64,000 nt of DNA from Owenia fusiformis (taxonomy: Eukaryota > Annelida > Polychaeta > Sabellida > Oweniidae). Positions 1 through 64,000 of this stretch are shown here, one piece after another. Under the pieces are notes generated by a model. The model did not search any database. It worked only from the letters and a program-made list of their open reading frames with translations, and was not told the DNA's origin. Position 1 is the first letter of the stretch. The number at the start of each line of letters is the position of its first letter. The stretch covers positions 28,732,425 through 28,796,424 of the forward strand of contig CAIIXF020000010.1 of assembly GCA_903813345.2 (NCBI GenBank), read 5' to 3'. The position numbers and the translations under genes were made by a program.

Positions 1-1179
1 TCACATAAATCTGATCAACAATCGGTAAAATCAATATTTGAAAAGTAATATCTTCCCTCCCTCTTGGAGTAAGTTCTTTTGTTGACACTCTATGCATACA
101 TGTTAAATCAAACCATCTGGGGGTTCCAAGAATAGGGCACCTGTCAACGGAAAGCATATAATCTCAGAGATTTGTGCAAAATAAAAGCTGTACCCAGTTG
201 GGAATTTGAAAATGGCCTTGAACTCCCAGTTGAAAACACATCGGTTGAGCTTTAATGAAGTCATAAAATTTTGATTTTCACCATTTTTAAACAATCTTTG
301 ACAGAATTCCAGGTAAAATAAATATAATACATATGTTTATAATGTGCTTTTGTCTTGATAAATAACAACAAACAAGCTTTTAACACAACTACATGTAATT
401 ATATATCACCCCATTCTTATGAAAAACTGTAACAACGGCGTTTTGATAATAATACATAACTCCTATTAAGTAGTGACATAATTAGACTAAATGAAAATAT
501 ATGTGCTTTAATAACATTAAAAAACTTACCTAAAATACTTCATTTCTACTACTTTACAGTAGAGTTGAAATCCTGTTTTATTTTCCACTTCTCTGTTATG
601 ACTAAACTTCTCCAATATGACCAATATGAAAAACACTTAAAAACTCGAGTTTATTTACTGAATGTACTATACTGTGGTTTTCTACCTTTTGAAAACACAT
701 AAAAAGTACGATGTCACGTCATACGATATTCAAGACTTCAGAAAAGCTTTTGAAACACATGTCAGATTTTACACAAGGCTTCAAAAGCCTGGTGATTATT
801 TACAAACGAAAAAATCATTCGGTTAAATGTAAAACGATTCATGGGTCAAAAATTTACGCATTGGTACAAATTAAAAATTCTTTAAAAAGATCTCATATTT
901 TAATTGTGCATGAAGTGAAATGAATTTTAATTATGAATGATGTTATCACCATGTGAAATCAAAAAATGCATTTTAAGTAGATATATGGTTTTGTATGCTA
1001 CGTTTAGACTTTGGAGATGGGGGGATATTAGATTGCACTATATATTACATTGAATCAATATTTTGATGAGACTTAAGGATGTGCTATATGATTTCTCAAT
1101 GTTCAGTTAACTTAAAGCCCTCTTCAACCATATCAATCAATTAAAACACAATTGTATGTACCTTATTCTACATTGCACC
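1..1179. other. AT-rich sequence without recognisable feature
   Basis: Short open frames here (for example 63 codons on minus at 103-294 and 70 codons on plus at 711-923) lack repeats, motifs or splice context that would support coding. I see only AT-rich single-copy-looking sequence. Confidence 0.5.
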
Positions 1180-1186
1180 TCAGAGG

Positions 1187-1391
1187 TAGGCCCATAGCCA
1201 GGGGGGTTCAATGGGTTTGAGCGACCCCCCCCCCCCCTGGCCAAAAAATCTTTCAAAATCATGCAGTTTTTCACCATTCTGAGCACTTTTTAAGTGATTT
1301 TGGCCATTTTTGGACTAAAATTGTCACAAGTGAAACCCCTGGAATTTTTCAAAAAGTGAACCCCCCTTGGCAAATCCTGGCTATGGGCCTG
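1187..1391. mobile_element. ~200-bp MITE, GTAGCCAGG-type termini
   Basis: A short non-autonomous element with terminal inverted repeats AGGCCCATAGCCAGG and CCTGGCTATGGGCCT. It is flanked by TCAGAGG on both sides (1180-1186 and 1392-1398), a probable 6-7 bp target duplication. The interior has a poly-C run and is related to the copies at 4256, 6617, 13794, 14918, 21138 and 45284. It has no coding capacity. Confidence 0.8.
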
Positions 1392-1398
1392 TCAGAGG

Positions 1399-2144
1399 AT
1401 AGTTATAATTTTAACAATGCAAAATTAAAATCCTTAAAAGGGTTGTACTATACTAGACTATACACAATATAAGAATCCTTACTAACTCTAGGTTCAGATA
1501 GCATAGTTTTTTGCTCAACTAGTAACCCTGGTCAATTGTCAACCTAATTTGTCTTACATTGAACAATGGCAACATGGGTCAATATATTAACTAGTCTTGA
1601 CCCAACCCCTTAATATGTAGTCTTTTATATTCTAACTACCATTCTAATACATGCATTATAATTATTTTTCATCTTTAGAAGAGAACTACCAACCTATATA
1701 ATACGATTTGACCTTCAGTATGTATACAAGAGTACCTTTGTTAATTAAAAAGTGATTTGTTATCATTAAATGTTAAATAATCAAAAACCGCTTACCTTAA
1801 TTCATACTGTATATTTTATTCCACAATATCTTTATCAAGGAACTGTCTTGCACTTCTAAAATCTTTTTCTCTCTTTAGCCAAACTGTAAATACAAAAGCA
1901 AGCAAAGTTGTAAAACTGTTACATAATACACAGCAAATATGTCAAGACAAACATTTGAAAAAAGAAAATATAAAGAAGCCAACATAATTTTTTGAAAGTC
2001 TACCAAAATATACAATTCAGGAGCCAAATGTACTTTAAAAGCTTGGAAAGTGAATGTTTGATTTGCATAACTGGTACAAAAGGGTAGCAAAAATGAACAA
2101 GAACGGAGGTGCACTTATAATGGAAATATTTTATACCAGTCATA
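1399..2144. other. AT-rich sequence without recognisable feature
   Basis: No repeat, transposon end or coding signal was recognised. The overlapping short minus-strand frames near 1875-2260 are not supported by any motif. Confidence 0.4.
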
Positions 2145-2290
2145 TTTTGAAACTTAAATGGAGTCGAAAGGAGTGGAATTAGCAAGAAAATAAATAAACA
2201 AATATGAAGTACACACTCTAAATTGTATAGAAATACCCCCAAATTAGGTACTTCTTTCAAATTTTAGAGAGAAACTGAGTGGAATGAGCA
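2145..2290 (-). repeat. Dispersed repeat, minus orientation
   Basis: Contains the recurring pair of landmarks ACTCTAAATTGTATAG and TTTTAGAGAGAAACTGAGTG. The same sequence in inverted orientation lies at 3610-3780, and further copies are at 4610-4770, 8262-8420 and 8990-9190. Copies 2145-2290 and 3610-3780 form an inverted pair about 1.3 kb apart and might be the ends of one old element. Confidence 0.55.
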
Positions 2291-3157
2291 TGAGCAGACG
2301 GACATTTTGAGGAAATGTACCTTGATAAATTCAAATCCAAACATTCTCAATTACTGATACAAAACATCAACATTGTGAACAAGTTCAAAAATAATACTTG
2401 AAGGAACTGTTCAGATTTCAAATAATATGAATCAGTCAGCAGTCTTTGGCCAATGGTCAAAATAATAAATCAAATTTCAAATTAGAGTTGCTTTAAGCAA
2501 ACCCCCCTCCCCTTCCTTACACTCCTTATCTCCACAAATTGGATAAAGGAAGGGGGAGGGGGGGGGGTGGGGCTCATGTGATTAGATGTAAGACCAAGTT
2601 CAAATTAAAAATTCCAATAATATTATAATATCATAAAATGCTATGCTGTAATTGGTTAAATCATTGCTGTTACATGGCACCTATCATAATATTCACAGGA
2701 TGAACTTCATACAATACAATTCATCAAAATGGTAAAGCAAATTATAAACGTTTAGTCCGAGCGTTTAGTATCAGCTATTGAAAATACAGACCTACCTATT
2801 CTACAGATCATGATATCCCTCCGGCCAAATATCATTTCAAAGTAACGTTTTTTATTCAGTAACATATTTCAAAATCCTGGATAATAATGTCATAACTTAC
2901 TATAATATACCATTCAGAGTGGACACTCATATTTTATTGTATTTTATTGAGCCAAGGATTGAATAACTGTACACAAGAGTGGGTTGTTAGGGAAAGGATG
3001 TGCCAATCACTATAAAAACATCCCTATATAAAGAAAATAGTGCAAGAACAACATGTCATTAATCATGGTAGTGTAGTGACATAATATAATGATGAAAGAA
3101 TGACCAAGCAATGAACAAACTAACGAATGAATGGATGGAAGAATGAATTAATTTTTT

Positions 3158-3325
3158 TTATAGTTTATTGTTATTTATTTCCATATTATTCAACATAATT
3201 ATTTACATAGATTGTGAGGGGCCGAGGCTATATAGCATTATTGGCCCCCCTCTAGAAAGAGACTAGAAAGAGAAAAACATAAAATAAATCACTGGAGTGT
3301 GTAGGATTGCAAAGGACAGACGGTC
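3158..3325 (-). mobile_element. 3' end of a retroposon (LINE or SINE), minus strand
   Basis: Read on the minus strand, the sequence ends in an AATAAA-containing A-rich tail followed by A(7-8). GAATTAAT-type direct repeats lie on both sides (around 3143-3152 and 3332-3352), as expected for a target-primed insertion. There is no coding content, so the family cannot be named. Confidence 0.4.
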
Positions 3326-3609
3326 GTCCACCAGAATTAATGAATTAATGAATCTTGGCTAAAAGAAAAATTCTATGGTTTCATTTTTTTTTTCCTCCAC
3401 AAACCACAATATCAATCAAATAACATAAGACAGTATCAAATAATACTCCAAAGTATCAAATGATGACCACCGTATCAAATGATGACAAAATATTTTTCAA
3501 ATGAGGTTTTGGTTTGTCTGATTACAGTGAAACCCATGCCATTTGCGAATGTTATACCTTGTCCCTATAATCTTTTATGAAACAACATACTGTTCTTTTG
3601 CATCTCCTG

Positions 3610-3780
3610 CAACATGCTTGTCCGTCTGCTCATGCTTATTTCACTCAATTCCTCTCTAAAATTTGATTAAAATGTCAGATTTTCTTGCATTTTTATACAA
3701 TTTAGAGTATTTACTATGTGATTATTTACTTTATTTCTTGCTGATTACCCTTTTTATCACCTTGTTTCACATTTGAAAAC
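3610..3780 (+). repeat. Dispersed repeat, plus orientation
   Basis: Inverted partner of 2145-2290, sharing TCCGTCTGCTCATGCTTATT and ACAATTTAGAGT. It includes the terminal-looking sequence that opens several copies in the first 10 kb. Confidence 0.5.
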
Positions 3781-4016
3781 ATGACAAGCATAAATCGCAC
3801 TTACAGGTTATCTCAAAGTATCCCAAAATACCACCAAGAATGCATGGTAAACCACATTGTAGAAGACACACAAATATAAAAACAAGCTTTGATTATCAAA
3901 ATACTTGGTCACCACCAAAAATGTGAACAATTAAGTGAGGTAAATTAATTGAAACTGTCAGTCAAATATGAGACAATAGGTTTTCTGTGATTTTCAAACT
4001 TTTTGCACTCCTTGGT

Positions 4017-4255
4017 CAATTTCCAAGCCTACCTCAAGCCCATTAGTAATTTTTCAGTGACAACGAGAGTAAGCAGAGGGGATTGTACACGTAATATGGT
4101 CAAGTTCCAAACCTACCTCAAGCCCATTAGTAATTTTTCAGTGACAACGAGAGTAAGCAGAGGGGATTGTACACGTAATATGGTCAAGTTCCAAACCTAC
4201 CTCAAGCCCATTAGTAATTTTCAGTGACAACGAGAGTAAGCAGAGGGGATTGTAC
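4017..4255 (+). repeat. 84-bp tandem repeat, about 3 copies
   Basis: Three consecutive units, starting with CCTACCTCAAGCCCATTAGT, are spaced 84 bp apart. Because 84 is a multiple of three, all copies share a frame and produce a spurious 74-codon open frame. The MITE at 4256-4452 has inserted into the last unit and split its TTGTACACGTAATATGG segment. Confidence 0.85.
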
Positions 4256-4452
4256 CAGGCCCGTAGCCAGAATTTTCCAAGGGGGGGTTCGTTTTTCTAA
4301 AAAATTCTAGGGGGGGGGTTCACTTTGGCAAATATGGCCAAAAATCACTCAAAAATTAGTCAGAATTGTGAAAAACTGCATGATTTTGAAAGAAATTTTG
4401 GCCAGGGGGGGGTTCGCCCGAACCCCCCGAACCCCCCCTGGCTACGGGCCTG
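4256..4452. mobile_element. MITE with perfect 15-bp inverted repeats
   Basis: A 197-bp element bounded by CAGGCCCGTAGCCAG and its exact complement CTGGCTACGGGCCTG. TTGTAC flanks both ends (4250-4255 and 4453-4458) as a 6-bp target duplication. The surrounding 84-bp tandem array shows the uninterrupted target, so this copy defines the element boundaries. The interior carries G-rich and C-rich runs and no gene. Confidence 0.9.
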
Positions 4453-4609
4453 TTGTACACATAATATGGTAATGATTTTGCACTTCAAAAGAAATGATAC
4501 CTACACATCAGAAATGTTTTTCATGTACTGAGTAAATACAGCATGGGGGTGAGAACCTGAATCAGATATAGCCCTAAAGCCCAAATACCAAAATAGTTGA
4601 ATTTCAAAA

Positions 4610-4770
4610 TACAAAATAGAGTGGAAAAGAGTGAAATTAGCCAGAAATAAAATAAACAGGGATGTAGTCAACACTCTAAATTACATGGAAATCCAAGAAG
4701 ATTAGGCAATTCATTCACATTTTAGAGAGAAATAGAGTGAAATGTAAAATAAGGACGAGCAACTGGCGCT
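4610..4770 (-). repeat. Dispersed repeat, minus orientation
   Basis: A further copy of the 2145-2290 family, with GAGTGGAAAAGAGTGAAATT, ACTCTAAATTACATGG and TTTTAGAGAGAAATAGAGTG in the same order. Confidence 0.5.
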
Positions 4771-5454
4771 GGCATCATGTATCTAAGAACCCATGAGTCA
4801 GATGTTTAAGACAGCATGCAGAAAAATGTTTAGTTTTCAGGTCAGGGATATATTGAGATCTTTCAACACTTGGTACTGTGAAAATTCCCACCATAAAATA
4901 ACATTATTTTGGTCCAAATAGGAAAATCAAGAGTTTAAGAATCTCTATAACCAAAAAGCTACCTCTTGGAAATATATCTTACTTGTGTTTTCATCATCAT
5001 TATTGACCAAACCTTGCAAAAAGATTGATTTTCAGTGGTTGATTATTTTTTCACTGAACCAAAACATTTCCATTTGTACTTAGGGAACTAATGAGTTGCC
5101 CAAAGCAGTTGGGTTTTATGTTTCACTTACAGAATATCTTCCTTGGAAATCCATTCTGATGGATACAGCAACAGATTTCCCAGCAAAAAAAATTGATCTG
5201 TTTTTTAAGTTGTATTTAAAACATCTGTATACAAATTCTTTCTGGTCAAATATCTAATCTAGTGTTTCCCCCATATTTATTTCAATTTTTTTACTGGAAC
5301 ATTTAAAGATTCATTTTTTCTAAAAAAGCAATATTTTGGGAATTGGAAATAACTAAAAAAATTATAATACATTTCAATGTAAAGAGTGTCCTGTTATCCA
5401 ATTTTTCTCTTATATTTGAAAGAACCTGGTTTTCTATATATTAGGTTACACATG
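4771..5454. other. AT-rich sequence without recognisable feature
   Basis: No coding frame or repeat relationship to the rest of the window was noticed. Confidence 0.4.
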
Positions 5455-6552
5455 GTGGTCCAAAAAAATGGGACACTCTTATTTCAAAAATAAATATTGA
5501 TTTTCTTGATGAAAACATGTCATATTATATACCAATGGATAGGGAATTAACTCATCTTTGATTTGGTATATCATAATATTAAGTTCAAATTTATCATAAT
5601 GTCTGTCAACCAGCGTCCATGATATAAATGACATCATTTTCGTTTCAAAACAGGTTTTCCAAAACTTGCAAAAACCAAGTTTTATTGTCAACTTTATTGA
5701 CATAAACAGATATTCAATATGTCCACCATTTTGATCAATTGTAGCCCTTAATTTTGGCCTAAACTGGTCAATAGCATCATTGATATGCTGTTGAGACAAT
5801 GAACTTCACTTCTCAATAATTCTGTCCTTTAGGGACTAAATAGATGTAAAGGATTCAAGGTACACTAATTCTGTTAGTTCTCCCCATACATGGTAGTCGC
5901 AGACGTTGGGTGTTCGGGTGATCGGGTGATCTGGGGAGGCAGTGATTGAGGGGGGATGAATCAAGGCACATTTTCTTTTAAACATTTGACACTCTTGTGA
6001 GATCTATTGCTTAGAGCCCCATCTTGTTGGAAAATGTAATGATTCGAAAATGAGCTCATATATCAGGATGGTCCAAAAGCAACATAATTGGATCCTCCGA
6101 TATCAACGTCTGCGACGACCACATATTGGGAGAACTAACAGAATTGGTTTATCATGAATCCCTTACATCTACTCAGTCCCTTATTAAGGATAGAATTGTT
6201 AGAAGTGAAATTCATTGTCTCAACAGCATACATATGATGCTATTGTCCAGTGTAGGCCAAAGTTGAGAGCAACAATTGATCAAAATGGTGGGCATATTGA
6301 ATATCTGTCTATGTAAATAAAGTTGACAAAAAACTTGGATTTTGCAAGTTTTAGAAAACCCGTTTTGAAATGAAAATGGCATCATTTATATTATGGACGC
6401 TGGTTGACAGACATTATAATTAATATGAACTAATGATATACGAAATTAAAGATGAGTAAATTCCCTATCCAATGGTATATAATATGACATGTTTTCATCA
6501 ACAAAATCAATATTTATTTTTGAAATACGAGTGTCTTATTTTTTGGACCACC
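5455..6552. mobile_element. Foldback element with mariner/Tc1-type ends
   Basis: A ~1.1-kb near-palindrome. The left arm (5455 to about 5915) is repeated in reverse complement from about 6098 to 6552. The ends are GGTGGTCCAAAAAA and TTTTTTGGACCACC, the 'tggtccaaaa' style common in IS630/Tc1/mariner elements. The ~180-bp centre is single. Each arm carries the same transposase C-terminal remnant, readable on minus in the left arm and broken on plus in the right. The structure suggests an inverted duplication of one element end. Confidence 0.8.
5479..5799 (-). pseudogene. Transposase C-terminal remnant (IS630/Tc1/mariner-like)
   Basis: The reading frame contains DAIDQFRPKLRATIDQNGGH followed by IEYLF, resembling the extreme C-terminus of many insect and invertebrate IS630-type transposases (known pattern: basic/aromatic stretch, then NGGHxE). 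The catalytic domain is absent. Homologous but stop-interrupted sequence lies in the opposite arm at about 6220-6320. The assignment rests on motif memory and not on a search. Confidence 0.5.
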
Positions 6553-6616
6553 ACGACATGTATTTAGAGTTTAAACTTTTCCTCTCCTGTTTACATTATT
6601 CCTCATTTCAAAACAT

Positions 6617-6785
6617 GACCACCCCCCGGCCAAAAATTCTTTCAAAACCATGCAGTTTCTCACCATTTTGAGCACTTCTCAAGTGATTTTAGCCATATTT
6701 GGGCCAAAATTGTCAAATGTGAAGCCCCCCTGGAAATTTTTGAAAACTGAACCCTCCCCCCTTAACAAATCCTGGCTACGGGCCT
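6617..6785. mobile_element. Truncated MITE (GTAGCCAGG family)
   Basis: Matches the 1187-1391 element from its C-run and GGCCAAAAATTCTTTCAAAA to the terminal CCTGGCTACGGGCCTG. The left terminal repeat is missing. Confidence 0.7.
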
Positions 6786-6789
6786 GCCA

Positions 6790-7385
6790 TTTGACATAAT
6801 TTCTATTTGACAAGTGCAGATACCTTGTAGCTATATGCATCAAATCCAACTGATCTAAGATATCACAAAGTGACGGAATAAAAACAAAAAATACACTCTA
6901 AAAACATTCAAATGTGATCGCTCAACTGAGTACGGAGGCAAGAAAAACAAATTCGATTACTTCTATCAATTAACGCTTAATTGGAGACCCATGTTTGGCA
7001 AATTGATCCCGTGTACTTCTGATATGGAATTGGTTGAGATTTGAACAAATGTATACTATCACAAGTAGGGAGCTAATTGTTTGCACATCTGTGAGGATTG
7101 GAGGCAAAGGGAACCTCCACAATTTGAACACCGTATTTATTTATTTTCCAAGCTTGATTCAAGATCTGACATACTTAAGGACAGTTTTGAACTTTTTTTT
7201 GATTTTCAAAAAAATGTGACAACAGTTCCTGGTGTGGGAAAATAAAAATGCAATATATGAAATCAAGAATAGTCTTATAAAGGTATCTCTACCCCCTCTC
7301 ACCCAGATTATGATGTGGCCTCCCCTTTGTTGTCTTGTGTGTTTTACAGAGAATGAGATAGGTAAGGGAAGGAAAAATAGGCAAG
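6790..7385. other. No recognisable feature
   Basis: Short frames occur in both strands without supporting motifs. Confidence 0.35.
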
Positions 7386-7708
7386 GCAAATATAAATGGG
7401 TGAGACAAATATAAAAGGGTGAGGAAAATATAAATGGGTGAGGCAAATATAAATAGGTGTGGCAAATATAAATAGGTGTGGCAAATATAAATGGGTGAGG
7501 CAAATATAAATAGGTGTGGCAAATATAAATGGGTGAGGGAAATATAAATGGGTGTGGGAAATACAAATGGGTGAGGAAAATATAAATGGGTGTGGGAAAC
7601 ATAAATGGGCGAGAAAAATATAAATGGGTGAGACAAATATAAATAGGTGTGGCAAATATAAATAGGTGTGGCAAATATAAATGGGTGAGACAAATATAAA
7701 TAGGTAAG
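7386..7708 (+). repeat. 19-bp minisatellite, 17 copies
   Basis: Seventeen consecutive 19-bp units of the form GCAAATATAAATGGGTGAG, with recurring variants (ATAGGTGTG, ATGGGTGTG), followed by two decayed units to about 7738. Because 19 is not a multiple of three, the reading frame cycles. This generates three overlapping minus-strand open frames (7159-7845, 7289-7693, 7344-7718) that are not genes. Confidence 0.95.
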
Positions 7709-7984
7709 GCAAATTCAATTAACAGGTAAGACAAATATGAGTTAAGCAGGAATTGTACCATTAGACTGACTTTAATTTCACAGTCTCTATTGAAAAAACA
7801 TCTGAATAAATATGTTTCTACACAATTTTGGTGAGGTAGTTGCATACTATACCTAGCTATGGTAGGTGCTTGACTACACAGTCATAATCAGGCAACCATA
7901 TCTCTAACATAAGATATTCTATTTATTCTAAGAATGTGAAATACTTTTGGAACATGATGCCAAACAAATCAATTATTCAACTTA

Positions 7985-8225
7985 TGTTTCCTAGCAACAC
8001 TTGTGAAAATCAACAAGGATGCGGTCTCCTAGCAACTGAGGTTGTCACGGTAACATTACTCCAACAAACTTATCATGTTCAAGTTGCTATTTATCAATAA
8101 ACCATGACCAATACTTGTGAAAATCAACAAAGATGCAGTCTCCTAGCAACAGAGGTTGTCAAGGTAACATTAATCCAACAATCTCATCTTGTCCATGTGG
8201 CTATTTATCAATAAACCGTGACCAG
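7985..8225 (+). repeat. Direct duplication of ~114 bp with X-box-like motifs
   Basis: Two adjacent copies, starting near 7999 and 8113, share CTTGTGAAAATCAACAA, TCTCCTAGCAAC, GAGGTTGTCA and CTATTTATCAATAAACC. Motifs resembling RFX X-boxes occur five times: GTTTCCTAGCAAC (7986-7998), GTCTCCTAGCAAC (8024-8036 and 8138-8150), GTTGTCACGGTAAC (8041-8054) and GTTGTCAAGGTAAC (8155-8168). Whether they act is unknown. Confidence 0.8.
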
Positions 8226-8261
8226 ATCATGTACACTTTCCTTGCTTACATTATCACCTCA

Positions 8262-8420
8262 GTTCATACTTATTTCACTTCATTTCTCTCTAAAATTCCC
8301 AAGAAATTACTGACTTTCTGTCATTTCTATACAATTTAGAATGTTGACTTCAAGTCCATGTATTCTATTCCGTGGTAATTCCTCTCTTTTTTACGTTATT
8401 TCAAATTTTAAAACGAATGG
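8262..8420 (+). repeat. Dispersed repeat, plus orientation
   Basis: A copy of the 3610-3780 family, with TTCTCTCTAAAATTCCCAAG and TATACAATTTAGAATGTTGA. Confidence 0.5.
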
Positions 8421-8989
8421 TTGTGATATTTTATTGTTTGGTTTGCTCTTGTGTAGCCCACACTTCAAAAGTGTGGAGAGGTTTACAAACAAGGGTTGTG
8501 TTTACAAAGTAGTTATAAAAGGCCCAACCTGAAGACTATTCTGAAGAAATATTACAAATTGGAATTTGTAACCTTGAAGTGAAGGGTCTTGAGCAAAGTA
8601 TGTAATAAAATATAGAATTCACTTTTAAGATTTCGATGAAATAGGCTCCTACTCGACAACATATACCTTTTGATATATTTATAGCGAGTGTCACTTCATG
8701 GTCTAGTTAACCCATACTAATGATAAGACTTCATTTGAATGGGGAGATCAAGGACTCCGATTGAAATATTAGGGGGAGGATACAAAACAATCAAAAATGA
8801 ATTGAAATCAACTGTGAGTTTATCAATATTTTTTACAGACATGCAAACCAAAAATATTTTGATGTTATGTCTAGAAATTATTATCAGCATCAAATAAATT
8901 GAAATGTGGTCGTTTTATCAATAATAAACCAATGATGTCTCATTTTTGAGATAAAAATTCTCCCTTTACATGCAAATTTTTTTGATTCA

Positions 8990-9190
8990 TCTCTAAATTC
9001 TGATCTGATTTTCTTGCAATTCCATATAATTTAGTCTCAATTTCATGCCGGTTTAATTCATTTCTTTCTTATTTCTGTAAAATTTGAAAAACTTTGTGAT
9101 TTTCTTGCATTTCTATACAATTTAGAGTGACTACTACATGCTTGTTTACTTCATTCCCTGCCAATTCCACTATCTTTTACTATATATTCA
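8990..9190 (+). repeat. Dispersed repeat, plus orientation, two partial copies
   Basis: Two overlapping partial copies of the 3610-3780 family, ending ATATAATTTAGTCTC and ATACAATTTAGAGTGAC. Confidence 0.45.
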
Positions 9191-9199
9191 ATTTTAAAA

Positions 9200-10970
9200 C
9201 GTGAACCACAAAATGTTTTCACTCCTTGGTATTTCAAAAGTATAAACTTATAAAGGGGATCAAGTAGGGCTGCATGTCAAACAATCATTCGTAAAAGAAA
9301 TCTTATTAAAGTAAACTCGGTTATAAACCAGCAATGAAAACTATATGAAAGGAAATAATTATTAAATACTCCAGAATTAGCTTTCAGAACATATGGAAGG
9401 TCTGAGCACCTTGGGGGAATTATTAGGACTCTCTTAGACTTCAAAAGATTTTATGATTCCTGCACTTATTGGAGCATGGGGAATGGGGAAAAGCCAGGTG
9501 ACAGGATTTTGAAAATATAAGATAAATCTATGAGAGCCAATAATTTGACAAAGAATATTATAATTCAGCTTTGAATTGATGGACCATCCAAATTTAATAT
9601 TTATATTCCGAAGATTTAATTATTCAAAAAATGTTCAAGATCCTATCTATTTATTATTAAATCAAGTCTCTCTTCAGTGGGACATTTGAAGTCCTATAAT
9701 TCCTCAAAGACAGACATATCAATCTTATTTCTAGAGCCTGTCACCCCGCACCTGTAGCCGGGGGGGGGGGGAGGCTCCTCCTTGGACATAAATTCTTTGC
9801 CCCCTCACAGCCTTCTCTTGGATCTGTTTATGGTATGATCATAACAATTCTAGTTTCAAAATTCTGCAATAGTCCCCAGAGTATGAGGGGTACAGCTAGG
9901 GTCTTAATATGCAGACGGACAGACAGAAAACCAGAATGTGACAGATGAACAGCCAGAAAAACTGATGGATGGACAGAAGAACTGATGGATGGACAGAAGA
10001 ATGTATGGTTAGATGTTATGATTTATGACCGGCTGGACCATTCAAGCTTGCTCTACTGAATCATTCTGAATTGAGACAGCACTGGAAATATGTTTTCAAA
10101 GAATTGTACATACAAATTTTATTCATCTTCATAACTAAACTTATAAGTGTGTTTTTCTAGCGGCACAGGTTTGGCACGTTTTATGGCCATACAAGGATCC
10201 TATAAAGAACATCATTTTGAAAACTTGAATGAAAAAAGACTACAAAAATAACTTCCTACAGCTGTGAAGACATAAAAGTGAAAAAGTGAAAACAAAGTTA
10301 AAAACCATCAATTACTTTTTCAGTCAAGAAGAAAAAAAAGCCAAGGTCATTATTCAAATGTTTTTAAGTAGGTATGATTTTAGGGTAAAATTTTAAATAG
10401 CTTTCACCTGATGTTTGTACATAATATGTGCTTTAAGTTTACTAGATTTGAGGTAGGACTGGTAGAGCGAGTTTATTGTGAGAATTCATTGGTTTGTGTG
10501 AGACCCCCTCCTCCATGTGGGGAGTGTAGGGTGTTGTCTAGGGGGTGGGATTTTCATGTAGTACTTCCCCCGAGTAGGGACTTTTGAAATGCACATTCCT
10601 GGTAATTGGAATTTTGACTATATTTGGCAAGCCATCATGATAAACCATGTCATCTCATTTCTTCTCAGCCCTGAGATGTTTCAGCTGAAACAGAAAGAGT
10701 ATCAGAATGTTGGCAAGCTATTACTGCTCCCTGGGTATCATATGGATCGATTGGTGCAAGGGTATAATATTTAACTGCCCAATTTTTATTTTGTCAAAAT
10801 CCCAAGCCCTTCCTACCTGGTGGGTATCACAAAAACCTTCAAATGATGCATCAGCATGCAGACAGTAATATTTACACACAATATGCAAATTGGCTAAAAT
10901 GTGTGCTACCTTGGTCTACCTTAATGAAAGATCCTGGATAATATGGCAGTTATGTTTTACTTATATTATT
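9200..10970. other. Mostly featureless; short degenerate repeats
   Basis: Holds a G-run preceded by CCTGTAGCC at about 9751, probably a decayed MITE end, and a degenerate GATGGATGGACAGA minisatellite at about 9912-10006. No gene is supported. Confidence 0.4.
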
Positions 10971-10989
10971 ACACAGTACTATCTCTATT

Positions 10990-11240
10990 CCTTTAATGCA
11001 GTGCAATGCAAGTCCTAAGGGTACATCAATGTTCTGCAATATTATAAGATAAATTGTACTTTAATGCAATGCTGCATTATATCAATGCAATACAATATGA
11101 TTTACTGCAATGCAACAATCTGCAATATTCCTTGATACTGAAATATAATGCAATATATAAATGCAGTGCAATGTGATTTATTGCAATGCATCATTCTTCA
11201 ATATTCTTTGATACTGCAATATAATGCAATACAGTGTTTT
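10990..11240 (+). repeat. Degenerate tandem TGCAAT-rich repeat
   Basis: Imperfect repeats of TGCAATGCAACA, CAATATTC and TTGATACTG occur at about 11098-11160 and again at 11165-11236, with looser copies upstream. The sequence is low complexity and non-coding. Confidence 0.6.
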
Positions 11241-12940
11241 ACTGAAGCAATTCGATAATTTGACACACTTTTAAAAGTGAGAAGTCAATTTTTTCGGAGA
11301 TAGACTTTAAAAACATAAAAATAATTTACTTACCAGGAGCAATCAAAATTTATTTGTTCAAAGTCAATGAAAATCCAGATCATTTAAATCAGTTTATTTG
11401 AATATGTACATTTGTGTCTTTGTTGTTCTGTAATGCCACATGAAATCCCAAAAAGTTAAAACTAAAATGTTCTTCACCAATTAACACTCACTGCCAAATC
11501 CAATTTCAGGACAAACTGACCCAATCCTTAAAAAACTACACACAGGTCTAACCAATCGATCACTAGATCCTAAAAGTCCATCTATGACAGATCAAACGTT
11601 TGTGGTATTAAGTTAGTATCCTTGACGTGAATTCCGACAGTGTAAAAGTAAAAACTAAAACTGTTCTTTAAACACAACCTGCTTTTAATGAATACAAGCT
11701 AGTACTTAGGATGTGTTCATTTGTATTCCTCTAAGATTCTGTTTCAATATACAAACATAAGAAAATAACCCATTTTTAAAATGTCATTCTTAATCATTCC
11801 AATTTTTTTACGCTGAACAAATCTTTTGTTTGTTTCTCTTAAAATGTTTAACTTTTACAATAAGGATTTGCTATTATGTCTATTTTTTATATTACAGATT
11901 TGGTATTTTTCCCTTTTCTATAAAATTTTAACTTTTAAACAGATAAGGGATTTTCATTATATTAATGGGTAAGTTACCTTAAAATGAATAAAATTCCAAA
12001 TAAAAGTGATATGCAGTGTCCATACTTTATAAAGCTTTTGATTGGCTCAGAATAAATATACACAGGAATAGGTAAACCGACAGGTGTTTTCATGTGTCTC
12101 GAGTACCCTGTTTGGCAAATACACCTCAACCCTGACCCCTGGATAGCAAGATGGTACGAAACTGACCAATAGAACAAATAGAAGGCCCCAGCCACTCATT
12201 TAAATCCATACACGATTCTGGGAACGTCCAAAAAGTACGCCTTGAGAAAATCAAGACTCGTGCCTTAACAATAGGTTATTAAAACGGGACTTAAGATTTA
12301 TTGTTGTTGGTCTAAGAATGGGATGGATCCTTTGTAAAGTTTATGACCTCGGGGACTTATTTTGGTCAAATTGAAAGTTTGACATTTCAGAAAGTATTGA
12401 GTTCAAATTTTCTTTTGTTAACTGGGTGAATGAATATACCAGTTTATCAAAGTTTAAGTGACCAAGGTAGCAAGCATCTGGCAACATCAGATTCCCCCTC
12501 CCCCTTCCATCCCATATTTTATTACTTTCAGTTTGAGAGTTATAAAATGAGAAATTGACACATATCAATGCAGTATGGGAGTATACCTCCTTTTTGAAAC
12601 ACTACCTTGTTTACCTCCTTTGTACAATTTCTTTGGCAATGCATTCACACTTTCTAATTATACCATAAACAATAAATAGGATTAAAACTGTACAAGGTTA
12701 CTTTGCTATGTAGAGCAAGATTTGTATGTAGAAGGCAAGTAAGGCAGGCACAGATGGGTGTAAAAATATGAGAAAGTTATCTGAGGTATTTATGTTCAAT
12801 CTATTTTGTTAATTTTATGTAGATGTTATGTAATATTCTATTTTATTCAATTACTACAAATGTTAGATTTTATGGAGTGAGTTAGACAAGTTACTTAGCA
12901 AATAATTATTTTATATTTTAAGCGTTCAGTGTTGTATGAG
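11241..12940. other. No recognisable feature
   Basis: Short open frames such as minus 11974-12195 and 12341-12568 show no domain, repeat or splice support. Confidence 0.35.
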
Positions 12941-12955
12941 AAAGATGATATTGTT

Positions 12956-13120
12956 GCGTAAAAGACTAGACAGTTCGTAGCAGAATGTGATGTCTATAGC
13001 GTGACGTAATTGATGAAGTTATTACCAGTCATATGTGATATGTGCGTAAGAGACTAGGCAGTTCGTAGCAGAATGTGATGTCCATAGCATGACGTAATTG
13101 AAGTAATGACTATTTATATG
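12956..13120 (+). repeat. 88-bp direct duplication with CRE-like half sites
   Basis: Two copies, from 12956 and from 13044, share CAGTTCGTAGCAGAATGTGA and a GTCYATAGCRTGACGTAATT segment. Each contains TGACGTAA, a CREB/ATF-type sequence. Confidence 0.8.
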
Positions 13121-13793
13121 TGATAATTGTGATGCGAAATATTACCTGATATGAGGTGAGACAAAATATTTATTAATTATTCCCAGAGTGACCTGACCTT
13201 GCTGAACTTTCGTATATTGCTACAATATACATGAATTAAAAAATTCCACTTTTCACTTTTCAATCAACATTTTTCAAAAATTAATCACCATGATGAGATA
13301 TGTCAATTGTGCTTTTTAGATGTCAACAGTACCTTTTTCAATTCATCATAGAGATATCTGATACAGCAAGGATATAGATTCACGACATCAGATTCTCGTG
13401 ATAACATTGATATCACAATAAATTGTATTTTAAACTGAAAGCTTAAGATACCGACTGAAAAGATGTTATTTTTAATAAATGAAACATTGTATGGGCCCAA
13501 TGAGATACATGAAGCAAATCATAATAACATTTTCTCACTAAAGAAAATCTAATTAATTTCAAGTAAACATGAAAAATAATATGTTATTAAGGAATGCCGG
13601 GTCATTTAAAAATACTGTTATCTTTAACTGAATCGTATATGTTACTTTAAAAAATTTCAATTTTGTCAACGGAAAATATTGGGATATTTTACACCTGTAT
13701 TTGCTATCACTATTCTCTCCTTCACCTATACAGAAATGAAGAGCTACAGATAGTAACCATAACCAGATGATAGAAAATATTAGGGGAGGGGGG

Positions 13794-13950
13794 ACAGGCC
13801 CGTCGCCGAACCCTGAGAACCCCCCCCCCCTTGGCCAAAAATTCTTTCAAAATCATGCAGTTTTTCACCATTTTGAGCACTTCTCAAGTAATTTTAGCCA
13901 TATTTGGGCCAAAATTGTCAAATGTGAACCCCCCCTGGAACTTTTTGACT
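13794..13950. mobile_element. Truncated MITE (GTAGCCAGG family)
   Basis: Begins ACAGGCCCGTCGCCG and continues with the family interior (C-run, GGCCAAAAATTCTTTC, TTCTCAAGTAATTTTAGCC, GTGAACCCCCCCTGGAA). The right terminal repeat is lost. Confidence 0.65.
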
Positions 13951-14142
13951 GAGCTCATATTCATCAAACATGGCATTAACATGACGAAATGTTGTCATTT
14001 TATGCAATAACGCAAAACTGTATCGATTTGTTACAGATGCGAACCTGAAAATCTAAAAATGTTAAAAAAGACGAGGTATTATATGACAAAATCTCACTAT
14101 TTGGTAACCTATTGCAAATGATTAGTCACGACAGTTTTTTTG

Positions 14143-14163
14143 CGTGACAGAAAATGTCACGCA
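14143..14163. other. Short perfect hairpin
   Basis: GCGTGACA and TGTCACGC form an 8-bp stem separated by a 5-base GAAAA loop. Function unknown. Confidence 0.6.
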
Positions 14164-14224
14164 AATACGCATTTTACCTGGTAATTGTCAAGCAAAAATA
14201 TTTCTGTAGAAAAATTTGAGGTGA

Positions 14225-14340
14225 TCAAAGTTTGGCAAAGGTGCTCAAACTTTGGCCAAATGTGTATAAAAGTTGGCCAAAGGTGTTCAAAATTTGGACA
14301 AAAGTGTTCAGATTTGGACTTAAGTGTCCAACATTTGTAA
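14225..14340 (+). repeat. Degenerate ~25-30 bp tandem repeat
   Basis: Four or five imperfect copies of GTGCTCAAACTTTGGCCAAA-like sequence, with diminishing similarity. Confidence 0.6.
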
Positions 14341-14917
14341 GTCACTCATCTTAAGTGGTCCTAAGTTGACAGCCCTGCAGATAGAGAACCTGATATGTCG
14401 ACACTGACTTACCTCACTCTGCCTGTGTAAGATAGTGGCTATAACAAAATTTGAAAATGGTACCCTCTTAGTACCATAAGGTTCATGGTAGCATACAGTA
14501 CTGTTTGGGTCTACAGTACCATTCAGTACAGTATTTTACGGTACCGTATGGTATAAGATTGGCTGTGAATGTAAACTCCTAGAGTGGGTGATTCATGTTA
14601 AAAAAACTTTGGGGATTCTGCACCAGACTGAGCAATTAATATCAACCATGCTTATAACTCTTATTCTTTAAATCACATTAATCTTTTAGCTATTAGTTTA
14701 TTTATATAGCACATTTCTCATTTGCATTTAGTTAATTGTATTTACTTAACAAATCAGAAAATATGTAAGCACTCAGCACTTGTATTCAATTTCATAATCC
14801 AGGAAAATGTTTATTAATGCACCAAAAACTGACAAATTAAGGCACTAATCACCCAAAACAATTATTCCTTCTGATAAATATGACAGGTAAGTCTAGTGAT
14901 TGCAGCCAGGCTGGAGC

Positions 14918-15060
14918 CAGCTTTTTTTCCAAAGGGGAGTTTACTCTTAAAAAAGTTCCAGGGAGGGTTCACATTTGACAACTTTTGCCCAAAATCACTT
15001 GAAAAGTGCTCAGAATGGTGAAAAACAGCATGATTTTGAATCTCCTGACAATGGGCCTGA
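14918..15060. mobile_element. Degraded MITE (GTAGCCAGG family), inverted
   Basis: Contains the family interior in reverse (GTTCCAGGGAGGGTTCACAT, AAAATCACTTGAAAAGTGCT, GGGCCTGACA). Both ends are altered. Confidence 0.55.
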
Positions 15061-15076
15061 CAGCCTTGCCTCCACT

Positions 15077-16265
15077 AAACCAGAACAACGGCAACGCCAA
15101 AGCGTAGCGAATCCCATCGAACAGAAATGGCTGGCATTTTTACAAACGAAGCGCAAATATCATAAAACAACACACCAGAAAGGCCACCATTTTCAAAATG
15201 GTTGCTCACTAGCCAAGTTGTCATCAGAAGAAATAATATGCTTTTAAGTAGCCACCTCTAAAATTTTTTGAAAAATCGCACACGTAAAAATGGTGGCCAT
15301 TTTTCAAAATGGCCGACTACTCCCCAAAGTTTTATTAGACAATGTGCCATGCTTAAAGTATTCACATATCAAATATGAACAAAATCGCTCCACTACTTTT
15401 CGAGTTATAGTAAAATACGTTAAAATGGCGGCCATTTTTCAAAATTGTTTTCAAAATGGCCGCCTTCTACCAAAAGTGTCATAGGACAGTGTGCCATGCT
15501 TATAGTATTCACATACCAAATATGAACAAAATCGCTCCACTACTTTTCGAGTTATAGTAAAATACATTAAAATGGTGGCCATTTTTCAAAATTGTTTTCA
15601 AAATGGGCGCCTTCTACCAAAAGTGTCATAGGACAGTGTGCCATGCTTATAGTATTCACATACCAAATATGAACAAAATCGCTCCACTACTTTTCGAGTT
15701 ATAGTAAAATACGTTAAAATGGCGGCCATTTTTCAAAATGGCCGCCTTCTACCAAAAGTGTCTTTAGACAGTGTGCAATGCTTATAGTATTCACACACCA
15801 AATATGAACAAAATCGCTCCACTATTTTTTGAGTTACAGCAAAAATCGTAAAATGACGAGTAAAGGCCGCCATTTTTCAAGATGGCTGCCATGTGCTTTT
15901 TAATATCTACATTTGTAGCATTATTAATGTCCTTTATACTTTTTTTACATTTAAAACATATTGCTATTACAGTTTTACATATTGCACCTAAATTACTGTA
16001 AAATCGTCACTAAAATGGCCGCCATTTTGAAATGAGCGGCCATTATGAAAATCGGCTTTCGAGCAGAACTTCTACCCCCATAGGGTATATGTGTACGAAA
16101 TATGAACAAAATCGGGCCAACGGTATTTGAGTTATTGCCCGGACGGACAGACGGACGGACGGACGGACGGACGGACGTACGTACGGACGTACGGACGGAC
16201 GGACGGACGGACGGACGGACGGAGGCGTTCCCTATATCCCTCCGAACTTCGTTCGATGGGATAAT
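15077..16265 (+). mobile_element. Composite repeat element with internal tandem units
   Basis: The same 5' start (CCAGAACAACGGCAACGCCA) and 3' end (CGAACTTCGTTCGATGGGAT) recur at 47438-49463. ATCCCATCGAAC near the left end and GTTCGATGGGAT at the right form short inverted repeats. The interior has four tandem units spaced 146, 148 and 135 bp, containing AAAATGGCGGCCATTTTTC and GAACAAAATCGCTCCACTAC. It ends in a GGAC-rich microsatellite. No transposase is seen, so the class is unknown. Confidence 0.8.
16139..16222 (+). repeat. (GGAC)n / (GTAC) microsatellite
   Basis: About 84 bp of GGAC repeats with interspersed GTAC. It lies just inside the 3' end of the composite element; the same position in the related copies holds GGAC runs at 49386-49412 and 61776-61790. 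Confidence 0.95.
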
Positions 16266-18160
16266 AAAATCTAAAAAATGAAACCTCAACAAGAGAATAT
16301 GCATCTATATTTATACCTCTTTGATCAACTCCTATCAACTGAGAATTATATGTCAGGTGGATCAAAGAATAATCCTGAACCTCAACCGTAACTTTTTTCA
16401 ATCGAGCCCCTCCGCATTAAACAATTCATTTTATTGTACTACATGTATTGTATTGCATCCAGAGTCAAATCTCATTTAAAACCAATCAATAGTAAAATAA
16501 AACAACAATTTACCTCTTAAAGATCTATAAACCTGCCTCATCAGATAAATAATGAAAGTAAAATTCAATAAACACTTGAAACAGCTACATTGTGCTACAA
16601 TCATCTACCCAGTCAAGGACATAGGGGTGGAACATAAGAAAACAAAAATGGGATGCCTGTTTCACCCTAAAGCATTATATTTCAGGATGAATAAAAATTG
16701 AGCCAGTGAGATTTTCTAGTTTATATATTCAGGATACAAAAAAAATTGAACGTGAGATTTTTTTTACATGTCTCTCATCTTTCCCCAGGATTGAATGGTC
16801 CACCCCTAAAGACCTTAATATAAGTAATTGGTCAAACTATCTGTCAAATCATACCCAATGCTCATATTTAGAGAATAGCCTTGATCTGTACTATATAATT
16901 TAAAAATATTCATCATATGAATGAATTACTCTATTTTACTTTACAGAATATGAAGATAAACCTGGTCTTATCCATGCGAACTAAAAATATTTCAATTTTT
17001 CAAGGGACATCATTTTTAAAAAGTAGAATATTTGAGGTCATTTAGCAGAGATAAGGAGCATGGTTTATAAGGAACAAGTTTATTTGTCTTGTAGAAAAAG
17101 TGCAAAAATATCCACAAGAAAAAAGTAAAGTATTCTTTATATCTATTGCTCCTACCTAAAAAATCCAAGAAAGATCTCGCATTGTATTCATATTTCAAAA
17201 AACAAGGAAATTCAGATGTTGATAGATCAAACATTTTTGGAATATGAATTTATCAATCTGAAGAGTATGTAAACAAGAGTTAAGTAAACATACTAAGGTT
17301 GTAAACGAGATAACTTTCACTGTCTGACAACTAATTTTGATAAATAAACTTACAATGGAAGTTAAGTTGACTTCTGAAGTATTTTTATTGATTAATTTGG
17401 TTTAATAAACTGATTTCATAAACTACCTTAGATAAACACTTGTGGGAACGTGTTGTCTTCCCAAGTCAGGTCAAAATTCAATTTTTTTTGTTTCAATTTG
17501 ATTGTTTATTCAATTTCAATTTATTGATCAACATTTCTTGAAAACGGCCTCTTCCACTTAACATTTTTCTACCATTTTCAAAAATATTATTTTGGATCAC
17601 AAAACAGCATTTTTCTTCTAGCTTCTTCTATGTTTAAGGCATCCTCAATCTCCCATAGGAAGAAGGATTTTATCATATTTAATAAGAACATAATTTGGTT
17701 TAAATCAACATCAATACCCCTCTATTTATGTCAAAGTTCACTCAAATATTAATCTGTTCAAATTCATCTGGACATCTTTCTGTGGATAATGACCACCAGA
17801 GGACAATTGATCCCAGGACTAATTGAACCCCTGGGACTCTGTTGTCAAGGTAACACAAAATATGACATATGAAATCCTGGGATTTCAATTAATTAGGAAT
17901 TCATTACCTTTTGTTAGTGACAGGTTGTAAAGTATGTCATATTTTGAATCCATTTGGCCTGCATGCTATTCCATGTGTCTAATTAGAATGTATGGAGAGG
18001 AAGGTGGGTGGGGGCACTGTGCAATTTCTTATGATAATATCCCTTAAATCTTTGTACCAAACCCCTAGCCAGGGTCTTGAAGCAAGACTATGAGCCAGTT
18101 TTTATTAGAATCTATTTTTTTAAGTTAACATCTTATTGAAGCATATCTACATCACGGTGG
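16266..18160. other. No supported gene
   Basis: AT-rich sequence. A GTTGTCAAGGTAAC motif at 17841-17854 matches one of the X-box-like motifs at 8155-8168. Confidence 0.35.
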
Positions 18161-18171
18161 TGAAAAAGGTT

Positions 18172-18249
18172 CATATATCATACAATATTGAGCTGATGGA
18201 GATCATATATCATACAATATTGAGCTGATGGAGATAATATATCATACAA
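18172..18249 (+). repeat. 32-bp tandem repeat, 2-3 copies
   Basis: Units of CATATATCATACAATATTGA plus GCTGATGGAGAT. The equivalent place in unit 2 (29846-30145) has about nine copies, so the array has changed length since the duplication. Confidence 0.9.
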
Positions 18250-18767
18250 TAGATGCTACACATTTACTTATTCCCATTGTGGCTTCTACACTTATTCCAT
18301 ACAAAAAACATTAGATAGAGGAACTAGATAGAATGACTTACCCATGAATAAGTTTAACATCAATGCCAAAGTTGTCCTTTTCCAAATCTATCGATTTCAT
18401 AAATCCAATTTCTTCATCTTCAGTTTCATACTTCCAGAGATCTGTTTCAGTCTACACAGCACACTTGTTCCAGAATATTATGTTGATTTCTGTAAGATAT
18501 TAAAACACAAATGTCTTCATTATGTCAGTTTATATTAAATATTTTGTCTAGAAAACTTTCAACAGGCTTAGCAACAATGTCAAATGAAGGAGTTAAAACA
18601 TATGTTATGTCGACAAATGAGCAGTTTTAGGTCAAACTTTCTACAGTAACTTAAAATCAAGAAACCGACATGCAAAATTCACCACCTGCTAATTTTTTCT
18701 GCCGACTGTTAAACACCAACTGGAGAATAGACGAACAATGTCCACAAAAAAAGTTGGAGACAATAAC

Positions 18768-18797
18768 AATATGTCACCACTTGTGGTGGTGACATAA
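18768..18797. other. GTCACCAC...GTGGTGAC hairpin
   Basis: ATGTCACCAC and GTGGTGACAT pair around a short loop. The same palindrome recurs at 30593, and weaker forms occur near 19504, 30860 and 45158. It marks the edges of a short repeated module in both duplication units. Confidence 0.6.
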
Positions 18798-18888
18798 TAT
18801 TGAGCTGATGGAGATGATGATGATAAAGTTGCCCATCTTGCCTCATCAATTTCTTTCAATAAAATTAAAGCATAGAGGGCTCTGTATA

Positions 18889-19361
18889 CTGTAGATTGGG
18901 TTAATTTGGCGCTACTTAATTTGGCGATTTTGCCATTTTTGGCATATTGGCGGCTATTTAATTTGGCGGATATGCAAAAAAAGTTAAACTTACGCGCTGT
19001 TTGCGAATTACCATGTAAATGGGCATGTTTGGCTATGGCTATGTTCATTTTTCTTTTGAGGACCACTGGCGATATTCATCATGTTTCTGAGATCATCCTT
19101 TACATTTTGCACCTTGATCGATGCTGCTACTATTAATAGTATTAATGAGTGACTGACCAGTTCTGAGCCAATTTATGAGAGACATTTTTTCATATTTTTG
19201 GAAAAAAATAAACTGGAAGTGACCTAAATACACTGGACGAAATACCCTAGATAATTCCCAGGGATTCATTCTAAGTTTTGGCGAAGATTTATATTGGCGA
19301 ATTTTTCAATTTCGCCAAATCCGCCAAATTAAAGCGGGCGCCAAATTAACCCAATCTACAG
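18889..19361. mobile_element. 473-bp TA-target MITE
   Basis: Ends CTGTAGATTGGGTTAATTTG and the inverted CAAATTAACCCAATCTACAG, flanked by TA on both sides (18887-18888 and 19362-19363). Unit 2 has the uninterrupted target at about 30706-30712, so the boundaries are exact. The TA duplication fits the Tc1/mariner superfamily. The 76-codon frame inside has no transposase motif. Confidence 0.92.
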
Positions 19362-20869
19362 TATGTGAGGTGCCTCGTAATTTCAAATCCTCAAGTAAGT
19401 GCAAAATCAACAAGGCATTAACATGCAAAATGTCACTGCCTGCCTGCCATTTCCAGTGTTACAGATGCCAAATACCAACTGCCGCCACAAAAAAGTTGTA
19501 GACTATAATAATATGTCACCACATGTAGTTGTGACATAAAAAATATGCCTTAGACACAGCTCAGAAAAATATAACCTTCGTCAATTACCTGTACATGGGT
19601 ATATAAATAGTCATCTGTGACTCTGCACAAGACAGTAGGTGTAATTTACTAGAGACCATAGCAGACATGTAAAGTTATGTTTGATTTTATTTCTCACAAG
19701 TTCTAATTTCAAAACCCGCTGAGTCTCAGTTGTTCAGTTCCTGTATATATCATATACCCCATGTCTCACATTTCATGTTAATTCCCCATGTAAGTTCCCC
19801 CATTCTGTCATGAAATGCCTTCTTTAGTCTAGCTACAAGCTTACGCCCCCCCCCCTCCCTCGGTGTATTATGGATGGTGATCATAAGGAAAACAAATCTC
19901 TTTTATTCTAAACCTAACATTTTTTGATCATCACCAGCCAGGTTTGTTTCCTCCTGTAAATCTTCAAAAAATCGCTTTCTTTTAAAGCTCTCAAAAATGG
20001 GTAACAACGCAAGTTTCTAATCAAGGTTTGTTCATTTTGTTTTTTGTAATCTGATTTAAATAATAAATCTATTATATAGAAGGTGAAAAGGTACATTATT
20101 AATAATGGCAGACATCTCCAAATAAGTGGGTCCAAAAAAGATTGGGCCTAAAGTATGCCCCTCCCCACATAAATGCCCAGGGCAGTTGAGATAACAAACC
20201 TTTCTAAATTTCATGAAATGGGATTTGAACAAGTCTAACATATTCAAGCAGATGTAAATCACTGTTTCATTGTTTATTTTGTTTTGTTGTTATATGTCAA
20301 GGGGTGACAAATTGAACTGTTGAAACATCACTTTTCAATTTCAGCTAAGGCTACACACTGAACTTTTCAAGTCATTTCGAAGCTTATGATATCCCTGGGT
20401 ATTGTTAACATTATTACGATTCTGAATATTTATTAACATATTTTTGATGACTCCATTGCATTAAATTATTGCAAATTTGACAAATTCTTTCTTTTACTTC
20501 AAGTCGGTTCTGTTTAGTGCCATCTCTTCTAATCTGTCAAATTTTTATCAAACAATCCTCTTATTTTCAAAACCATATGTTCAAGATATAGGTCATACAA
20601 ACTGCCACTAGGAGTTACGCCATCTATTTATTGAAAAGTCATTTAAAAACATCTTGGTAGTGTAAAGCGGTGCATTTGCTGATAATCTCTGAAGTTCTCA
20701 TGCTGTTTTCTAACTGAGTGTTTTCTTTCTTGGCTTAAGGCCAGGGTGCATGTTTCAGAATATTGCTGCATTTCTCAATTGAGTCACATGTTATTTTTCA
20801 AGCAAGAATCACTCCTTCCCCACATTGTCTACATCTTCCAGTTTTGCACAGAGTGCTCAAACCCATCAA

Positions 20870-21120
20870 CCCCCCCTGGATTTGTCACTGTAAATCATGA
20901 GCCTACATGTAATTTACACTTGATTTTCACCTTTTTTAAGAATTCATAACGTAATTATCAACCAATAAACATCTTAAAGTGGTGACGTATTATTATGGTC
21001 TCCAGTTTTTTGTGACTGCGGTTGATGGTTGGTGTCCAGCAGTTGGTGTCTGGTGGTAGGTGTCCGGTGTGTAACAAATTCTTACAACTTCCAATAACTT
21101 AACAAATACTGTTTAGACTG
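20870..21120. repeat. Segment inverted in the second duplication unit
   Basis: GAGCCTACATGTAATTTACA (about 20899) and TTCTTACAACTTCCAATAAC (about 21079) both recur in reverse complement in unit 2, at about 45230 and 44470 respectively. A small inversion therefore separates the units here. Confidence 0.6.
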
Positions 21121-21137
21121 ACTTCAATCTTTTTATA

Positions 21138-21271
21138 AATCATCTACAACCCCCCCCCCCCCCGGCTAAAAAAGTGATTTTGGCAATTTTCGGACCAAAA
21201 TTGTCACAAGTGAACCCCCCTGGAATTTTTCAAAAAGTGAACCCCCCTTGGCAAATCCTGGCTACAGGCCT
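21138..21271. mobile_element. Truncated MITE (GTAGCCAGG family)
   Basis: C-run followed by GACCAAAATTGTCACAAGTG and ending AAATCCTGGCTACAGGCCTG. It is orthologous to 45284-45449 in unit 2, so it predates the duplication. Confidence 0.7.
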
Positions 21272-21689
21272 GAAATCATTTACATGTAATCTCAAAATGG
21301 CAGTAAAAGTTCAATGTGAGAGATATTTTATTTTTTAACTTCATGAATGCACTTGAAGTCACTGTTTCTTACCATTTCATGTTTCTTAATGTTCAGAGCA
21401 AATTGCATTGGCTACTGGGCAATGATGTACATAGTGTTAGTGGGCACAAGAGCGAAATTCTAGTCATTAAGAGTGTTAGACAATTTTTTGTTTTAATCTC
21501 ATGCCTTGGTCAAATTTGCTCTGATTTTCACTACGGCGCCTAGGTGATTGAGTATTTTGTTCAAAATTGAATACAATATTGAACAAAACACTCAATCGGG
21601 CGGGCGCCGGCCTAATGATACCGAAAAGTGAACATCCAAAAAACTGAAGAAAGTGTACATGTAATTTGTTAAGCTAACTTTAATTCTCA

Positions 21690-22750
21690 TGCATTAATGT
21701 ATATTTATCATATTAAATCATATCAATCACATTATAAAATCATAATAAATTATATCATACCTTACAATATCAATTATATCATATAAATTATCATACAAAT
21801 CATATCATATATCAATCATATTATACCTCATGTTAAATCATATCAATCACATTATTAAATCATAATAAATCATATCAAATTATATCAACCATATCATACC
21901 TTACCATATAAATTATATCATATAAATTATCATACAAATCATATCATATATCAATCGTATTATCTCTCATATTAAATCATATCAATCACATTATTAAATC
22001 ATAATAAATCATATCAACCATATCAAAAATATCATACCTTACCATATACATTATATCATATGAATTATCATACAAACCATATCATATATCAATCATATTA
22101 TATCTCATGTCAAATCATACATATTATAGCAATAATCATACCATATGCTATTATATATATCATATCACATTGCCTATCATATATAATGACTATATCATAT
22201 TATATATCATTGTATATAATCTAATAAAACTTATCATGATTACATATATCGTATTAAATATCATTGTATATAATCTTATAGAACTTATCATGATTACATA
22301 TATCGTATTAAATATCACTGTATATAATCTTATAGAATTTATCATGATCACATGTATCATATTAAATATCATTGTATACAATCTTATAAAACTTATCATG
22401 ATTACATATATCATATTAAATATCATTGTATATAATCTTATAAAACTTATCATGATTACATATATAACATTAAATATCGTTGTATATAATCTTATAAAAC
22501 TGATCATGATTACATATATCATATTATATATCATTGTATGTAATCTTTTAAAATTTATCATGATTACATGTATCATTGTATATAATCTAATAAAACTTAT
22601 CATGATTACATATATCATTCTATATAATCTAATAAAACTTATCATGATTACATATATCATGTTAAATATCATAACACATCATATAATATAACATATCATG
22701 TGTCATATTACATAATATATCATGTCACATCATATATCATATTATATATC
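21690..22750. repeat. AT satellite with 54-bp units
   Basis: CATATCA-rich satellite. Between about 22190 and 22670 it forms regular 54-bp units containing CTTATCATGATTACATATAT. Because 54 is a multiple of three, both strands stay open (194 and 160 codons), but the translations are pure repeat and not credible proteins. The corresponding satellite in unit 2 is broken into pieces by four insertions. Confidence 0.92.
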
Positions 22751-22863
22751 AGTGGAAACGCTAACCCCATTTAACATGTAGTATGACAACTGCTATGTTG
22801 CACGACAATTGATGTGAAATTAAGAAGCATAAGTGCGCATGCCAATAGATAATAACATTATAT

Positions 22864-23210
22864 CAGGGTTCTCACTAGGCTCTTAGACTCCGGAGATTCT
22901 CCGGAGTCTAATGTCTTAAAACCTTCTTGCTCCAGAGTCTAACAGCTTTTCCTGAGTGTAAAGTATTTTTTCCGGAGTCCAATATTACATTATTGTCACA
23001 TTATTTGCAGTAAATACATAAAACTGGATACAAACAAGGAATAGGAAGTCAGAAACCTTTTAGGAATAAATATTGGGATTAAAATAGCAAGATAATCTTA
23101 AGAAGTATGTTGAAAAGTATACTAATAGGATATCTATGATCTCACATGGGGGAGAAGTAGTCACAATACCGCTAAATCTGGGGTCTAAAAATTTCCTGGT
23201 TAGAACCCTG
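22864..23210. mobile_element. 347-bp element present only in unit 1
   Basis: Inverted ends CAGGGTTCTCACTAGG and CCTGGTTAGAACCCTG. Unit 2 lacks the sequence between the shared flanks (ATAGATAATAACA and CAGCTTATCACATTGCAC-type). It contains a perfect 11-bp stem hairpin, AGACTCCGGAG with loop ATT, at 22885-22909. Flanks TATAT/TGTAT may be an altered 5-bp target duplication. Confidence 0.65.
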
Positions 23211-23514
23211 TGTATGATTTCATGGCACAGCTTATCACATTGCACTACATGTATATGTCATATCATATTATATATTTATAATGTAACACATCATATATTT
23301 GATCATTTATCTTATCACATGGTTAGGAGTTTCTATGCATTTTGATTGGTCAATTGTGACAACGTATATTCCGTATCACACGACACATGACTAATCTATA
23401 AAAAACATTTTTTCTGTAATTTCTCACATCAAATGGCAGACATCTTGTTTTTCCCCCTTCAAATTAAACTGGCGGGAAATTAAAAAATATGAAAACATTT
23501 AAAACCCTCAATAG

Positions 23515-24145
23515 AAAAATTTCATTCTCAGTTTTTCAAGACAGATGCTTAAAATCTATTTTACCAAAATGTACATACAATTGGAAAGCTCAGGCCTTAA
23601 TGTGAAGAACACACCTTATATTTTACAGTTTTTTGAAATATTGCATTGTATTTCATACAAGACAGTTCTTTTTCTTTTGTGTAATTTTTCCCTTCTTGGA
23701 AATTAGCAAATTATAATACCCACAAATTAGCTGAAAATTTAACCTTTTAAAAGGTGATAATTAGCTCAAAAATTTGCTCAAATTATGCCATATAGCCGCA
23801 TTTTCATCTTTGTAATTATGTTACAAAATTGAGTCTCAGTTTTTCAAGACAGATGCTTAAAATCTAGTTTACAAAAATGTATTATGAAAAACTCAGGCCT
23901 AAATATGTTACTTATACTGTGTGCAGGATACCAAAAAACTGAAAATTAGCAAATTACAATACCCACAAATTAGCTGAAAATTTATCATTTTTGAAGATGA
24001 AAATGAGGCATTGATGAAGGTGATAATTAGCTCAAAAATCAGATTTTCATAATTGTAATTATATTACAAAATAGAGTCTCATATTTTCAAAACAGATGCT
24101 TAAAATCTAGTTTACCAAAATGTATAATTGAAAAACTCAGGCCTT
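23515..24145 (-). repeat. Three direct repeats 3' of gene copy 1
   Basis: CAGATGCTTAAAATCTAGTT-type sequence followed by AAAACTCAGGCCT occurs near 23540, 23845 and 24090. The same repeats lie 3' of gene copy 2 (about 53215-53510). They probably belong to the 3' flank or 3' UTR and were duplicated with the gene. Confidence 0.7.
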
Positions 24146-24269
24146 TATGTATACAATATATGTATACAAGGCTAGAAAAAGAGCAAAAGTACACACTTTA
24201 TATTGTTGTTAACTATAATGATGTTAACTTAATAATAAAATGTACACAGTTTTTTAAATACTGCATTGG

Positions 24270-26828
24270 TTATAATATAAGGCATCTCTTTTTGTCCTTT
24301 TTTCGCTTCAGTAATTTTTTCTTCCCCGCATTGACAGAGTTAGAAGTTGGTGGGAGACTGGTTGCATGGTTCACTGCACCAGAATCATCTGTAAATGATA
24401 TTCCAGAGGGTCTTTCATTTAGGGAGTGAACACCGTTTCCATCACTAGAGCTGCAGTGATCTGATTGGAGCACCGTGTTGTCATGGGCATAGTGGTCAAT
24501 GTTGGGACGAGCGCCAACATCAGATTGTGCTCCACGATGGTGTATTGCCTGACTTTGGGATTGTGGGTGACTTTTATTTGGTTGTTGTAAGTTAAAATGT
24601 TCACTGCCATTGCTACAGGCACTGCGGTCAATGTTGGGACGAGCGCCAACATCAGATTGCGCTTCACGATGGTGTATTGCCTGATTGTGGGATTGGCGGT
24701 GACTTTTATATGGAGATTGTAAGTTAAAATGTTCACTTTCGTTGCTACAGGCATAGTGGTCAATGTTGGGACGAGAGTCAACATTAGATTGCACTCCACG
24801 ATGGTGTATTGCCTGACTGTGGGATTGTGGCTGACTTTTATATGGCTGTTGTAAGTTGAAATGTTCACTTAAGTTGCTACAGGCATAGTGGTTAATGTTG
24901 GGACGAGAGTCAACATCAGATTGCGCTCCACGATGGTGTATTGCCTGACTGTGGGATTGTGGCTGACTTTTATATGGCTGTTGTAAGTTGAAATGTTCAC
25001 TTAAGTTGCTACAGGCATAGTGGTTAATGTTGGGATGAGCGCCAACATCAGATTTCGCTCCACGATGGTGTATTGCCTGACTTTGGGATTGTGGGTGACT
25101 TTTATTTGATTGTTGTAAGTTGAAATGTTCACTTCCGTTGCTACAGGCACTGCGGTCAATGTTGGGACGAGCGCCAACATCAGATTTCCTTCCACGATGG
25201 TGTATTGCCTGACTTTGGGATTGTGGCTGACTTTTATATGGCTGTTGTAAGTTGAAATGTTCACTTAAGTTGCTACAGGCATAGCGGTCAATGTTGGGAT
25301 GAGCGCCAACATCAGATTTCGCTCCACGATGGTGTATTGCCTGACTTTGGGATTGTGGGTGACTTTTATTTGATTGTTGTAAGTTGAAATGTTCACTTCC
25401 GTTGCTACAGGCATCGCGGTCAATGTTGGGACGAGCGCCAACATCAGATTGCGCTTCACGATGGTGTATTGCCTTACTGTGGGATTGGCGGTGACTTTTA
25501 TATGGTTGTTGTAAGTCAAAATGTTCACTTCCATTGCTACAGGCATAGTGGTCAATGTTGGGATGAGCGCCAACATCAGATTTCGCTCCACGATGGTGTA
25601 TTGCCTGACTGTGGGATTGGCGGTGACTTTTATATGGAGATTGTAAGTTAAAATGTTCACTTTCGTTGCTACAGGCATCGCGGTCAATGTTGGGAGGAGC
25701 GCCAACATCAGATTTCCTTCCACGATGGTGTATTGCCTGACTGTGGGATTGGCGGTAACTTTTATATGGCTGTGGGTGACTTTTATATGGAGATTGTAAG
25801 TTAAAATGTTCACTTTCGTTGCTACAGGCATCGCGGTCAATGTTGGGACGAGCGCCAACATCAGATTTCCTTCCACGATGGTGTATTGCCTGACTGTGGG
25901 ATTGGCGGTAACTTTTATATGGCTGTTGAAAGTTTAGATGTTCACTTCCGTTGCTACGAGCGCCAACATCAGATTTTGCTCCACGATGGTGTATTGCCTG
26001 ACTATTGGATTGGCTGTGACTTTTATATGGTGATTGTAAGTTAAAATGTCCACTTCGGAATGTTGCATCTTGGTCAGGGTGTCTTGCGTAGCTCTGGCTA
26101 TGTGTACCCTTACCTACTTTGGCTTTTGGTTCCTCTTGAGGACGTGAAATTGGGTTCATAGTACTCTGTGCCAAAGCACTTGAGTCCTGATTTAATATCC
26201 AATCGATCTGTCGATTGTCTTTAATTTGACTAAGATAGATAACACCATTGGGTGCACTGGTGTCAAACAGAGTGGAGAGTAGATCCTTTTTTTCTGAACT
26301 TTCTTTTAATTGGTTTTTACTTTGACATGATCTGAGTACTCCCATTTGCGGTATTTTTCGCATATTGCGAGATAGGCCTGGCATGGAGCTACAAGAATAC
26401 CTGCGCCCCCTGGGGTCATGTTTTTCATTATTGTTTTCTAAGTAGCCATCAAACTCCTCAAGGCATAAGTTGAAATACTCCCGACTTTTTGCCCTTGTTA
26501 TTGCCTCCTCAGGTGGGGGAGGGTGCTGGGGAGGGGGAGGGTTCGGTATAGTTGGGGGTCTATGCCGAGCGTTTTGAACCCTGTTTTTCTTATTTTTCAC
26601 CTGGCAATCCTTGTTAATGTCCTCAATTCTGGGCAGAGGGGGTAACTGATTATTGAACTCCATTGTTGGGCCACCCTGAGCCAGCTTTCGTGACTTCCTC
26701 TCAATTCTGGCACTATATAAAATAGAGAATATTGCTTTGTTATAAGAAGTGTCTATATGTAAGAATCTCTTGTAATGTGCAGTAATCAGCAATGAGCCAA
26801 AAATACTCAGCACATATAAATAGTCCAT
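24270..26828 (-). CDS. Repeat protein with polybasic CaaX tail, copy 1
   Basis: No named family is recognised. The frame gives up to 852 residues. Residues 1-40 are probably intron or flank read-through: homology to copy 2 starts at ARIERKSRK (residue 40), and a good acceptor (TTCTCTATTTTATATAG) ends at 26713, making 26712 the likely exon start. Next come one degenerate LPPLPR unit (62-67), a polyproline stretch (91-106), a conserved block with KKDLLSTLFDTSAPNG (180-194), then about twelve 44-residue repeats (about 254-781). The unique tail ends NAGKKKLLKRKKDKKRCLIL. CLIL is a CaaX box with X=Leu, and the preceding basic run resembles K-Ras-type membrane anchors, so a cytoplasmic membrane-bound scaffold or receptor tail is inferred. 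Residues 117-137 (EYFNLCLEEFDGYL region) have almost no counterpart in copy 2. The ATG at 26826-26828 falls on the edge of a palindromic element. Confidence 0.75.
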   Translation of the reverse strand: MDYLYVLSIFGSLLITAHYKRFLHIDTSYNKAIFSILYSARIERKSRKLAQGGPTMEFNNQLPPLPRIEDINKDCQVKNKKNRVQNARHRPPTIPNPPPPQHPPPPEEAITRAKSREYFNLCLEEFDGYLENNNEKHDPRGRRYSCSSMPGLSRNMRKIPQMGVLRSCQSKNQLKESSEKKDLLSTLFDTSAPNGVIYLSQIKDNRQIDWILNQDSSALAQSTMNPISRPQEEPKAKVGKGTHSQSYARHPDQDATFRSGHFNLQSPYKSHSQSNSQAIHHRGAKSDVGARSNGSEHLNFQQPYKSYRQSHSQAIHHRGRKSDVGARPNIDRDACSNESEHFNLQSPYKSHPQPYKSYRQSHSQAIHHRGRKSDVGAPPNIDRDACSNESEHFNLQSPYKSHRQSHSQAIHHRGAKSDVGAHPNIDHYACSNGSEHFDLQQPYKSHRQSHSKAIHHREAQSDVGARPNIDRDACSNGSEHFNLQQSNKSHPQSQSQAIHHRGAKSDVGAHPNIDRYACSNLSEHFNLQQPYKSQPQSQSQAIHHRGRKSDVGARPNIDRSACSNGSEHFNLQQSNKSHPQSQSQAIHHRGAKSDVGAHPNINHYACSNLSEHFNLQQPYKSQPQSHSQAIHHRGAQSDVDSRPNINHYACSNLSEHFNLQQPYKSQPQSHSQAIHHRGVQSNVDSRPNIDHYACSNESEHFNLQSPYKSHRQSHNQAIHHREAQSDVGARPNIDRSACSNGSEHFNLQQPNKSHPQSQSQAIHHRGAQSDVGARPNIDHYAHDNTVLQSDHCSSSDGNGVHSLNERPSGISFTDDSGAVNHATSLPPTSNSVNAGKKKLLKRKKDKKRCLIL
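24486..26069 (-). repeat. 132-bp (44-residue) coding tandem array in copy 1
   Basis: About twelve units typified by SDVGARPNIDRYACSNGSEH and NLQQPYKSHPQSQSQAIHH. One unit is shortened and one carries a PYKSHPQ duplication. Indels keep frame. Units of two types (GSEH...QQSNKSHPQ and LSEH...QQPYKSQPQ) partly alternate, suggesting dimer-scale unequal exchange. Other frames also stay open because 132 is divisible by three. Confidence 0.95.
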
Positions 26829-28555
26829 CAGCCTGGGGGGTTGGTCAGTATCAAATCAGGGGAATAATCACCATAGTGATTTTTGGGACGGTGTAGACCC
26901 CTAGAGTAAGGAAATATGTGATAGCATCGCAACAGTTGTAGCAAAATGGGTGTTATCACCCATTTTTCAAAATGGCCGCCAGTGCACATGTTACAATATA
27001 AGAGTGGGTATATCTAAGCACACTGGGATGCAAAAACTGTGATTTTAGGACCTATGTTTGGGTTTTAGGAGTCAATGATTTCATAAATGTCTACGTCTAA
27101 GTCATCAAACAATTACATTTTATAGAAATCCAAGATGGCGACCAAAATGGGTGCCAAAACTACTATATAACTAATGATTTAAATGGGTGCCAAAACAAAT
27201 ATGTAACTATTGATTCAAGGTCAGAACAGTTCAGAACAGTGATTTTTGGAGACAGTGTCCAAGTTTAATGGGGTAAGAATTTCAGTTATGTGTATAACTA
27301 AGTCATCAAATAATTCCTTCATTTGGACATCAAGAAGTCAGCCAAAATGGCTGCAGAAGTGAATATGTAACTTTTTACCTTAACATAGAGCAGTTAGGAC
27401 ATTATTTTTGGATATCATTTCTAATTTGTGAGATCAATGATTTTAATTTTGTCAAACAAAATCATTGAATAATTTATTTATATGGATGTCCAAGATGGCT
27501 GCAAAAATGACTGCCAAAATAAAAAATCAATGTAGCCTAACTTTTGATTTAAGCACATGGATCACTAAGAACCATAATATTTGAAACAATGATATTCTCA
27601 TCTCCCTTTGATTGCACAGTCTCTTAGTTTTTGGTCTGCTCTCATCATTACTGCCTTATTAAGTTTTTTCATGTGTGTGAGACTTCTTCCGATGCCTAAC
27701 TTTGCTGCATATATATATATATAAGTAAAAATAAGAAGAACTAATAAAATACGTTTGAAAATCTAAACATGTTTCTTTATTCCTCAGTAGATTTTTCAAA
27801 AATGAGAACAAGAGGTATACAGGTAAGTATGACGTAATATTAATATAATTAATTAAACGTCATGGAAACCAATAAACTATATATATATATATATATGCAT
27901 ATTAGTCGTACACTGTTGATTCTGATGATTTATTTCTAGATGATCTTTTTGGCATAGGCACTGGTACTAGCCCCCTCGCTTATGCTTTCAAATTGACTGT
28001 TGTTAACTGTTCTTTGAGCTTAAGTCAAAAGTTACATATTCGTTTCGGCACCCATTTTGGTGGCCATCTTGGATTTAAATTAAAAAGTAATTATTTGATG
28101 ACTCAGATTTAGACATATTTAAATGAAATCCTTGACCCCTAAAATGTAGATATGGGCTCCAAAATCACTGTTCTTAAGTGTTTTTTGAGTTTAAATCAAT
28201 AATTACAAATTCATTTTGGCACCCATTTTGGCAGCCATCTTGGATTTCTATGAAAATTAATTATTTGATGACTCCAATTTAGACATAAATGAGATCCTTG
28301 ACCCTATAAACCCAAACATAGATTCTTAAATCAGTTTTTGTATCTCAGTATGCTTAGATATACCCACTTTTATATTGTAACTCGTACACCGGCGGCCATT
28401 TTGAAAAATGGGTGATAACACCCATTTAGCTACAACTGTTGCAATGCTATCACACATTTTCTTACTCTAGAGGTCTTAACCTTTCCAAAAATCACTATGG
28501 TGATTATTCCCCTAACTTGATACCGATAACCTAAATTTTGGGGCGAAGCTGATGG
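26825..28555. mobile_element. ~1.7-kb palindromic element upstream of copy 1
   Basis: Left arm GGGGAATAATCACCATAGTG (from about 26858) is matched in reverse by CACTATGGTGATTATTCCCC (about 28494-28513). The pairing continues inward through GGGTGTTATCACCCATTTTT and the AAACATAG region and outward to CCATCAGC/GCTGATGG. The arms carry degenerate AAAATGG-type units, and (AT)n runs lie near the centre (27711 and 27879). No transposase is seen. It replaces the 5' coding part present in copy 2. Confidence 0.8.
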
Positions 28556-29845
28556 CCTAAAACAGAGACATTACAGAGGCAATACTCGCTGCATATATGG
28601 AACACTCTGTATATTCAGGTATTGCTCCTCTTTATTTGTAGAACAGCGCACATAAGCACTGATTATATGTGAAGTTAAGAATACTCAAATATATGCAAAC
28701 GCAATACTCTGTAAGTGTGCAATATATTCACACATTATAATTGCTTCTTTCTGACTATATTAAGCTATTTCTAAGTTACACTGCTCATTTTATAACTGAG
28801 CATACAAATAAAAAACAGACTATTTGTGCATATTTTTCTTTTAAGCATGATAAAACAATACAACTAAAGAATGTAAGTATAGTCCGTAGTTCTTAATGAA
28901 TATGACTTTACCTGAATATAATAAGCAACTAGATGGATTTTGAAATGGTCTATTTTGACTATAATTATGATTTTGGACACTTTAATAATCGCGCTAGAAG
29001 AGAGATCTTCCTTGTAGTTATCAAAAGTTGGTAATAATAATAGTAATAATAATGCTAATAAAAATTGCTTGTGCAAACACGTGTTTTATGGATATCGCCC
29101 CCCCCCCCCCCCCCCCCCCCCCTCCTTCCCAACGGAAAGCTGGCTACACCGCTGAACTTGTTATCTCTACTTTCAGAGTCAATGCAACCTAATTCTTCCT
29201 GAGAAGGTATTATAATTTACCAATCTGTTAACAACGTTTGTATTAAATCTTGCATTATGCATGGGAATTCAATTTTTTACTTTTTCAAATCGCCGCTTTG
29301 ATTGTTTCCAATTACTCATGATCAAAGCAAATCGAAGTCTAGACTCTTTTGGTCATGTTCTCGATTTCAATTACAATCCACACATCAATTCAGAATCATA
29401 AAATATAAATCACTGGAGCAACGTCAAACAGCTTTTAATCCGCTTAATTAGTTATCAAAACACATTCTTGCCTTTGAATTAATAGTGGGCTGTATAGCAA
29501 GGTTGGTCGTGGTCGGGAGGTGGGGATAATTTTATTGCTTAAATATAACCATATCATCATCCTACATTAGAATCCACTCAGTGTAACATCAATTTCTGGT
29601 GCGAAAGTTGTCATTTTTTGAGTTTTACCCCCTTTGAAGACAAATTCTTGAGGGTACTATGACAAATGCTTATAGCTAAAGAAGTATTTATTTGATCATC
29701 TTCATTTTTGGCATGGGTAATTAACAGGTATGCATAAGTAAAATTTGAAAAATTCATACAAATCGGGTGATTATTCCATTCTAAAGATAATACATGTAAT
29801 AGTTCAGGTATTTTCAAGGGTCAATTTGGAGTTCAAAGTGGAGTT
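28556..29845. other. No supported gene; long C-run
   Basis: A run of 25 C at 29098-29122 is followed by AGCTGGCTACACCGCTGA, probably a decayed end of the GTAGCCAGG/GTGGCGTAGCCAG MITE group. Nothing else is recognised. Confidence 0.5.
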
Positions 29846-30145
29846 CATATATCATACAATATTGAGCTGATGGAGATCATATATCATACAATATTGAGCT
29901 GATGGAGATCATATATCATACAATATTGAGCTGATGGAGATCATATATCATACAATATTGAGCTAATGGAGATCATATATCATACAATATTGAGCTGATG
30001 GAGATCATATATCATACAATATTGAGCTGATGGAGATCCTATATCATACAATATTGAGCTGATGGAGATCATATATCATACAATATTGAGCTGATGGAGA
30101 TCATATATCTACAATATTGAGCTGATGGAGATCATATATCATACA
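29846..30145 (+). repeat. 32-bp tandem repeat, about 9 copies
   Basis: Expanded version of the 18172 array, with near-identical units (single changes such as GAGCTAATGG and a one-base deletion near 30110), implying recent homogenisation. Confidence 0.95.
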
Positions 30146-30939
30146 ATAGATGCTACACATTTACTTATTCCCATTGTGGCTTCTACACTTATTCCATACA
30201 AAAAGCATTAGATAGAGGAACTCTGAAAAATCAGCATGACTTACCAGTTTAATATCAATGCAGAGAATGCAGATATCTGTTTCAGTCTATACAGCACACT
30301 TTTGCTGAAGAATTGTGTTGATATTTCTGAAAAATATAAGAAAACAAATGTCTTCATTATGTCAGTATATATTAATATTTTGTCTTGAAAACTTTCAAAC
30401 TTTCAACAGGCTTAGCAACTATGTCAAATGGAGGAGTTAAAACTTATGTTATGTCGACAAATGAGCAGTTTAAGGTCAAACTTTCTACAGTAACTTAAAA
30501 TCAAGGCATGAAGATGCAAAAAGTCACCACCTGCCAAACACCAACTGGAGAACATTGAACAATGTCCACAAAAAAGTTGGAGACAATAACAATATGTCAC
30601 CACTTGTGGTGGTGACATAATATTGAGCTGATGGAGATGATGATGATAAAGTTGCCCATCTTGCCTCATCAATTTCTTTCAATAAAATTAAAGCATAGAG
30701 GGCTCTGTATATGTGACATGCCTCATACTTTCAAATCCTTAAGTAAGTGCAAAAATCAACAAGGCATTAACATGCAAAATGTCACCACCTGCCATTTGTT
30801 ATAGATGCCAAACACCATACACCAACTGCCGCCACAAAAAGGTTGGAGACTATAACAATATGTCACCACTTATGGTTGTGACATAAAAATGTGCTAAGGC
30901 ACAGCCCAGAAAAATATAATATACCCTCACCAATACACT

Positions 30940-31189
30940 AGATGCGAGTAGATATAGTCCTGATTAATCCTGAAAGTTAAACATCTTTTCTTGTAATTGA
31001 CAGATAATATTTTCTTTAACTGGACATATTTTAATTTGCATAACTATTAGATACATAAGGGTGATATGAAAATTGAACCGCTAAAACAGATGAATATTAT
31101 GTTAAAGGGAACTTTCTCCTATACCCGCCATGCTATCTGACCCGAATGAGCCACCTAATGGTGAAACTGGTAACTACCTACTCGCATCT
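30940..31189. mobile_element. ~250-bp MITE in unit 2
   Basis: Ends AGATGCGAGTAG and CTACTCGCATCT. Unit 1 lacks it at the equivalent position (about 19580). The target duplication is unclear. Confidence 0.75.
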
Positions 31190-31830
31190 GAGTCATTACC
31201 TGTACGTGGGTATATAAATAGTCGTCTGTGACTATGCACAAGACGGTTCTAAGTTCTAATTTCAAAACCCGCTGAGTCTCAGGTGTATATATCATATACT
31301 GTATACCCCATGTCTCACATTTCCCAGTAAATTATGTCATGAAATGCCTTCTTTAGTCTAGCTACAAGCCTCTGCGACCCCCTCCCCCTCTGCTTGACTA
31401 AACACCTTGTCACGCAGTGTGTAAGGTCTAGTAGCTAGACTATGCCTTCTTCTATTCAGACTGTATTATAGCTGTAATTTTGAATATTTTGAATTAAACC
31501 TCTGTTTGGCCTGAGGTTTATATGAATGTTGGGGATGGTGGCAGGGAGGGGGGCAGGTCTGTAATCGGATGTATTATGGATGGTGATCATAAGGAAAACA
31601 AATCTCTTTTATTCAAAGCACAACATTTTTTGATCATGGCCAGCCAGATTTGTTTCCTCCTATAAATCTTCAAAAAGTCGCTTTCTTTTAAAGCTTTCAA
31701 AAATGGGTAACAAAATCATGTGCATCTAAAAGTTTTGTTCAGTTTGTTCTTTGAGTATCTGATTTAAATAATACATCTATTACATAGAAGATGAAAAGGT
31801 ACATTATTAATAGTGGCAGACATCTCCAAA

Positions 31831-32675
31831 CAAGACACACAGTGATAAATATCACACTTTGAAGAGCAAACTGGCCACCATGCAATTTACCCAGCATGGC
31901 CAAAACCTAATCAGACCTTGGCACTAGTCTGCTCTTGCATCTGTAAACATATCAAGTTGACAAGGTTAGCGGTTTTCCTGCAATTTTGATGACAAGAATT
32001 TATTTGTAGTCTTGGACTTTGGGAAAATTTAGATAACATTGTTTGTGACCTAATTTGATGACCTTCGACCTTGAAAATTTCACTTTTTCAGACCTCAGTA
32101 GGTGTTTTGTAATTAAGCTGACCTAAATTTAAATCCAAAATATCAATTTAGAAAATCAACTTTCTTGACCTTTTCAAGGTCACTGAAGGTGAACGAAAGG
32201 TCAAATCTGAGATCTAAGGTCAGATTTGAACTTCTGAGAACTTGTAGATGTTTTTTTTAAAAAAAATTGGTCAATTTGGAGCAAGTTGAAAAATTCAAAA
32301 TGGCCGCCAAATTGAAAAATTCAAAATGGCCACCATGTAATTCAGCCAGCATACCCAAAACCTAATCAGATCTTGCCAATAGTCTGCTCTTGCATCTGTA
32401 AAAATTTCAAGTTGAACGGATAAGTGGTTTTCCTGGAATTTTGATGACAAGATATGTTGAAAAATTCAAAATGGCCACCACGTAGTTTACCCAGCATGCT
32501 CTTAACCTAATCAGATCTTGGTACTAGTCTGCTCTTGCATCTGTAAAAATTTCAAGTTGAACAGGTAAGCAGTTATCCTGGAAATTTGATGACAAGATTT
32601 GATTTATGTGCCGCCCACCCACCCGCCCAACAGCACAAGACAACGACAATATAGCACTTTTTCAAAGTGCGATAA
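31831..32675 (+). mobile_element. Element with TATCGCACTTTGAA ends, copy A
   Basis: Starts CAAGACACACAGTGATAAAT, then ATCACACTTTGAAG, and ends TTCAAAGTGCGATA, so the subterminal repeats are inverted. The interior has AAAATGGCCGCC and ACCTAATCAGATCTTGG modules and a CCGCCCACCCACCCGCCC stretch. Absent at the matching unit 1 site (about 20115). Non-autonomous. Confidence 0.85.
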
Positions 32676-32789
32676 AAAAGATTGGGCCTAAAGTATGCCC
32701 CTTCCCACATAAATGCCCAGGGCAGTTAAGATAATGAACGATATTAAGCATTTTATTAATTTTGCTTAATTTTGAAGAAATGACATATA

Positions 32790-33778
32790 CAGGGTGGTCC
32801 AAAAAAAGTGAACCCCTGCAACAGGCTACATTTTTCTTAATACATGCATGAATTGGCTCATATTATCACATGTTGTAGAGAAAGGTCTAAAATTTTGGTT
32901 GATGCCATACTTTATTCTCAGTCTTAAATTTTGAAGAAATTACAAGCGTTTTACAAACATGCCTGGAAATTAGACATTGTACAAAATTTTACAAATGTGA
33001 TTCACGGAAATTGTTGAAACATATTGGATGATCTTAAACAGCTTTCAGTTAGAGTTTAAAACCCTACCATATGACAAAAGGGACACTATTCAAGCAGAAA
33101 ACACATTTCACACTTTCATTGATCATTTTGAAGCATTTTTAACTGTTCAACAGTTCAGGGGTATGTTACCTACACCAACAGTTAGAGGGGGGCCTCTTAT
33201 GGAAGGAAGTTGCCCCCTGTGACCAGGAATCTGATAACCCCTTCATCGAATATCTATAAAAAATCAAAAGAAAATCCAATATTCAATGTTTTGAGCCATA
33301 TATCATTAGAATTAGTCCATGATTTATGAAGATATTGACAATTCAAGATCATATAGGGGTATGCTCATGATTTCACTGGAAAATGTTTTCGTCTGGGGAA
33401 GCTTAGCACATCTCTTGGATCACAATAACTTTGCGACTAACAAATGTAGGATACTAGTTTTAAGCCATAATGTGCAGCGTTTGAAATTGAACAAAGTCAG
33501 AAAATTTTAGTTCTTTAAGACTGCAGCTTAAAAAATTCTCAGGGGAAAGGTGTTTAAGGGTTGAAGAATCGCGGATATTGAAAATCACAATTTATCCATT
33601 TTCAGTAATGTTTGGTTAGGGCTTATAATTTCTGCAAATTTCAAGACTAAGAAAAATGTATGGTACCAACATAAATTTTAGACCTTCCTCTACAACATGT
33701 GAAAATAAAAAAAGAATTCCTGCAAGTAATAGGGGAAATATGGCCAGTTGCAGGGGTTCACTTTTTTGGACCACCCTG
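32790..33778. mobile_element. 989-bp mariner-type non-autonomous element
   Basis: Ends CAGGGTGGTCCAAAAAAAGT and the inverted CTTTTTTGGACCACCCTG, continuing into GAACCCCTGCAAC / GTTGCAGGGGTTC. TA flanks both sides (32788-32789 and 33779-33780). Absent from unit 1. The interior frames (33028-33222, 33319-33510) show no DDE motif. Confidence 0.9.
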
Positions 33779-34646
33779 TATTTGATGACTTTATTGCTGT
33801 GCCTGTTACAATATATCATTTAGTAGATATGCTGATATGTTACAAGATTCAAGATTTTATTGTGTTTCAAGCCAAAACAATTGACTTCCTCACAAAATCA
33901 ATTATGCCTAAATCATGAAATGGGATTTGAACATATTCAAGCAGATGTAAATCACTCTGTTTCATTGTTTATTTTGTTTTGTTGTTATATGTCAATGGGT
34001 ATTGGGTATTGTTAACATTATTCTGATTCTGAATATTTATTTACATATTTTTGATGACTTTATTGAGTGCCTGTTCCAATATATCATTTAGTAGATATGT
34101 TACAAGATTCAAGATTTTATTGTGTTTCAAGGAAAAACAATTGACTTCCTCACAAAATCAATTACAAGACATAATTATACAGTTATACGGTAAAATGCAT
34201 TATTAAAAAACATTTAAATATAACTATCTTACAAACTAGTTTATTCCTTTTTCAAATAGCTCCCAACGTTGATTGAAAGGTTTATTTATAAAATGTATCA
34301 ATTTCATAATCATTTGAAATCATTAAAACTTCTATTTTCTTCATCTTCATCCGACATATTTTCAAATGAGTCAATAAAACTTAGATTGTTAAAAAATTCA
34401 TATCTGCAATCTTTAGAACCATCGCTTAAAAGAAGAAAATAATTTTCATCTTCCACTTCCCCTTTATTACAAACTTGACAAATTTTGTCTTTTACTTCAA
34501 GTCGGTTCTGTTAAGTGCCATCTTTTTTCTAATCCGTCAAATTTTTAGCAAAAAATCCTATTATTTTCAACTCCAAATGTTGAAGATATAGGTCATTCAA
34601 ACTGCCACTAGGAGTTACGCCATCTATTTATTGAAAAGTCATTTAA

Positions 34647-35360
34647 CAAGACACACAGTGATAAATATCGCACTTTGAAGAGCAAACTGGCCACCATGCA
34701 ATTTACCCAGCATGGCCAAAACCTAATCAGACCTTGGCACTAGTCTGCTCTTGCATCTGTAAACATTTCAGTAGTCTGACCTCAGTAGGTGTTTTGTAAT
34801 TAAGCTGACCTAAATTTAAATCCAAAATATCAATTTAGAAAATCAACTTTTTTGACCTTTTCAAGGTCAATGAAGGTGAACGAAAGATCAAATCTGAAAT
34901 CTAAGGTCAGATTTGAACTTCTGAGAACTTGTAGATGTTTTAAAAAAAAAATTTGGTCAATTTTGAGCAAGTTGAAAAATTCAAAATGGCCGCCAAATTG
35001 AAAAATTCAAAATGGCCACCATGTAATTCAGCCAGCATACCCAAAACCTAATCAGATCTTGGCAATAGTCTGCTCTTGCATCTGTAAAAATTTCAAGTTG
35101 AACGGATAAGTGGTTTTTCTGGAATTTTGATGACAAGATTTGTTGAAAAATTCAAAATGGCCGCCACATAGTTTACCCAGCATGCCCTTTACCTAATCAG
35201 ATCTTGGTACTAGTCTGCTCTTGCATCTGTAAAAATTTCAAGTTGAACAGGTAAGCATTTATCCTGAAAATTTGATGACAAGATTTGGTTTATGTGCCGC
35301 CCACCCGCCCGCCCAACAGCACAAGACGACGACAATATAGCACTTTTTCAAAGTGCGATA
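34647..35360 (+). mobile_element. Element with TATCGCACTTTGAA ends, copy B
   Basis: Same start and end as copy A. Inserted after GAAAAGTCATTTA, where unit 1 continues uninterrupted (20633). Confidence 0.85.
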
Positions 35361-35829
35361 AAAACATGTGATAGATCCATATAAGGCTTCTAGGAGCATA
35401 TAGGAATCCACTTACTGTTGTCCGCCGTTTCGAATGTCATGTGATAGATCCATATAAGGCTTGTAGGACCAAGTAAGGAAAGTTAAAGGGACTCCCCTTA
35501 GTCTGATTTGAATTTCTAAGAACTTGTAGATGATTTTGAAAAAAAATTGGTCAATTTGAAGCAAGTTGAAAAAATACCTTTTTGACTTTTTTACCTTGAA
35601 GGCCAAATCTCAAACCTAAAGTTAGATTTGAACTTCTGGTAACTTGTAGATGATTTTGAAAAAAGAAATGTTCAATTTGAAGCCATCCTCCTAAGCTGTA
35701 AAAAAAGGAAGAACATATACTGGATTTGAAGCCCTGTGTACGGAGGATGATTTGAAGCAACTTGAAAATAAAAAATAATAAAAAATAGTACCATGGGTAC
35801 TGGGCTCACATGGTGTTGATCAAAAGTGA

Positions 35830-36169
35830 ATGATGGCTAAAATGATAGAAAATAAAAAAAAAACGGATATAATATTTTGCCGTTTTTTGTTACAAAATTA
35901 TTTCATACAACTACTCTTTACAAAGACATGGACCAAAAGTGAATTTCGTGAGACAAAATTGGTGGCCATTTTGAAAATAGGCGAGCTTTTGAAGCAGGAG
36001 TCACAGGTGTTTTTCTTTATTGATGTTGAACAAAAATATTTTAAAACAGAAATCCTATCTACAGAAGATTTAAAAAGAGCCAAGTGTTGGCAGAGGTTTA
36101 AAAACTTGCCACTATTTTGGACTGACTGAGAGACAAATCAATGTTAACTAAAATGCCTGAAAATAAAAA
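35830..36169 (+). repeat. ~300-bp AAAATGG-rich repeat
   Basis: Features TTTTTGTTACAAAATTATTT, AAAGTGAATTTCGTGAGACA, GGTGGCCATTTTGAAAATAG and TGAAGCAGGAGTCACAG. Copies are at 37617-37915, 37930-38230 and, split by an insertion, at 57075-57242 plus 59589-59870. The 99-codon frame here is a by-product. Confidence 0.6.
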
Positions 36170-37617
36170 CAAGACACACAGTGATAAATATCGCACTTTG
36201 AAGAGCAAACTGGCCACCATGCAATTTACCCAGCATGGCCAAAACCTAATCAGACCTTGGCACTAGTCTGCTCTTGCATCTGTAAACATTTCAAGTTGAC
36301 AAGGTTAGCGGTTTTCCTGCAATTTTGATGACAAGAATTTATTTGTAGTCTTGAACTTTGGGAAAATTTAGATAACATCGTTTGTGACCTAATTTGATGA
36401 CCTTCGACCTTGAAAATTTCAGTTTTCAGACCTCAGTAGGTCTTTTATAATTAGCTGACCTAAATTTAAATCCAAAATATCAATTTAGAAAATCAAATTT
36501 TTGACCTTGTCAAGGCCACTGAAGGTCAACGAAAGGTGAAATCTGAAATCTAAGGTCAGATTTGAACTTCTGAGAACTTGTAGATGTTTTTAAAAAAAAA
36601 TTTGGTCAATTTGGAGCAAGTTGAAAAATTCAAAATGGCCACCAAATTGAAAAATTCAAAATGGCCACCATGTAATTCAGCCAGCATACCCAAAACCTAA
36701 TCAGATCTTTGCAATAGTCTGTTCTTGCATCTGTAAAAATTTCAAGTTGAACGGATAAGTGGTTTTCCTGGAATTTTGATGACAAGATTTGTTGAAAAAT
36801 TCAAAATGGCCACCACGTAGTTTACCCAGCATGCCCTTAACCTAATCAGATCTTGGCACTAGTCTGCTATTACATGTGTAAAAATTTCAAGTTGAACAGG
36901 TTAGCGGTTTTCTTGGAATTTTGATGACAAGAATTGATTTGTAGTCTCAAACTTTGAGAAACTTGGATAACATCATTTGTGACCTAGTTTAATGACCTTG
37001 ACTTTCGACCTTGAAAATTTCACTTTTTCAGACCTCAGTAGGTGTTTTGTAATTAAGCTGACCTAAATTTAAATCCAAAATATCAATTTAGAAAATCAAC
37101 TTTTTTGACCTTTTCAAGGTCACTGAAGGTGAATGAAAGGTCAAATCTAAAATCTAAGGTCAGATTTGAACTTCTGAGAACTTGTAGATGTTTTTAAAAA
37201 AAAAATTTGGTCAATTTGGAGCAAGTTGAAAAATTCAAAATGGCCGCCAAATTCAAAAACTCAAAATGGCCACCATGTAATTCAGCCAGCATACCCAAAA
37301 CCTAATTAGATCTTGGCAATAGTCTGCTCTTGCATCTGTAAAAATTTCAAGTTGAACGGATAAGTGGTTTTCCTGGAATTTTGATGACAAGATTTGTTGA
37401 AAATTCAAAATGGCCGCCACATAGTTTACCCAGCATGCCCTTAACCTAATCAGATCTTGGTACTAGTCTGCTCTTGCATCTGTAAAAATTTCAAGTTGAA
37501 CAGGTAAGCAGTTATCCTGGAAATTTGATGACAAGATTTGGTTTATGTCCCGCACACCCAAACGCCCGCCCAACAGCACAAGACGACGACAATATAGCAC
37601 TTTTTCAAAGTGCGATA
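36170..37617 (+). mobile_element. Element with TATCGCACTTTGAA ends, copy C, internally duplicated
   Basis: Same termini as copies A and B but about twice as long. The interior from GACCTCAGTAGGTSTTTT to the ACCTAATCAGATCTTGG module is present twice, about 600-700 bp apart, as if one element had undergone internal unequal exchange. Confidence 0.8.
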
Positions 37618-38230
37618 AAAAAACTGATACAATTTTTTGTAACAAAATTATTTCATACAACTATTCTTTACAATGAAATGGCTTTTTACAATGCAGGACA
37701 CCTGACATTATTTGTAAAGCTAGGAAATGTGCCAAAAGTGAATTTCGAGAAACAAATATGGCGATCATTTAGAAAATAGGCGAGCTTTTAAACCAGGAGT
37801 CATAGGGGAGTTTTTTGAATTGTTGTTGAACAAAAATAACTTAAACCGAGAATCCTATTGACAGAGGTTTTAAGGCAAATGGTCCAAAAGTGGTTTTCGA
37901 GAGGCAGATAGACAAATCAGTTAACTAAAATGGCTGAAAATAAAAAAAAATGGATATAATTTTTTACTGATTTTTGTAACAAAATTATTTCTGACAACTA
38001 CTCTTTACATTGACATGGGTTTTTACAATGCAGGACACCTGAGATTATTTGTAAAGCTAGGAAATGGGTCAAAAGTGAATTTTGTGAGACAAAAATGGCG
38101 GCTATTTTGAAAATAGGCAAGCTTTTGAAACAGGAGTCACAGGGGAGTTTTCTGTATTGATGTTGAACAGAAATAACTTAAAACAGGAATCCTATCGACA
38201 GAGGTTTTAAAATGTGCCACTATTGTTGAC
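37617..38230 (+). repeat. Two tandem copies of the ~300-bp AAAATGG-rich repeat
   Basis: Two head-to-tail copies of the 35830 family, the second ending at GTTGACGGACGGAC, where the 575-bp array begins. Confidence 0.65.
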
Positions 38231-38235
38231 GGACG

Positions 38236-41200
38236 GACGTCATTTGTTGCTGCTGCATCAGTGTCTTCATTCGTTTTCTTCTTCCTTTGTCTTGATTTGA
38301 TTCTTCAGGGTCCACAGACTTGAGACTGCACTTAGGTGGGTTAAAAGTTTTGATCCAGTCTGAAAACTCTCCCCTTCCCCTTACTGATGTTCTTATGTTG
38401 TCTTCTGTCACCCTCTTACTTGTGATGGTTCTAACTTCTCATAGTTTACCCTCTTTGCGGAGAATATACTGTTTCATATTCATTTGTTAATGTTCTCTTC
38501 TCTCATTATAGTCATTAATTTTCCAGTGCCTCATGATGATATTCCCCTGCATATTGTATTTAATACATATCCATTTATTTCTTGTTATAGCTTTCTTAGT
38601 ATACAGATTTAGTATGTTACTCCTACAATCTTGACATTGTAGTTTTTTCCCAGGCTGGTGAGTCTGTTTGTTGCATCTTCCAATTGACTGCAGATTCTTG
38701 AAATCCTTATTATTTGTGATTTAAATATTCCATAAGACTGGTTTCTAGGAATATTTCCAGATATATCTGGATATGAGACTATTTGGAAATTGAAATTTTC
38801 CCTTTTGTCGGACGGACGTCATTTGTTGCTGCTGCATCAGTGTCTTCATTCGTTTTCTTCTTTGTCTTGATTTGATTCTTCAGGGTCCACAGACTTGAGA
38901 CTGCACTTAGGTGGGTTAAACGTTTTGATCCAGTCGGAATACTCTCCCCTTCCCCTTACTGATGTTCTTATGTTGTCTTCTGTCACCCTCTTACTTGTGA
39001 TGGTTCTAACTTCTCATAGTTTACCCTCTTTGCGGAGAATATACTGTTTCATATTCATTTGTTAATTTTCTTTTCTCTCATTATAGTCATTAATTTTCCA
39101 GTGCCTCATGATGATATTCCCCTGCATATTGTATTTAATACATATATAAGGATTTAGTATGATACTCCTACAATCTTGACATTGTAGTTTTTTCCCAGGC
39201 TGGTGAATCTGTTTGTTGCATCTTCCAATTGACTGTAGATTCTTGAAATCCTTATTATTTGTGATTTAAATATTCCATAAGACTGGTTTCTAGGAATATT
39301 TCCAGATATATCTGGATATGAGACTATTTGGAAATTGAAATTTTCCCTTTTGTCGGACGGACGTCATTTGTTGCTGCTGCATCAGTGTCTTCATTCGTTT
39401 TCTTCTTCCTTTGTCTTGATTTGATTCTTCAGAGTCCACAGACTCGAGACTGCACTTAGGTGGGTTAAACGTTTTGATCCAGTCAGAAAACTCTCCCCTT
39501 CCCCTTACTGATGTTCTTATGTTGTCTTCTGTCACCCTCTTACTTGTGATGGTTCTTCTAACTTCTCATAGTTTACCCTCTTTGCGGAGAAAATACTGTT
39601 TCATATTCATTTGTTAATGTTCTCTTCTCTCATTAATTTTCCAGTGCTCCATGATGATATTCTCCTGCATATTGTATTTAATACATATCCATTTATTTCT
39701 TGTTATAGCTTTCTTAGAATATGGATTTAGTATGTTACTCCTACAATCTTGACATTGTAGTTTTTTTCCCAGGCTGGTGAATCTGTTTGTTGCATCTTCC
39801 AATTGACTGCAGATTCTTGAAATCCTTATTATTTGTGATTTAAATATTCCATAAGACTGGTTCCTAGGTATACTTCCAGATATATCTGGATATGAGACTA
39901 TTTGGAAATTGAAATTTTCCCTTTTGTCGGACGGACATCATTTGTTGCTGCTGCATCAGTGTCTTCATTCGTTTTCTTCTTTGTCTTGATTTGATTCTTC
40001 AGGGTCCACAGGCTTGAGACTGCACTTAGGTGGGTTAAAAGTTTTGATCCAGTCTGAAAACTCTCCCCTTCCCCTTACTGATGTTCTTATGTTGTCTTCT
40101 GTCACCCTCTTACTTGTGATGGTTCTTCTAACTTCTCATAGTTTACCCTCTTTGCGGAGAATATACTGTTTCATGTTCATTTGTTAATGTTCTCTTCTCT
40201 CATTAATTTTTCCAGTGCTTCATGATGATATTCTCCTGCATATTGTATTTAATACATATCCATTTATTTCTTGTTATAGCTTTCTTAGTATACAGATTTA
40301 GTATGTTACTCCTACAATCTTGACATTGTAGTTTTTTTCCCAGGCTGGTGAATCTGTTTGTTGCATGTTCCAATTGACTGTAGATTCTTGAAATCCTTAT
40401 TATTTGTGATTTAAATATTCCATAAGACTGGTTTCTAGGAATATTTCCAAATATATCTGGATATGAGACTATTTGGAAATTGAAATTTTCCCTTTTGTCG
40501 GACAGACGTCATTTGTTGCTGCTGCATCAGTGTCTTCATTCGTTTTCTTCTTCCTTTGTCTTGATTTGATTCTTCAGGGTCCACAGACTTGAGACTGCAG
40601 TTAGGTGGGTTAAACGTTTTGATCCAGTCAGAAAACTCTCCCCTTCCCCTTACTGATGTTCTTATGTTGTCTTCTGTCACCCTCTTACTTGTGATGGTTC
40701 TTCTAACTTCTCATAGTTTACCCTCTTTGCGAAGAAAATACTGTTTCATATTCATTTGTTAATGTTCTCTTCTCTCATTAATTTTCCAGTGCTCCATGAT
40801 GATATTCTCCTGCATATTGTATTTAATACATATCCATTTATTTCTTGTTATAGCTTTCTTAGAATATGGATTTAGTATGTTACTCCTACAATCTTGACAT
40901 TGTAGTTTTTTTCCCAGGCTGGTGAATCTGCTTGTTGCATCTTCCAATTGACTGCAGATTCTTGAAATCCTTATTATTTGTGATTTAAATATTCCATAAG
41001 ACTGGTTCCTAGGTATACTTCCAGATATATCTGGATATGAGACTATTTGGAAATTGAAATTTTCCCTTTTGTCGGACGGACGTCATTTGTTGCTGCTGCA
41101 TCAGTGTCTTCATTCGTTTTCTTCTTCCTTTGTCTTGATTTGATGTCTTGATTTGATTCTTCAGGGTCCACAGACTTGAGACTGCACTTAGGTGGGTTAA

Positions 41201-42583
41201 ACGTTTTGATCCGGTCGGAAAACTCTCCCCTTCCCCTTACTGATGTTCTTATGTTGTCTTCTGTCACCCTCTTACTTGTGATGGTTCTTCTAACTTCTCA
41301 TAGTTTACCCTCTTTGCGGAGAATATACTGTTTCATGTTCATTTGTTAATGTTCTCTTCTCTCATTAATTTTTCCAGTGCTTCATGATGATATTCTCCTG
41401 CAAATTGTATTTAATACATATCCATTTATTTCTTGTTTTAGCTTTCTTAGTATACAGATTTAGTATGTTACTCCTACAATCTTGACATTGTAGTTTTTTT
41501 CCCAGGCTGGTGAATCTGTTTGTTGCATGTTCCAATTGACTGTAGATTCTTGAAATCCTTATTATTTGTGATTTAAATATTCCATAAGACTGGTTTCTAG
41601 GAATATTTCCAGATATATCTGGATATGAGACTATTTGGAAATTGAAATTTTCCCTTTTGTCGGACGGACGTCATTTGTTGCTGCTGCATCAGTGTCTTCA
41701 TTCGTTTTCTTCTTTGTCTTGATTTGATGTCTTGATTTGATTCTTCAGGGTCCACAGACTTGAGACTGCACTTAGGTGGGTTAAACGTTTTGATCCAGTC
41801 TGAAAACTCTCCCCTTCCCCTTACTGATGTTCTTATGTTGTCTTCTGTCACCCTCTTACTTGTGATGGTTCTTCTAACTTCTCATAGTTTACCCTCTTTG
41901 CGAAGAAAATACTGTTTCATATTCATTTGTTAATGTTCTCTTCTCTCATTAATTTTCCAGTGCTTCATGATAGTATTCTCCTGCATATTGTATTTAATAC
42001 ATATCCATTTATTTCTTGTTATAGCTTTCTTAGAATATGGATTTAGTATGTTACTCCTACAATCTTGACATTGTAGTTTTTTTCCCAGGCTGGTGAATCT
42101 GTTTGTTGCATCTTCCAATTGACTGCAGATTCTTGAAATCCTTATTATTTGTGATTTAAATATTCCATAAGACTGGTTCCTAGGTATACTTCCAGATATA
42201 TCTGGATATGAGACTATTTGGAAATTGAAATTTTCCCTTTTGTCGGACAGACGTCATTTGTTGCTGCTGCATCAGTGTCTTCATTCGTTTTCTTCTTCTT
42301 CCTTTGTCTTGATTTGATGTCTTGATTTGATTCTTCAGAGTCCATAGACTCGAGACTGCACTTAGGTGGGTTAAATGTTTTGATCCAGTCGGAATACTCT
42401 CCCCTTCCCCTTACTGATGTTCTTATGTTGTCTTCTGTCACCCTCTTACTTGTGATGGTTCTTCTTACTTCTCATAGTTTACCCTCTTTGCGGAGAATAT
42501 ACTGTTTCATATTCATTTGTTAATGTTCTCTTCTCTCATTAATTTTCCAGTGCTTCATGATGATATTCTCCTGCATATTGTAG
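38236..42583 (-). repeat. ~575-bp tandem array with A/B higher-order structure
   Basis: Eight units begin at the CGTCATTTGTTGCTGCTGCA landmark, at about 38238, 38816, 39362, 39946, 40507, 41081, 41668 and 42252. Spacing is 546-587 bp. Type A (GTATACAGATTTAGTATG, GGTTTCTAGGAATATTTCC) and type B (GAATATGGATTTAGTATG, GGTTCCTAGGTATACTTCC) units largely alternate, giving a ~1.15-kb higher-order unit. On minus each unit keeps a frame of up to ~80 codons containing RGRGEFSDWIKTFNPP and MKTLMQQQQMTSVRQ, and B units also keep a second frame (QCQDCRSNILNPYSKK). A 12-bp insertion and small frameshifts distinguish units. It adjoins the reverse-transcriptase fragment and is probably a retroelement piece amplified in tandem. 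Confidence 0.85.
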
Positions 42584-42867
42584 CATATTTTAGTACTTTG
42601 GAGTCGTCTTCTCTATACATTTTCTCAATGGCTTGAAATTCATAACTGTATAAGTATAGATTTGCCATATATGGCACCGGATCAATTTCCATCGGTATTC
42701 CAATTGTCTGTCTTAGAATTGATTTCCCTGCTTTAAAGTAGACTGTAACCATGATGAAATCCACTAGATCATTGCACTCTCCTTTGGTATATGCCTTTTT
42801 ATTATCCGCCTTTCCACCCCATTTTGCTTCATCTCCGCCTTCTGTTATCTTCAGGTTAGTTCCTCCT
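42555..42867 (-). pseudogene. Reverse-transcriptase fragment
   Basis: The frame, open upstream of the first ATG at 42764, reads ...AYTKGECNDLVDFIMVTVYF and then RQTIGIPMEIDPVPYMANLY followed by LYSYEF. This matches the palm-region pattern (RQ)xIGIPMGxDxxPxxANLFLxxYE of a reverse-transcriptase group common in invertebrate genomes. The expected Gly of GIPMG is Glu here. The catalytic DD region is missing, because the frame passes into the 575-bp array at about 42583. It is a dead fragment; the element class is not determined. Confidence 0.7.
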
Positions 42868-43205
42868 CTGAAGGCTTTATCTATTACCCATTTCAGTTTT
42901 CCTTTATGTCAGTTAGATTTATCGTTGTGTATAGTGAAGAAGAATCATAAAAGGCTATGTTCCTTGCCCCATTCCTTAAATTTACTCTTTTTATGTTATC
43001 TAACATATTTTGGTTATCCACATCATATTGGCACCTGTATAATCCTTAATCTTTATCTTTGGTTATTATATTGCACTAGTTTTAGAATTTTGGACAATTT
43101 TTGGGCAGTTTTACAGAACTTTTGAATGATATATCTAATTTTAATTGGCTGTCGGACGGACAGACAGACGGACAAGTGAGTGATTGCAAAAACTCACCAT
43201 GTGAG
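42868..43205. other. Remains 5' of the RT fragment and GGAC run
   Basis: Sequence continuous with the RT fragment but stop-interrupted, followed by GGACGGACAGACAGACGGAC (about 43154-43173) and AAGTGAGTGATTGCAA. The latter is also found next to a GGAC run at 59836, so the RT/array block sits inside that repeat. Confidence 0.45.
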
Positions 43206-43417
43206 CTAAAAAGACCTTTTTGAACTTATTTGACCTTGAGAAGGTCATTGAAGGTCAAATCTCAAATCTAAAGTCAGATTTGAACTTCTGATAACTTGTA
43301 TATTATTATATCTTTTATTGACTCTTTAGATGTCATATCATGACATATTAGTCACTAAGGTAGAGCAGTTCTTCCCATTGTCGAGTTGAAGAACTGGTAT
43401 CTTTATCCTCTTTTAAG

Positions 43418-44072
43418 ATATAAGATCTATTAAAAAAGGCGCAACGCAACCAACGTGCAAAAGTCAAAGTTTTTGTTATAAATCAAGCAACAATGGACTA
43501 CGTACACGACCTGTAATAAATACTTGTAAGTGATGTTATCATAACTAAATTAATGTCATTGCTGAATTTATAAAATAAGTTTCCATACGTAAAATAAAAA
43601 ATAATCGAAAATAATTAAAATGGGACGGAGGGGGGGAGGGGACGGAGGGGGGGGGGGAGTAATAATTCTATAAAGTGAAACAACTTCACACGAATTCTTG
43701 TATTTGAAAAATGAACTCATTAACTTAGTAAGAAACTGGATGATATACCCCTGGAGACTGAAAAATGGGGACATTTGGAGTAAAAGGACATAAAGTCGCG
43801 AAACATCTCTAATCATGTCTTATATACATATTGCTCCCCCCCTCCGTCCCCTCCCCCCTCCGTCCCAAATTCATTATTTTCGATTATTTTTTATTTCACA
43901 TATGGAAACTTATTTTATAAATTCAGCAATGACATTAATTTAGTTATGATAACATCACTTACAAGTATTTATTACAGGTCGTCCAGACCATTGTTGCTTG
44001 ATTTATAGCAAAAACGTTGATTTGTGCCTGTTGATGGCCTTGTGCCTTTTTTAATAGATCTCATACCTTAGA
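43418..44072. mobile_element. ~650-bp foldback with G/C-run centre
   Basis: The left arm (AGATCTATTAAAAAAGGCGC through ACGACCTGTAATAAATACTT to GGGACGGAGGGGG) is mirrored by the right arm (CCTCCGTCCC through AAGTATTTATTACAGGTCGT to CTTTTTTAATAGATCT). Arms are about 220 bp around a ~190-bp centre. The G-runs at 43626-43660 could form G-quadruplexes. Confidence 0.85.
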
Positions 44073-45283
44073 TGCGTATCGTTTCAGAAAAAATCCCAGA
44101 AAACCTAACATATTCTACCATACCGTGCGCCTATCCATTTAGCAATTCAATAGTAAACTTTTTCTTGAAAAAATAAATCTTCCAGATTTGTTGAATTTCC
44201 TAGCAGAAATTGCCTGCTCCCCCCTCCGTCCCATATTCACGATCACCGGGCGTGATCCTGGCTAAGAACCATAGACAATTCTAGCCAGCGCCAGCCTTTT
44301 ATTGTTGTGTATATAATTTGAAAAAATTGGTCAAATTGAGGCAAGTTGAAAAAAGACCTTTTTGAATTGAAGAGGTCATTAAAGGTCAAATCTTATATAT
44401 AGTCAGATTTGAACTTCTGGAAACATGTACAAGATTTTGAAAAAAAATTGAAGACAGTCTAAATGGTATTTGTTAAGTTATTGGAAGTTGTGAGAATTTG
44501 TTACAGACGCTGATCGCCAACATTTTGGTGGTGACATAACAAAATCCATCCACTAGTATAGTATTTGAGTACTTTTATGAAAAATGGCAGCCAATTTGAT
44601 ATTGAGCAGCCATATTGAATACAATTTGAATCAAATTCGTCAACTGGTATTTGAGTAATCGTCTGGACAAATGGATGAATGGATGGACACTTACATTGCT
44701 TTTTGACAGCCATTTAAAGGCGGATTGATAAAAAACCACTAAAGTCTCCACAATTTTTTTGAAAAATCGTTGTACTAGATAGCCCTCCATTATCCACATT
44801 TTACTGATGGGTCAATTTGCCAAATTAAATAGAAGCCAAAATTTCAAATTTCAAGTTCAAGCAATTTAATGCATTATTATTTCAAAACAATTATAAATTA
44901 CAAAGCATTAATATGACAAAATGTCACCACCTAGTTGCTCAAATCTGAAATCTTAAGTCAGATTTGAAATTCTGCGAACTTGTAGATGATTTTAATAAAG
45001 AATTGGTCAGAATTTGAAGCAAGTTAAAAAAGACCTTTTTTGACCTTGAGAAGGTGACCTTGAAGGTGACATCTCAAGTCTAAAGTCAGATTTGAGCTTC
45101 TGAAAACTTGTAGATGATTTTTTCAAATAATTTGGTCAAGTTGAAAAAGACCATAACAATATGTCACCACTTTTTGGTGGTGACATAAAAAACTGTTTTT
45201 ATTCTGAAGATGTTTATTGGTTGAAAATCAGGTGTAAATTACATGTAGGCTCATGATTTAGAATGACAAATCCTAAATTCAAG
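44073..45283. repeat. Mosaic of decayed repeats and an inverted unit 1 segment
   Basis: Contains reverse complements of unit 1 sequence at about 44470-44503 and 45187-45275, with an AAAATGGCAGCC/GGTATTTGAGT module between them similar to 60950-61800, and an ATGTCACCAC...GGTGGTGACAT palindrome at about 45157. No gene is supported. Confidence 0.5.
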
Positions 45284-45449
45284 CAATCCCCCCCTGGCCA
45301 AAATAATCTTTCAAAATTATACAGCTTTTCACCATTCTGAGCACTTTTTAAGTAAGTTTGGCCATTTTTGGACCAAAATTGTCACAAGTGAACCCCCCTG
45401 GAATTTTTCAAAAAGTGAACCCCCCTTGGCAAATCCTGGCTACAGGCCT
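45284..45449. mobile_element. Truncated MITE (GTAGCCAGG family)
   Basis: Orthologue of 21138-21271, with TTTCACCATTCTGAGCACTT and terminal CCTGGCTACAGGCCTG. Confidence 0.7.
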
Positions 45450-45869
45450 GGAATCATTTACATGTAATCTCAAAATGGTAGTAAAGGTTCAATGTGAGAG
45501 ATATTTTATTTTTTAACTTCATGAGTGCACTTGAAGTCCCCGATTCTTACCATTTCATGTTTCTTAATGTTCAGAGCAAATTACATTGGCTACTGGGCAA
45601 TGATGTACATAGTGTTAGTGGGCACAATATTGAAATTTTAGTCATTAAGAGTGTTAAACAATTTTTTGTTTTAAACAAATCTCATGCCTTGGTCACATTT
45701 GCTATGATTTTCACTACGGCGTATTTTGAGTATTTTGTTCAAAATTGAATACAATATTGAACAAAACACTCAATCGGGCGTGTGCCGGCCTAATGATACC
45801 AAAAAGTGAACATCCAAAAAACTGGAGAAAGTGTAATTTGTTAAGCTAACTTTAATTCTCATGCATTAA

Positions 45870-46179
45870 TGTATATTTATCATATTAAATAATATCAATC
45901 ATATTATTAAATCATAATAAATCATATCATACCGTACCATATAAATTACATCATATGAATTATCATACAAATCATATCATATATCAATCATATCATACCG
46001 TACCATATAAATTACATCATATGAATTATCATACAAATCATATCATATATCAATCATATCATACCGTACCATATAAATTACATCATATGAATTATCATAC
46101 AAATCATATCATATATCAATCATATCATACCGTACCATATAAATTACATCATATGAATTATCATACAAATCATATCATA
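45870..46179 (+). repeat. AT satellite, 66-bp units
   Basis: About four units of 66 bp, with ATCATACCGTACCATATAAA as landmark, starting near 45921. The 22-residue periodic open frame at 45955-46200 is an artefact of the 66-bp period. The satellite resumes at 47228 after the mariner insertion. Confidence 0.92.
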
Positions 46180-47227
46180 CGAGGGGTGATCAATAAGTAA
46201 TGGACGCTTTTTTACACGGATGCTTTTTATGGACCAATCTCTTTGATTTGTTCACCAGTGATACATCGTTCAATTATCTATCAACTCTGAAGATTTGAAG
46301 ACAAGATATGTAATACGTGTTGATATATCTTTATTTTCGTGAAGGGGGTACAGGTACCCCGGGACCGACATTTACGTCACATATTGTGAAGTAATGCCAA
46401 TTTAGCATATCAGTTAGATTTGAACATTTTGATATGCTAAAAGACTTTTGTTGTTTGAATATTATGCTGCCTGTGGTAACACATAAAAAATTAAAGTACT
46501 GTGATGTCAAAGTGTTGTATGGTCAGGGTTTGCAGGTTGATTTGAGAATCCACTGTGGAAGAAGGGACTAGTAAGAGGAGGTAACACCGTATTCCATGTG
46601 GATAATGCCCCTGCCCAAATATCTCAAACTGTGCAGGATACAATACCCCTGGACCTGAACATGAAGCCCTTCGCCCATGCAGCCTTTAGTCCAGATCTGG
46701 CCACACATGACTTACTTATTTCTATACTACTTATTTCTGTAGAGAAAGGATGCAGGTTTAATGACATTGATGAAATAAAACCAGCTGTGTAACTGCAGCT
46801 TGCTAACACGTCAGAGAATGGATTCGACCTTGCACTTGATGGAACCTATGTAGAGGGCCCTGTAAAATGAAAGTGGCATGAATGCCACAAAGTAATGACA
46901 AAATATTCAAAATCAACTATGGCGTATCGAAATGGTGTACTAGTAATTCATAACCATCATGGTTCGTTTTGTTCAACTTGCATTAAACTGCATTGCACGT
47001 TAAATGAGCTAAATAGCTTCAGAATGTGTGACGTTATGTCGGTCCCGGGGTACCTATACCTCCTTCACAGAAATAAAGATATATCAAAATATATTACATG
47101 CTTTGTCTATAAATCTTCAGAGTTGATAGAAAATTGAATGATGTATCACTGGTGAAAAAATTAAAGAGATTGGTCTATAAAAAGCATCTATATAAAAAAG
47201 CGTCCATTACTTATTGATCACCCCTCG
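46180..47227 (+). mobile_element. Decayed mariner-like element with ~200-bp inverted repeats
   Basis: Ends GAGGGGTGATCAATAAGTAA and the inverted TTACTTATTGATCACCCCTC, typical of mariner elements. The inverted repeats extend about 200 bp, through GTCCCGGGGTACC-type sequence. It lies inside the AT satellite. A clean TA duplication is not visible on the right. Confidence 0.88.
46589..46796 (+). pseudogene. Mariner transposase C-terminal fragment
   Basis: The frame gives HVDNAPAQISQTVQ, then FAHAAFSPDLATHDLL and GCRFNDIDEIKPAV. These match the mariner pattern HxDNAPAH...hPxYSPDLAPxDyxLF...G.RF.sdeEv, with the second catalytic Asp in the DNAP motif and the third in the SPDLA...D segment. The N-terminal half, including the first catalytic Asp region, is absent. 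Confidence 0.8.
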
Positions 47228-47437
47228 AATATCAATCATATTATATCTCATATTAAATACATGTAATATCAATCACAATATTAAATCATAATCATAATAA
47301 ATCATATCAACCATATCATACCTCACAATATAAATTATATCATATGAATTATCTGCAAATCATATCATATATCAATCATATGATATCTCATATTAAAAAA
47401 TGTAATATCAATCACATTATTAAATCATAATAAATCA
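47228..47437 (+). repeat. AT satellite segment
   Basis: Continuation of the unit 2 satellite between the mariner element and the composite element. Confidence 0.85.
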
Positions 47438-49463
47438 TAACCAGAACAACGGCAACGCCAAAGCGTAGCGAATCCCATCGAACAGAAATAGCTGGCATTT
47501 TTACAAACGAATAGCAAACATCATAAAACAACACACCAGAAAGGCCACCATTTTCAAAATGGTTGCTCACTAGCCAAGTTGTCATCAGAAGAAATAATTT
47601 GCTTTTAAGTAGCCACCTATAAAACTTTTGAAAAATCGCACACATGTACATGTAAAATAACACACATAAAAATGGTGGCCATTTTTCAAAATGGCCGACT
47701 ACTCCCCAAAGTTTTATTAGACAATGTGCCATGCTTAGAGTATTGACATATCAAATATGAACGATATCGCTTCACTACTTTTCAAGTTATAGTAAAAAAC
47801 GTAAAAATGGTGGCCATTTTTCAAAATGGCCGCCTACTACCCAAAGTGTCATGAGACAGTGTGCAAGGCTAATAGTATTCACATATAAAATATTAACAAA
47901 ATCGCTCTACTACTTTTCGAGTTATAGTAAATATGTTAAAATGGCGGCCATTTTTCAAAATGGCCACCTTCTACCAAAAGTGTCATTAGACAGTGTGCCA
48001 TGCTTAAAGTATTCACATACCAAATATGAACAAAATCGCTTCACTACTTTTCGAGTTATAGTAAAATACGTTAAAATGGCGGCCATTTTTCAAAATTTTT
48101 TGCAAAATGGCCACCTTCTACCAAAATTATAGTAAAATACGTTAAAATGGCGGCCATTTTGAAAAATGGCCGCCTTCTACCAAAGTGTCTTTAGACAGTG
48201 TGCAATGTTTATAGTATTCACATACCAAATATGAACAAAATCGCTCCACTACTTTTCAAAAATCGTAAAATAACGAGTAAAGGCCGCCATTTTTAGAGAT
48301 GGCTGCCATGCGCTTTTTATCTAATATCTACATTTGTAGCTTTATTAATTTTTTTACATTTAAAACAAATTGCTATTACAGTTTTACATATTGCACCTAA
48401 ATTACTGTAAAATCGGCACTAAAATGGCCGCCATTTTGAAATGAGCGGCCATTTTGAAAATCGGCTTTCAAGCAGAACTTGTACCCCCATAGGGTATCAC
48501 AGGCTGGTATCGAAAGATTTGTCCGCTGTGACGGAGCATGCTATTTTTCATAAAAACACTAAGAATGCTTCACGATTTATTTTTTAACTCATATATTTCG
48601 TTATATCAAAGATAATTACTTACACCATGCAATGGATATATCATTTGCGTGTAACCTTCACTTCTGTTTGAAGTCCAATAACGCTAGGAGTAAAATCTAT
48701 TGAAAACGGCGCCAGAGTATCAAACTCTAAAACGTACCATTTCTTTTTTAACTTTTTAATGGCATGATATAGTGACACGATAATATTAACATATGTTTTA
48801 AGCATAACTCTGAATGTATAAATGAGATATTAATGCATTGGGTCTTTTTAATTTTTTTAATAAAAAATAATATTAATATTTTTTGTCCGCTGTGACGGAG
48901 CATTTTCACAGTTCACATTTGCAACTGCTCCGTCACAGCGGACAAAAAAATTAAACATTATTTTTTATAAAAGAATTTAAAAGACCAAATACATCAACAT
49001 CTCATTTATACCTTCATAGTTATGCTGAAACCATGTGTAAATATTATCGTGTCACTATATCGTGCCATTAGAAAGTTAAACAAGAAATGGTACATTTTGA
49101 AGTATGATACTCCAGCGCCATTTTCAATAGCTTTTCTTCCCAGCGTAATTGGACTTCAAACAGAAGTGAAAGTTACCCGCAAATGATATATCCATTGCAT
49201 GGAGTAAGTAATTTTGTATGGTATAATGAAACATATGAGTTAAAAAATAAATCGTGAAGTATTCTTAGTGTTTTTATGAAAAATAGCATGCTCCGTCACA
49301 GCGGACAAATATTTCGATACCAGCCTGTGGGTATATGTGTACAAAATATGAACAAAATCGGGCAAACGGTATTTGAGTTATTGCCCGGACGGACGGACGG
49401 ACGGACGGACGGATGGAGGCGTTCCCTATATCCCTCCGAACTTTGTTCGATGGGATAATAAAT
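47438..49463 (+). mobile_element. Composite repeat element, second copy, with nested foldback
   Basis: Same start (CCAGAACAACGGCAACGCCA) and 3' end (CGAACTTTGTTCGATGGGAT) as 15077-16265. Internal units are spaced about 135 bp. A 5' extra segment CACATGTACATGTAAAATAA is present. The foldback 48498-49329 is inserted at GGTAT near its 3' end. ATAATAAATCAT flanks both ends in the satellite, so the true boundary or target duplication (up to 12 bp) is ambiguous. Confidence 0.85.
48498..49329. mobile_element. 832-bp foldback, CACAGGCTGG ends, 5-bp target duplication
   Basis: Nearly perfect palindrome with ~400-bp arms. The ends are CACAGGCTGG and CCAGCCTGTG, flanked by GGTAT on both sides (48493-48497 and 49330-49334). 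The first composite element shows the empty target (CCCCATAGGGTATATGTG, GGTAT at 16083-16087), so the boundaries are exact. The 20-bp motif TTGTCCGCTGTGACGGAGCA occurs at both ends and, inverted, at the centre. No coding capacity. Confidence 0.95.
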
Positions 49464-49629
49464 CATATCAATCATATCATACCTCACAATATAAATTATA
49501 TCATATGAATTATCATACAAATAAAATCATATATCAATCATATTATATCTCATGTCAAATCATACTTATCATAGCAATGATCATACCATATGCTACTATA
49601 TCATACCATATCATATTGCCTAACATATA
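49464..49629 (+). repeat. AT satellite segment
   Basis: Unit 2 counterpart of about 22040-22175. Confidence 0.85.
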
Positions 49630-50280
49630 CAGGGTGTCCAAAAAGTATTGTTGCCCTCCTAGGCGGACATATACCAATGTCTTCATAGTATGTGTCATAT
49701 ACCATTTTAAAGCTTATCAAAACTTACATTGATTTGCCAAGTATTATGGTTCAACTATCACCTCACAAATGGTAAAAAGTTACAGGCATTTCAAAACTTA
49801 GTGTTTGGCCAAAAATATAGTTCATTACAATATCCTGGAAACAGCCCTAACCTGAATGTGACCGAAAATATGGGTTCTATTGTCGACAAAAGGATGGATA
49901 TTGAGTTCTAAAAAGAGGAAGTTGAGGGTAGATACTCAAAGAAAACACTTCTTGAATGCCTTAAAAAGGTTTTATGAGGAATACAAAATGGCAAATCCCT
50001 ATTTGAAGCACATTTAAGGTCATATATGGTAAGCATTGCTGCCGCCATTAACATGGCTTAGGGAGACACACTGACTATTATTTTGGTGTAAAAATGACTT
50101 TAATTTTGGCCAAACACTAAATTTTGAAATGCCTGTAACTTTTTCCCATTCGTGAGTTAAACTGTGATACTTGGCAGATCAATGTAACTTTGGATGATCT
50201 TGAAAATGATATATGGCACATACCATGAAGACATTGGTATATGTATGCCTAAGGCCCCCCAATACTTTCGGGACACCTTG
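49630..50280 (+). mobile_element. 651-bp Tc1-like non-autonomous element
   Basis: Ends CAGGGTGTCCAAAAAGTATT and the inverted AATACTTTCGGGACACCTTG, with inverted repeats of about 180 bp. TA flanks both sides (49628-49629 and 50281-50282), and unit 1 has the empty site (about 22180). The centre keeps a transposase tail fragment. Confidence 0.93.
49831..49911 (+). pseudogene. Tc1-like transposase tail fragment
   Basis: YPGNSPNLNVTENMGSIVDK corresponds to the well-known Tc1-family segment WPGNSPDLNPIENLW..., and the Glu of 'TEN' aligns with the catalytic Glu of DD34E enzymes. It is truncated at both sides. Confidence 0.75.
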
Positions 50281-50282
50281 TA

Positions 50283-50705
50283 TAATGACTATATCATATC
50301 ATATATCATTGTATATAATTTTATAAAACTTATCATCATATCATGACTACATATATCATATTAAATATCATTGTATATAATCTTATAAAACTTATCATGA
50401 TTACAAATATCATATTAAATATCATTGTTATAATCTTATAAAACTTATCATGATTTCATATATCATATTAAATATCATTGTATATAATCTTATAAAACTT
50501 ATCATGATTACAAATATCATATTATATATCATTGTATATAATCTTATAGAACTTATCATGATTACATGTATCATTGTATATAATCTTATAAAACTTATCA
50601 TGATTACGTATTGGTATATCATACTAAATATTATAACACATCATATAATATAAAATATCATGTGTCATATTACATCATATATCATGTCACATCATATATC
50701 ATATT
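50283..50705 (+). repeat. AT satellite with 54-bp units
   Basis: Unit 2 counterpart of 22190-22740, with about six units containing CTTATCATGATTACAAATAT. Confidence 0.9.
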
Positions 50706-51786
50706 ATATATCAGTGGAGACGCTAACCCCATTTAACGTGAAGTATGACAATTGCCATGTTGCACAACAATTGATGTGAAATTAAGAAGCATAAGTGCGC
50801 ATGTCAATAGATAATAACAGCAATTGCCATAATGTCCGTCAATGTGACGTGCAATATTTTGAACGGCAATTGATGTGCAAACTATAATCTTGTGAAAGTT
50901 TTATATATTATCGGAGGGACAACAGGCAGTTATAAACTGGGAAACTAGTGGGTAAATCAATTAAAATCATGATCTGCATTGTATGTAAGTTAAATTCATA
51001 AATATTTGCTATTGTCCAGGTTGCATTTTGAACTTACAACTTTTATGTTGCACTTGCGTAAATGTTTACAATAAATATTTTTTCAAAAGCACACCGAAAG
51101 TATGGCCTGAAGTAAACAAAAGATGGAAAGAAAACTTATAAATTCTGATCTAATGAGGATGGTAATTTAAATTGTTTATAATTCATTTAAGGTAAGGATC
51201 ATTGTAAAGAAGGTTTAAAAATAAAATCCAGCCAAAAAAAAATAATTAGACTTTCCAAGAATGCAAGTTCGGTGGTGACTTCATTGGTTCGACACATTGA
51301 CAGAAAATTCACAAGATTGAACTGCATTTCTCCACAATTTTCGAATGAAATACTTCCCTGGGATTTAATATACCATTGATGTTTACCAAAATATATGCAC
51401 TATGAGAGATTATTATGAATATTACTTAGACTGTATATATTAAATACTGGATCTTCTAATGAACCTAGTGTTTCAAATTATAAATCAAAATGGACAATAT
51501 GGTTATTGACGTGATTCACGTCAATTGATGTGCAAATGGCAATCTCTGTGATACACGTTAAATGGAGTTTGTGTCTCCACTGTATATGATCCCATGTCAT
51601 ATGGTATATCATGTATAATTTCACAGCATAGCTTATCACATTGCACTATATATCATATCATATCATATTTGTAATGTAACACATCATAATATCTGATCAT
51701 TTATCTTATCACATGGGTAGGAGTTTCTAAGCATTTTGATTGGTCAATTGTGACAACGTATATTCCGTATCACACGACACATGACT
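50706..51786. other. Unit 2 flank without supported gene
   Basis: Begins with sequence shared with 22745-22860 (AGTGGAGACGCTAACCCCAT). The stretch to about 51600 is not present in unit 1 at this position. No coding support. Confidence 0.45.
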
Positions 51787-52150
51787 AATTTTCATGTGAT
51801 ACAGAGGGCTGTATCACTACGGAGTCAATAGTAATGATATAACATCGATGGTTATATCACATCGTAGCTAAAGAAAACAGTATGACGTCATATTATTTCA
51901 CTAAAAAGTATGAATACAACAGTATGACGTCATATCATTTCAAAGCGAAATTTCAAAACACTGAAATATTATAATAGTTACCAGAGGTACAAAGTACTGA
52001 ACACAATCATAATTGACCAAATCCAAATTCCCCAAAATTCCTAGTCATGTGATAAAATCGTCATCACACGCTTCAGCTGTGATGTTCACTTGAGTCATGA
52101 TACATTGTTACCCGAATGGAATATTTCCTGAAACGTGTGATAATATCATA
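51787..52150. other. Unit 2-specific block with two CRE palindromes
   Basis: Inserted (or lost from unit 1) between ATGACTAAT and CTATAAAAAACA. AGTATGACGTCATAT occurs near 51885 and again near 51919. TGACGTCA is the full palindromic CREB/ATF site. Confidence 0.55.
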
Positions 52151-52383
52151 TCTATAAAAAACAACATTTTTTCTGCAATTTCTCACATCAAATGGCAGCC
52201 ATCTTGTTTTTCCCCCTTCAAATTAAACTGGTGGAAAATTCTAAATTTTGAGAACATTTAAAACCCTAAATAGAATATGTTTCAAAAATATGATTTCTTT
52301 CTTCATGGCTTTAAATTATTTTTGCTTTGTACTTCATTCATGTTGCCATTGGTGTTTTTTCTGTGATAACAACTAAGGTATTT

Positions 52384-52891
52384 CACTGGTGATCCACTCA
52401 ATTAGAAACAAAATGTCGGAACATCGAAGGTACGATTTTTCTTTTTTCCCTATTGCCCGGGTTGTAGGCAGAATCCCCACGATATTTTTTTTCACAAATG
52501 TATATCAATATCATATGTTTTAGAAAATATACATGTTTGCAAAAAATACCTCAGAAGACAACAGAATCGTCGATTTAATTCCTCACTTAAGTCACAGAAA
52601 TGGTTTGGGTTAAAAGTGCAGATCTAAACTGTTTTTTCAAAATACTGCTTCTGTAACTTAAGTGAGGAATTAAATAGACGATTCTGTTGTCTTCTGAACT
52701 ATTTGTTGACAAATGTGTACATTTTCTTAAACATATGATACTGATACACGTTTGTGTTAAAATTGCCATGAGAATTCTGACTACAAGGTTTGAAATAAGG
52801 AAAAAAGAAAAATCGTACCTTCAACGTTCCGACATTTTGTTACCGAAAAGAACCGTTTAGGTAACCAGCGTAATCGAGTGGATCACCAGTG
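52384..52891. mobile_element. 508-bp foldback, CACTGGTGATCC ends, 5-bp target duplication
   Basis: Palindrome with ends CACTGGTGATCCACTC and GAGTGGATCACCAGTG, flanked by TATTT on both sides (52379-52383 and 52892-52896). The arms share AAAATGTCGGAACATCGAAG-type sequence and AATTCCTCACTTAAGT inner segments. No coding capacity. Confidence 0.92.
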
Positions 52892-53604
52892 TATTTGTTT
52901 TTTGTTAAGATACTTATGTTTACCCTAAGTACCCTTATGCATCAAAACTCGTGAAAAAGTAAATATACTTATCAAATATAACTAGGGCATTAACAAAAAC
53001 CATATTTTACAAACATTTAAGTGAGGGATCAAAAGGGCATATATCCTGACTCATCCTTTCTGCGGATAAACAATTGTGACAACAAGTGCCTGCGATAAAC
53101 TTAAGGACTGAAATTTTTTAAAGATGACAATGAAATATTAATTAAGGTGATAATTAGCTCAAATCATGTCACTTTTCGTAATTGTAATTATCTTTCAAAA
53201 TTCATTCTCAGTTTTTGAAGACAGATGCTTAAAATCTAGTTTACAAAAATGTATAAATGAAAAACTCAGGCCTAAATATGTTACTTATACTGTGTGCAGG
53301 ATACCAAAAAACTGAAAATTAGCAAATTACAATACCCACAAATTAGCTGAAAATTTAACATTTTTGAAGATGAAATGAGGCATTAATGAAGGTGACAATT
53401 ACCTCAAAAATCAGATTTTCATAATTGTAATCATATTCAAAATTGAGTCTCATTTTTTCAAGACAGATGCTTAAAATCCAGTTTACCAAAATGTACAATT
53501 GAAAAACTCAGGCCTAATATATGTATACAAGGCTAGAAAAAGAGCAAAAGTACACACTTTCTTAACTTAATAAAATATACACAGTTCTTTGAATACTGCA
53601 TTGG

Positions 53605-56600
53605 TTATGATACAAGGCATCTCTTTTTTTCCTTTTTTCGCTTTAGTGATTTTTTCTTCCCCGCATTGACAGAGTTAGAAGATGGTGGGAGACTCGTTGC
53701 ATGGTGAACTGGACCAGAATCATCCGTAAATGTTATTCCAGAGGGTCTTTCATTTAGGGAGTGGACACCGTTTCCATCACTAGAGCTGCAGTGTTCTGAT
53801 TGGAGCTCCCTGTTGTCATGGGCATAGCAGTCAATGTTGGGACGAGCACCAACATCAGATTGCGCTCCACCATGGTGTATTGCCTGACTTTGGGATTGGC
53901 GGTGACTTTTATATGGCTGTTGTAAGTTTAAATGTTCACTTCCGTTGCTACAGGCATAGTGGTCAATGTTGGGGCGAACGCCAACATCAGATTGCGCTCC
54001 ACGATGGTGTATTGCCTGACTTTGGGATTGGCGGTGACTTTTATTTGATTGTTGTAAGTTAAAATGTTCACTTAAGTTGCTACAGGCATAGCGGTCAATG
54101 TTGGGATGAGCGCCAACATCAGACTTCGCTCCACCATGGTGTATTGCCTGACTTTGGGATTGTGGGTGACTTTTATATGGCTGTTGTAAGTTTAAATGTT
54201 CACTTCCGTTGCTACAGGCATTGTGGTCAATGTTGGGATGAGCGCCAACATCAGATTTCGCTCCACCATGGTGTATTGCCTGACTGTGGGATTGTGGGTG
54301 ACTTTTATATGGAGATTGTAAGTTAAAATGTTCACTTCCGCTGCTACAGGCATAGCGGTCAATGTTGGGATGAGCGCCAACATCAGATTTCGCTCCACGA
54401 TAGTGTATTGCCTGACTGTGGGATCGTGGGTGACTTTTATATGGAGATTGTAAGTTGAAATGTTCACTTCCATTGCTACAGGCATAGCGGTCAATGTTGT
54501 GATGATCGCCAACATCAGATTGCGCTCCACGATGGTGTATTGCCTGACTGTGGGATTGGCGGTGACTTTTATATGGTTGTTGTAAGTCAAAATGTTCACT
54601 TCCATTGCTACAGGCATAGCGGTCAATGTTGGGACGAGCGCCAACATCAGATTTCGCTCCACAATGATGTATTGCCTGACTGTGGGATTGGAGGTGACTT
54701 TTATAAGGTGATTGTAGGTAGTGACTCTTACCTCCTTTGGCTTTTGGTTCCTCTTGAGGGTGCGAAATTGGGTCCATAGCACTCTGTGCCTGATCACCCG
54801 AGTCCTGATTTAATATCCAACTGATTTGTCGATTGTCTTTAATTTGACTAAGATAGACAACACCATTGGGTGCACTGGTGTCAAACAGAGTGGAGAGTAG
54901 ATCCTTTTTTTCTGAACTTTCTTTTAATTGGTTTTTACTTTGACATGTTCTGAGTACTCCCATTTGTGGTGTTTTTCGCATATTGAAAGGTAGGCCTGGC
55001 ATAGAGCTACAAGAATACCGGCGCCCCCTGGGGTCATATTTTCGACTTTTTGCCCTTGTTATCGCCTCCTCAGGTGGGGGAGGGTGCTGGGGAGGGGGAG
55101 GGTTTGGTATAGTTGGGGGCCTATGCCGAGCGTTTTGAACCCTGCTTTTCTTATTTTTCACCTGGCAATCCTTGTTAATGTCCTCAATTCTAGGCAGAGG
55201 GGAAAACTGATTATTGTTCCCCATTGGGGCTCCATAGGCACTTGATTTATTTGAGCAACTCTCACTTGTGTTGTAACTCCCAACCTGAGTCGACTTTCGT
55301 GACTTCCTTTCAATTCTAGGCAGAGGGGGTAACTGATTATTGTGCCCCATTGGGGCTTCATCGGCACTTGTTTTATTTGAGCAACTCTCACTTGTGTTGT
55401 AACTCCCAACCTGAGTCGACTTTCGTGACTTCCTTTCAATTCTAGGCAGAGGGGGTAACTGATTATTGTGCCTCATTGGGGCTTCATCGGCACTTGTTTT
55501 ATTTGAGCAACTCTCACTTGTGTTGTAACTCCCCACCTGAGTCAACTTTCGTGACTTCCTTTCAATTCTAGGCAGAGGGGGTAACTGATTATTGTGCCTC
55601 ATTGGGGCTTCATCGGCACTTGTTTTATTTGAGCAACTCTCACTTGTGTTGTAACTCCCAACCTGAGTCGACTTTCTTGACTTCCTTTCAATTCTAGGCA
55701 GAGGGGGTAACTGATTATTGTGCCCCATTGGGGCTTCATCGGCACTTGTTTTATTTGAGCAACTCTCACTTGTGTTGTAACTCCCAACCTGAGTCGACTT
55801 TTGTGACTTCCTTTCAATTCTAGGCAGAGGGGGTAACTGATTATTGTGCCTCATTGGGGCTTCATCGGCACTTGTTTTATTTGAGCAACTCTCACTTGTG
55901 TTGTAACTCCCAACCTGAGTCGACTTTCTTGACTTCCTTTCAATTCTAGGCAGAGGGGGTAACTGATTATTGTGCCCCATTGGGGCTCCATCGGCACTTG
56001 ATTTATTTGAGCAACTCTCACTCATGTTGTAACATCCAATCTTAGCCGACCTTTGTGAACTACTCTCAATTTGGTTAAAACTAGATTTATTTGATTTGGT
56101 TTCACTAAATGCAGTGTCATTGGCAATATTATTTGTCCTACAGGGGTCATTCAGTACGGCATCACCATATCCTCTGTATGGGATTCCTCTGTATGGAATT
56201 CCTCTGTATGGGATTGCGATTTCCTCATATATATGCTCGTGATTGTTTGAACCAGTGTTACTATTGTAACCCGCACTATTCACTGGGCTCCCACTGTTGT
56301 ATCCATTCTTTGGATCCTGGCTATCAATCGTACGGGTGTCATAACCAGTGTTCAACAGAATTGTATGGGTATGATTGTTCCAGTTTATGTTGCTAAGGTG
56401 AGAAATATCCCTGATTAGGAAGTGAGAAGAGCTGGCAACATTCTGAATTGAGCAGCCATTTGCATTGCCATATAATGTTGCCTCATCTGAGATCTTTGGA
56501 TCCTGGCTATCAATTGTATGGGTGTCATGACCAGTGTTTATAAGAGTTGCATAGATATGTTCGTTGCTGTCCTCTAATTTCGCCTCATCTCGGCAATATT

Positions 56601-56676
56601 CCATTTGTGCTGCAAATAGATAATACAATACCATAAGCACTGCATTTGCCACTAACCCATAAAAGGAATAATACAA
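53605..56676 (-). CDS. Tyrosine/proline repeat protein with CaaX tail, copy 2
   Basis: No named family is recognised. The frame gives up to 1023 residues. Residues 1-22 are hydrophobic, but a strong acceptor (TATTGTATTATCTATTTGCAG) ends at 56610, so they may be intron; the exon would start at 56609, just before Met25. Visible in order: YATL (Tyr42, in EHIYATL), an internal duplication of NTGHDTHTIDSQDPK (about 48-61 and 109-123), YEEI (Tyr150, in EHIYEEIAIPY) followed by three PYRG repeats, seven 42-residue repeats ending LPPLPR (203-496), polyproline (519-535), a conserved block (KKDLLSTLFDTSAPNG, 590-605), about seven 44-residue repeats (648-952), and a tail with KKKSLKRKKEKKRCLVS. pYEEI is the classical Src-family SH2 ligand, LPPLP is an SH3-type core, and CLVS is a farnesyl-type CaaX. 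The role is inferred to be a membrane-anchored signalling scaffold or the last exon of a receptor. Confidence 0.8.
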   Translation of the reverse strand: MYYSFYGLVANAVLMVLYYLFAAQMEYCRDEAKLEDSNEHIYATLINTGHDTHTIDSQDPKISDEATLYGNANGCSIQNVASSSHFLIRDISHLSNINWNNHTHTILLNTGYDTRTIDSQDPKNGYNSGSPVNSAGYNSNTGSNNHEHIYEEIAIPYRGIPYRGIPYRGYGDAVLNDPCRTNNIANDTAFSETKSNKSSFNQIESSSQRSAKIGCYNMSESCSNKSSADGAPMGHNNQLPPLPRIERKSRKSTQVGSYNTSESCSNKTSADEAPMRHNNQLPPLPRIERKSQKSTQVGSYNTSESCSNKTSADEAPMGHNNQLPPLPRIERKSRKSTQVGSYNTSESCSNKTSADEAPMRHNNQLPPLPRIERKSRKLTQVGSYNTSESCSNKTSADEAPMRHNNQLPPLPRIERKSRKSTQVGSYNTSESCSNKTSADEAPMGHNNQLPPLPRIERKSRKSTQVGSYNTSESCSNKSSAYGAPMGNNNQFSPLPRIEDINKDCQVKNKKSRVQNARHRPPTIPNPPPPQHPPPPEEAITRAKSRKYDPRGRRYSCSSMPGLPFNMRKTPQMGVLRTCQSKNQLKESSEKKDLLSTLFDTSAPNGVVYLSQIKDNRQISWILNQDSGDQAQSAMDPISHPQEEPKAKGGKSHYLQSPYKSHLQSHSQAIHHCGAKSDVGARPNIDRYACSNGSEHFDLQQPYKSHRQSHSQAIHHRGAQSDVGDHHNIDRYACSNGSEHFNLQSPYKSHPRSHSQAIHYRGAKSDVGAHPNIDRYACSSGSEHFNLQSPYKSHPQSHSQAIHHGGAKSDVGAHPNIDHNACSNGSEHLNLQQPYKSHPQSQSQAIHHGGAKSDVGAHPNIDRYACSNLSEHFNLQQSNKSHRQSQSQAIHHRGAQSDVGVRPNIDHYACSNGSEHLNLQQPYKSHRQSQSQAIHHGGAQSDVGARPNIDCYAHDNRELQSEHCSSSDGNGVHSLNERPSGITFTDDSGPVHHATSLPPSSNSVNAGKKKSLKRKKEKKRCLVS
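53821..54733 (-). repeat. 132-bp (44-residue) coding tandem array in copy 2
   Basis: About seven units (SDVGAHPNIDRYACSNGSEH...QSQAIHH), against about twelve in copy 1, showing copy-number change since duplication. The alternate-frame open stretches at 54192-54797 and on the plus strand are shadows. Confidence 0.95.
55189..56070 (-). repeat. 126-bp (42-residue) coding tandem array in copy 2
   Basis: Seven units of IERKSRKSTQVGSYNTSESC, SNKTSADEAPMGHNNQ and LPPLPR. The central five are nearly identical (R/G, S/L and R/Q changes only), while the outer ones are diverged (one ends FSPLPR). Copy 1 keeps just one degenerate unit. Confidence 0.95.
56609..56631 (-). other. Probable 3' splice site of the copy 2 coding exon
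   Basis: On minus, TATTGTATTATCTATTTGCAG precedes CACAAATGGAATATTGCC. The T-rich tract and CAG are good acceptor features. If used, the hydrophobic first 22 residues of the open frame are not translated. Confidence 0.5.
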
Positions 56677-56679
56677 CTA

Positions 56680-57074
56680 GAAAATGACAATTCAACGGAG
56701 TAACAAATCCCAACAAACACTATATTCATGAATCTGTATGCCATAATATACCATTTACTCTACCCTTGATTGAATTGGCATATTAAAAGACATACATTAG
56801 AGATATATCAGAATTTCCACTGATTTAAGTATTTGGGTGGCCATTTGGGAGTTGCAAAGGCATAAATAGTAAAGACAATACAATATTTTGTATAATACTG
56901 CTCTTGGCAACCATTTTGAATTTTCTAAGGCAAGAATCAGTAAAAACAATACAATAATTGTGATCTTCTCTAAAATTCCTTCAATTTGAGTATAATATTA
57001 GCATACTTTGAACAGATCAGAAAATTAAATTGAAATCCCACATTAAGCAACATTTTGAATTTTACAAGGCAATA
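56680..57074. other. No supported feature
   Basis: Immediate 5' flank of copy 2 (minus sense). No clear promoter or exon is recognised. Confidence 0.4.
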
Positions 57075-57242
57075 CAAAATAAATAAAATAGTACCATGGG
57101 TACTGGGCTCATGTTGGTGTTGCTCAAAAGTGAGCGATGGCTAAAATGACAGAAAAAAATAGATATAATTTTTTGCCGATTTTTTGTAACAAAATTATTT
57201 CATACAACTACTCTTTACAGTGACATGTATTTTTACAATGCA
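57075..57242 (+). repeat. Left half of split ~300-bp AAAATGG-rich repeat
   Basis: Matches 35780-35940 and 37930-38035 up to AATGCAGGACACC. The right half resumes at about 59589 (GGACACCTGAAATTATT). Confidence 0.6.
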
Positions 57243-59588
57243 GGACACCCAGAGCTGTCAAGTGTCCCGCGAATGGTGGGATTATCCCGCGAATTTGAAA
57301 ATTAGGCTAATTCGCATGTCCCGCAATGTCCCGCGAAGTCCCGCAAATGTCGGCTTTGACCTCTGCGAATTTCCAAAATTGTTGCAATCCCCTATATTGT
57401 GATTATCTTATTGTATATAAGAAGTTAAATAAGAATTGTTGATTGGCCTTTTAACTACGAGTTTTGCGTGTGCCTTCATCTCAGAACTGAGCAAATGTTA
57501 GCAAACGCGAGTTACAATAAATGGACGCTGATATCTTGAAAAGTAATCTGACTCCCTATAACGTAATGTAGATTAATCCAACCCCTATATCATGGGCTTT
57601 CAATTGAAAGCCCATGCCTATATGAATAGGTACATTTCACTGGCAGATCTGGGGATGGCCTTGGGGCCCTGGCCCCCCACCTCCTTTGGGAGGGCCCAGA
57701 AAACGATTTTAGGCAAAAAAGGCCTCACGGCCCCAAAAAGTGGGTCATTTTGGTCATTACTGGGCCTCAAAATTTTTTTTCTTTGACCTGAAATTTGGAC
57801 CCCCCTTATTGGTTCCCAGATCCGCCACGGATCGTTTGTCACGATCGCCATAAGTGCAAAGTATTGTTCAGAATTTTTGGAATTTCATGTTAGATTACGG
57901 TACTCACACCTAAAGCGGGTGTCGACTTTTGGTTTGCAACCGAAGATACCCCAAGAAAAGCTGGAGATTGCCGAAGATTATCTTTGCAAACGAAGTTGGC
58001 CGAGGGTACCACGAATGTGAAGAGGATGTCTCTAATTGGTCAAAAAGAGGGGCTTGGCATTCTCTGTCAGATTGAATCGGCAAAATTTGGTTGTATGGCT
58101 TATCTTCAGTTGTGTGGCTTACATTGGTTGCATGGCCCAACCTCGATTGAATGGAAAAGATGCTGTCCCCACCTGAAGCATGGTTTTTGTTTTTGATATA
58201 TTACAATAAAGTTTAATAATATTCCTATGCGTATTGTGTGAAATTGTGTTGACGTTCACTTAAATTACAATGTAAGTGCATTATATTTAATTAATCAGTA
58301 TCTGAAAGTTTGATTTGAGTACTTTTACATTAAGTCCCAATCACGCAAATCCCTTGAATGTCCCGGGACATCCCGCAAATCTAGGTGGATGTCCCGCGAA
58401 ATCCCGCAAATATAGGGCACTTTGTCCCTCTATGAAGTCTTTGGTGGTTACCTTGTTAACTGTCCGCAATTAGGGTGTTCATCCCTCGAATGGTCCCGCG
58501 AATTTGATAATAAAATTAGCCACGCGGTACCAACTCACCGGGGCGTAATGAAACCAAAACGCCCCGCAAAACCGTTAATTTGAATTTCAAATCTACCCTG
58601 TCTTTGGAAAATCAATGATTGTGAGTCTCACACTACACCATTTTTTCTTCAAACTTGTTCCATTAAAACCTTCACAGAAATACATTTCAGTCGGGACATT
58701 GCTTTTGTTTACAAAGTCCCTCGTTTTAGCGGCGTTTTGGTCCCCAGATATGAGAAGTTGCAAATCCTCAAAGATTTCAACCACAATCCTTGATATCTCG
58801 CCAGTTCTTCTATCACTCTCCCCCATATTCTGCGCAAGGACTCCCATTACAACCCTCCATCGCTGCATCAACATGTTTATTACATGGAACGCAGCAATTC
58901 TGAAAAGTCCTACGCAACTGTTCGAAATTGACCAAAAACGCCCCGTTGTCTTCCAAAACGCCCCGCAGAGTCTATGACTACAAACGTGTAGTTTCAAGGT
59001 GTATAGATCCAACAGGGCGTTTTGGAAGAGAACGGGGCGTTTTGATCAATTTCGAACAGATGCTTAGGACTTTTGGAAATTGCTGTGGTTAATGTAATAA
59101 ATATGTTGATGCAGTGATGGAGGGTTGTAATGGGAGTCCTTGTGCAAAATATAGGGGATAATAATAAAAGAACTGGCGATATATCGAGGCTTTTGGTTGA
59201 AATATCTGAAGATTTGCATCTTCTCACATCTGGGGACCAAAAAGCCGCTAAAACGAGTGACTCTGTACACAAAAGCAATGTCCCGAGTGAAAGGTATTTC
59301 TGTGAAGGTTTTAATGGAACAAGTTTGAAGAAAAACGGTGTACTGTGAAAATCACAATCATTGATTTTCCAAAGAAGGGGTAGGTTTAAAATTCAAATTA
59401 ACGGTTTTGCGGGGCGTTTTGGTTTCGATACGCCCCGGTGAGTTAGTACCGCATGTTAGCGCAATCACGCAAATCCCTCAAATGTCCCGCGAAATCCCGC
59501 GAATTTAGTGGATATCCAGCAAAATCCCGCGAATTTTGGGCACAAGGTCTAAAAAATCTGTCCCGCGAGAAAATCTTTGGGAGTTGAC
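57243..59588. mobile_element. ~2.3-kb nested insertion with TCCCGC motifs near its ends
   Basis: Interrupts the AATGCAGGACACCTG repeat. Ends read GCTGTCAAGTGTCCCGCGA and, inverted, GTACTGTCAACTCCCAAAG. TCCCGCRAA-type motifs occur 13 times: five at 57260-57345, three at 58370-58420, one at 58493 and four at 59480-59570. It carries the foldback 58521-59455. A plus-strand frame at 57592-57786 lies in a different GC-rich repeat (GGGCCCTGGCCCCCCACCTC). No transposase is recognised. Confidence 0.6.
58521..59455. mobile_element. 935-bp foldback, CACGCGGTAC ends, 5-bp target duplication
   Basis: Palindrome with ~455-bp arms. Ends CACGCGGTAC and GTACCGCATG are flanked by TTAGC on both sides (58516-58520 and 59456-59460). 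The arms contain ACGCCCCG-type modules. Each arm holds an outward-reading open frame (139 codons minus, 72 codons plus); differences between the arms are spread over codon positions, so coding is not supported. Confidence 0.92.
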
Positions 59589-59870
59589 AGTACTGGACAC
59601 CTGAAATTATTAGGAGAATTTATTTTGAAAGCTAGGAAATGGTCCAAAAGTGAATTTCGCGAGACTAAAATGGCGGCCATTTTGAAAATAGGCGAGCTTT
59701 TGAACCAGGAGTCATAGTTTTTTTTCTATATTGATAGAAAAATAACAAAAATAACTTAAAACGAGAATCCCATCGACAGAGGATTGACAGAGGATTTAAA
59801 AAGAGCCAATATTGTTGACAGACGGACAGACAGACAAGTGAGTGATTGCAATAGCTCACCATGAACACCT
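59589..59870 (+). repeat. Right half of split ~300-bp AAAATGG-rich repeat
   Basis: Resumes GGACACCTGAAATTATT and continues through GAATTTCGCGAGACTAAAAT to a GACAGACGGACAGACAGACA run and AAGTGAGTGATTGCAA. Confidence 0.6.
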
Positions 59871-59889
59871 GGCTTATCCGAACACACAG

Positions 59890-61842
59890 AATTTGAACAG
59901 TGAACAGTCATATATCAGCTTTCATCTTTAGATTTCTTCTTTAGCAGATCTCCTATGTCCCAATGCATCAGCATATAGAATTTAATCCAAATCCGTCAAC
60001 TGGTATTTGATTTATCTAGGATTACATGTTTAATGAAAAATGGCGGAGATTTCAATAAATAGCAGCCACTAGGGGTCACACGGTTAACTGTGGCTTGCGG
60101 TTACCACAGTTCATACCTCCACGACGGTTAGCTCGCACACAATCTTGAAAACCGCGGTTCTTGAAGAACCGTGACATTTTCAGTTTCACTTCAGAAAAAT
60201 AAAATGTAAACTCGGAATTAAACTCCATTTCAAGCTTTCGTGTAATACCAATTAACTAAACATCGTCTGGAATCGTTAATCATCATGCAATAATGCGAAC
60301 CATACCTGATATTTACGACGATCTTCTGATATAGACGGCAGATAACAAAAACAAAAGGAAAATGTTGATAAATTTCACAGGCATATTGACCCGGAAGTGA
60401 CCTACGCTAAACATTTCGCGCAATCCTATTGGTTGATAGAACAGTATACTGTAAAAAGCCGAACGCCGAATGCATTGAATTTGCGAACGAGTCACGTTCT
60501 GTGTATTACGTTCGCCTTTTGTCCATGTTGAGTCCTGACAAAGTGTTGAACTTAAGTTATATTTCTAAAGAAAACATTTATTCAGTTTAGTGAAGTACTG
60601 TGCTAATTTTGCCAACAGTTGACAAGTTATTTTATGTGTTGAAAAAACTTGAACATCAAACAAGAAGATCAACACAGTGAACACACAGATATTTTGGGAG
60701 GGAGGGAGGGAAAAAAGACTGAACAAACAAACAAACATTGTGTGAAACTGGATACTTACAATACTGAATACAATAAAACACTGTGACACACTTAGTATGT
60801 TTTCTGATTTTCGGATCAATTTCATATATTTTTGCTCATTTCGCAAGGCCCGTGAGAACCGCAATCAGAACCGAACCGAAATGTGAAATACAATCACCGA
60901 ACCGAACCGTGAAATCTCAAACCGTGTGACCCCTAGCAGCCACCTTGAAAATTTCTTCTCAAGCAGAGCTCCTTTATCTCTAGGCATCAGTATATAAAAT
61001 TTGAAGTAAATCCATCCAATGGTATTTGACTTATCAAAGATTACCTTTTTTATGAAAAATGGCAGCCATTTTGAAATTCAGCTGATGCCTTTGAAATTTC
61101 TTCTGAAGCAGATCTCCTCTTTCCCCAAACATCAGCATATAAAATTGGAACCAAATCCATCCACTGGTATTTGAATTATCAATAACTATGTTTTTTTAAA
61201 GAAAAATGGCGGCCCTTTTGAAATTCAGTGGCCAACTTGAAAATGTCTTCTTGAGCAGAGCTTCTTTGTCTCTAGGCATCAGCATATAGAATTTGAACCA
61301 AATCCATCAACTGGTATTTGAGTTATCAAAGGTTACGTTCTTTTATGAAAAATGGCGGCCATTTTGATATTTAGCTGCCATCTTGAAAATCCCTTCTCGG
61401 GCAGAGCTCCTATGTCCATAGGCATCAGCATGTAAAATTTGAACCAAATCCATTGAATGGTCTTTGAGTTATCAAAGATAATGTTTTTTTCCGAAAAATG
61501 GCCACCATTTTAAAATATGGTGGCCATCTTGGAAATGTCTTCTTGAGCAAGGTTCTTTTATAGCAAGGCAACAGCATATAAAATTTGAGCCAAATCCATC
61601 CACTTGTATTTGAGTTATCATAGATAATATTTTTTCTGAAAAATGGCTGCCATTTTGAATTTAGTGGCCATATTGAAAATTCCTTCTCGAGCTGTGGTCC
61701 TACACCCATAAGGCATAAGCCTATAAAATTTGAATGAAATCCATCAGCTGGTATTTGAGTTATTGCCCGGACACACGAACGGACGGACGGATGGATGAAC
61801 GGCTTTTCTATATCCCCCTCGAACTTCGTTCGGTGGGATAAT
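59890..61842 (+). mobile_element. Composite repeat element, ~146-bp internal units
   Basis: A relative of 15077-16265, sharing the GGAC run (61776-61790) and terminal CGAACTTCGTTCGGTGGGAT. The landmark CATCAGCATATAAAATTT (or a close variant) lies at 60985, 61130, 61277, 61423, 61569 and 61714: spacings of 145, 147, 146, 146 and 145 bp. AAAATGGCGGCCATTTTG-type motifs repeat in each unit. The hAT-like element 60070-60935 has inserted in its 5' part. Confidence 0.85.
60070..60935. mobile_element. 866-bp hAT-type non-autonomous element
   Basis: Ends TAGGGGTCACACGGTT and the inverted AACCGTGTGACCCCTA, flanked by the 8-bp duplication GCAGCCAC (60062-60069 and 60936-60943). An 8-bp target duplication and TAGGG-type ends are typical of hAT elements. 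No transposase; internal frames are unsupported. Confidence 0.92.
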
Positions 61843-61894
61843 TATGCAAGAAGGCATATTCGAAATAGACAAAATATTTAAAATTTCCTCTAAC

Positions 61895-61916
61895 CTGAGT
61901 CAGCTCCATAGCCACC
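61895..61916 (-). other. Candidate 22-nt microexon
   Basis: On minus, TTTTTATTTCTAG precedes GGTGGCTATGGAGCTGACTC (+AG), which is followed by GTTAGAGG. Acceptor and donor are both plausible and lie in non-repetitive sequence 5.2 kb upstream of copy 2 on its strand. Too short to identify; speculative. Confidence 0.2.
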
Positions 61917-62219
61917 CTAGAAATAAAAATTCAACAAACAATTAGTAATGCAAAACATAATTGCAATTTTAACAGTGTTATGAATTATAATTTTTAACTC
62001 ACAGTCTCATTATCAAACTTGGGCTCAAAATTTAGTTTCAGCATTTGGAAAATGTTTTACAATGTTATATATTTTATAAATATAAAATTGATTTCTCTCA
62101 CACTTAGTGGGATCAGATCAAAATATTAATACATTTGTTTTTGAGAAACTAAATCAAAGAATTGCTTGTTTGCTTGATCTGTTGAATGCAAAGATCATGT
62201 GGTACCTTGGAACAAGCTG

Positions 62220-62405
62220 TAGTCTTACATAAAATAAAAGGTGCTCATTTTGCAATTAAGAAATGGTAATCTTGCATTAATAAATGGTAGTCTTGCATTC
62301 AATAAGTGATGTTTTTTGTTTAATGAGTGGTAGTCTTACATTAAATTAGTGGTAGTCTTGCATTTAGTATACTGATAGTCTTGCATTAAACAAGTGTGGT
62401 AGTCT
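62220..62405 (+). repeat. Degenerate ~24-30 bp minisatellite, left part
   Basis: Copies of TGGTAGTCTTGCATTAAATA with variable spacing. It continues at 63113 after the inserted element. Confidence 0.8.
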
Positions 62406-63107
62406 CAGTGGCGTAGCCAGGATTTGGTGACCGGGGGTTCTATTTTTATGTTATTCACAAATCCCCCCCCCCTTCATTAGGGTTTCTCAAATAATTCAAT
62501 TTGTACAATTACACTCCCTCCAAAAGTTTGGCAATCCTAACTACCCCATTGGATTATGTATCAAAGCATCTTTAAGTTTGAATTCTTATTTGCATAATTT
62601 GTAAAGAAAAAACTATTTTGGGAGGGGAAATATAATTCATTTCAATACCTTCATTAAAGGCAGAATCTGATCTATCTGAAATTTTTATATTACTTTTAAA
62701 GATTGTAAATATGTTGTCACCTTGTTTGTGTTTATGTTTTATGTTTATTGTATTAATCCAACAATGTAATTAGTTTGTATGAAATCCGATTTGAAATCGG
62801 GAATAAAAGATACATACATACAAAGGACTGATTTAGCCATTGCCCAAGATGGGTATTTTGTCCGAGATGAAGCATGCCAAACGTTTTGAGGGAAGTGTAA
62901 CTTCACTATGACATGTTTTTAAGAAAATAATGCTCTCGTGTTCACCATCACAAATATCAATTCATTTACTGCTCATATATGTAGTTTTCAAATAGCACAG
63001 TAATTTAATGATTCTGGTTATATGCATTTTTCCGCAAAATGATATTTTGGGAAATCCTGACCAGGGGTTCGTTCGAACCCACCGAACCCCCGCTGGCTAC
63101 GGCTATG
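62406..63107. mobile_element. 702-bp element with CAGTGGCGTAGCCAG ends
   Basis: Ends CAGTGGCGTAGCCAG and CTGGCTACGGCTATG, flanked by AGTCT on both sides (62401-62405 and 63108-63112). It splits the minisatellite. Related at the ends to the GTAGCCAGG MITE group. A retroposon tail (62690-62822) lies inside. Confidence 0.85.
62690..62822 (+). mobile_element. LINE-type 3' end with hairpin and ATACA tail
   Basis: TCCGATTT/AAATCGGGA forms a stem-loop at about 62788-62805, followed by AATAAAAGATACATACATAC. A 3' hairpin plus short microsatellite tail is typical of CR1/L2/RTE-like retroposons. No coding remnant. Confidence 0.6.
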
Positions 63108-63112
63108 AGTCT

Positions 63113-63350
63113 TACATTAATAAATGGTAGTCTTGTATTAAATAAGTGTGGTAGTCTTGTATTAAACAAGTGTGGTAGTCTTGTATTAAACAAGTGTGGT
63201 AGTCTTGTATTAAACAAGTGTGGTAGTCTTGTATTAAACAAGTGTGGTAGTCTTGTATTAAACAAGTGTGGTAGTCTTGTATTAAACAAGTGTGGTAGTC
63301 TTGTATTAAACAAGTGTGGTAGTCTTGTATTAAACAAGTGTGGTAGTTTT
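63113..63350 (+). repeat. 24-bp minisatellite, about 9 copies
   Basis: Highly uniform units of TGGTAGTCTTGTATTAAACA (+AGTG). Because 24 is divisible by three, frames on both strands stay open as 8-residue repeats (63005-63337 and 63039-63380); these are not genes. Confidence 0.95.
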
Positions 63351-64000
63351 GCATTTAATAAGTGGAACTCTTATGTTTAAAATGTGCGTCTTCATTTGTT
63401 AAATGTGCTTAAAAGATACAAAAATCATCGATAATTGCTGGTCGAATGCCATCACTGGTCACAAAAGCATCAAACCTCCGGAACTCCATACATGTCAAAG
63501 AATGTTAATGCGATCTGTCAAGACCAAAACCAAATTTGCTTTACTTGATTTGGGTAAAATGTCAAGGTCCTTGCGGAATGACAAGGCTAAAGAGTTATGA
63601 AAATAGCTAACAAAAGTGATAAATCTAAAAATCCACTGCAGTCAAAAAACTGGTGCAAATATCAGAAATATCAAAAATATAAGAATAGCGCAATTAAGAT
63701 ATCACACTGGTCATGTTTTAAAATGCCAAATATTGTCAAAACCTGTACATGTAGTAAAGTAAATATTTGCCTGACTCCATTGTCAATAATAGCAACCTGC
63801 TAAAGTCTTTTCAAGCCACTACACCGAATATAATTGCAACTAATTTAGATGTTTGAGAGGAAAATATTACAGTTGAAAAGTTGAATTAGGAGAAAAGGAG
63901 CAGTTCATTTTAGGAATATAGCTACAATACAATCTGATATATCTTTTTCATAATTAATGTATTAAAAACTGATTTGGATGTGAATTCATGCAATTTTTTC
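63351..64000. other. No supported gene
   Basis: Two consecutive plus-strand frames (63403-63600, 63597-63803) are lysine-rich and show no motif or splice support. Confidence 0.35.

Follow-up and report, generated by a model that had tools for sequence, protein, structure and literature searches.

Two long reading frames of Owenia fusiformis as probable Prickle-tail genes lacking PET and LIM domains

Introduction

A window of 64 kb from Owenia fusiformis (the whole stretch of DNA analysed here, lying on contig C10) contains two long minus-strand reading frames with repeats, proline-rich motifs and similar C-termini. A preliminary description, made from the letters alone, presented them as an undescribed gene pair encoding a multivalent, prenylated signalling scaffold or receptor tail. 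The locus thus raises the question of where these frames come from, whether they are kept as coding sequence, and what their products could do.

Results

A stop-to-stop scan of the 64 kb found exactly two frames of at least 250 aa, both on the minus strand: frame A (24270-26855, 861 aa) and frame B (53605-56676, 1023 aa). Translation confirmed that each ends in a Lys/Arg-rich run and a CaaX box (...KKKLLKRKKDKKRCLIL in A and ...KKKSLKRKKEKKRCLVS in B, each directly before the stop). The Prickle-related parts of the frames are called copies A and B; copy 3 lies outside the window, approximately 41 kb past B on the same contig. A possible start ATG at 26663-26661 would give copy A 797 aa, and one at 56604-56602 would give copy B 999 aa. 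Copy 3 has no Met close to its 5' edge; its translation would have to begin in a coding exon further upstream or deep within the tail. The main features are as follows.

24270..26712, minus strand: copy A, putative tail exon of a Prickle paralog without PET and LIM, from probable acceptor (..TTTTATATAG) to stop (homology, in-frame alignment)
53605..56609, minus strand: copy B, putative tail exon of a Prickle paralog without PET and LIM, from probable acceptor to stop (homology, alignment)
24066..24269, minus strand: 3' untranslated region (UTR) of copy A, with homologous counterparts in B, copy 3 and Prickle (sequence comparison)
53438..53604, minus strand: 3' UTR of copy B, with a homologous counterpart in Prickle (sequence comparison)
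18171..23516, unstranded: duplicated block of copy A, downstream part, pairing with 30069-52275 of B (alignment)
30069..52275, unstranded: duplicated block of copy B, downstream part, swollen by insertions (alignment)
24273..24284, minus strand: CaaX box CLIL of copy A (translation)
24285..24323, minus strand: polybasic run KKKLLKRKKDKKR of copy A (translation)
53608..53619, minus strand: CaaX box CLVS of copy B, identical to that of the Prickle gene on contig C5 (translation)
53620..53658, minus strand: polybasic run KKKSLKRKKEKKR of copy B (translation)

A search with frame B returned four loci, namely itself, A, copy 3 and a gene on contig C5 (12 matches; 45 of 63 candidates scored), and a reverse search with most of the tail of the C5 gene returned the same four (11 matches). 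The C5 gene is Prickle. It has a PET domain (PF06297, E 8e-29, 100 bits against a cut-off of 25) and three LIM domains, one in an exon of its own (L001 7358-7663) and two stretches in the tail exon (L001 8262-9899); it ends in CLVS after a polybasic run. The closest solved LIM structure to its LIM2-3 is that of Testin (2xqn, E 4.8e-31), which likewise combines PET and LIM; we know of no CaaX tail in Testin, whereas the C5 gene ends in one. A Strabismus/Vang gene was also found in the genome. In the matched stretches copy A shared 61-68% identity with the tail of C5 Prickle, 83-84% with B and 65% with copy 3; B and copy 3 gave the lowest comparison, 51-52%.

Overall, the tails of C5 Prickle and the copies are 61-76% identical in matched stretches and agree in segment order, polyproline, polybasic CaaX end and a homologous 3' UTR. 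Unlike C5 Prickle, A and B have tail segments expanded into arrays and have lost an acidic cluster, copy A has the box CLIL, and copy 3 has LSPLPR in place of LPPLPR. PET and LIM are present in C5 Prickle, but neither was found with the copies. Genome-wide, PET gave 3 matches, none on C10, and LIM gave 66 (recovering two of the three C5 Prickle LIM domains), of which the sole two on C10 were at 15.6 Mb, away from the cluster. Prickle LIM2-3 as query gave 9 genome matches, none on C10, and the PET and LIM exons, compared without filtering to local C10 frames, gave nothing significant (best E 0.075 and 0.016). On this homology A, B and copy 3 almost certainly derive from the tail of Prickle. Since the frames match the tail of a well-characterised family, the pair can no longer be called undescribed.

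All four tails terminate in a polybasic run and a CaaX box, and CLIL (A), CLVS (B) and CIVS (copy 3) are each preceded by 10 Lys/Arg within 26 residues. A final L in a CaaX box favours geranylgeranyl over farnesyl, and the CLIL sequence suggests that a geranylgeranyl anchor is the more likely one for copy A. The acidic cluster near the Prickle C-terminus, possibly the Vang-binding motif, is retained in copy 3 and missing from A and B in the alignment. The sequence also bears out the picture of a proline-containing, multivalent protein with a polybasic CaaX tail, and prenylation of Prickle itself is established, according to the abstract of PMC3715439.

The repeats and short motifs are listed next.

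24486..26056, minus strand: 44-residue (132-base) array of copy A, approximately 12 units (Tandem Repeats Finder, alignment, residue count)
53821..54705, minus strand: 44-residue array of copy B, 7 units (Tandem Repeats Finder, residue count)
55184..56058, minus strand: 42-residue array of copy B, 7 units (Tandem Repeats Finder, alignment, residue count)
56542..56553, minus strand: YATL of copy B; the surrounding stretch resembles the part of the Prickle tail that contains YANL (alignment)
56218..56229, minus strand: YEEI of copy B, absent from the tails of Prickle, copy 3 and A (alignment, motif scan)

Tandem Repeats Finder reported 9.8 copies of a 132-base repeat in A and 6.7 in B, and 6.9 copies of a 126-base repeat in B. 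Both frames share the 44-residue repeat and LPPLPR, as had been noticed; in A, 11 units with the anchor QAIH were found by residue count and one with KAIH by alignment. The 42-residue family of B, which occurs in A as one partial unit by residue count, had been overlooked. By alignment and residue count each unit corresponds to a segment that is single-copy in Prickle, and the A and B arrays are, on that comparison, amplified from these segments. A has a single LPPLPR and B has six, each in a 42-residue unit, with FSPLPR in the seventh unit. LPPLPR is a segment inherited from Prickle and multiplied with the unit rather than an SH3 design of its own. Matches to Pfam were rejected, one of frame A to Prp19 that was above the cut-off but fell inside the repeat array and the remaining ones of A and B that were below the cut-off. 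Solved structures gave no match to frame B, to the end of the Prickle tail or to the PET exon.

The tyrosine motifs attributed to the second frame are present: a motif scan placed YATL and YEEI in B and neither in A. They lie at residues 18 and 126 of the B tail, 108 apart, and an immunoreceptor-type motif (ITAM) consists of two YxxL/I motifs at close spacing. The only close YxxI/L set in B is YEEI/YRGI/YRGI at 126, 133 and 138, and the only close pair in copy 3 is YATL/YKSL at 285 and 293, with this YATL at a site unrelated to that of B. The motif scan of the tails found no close YxxL/I pair common to the copies. The motifs themselves stand, but the signalling theme built on them is weak, as YATL resembles an element of Prickle and YEEI is private to B among the four tails.

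The 5' edges were then defined by two features.

26706..26816, minus strand: dispersed genomic repeat giving a false N-terminus (MDYLYVLSIF...) to frame A (genome search)
56610..56622, minus strand: probable splice acceptor of copy B (TATCTATTTGCAG) (comparison with copy 3 and Prickle)

Both frames are open from stop to stop, but their starts need correction. For frame A, 46 of 54 genome matches fell within the dispersed repeat (approximately residues 5-41), and its N-terminal Met and hydrophobic start, 26706..26816, are probably non-coding. The probable acceptor of B is common to copy 3 (..TATTTGTAG), in phase 1, and missing in Prickle; the positions put the 5' edge of A in a different phase. 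Because B and copy 3 differ by an 8-base indel directly upstream of this acceptor, the residues of frame B before approximately 56609, including its hydrophobic start, are probably non-coding as well. Inspection by eye of the exon that follows the probable acceptor showed no transmembrane segment.

An Ig V/I-set exon lies approximately 6 kb upstream of copy 3 on the same strand. Of its 16 genome matches (itself included), 4 are at least 86% identical, and 2 of these 4 are far from any tail; the other C10 frames searched yielded no additional Ig exon (next best E 2.9), with no equivalent near B. The exon was therefore rejected as part of a receptor, and with no transmembrane segment seen the term receptor tail is not borne out. 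Among the stretches listed, frame-against-frame comparison recognised no upstream exon shared by all three copies, and the shared stretches look like repeats. A scan for coding potential that had been trained on a single gene returned repeats and some weak candidates. The most promising frame before B (58596-59045) was rejected as a mobile-element-like repeat: of 2,323 candidates 150 were scored, and all 150 matched.

The argument for retention of the reading frame rests on the count of A-B indels with the flanks as control. Over all 15 aligned stretches, the coding part had 2 indels in 2,254 bases (21 and 24 bases, both multiples of three, and both from the array stretch 25146-26041), compared to 58 in 3,549 bases of the non-coding flanks, 10 of them multiples of three (Fisher P 1.8e-10). 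A narrower count that omits satellite sequence, the array stretch and a single stretch of the flanks gave 0 indels in 1,603 coding and 42 in 2,551 non-coding bases. A 57-base in-frame difference between aligned stretches of A and B is in neither count. Base-level alignments of Prickle with the copies had 21 of 24 indels in frame in the central and C-terminal segments versus 9 of 31 in the 3' UTR. Other comparisons were discordant and were dropped as poor alignments: the N-terminal segment (in frame 4/8 for Prickle-copy 3, 4/11 for Prickle-B, 8/18 for copy 3-B) and the pairings of copy 3 with B and with A (central 5/11 and 4/10; C-terminal 1/13 and 3/9). In the base-level alignment of A and B, 1 of 2 central indels was in frame and the C-terminal segment had none.

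The single-copy parts of the three copies contain no stop. Neutral simulation expected 2.2-3.7 stops in each Prickle-to-copy and B-copy 3 comparison (P of none 0.02-0.10 each); A-B alone was uninformative (P 0.18-0.41). For single-copy codons dN/dS between A and B was 0.47 (bootstrap 0.26-0.86), and the upper bound for Prickle-A was 1.05. Base substitution between A and B was 0.087 in coding sequence, 0.075 in single-copy codons and 0.069 in non-coding sequence. Constraint on the amino acids is weak, since coding sequence is not substituted more slowly than non-coding sequence, and the amino acids of the copies change fast. Taken together, the sequence comparisons indicate that the copies are probably genes, and it is very likely that at least one of them is a functional coding sequence.

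Discussion

The reading we favor, and consider reasonably probable, is that the copies are retained Prickle tails without PET and LIM that arose by partial duplication of the last exon and serve as membrane-bound modulators of Vang/Prickle polarity. Part of the Prickle last exon, from right after LIM3 through the 3' UTR, would have been duplicated onto contig C10. A splice acceptor would have arisen at the 5' edge, and copying in place would then have given at least three copies. Duplication at the DNA level is preferred, though not proved, over a retrocopy because by eye the 3' UTR common to the copies ends without a poly(A) tract. In A and B, tail segments would have grown into arrays of proline-rich and Gln/His/Ser-rich units. 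We infer that the copies are transcribed and retained as protein-coding tails; the products would be long, probably disordered chains, held at the plasma membrane by a presumably prenylated polybasic CaaX end. There they may act, like the laboratory construct Prickle-deltaPET/LIM whose layout they share, through putative partners and putative antagonism, as competitors or as extra scaffold for the Vang/Prickle side of planar cell polarity. Action on planar polarity is possible at somewhat less than even odds.

If the tail exons are instead 3' exons spliced to an upstream coding exon, perhaps of a receptor, the tails would be the cytoplasmic, membrane-tethered part of chimeric proteins. The common phase 1 acceptor of B and copy 3, the lack of a nearby Met in copy 3 and the Ig exon upstream of it would fit such genes. 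However, two near copies of the Ig exon lie far from any tail, copy A has a different phase at its 5' edge, no candidate exon common to all three upstream regions was recognised among the stretches listed, and the coding-potential scan gave repeats and weak candidates. Chimeric genes appear unlikely. A decaying set of Prickle pseudogene fragments, open by chance and by repeat homogenisation, would explain the missing conserved front half and coding substitution that is at least that of the flanks, and repeats of 126 and 132 bases automatically stay open when copied. Against decay stand the scarcity and framing of the coding indels relative to the flanks, the absence of stops from the single-copy parts, and a polybasic run and CaaX box at the end of every tail; we regard it as very unlikely. 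Most improbable of all is a new multivalent receptor or scaffold based on SH2- and SH3-binding motifs, as first proposed. YATL, YEEI and six LPPLPR are indeed in B, but the architecture is accounted for by homology with the tail of Prickle, only B has YEEI, the spacing of YATL and YEEI is unlike an ITAM, and LPPLPR occurs once per unit and was carried along by the repeat.

For the retained Prickle tails, published work offers partial parallels. The C-terminal half of Prickle contains Vang-interaction and CaaX elements, according to an excerpt of PMC4440771. Prickle1 from which PET and LIM were removed in the laboratory (Pk1deltaPL) is a dominant negative in Xenopus and perturbs Vangl2 polarity, as reported in a passage of PMC4467192; it was engineered from normal Prickle1, whereas the copies on C10 arose naturally, have been amplified and have diverged, and any such effect of theirs is putative. 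On the contrary, unpublished data cited in a passage of PMC13132548 have Prickle without PET and LIM largely mimicking the wild type. C. elegans PRKL-1B is a short form of Prickle that occurs naturally; the excerpt of PMC3164692 describes it as lacking PET only, and it is an isoform of one gene, unlike the copies, which would be separate tail-only genes.

A further step, which we offer as speculative and rather doubtful, is that the copies form a small family of natural, prenylated Prickles without PET and LIM that buffer or compete with full-length Prickle at the membrane in the manner of the engineered dominant negative, each tuned differently. Copy 3 would keep the acidic cluster that possibly binds Vang, A and B would have traded it for arrays, and A would perhaps have moved to a geranylgeranyl anchor. 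Long repeat proteins that look novel can come from single-copy segments of the tail of a known protein. A membrane-anchored Prickle tail is what developmental biologists construct to block planar polarity; if the reading is true, three such genes would be a natural test of Prickle tail function without PET and LIM, and a core planar-polarity component would have been split and retuned by partial duplication.

Identity of the two frames

The window (G000:C10:28732425-28796424, within the 498-Mb genome searched) contains the two frames given in the preliminary description, its only stop-to-stop frames of at least 250 aa, and both were confirmed to end in a Lys/Arg-rich run and a C-terminal prenylation (CaaX) box, CLIL in copy A and CLVS in copy B. 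Frame B matched 4 loci, with 45 of 63 candidates scored: B itself, copy A, a third copy on the same contig (C10), and one locus on contig C5.

Tail copies and possible starts on C10
24270-26712, minus strand: copy A
26663, minus strand: possible start ATG of A, inside the exon (797 aa)
53605-56609, minus strand: copy B
56604, minus strand: possible start ATG of B, inside the exon (999 aa)
Matches within C10 28830279-28831313: copy 3, frame at 780-2048 of L003 (a C10 stretch outside the window), 423 aa, ending in CIVS

At the C5 locus, a PET domain is followed by one LIM domain in its own exon and then by a final exon that encodes two LIM stretches, the tail, and the terminal CLVS; its LIM and PET residues presumably resemble those of Prickle. 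PET, three LIM domains, and a CaaX box make up the Prickle layout in the available text of PMC11116189 and PMC3164692. Because the matched locus has this layout, frames A and B are, judged by sequence, almost certainly copies of the Prickle tail. The gene pair had been called undescribed, a label that was dropped since both frames match the tail of a known protein. Pfam searches of both frames gave no acceptable domain; a Prp19 match of A was above the cut-off, but lay inside the repeat array and was rejected.

Probable absence of the PET/LIM front half

The genome has 3 PET matches, of which C5 carries two and C11 the third. There were 66 LIM matches, only two of them on C10 (both at 15.6 Mb), and a Prickle LIM2-3 query gave 9 genome matches, none on C10. 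When PET and LIM exon queries were run with no speed filters, nothing significant was found in the frames of the window and L003-L006 (lowest E 0.075) or of L007-L009, further C10 stretches (lowest E 0.016, for PET). These data argue strongly that no PET/LIM front half accompanies the C10 tail copies, though not absolutely, since a weak match may escape a search of this genome.

Prickle homology of B and copy 3 begins directly after LIM3. Approximately 35-50 bases upstream are common to both and not in Prickle, and end in TATTTGCAG (B) and TATTTGTAG (copy 3), probable splice acceptors. Just upstream, an 8-base difference between B and copy 3 shifts the frame, which argues that the hydrophobic stretch before the putative acceptor is probably intron. 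Copy 3 has no Met near the 5' edge of its frame, and frame A starts in a dispersed repeat, into which 46 of its 54 matches in the genome fall.

Repeats and coding evidence

Tandem arrays of 132 bases in A and B and of 126 bases in B form a large share of each frame. By alignment, every repeat unit of A and B is a segment that is single in Prickle: the LPPLPR segment is a 42-residue unit (7 in B), and the QPYKSHRQSHSQAIH segment a 44-residue unit, found 7 times in B and, counting units with a QAIH anchor, 11 times in A, where a further unit has KAIH. Copy 3 lacks arrays. The Prickle acidic cluster CSTCSSSSDDDDDYFLD, which may be one of two Vangl-binding motifs, is retained in copy 3 as CSTWSNSSEDDNFLD but lost in A and B (CSSSDGNGVHSLN). 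Two acidic Vangl-binding motifs lie near the Prickle C-terminus according to the available text of PMC12859043. A solved-structure search with the end of the Prickle tail matched no chain.

The A and B blocks align beyond the exon too, and therefore a non-coding control was available. Over all 15 aligned stretches, coding sequence (2,254 bases) had 2 indels, of 21 and 24 bases, and non-coding sequence (3,549 bases) had 58, 10 of them multiples of three (Fisher P 1.8e-10); an earlier count over 12 of the 15 stretches gave 0 in 1,603 coding and 42 in 2,551 non-coding bases. Substitution in coding sequence (0.087) was no lower than in non-coding sequence (0.069), and the UTR alone gave a still lower value (0.052 over 193 bases), which counts against strong amino-acid constraint. 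In single-copy codons, dN/dS was 0.47 (0.26-0.86) for A-B, 0.55 for A-copy 3, and 0.59 for B-copy 3; the values against Prickle, 0.70 (0.47-1.05) for A, 0.58 for B, and 0.52 for copy 3, blend constraint on Prickle with constraint on the copies. Simulated neutral drift predicted 2.2-3.7 stops in the Prickle-to-copy and B-copy 3 comparisons and fewer than 2 in A-B; 0 were observed, with single P values of only 0.02-0.41. Frame and C-terminal end are retained while the sequence drifts, the pattern expected for a disordered protein.

The duplicated non-coding flank occupies 18171-23516 (A) and 30069-52275 (B); the B side is ~4-fold longer through insertions, and could possibly serve as a clock for repeat insertion.

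Neighboring sequences

A receptor was also considered, in which an Ig V/I-set exon (L003 8202-8609, minus strand) might be linked to copy 3, being ~6 kb upstream on the same strand. However, this exon has 16 matches across the genome, of which 4, counting the query, are at least 86% identical, and a near copy lies ~15 kb further on; the exon is probably part of a different gene family. Single Ig V/I-set exons near or beyond copy 3, on the same strand, are L003 8202-8609 (minus), L009 4281-4691 (minus), and G000:C10:29167572. They are 87-93% identical to the L009 exon, and perhaps form a small Ig gene cluster.

Mobile-element-like repeat frames at 58596-59045 (minus) and ~59025-59351 (plus) occur as inverted pairs here and elsewhere; the former matched in all 150 scored of 2,323 candidates and had no Pfam hit. 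At 38223-42471 (minus), a unit of ~550-620 bases (frames EVRRTITSKRVTEDNIRTSVRGRGEF...) is present in several copies, and AT skew there is strong, at -0.29 and -0.34 in two bins of 2 kb. A 19-base tandem repeat at 7162-7881 (minus) leaves three overlapping frames free of stops; the long hydrophobic frames that result come with no gene evidence and had no Pfam hit. Outside the window, L009 5659-9900 is a long tandem array (~113 bases per unit, several frames open), and frames at L008 8266-9234 (minus) resemble, by eye, the end of a LINE-type reverse transcriptase.

Possible function

In published work, Prickle must be farnesylated to function and to be recruited in the fly wing (PMC3715439), farnesylation is not essential to Vangl2-induced Prickle2 degradation in transfected cells (PMC6393536), and Vang-interaction and CaaX elements sit in the C-terminal half of Prickle (PMC4440771). 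Prickle1 without PET/LIM serves there as a dominant negative that disturbs Vangl2 polarity (PMC4467192); in contrast, unpublished data cited in PMC13132548 have Prickle without PET/LIM largely mimicking wild type. A gene for Strabismus/Vang was matched in two neighboring stretches of the same genome. Because of these C-terminal elements, the dominant-negative Prickle1, and the presence of Vang, the tail copies are proposed to modulate the Vang/Prickle complex while bound to the membrane. In A and B, direct Vang binding may have been lost, with the arrays acting in its place.

Titles and abstract openings of open-access literature on Prickle with annelid duplication, PET loss or truncation, or Owenia held no tail-only Prickle genes. 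The family is ordinary but the form unusual: a natural cluster of Prickle tails without PET and LIM, two of the three expanded by repeats.
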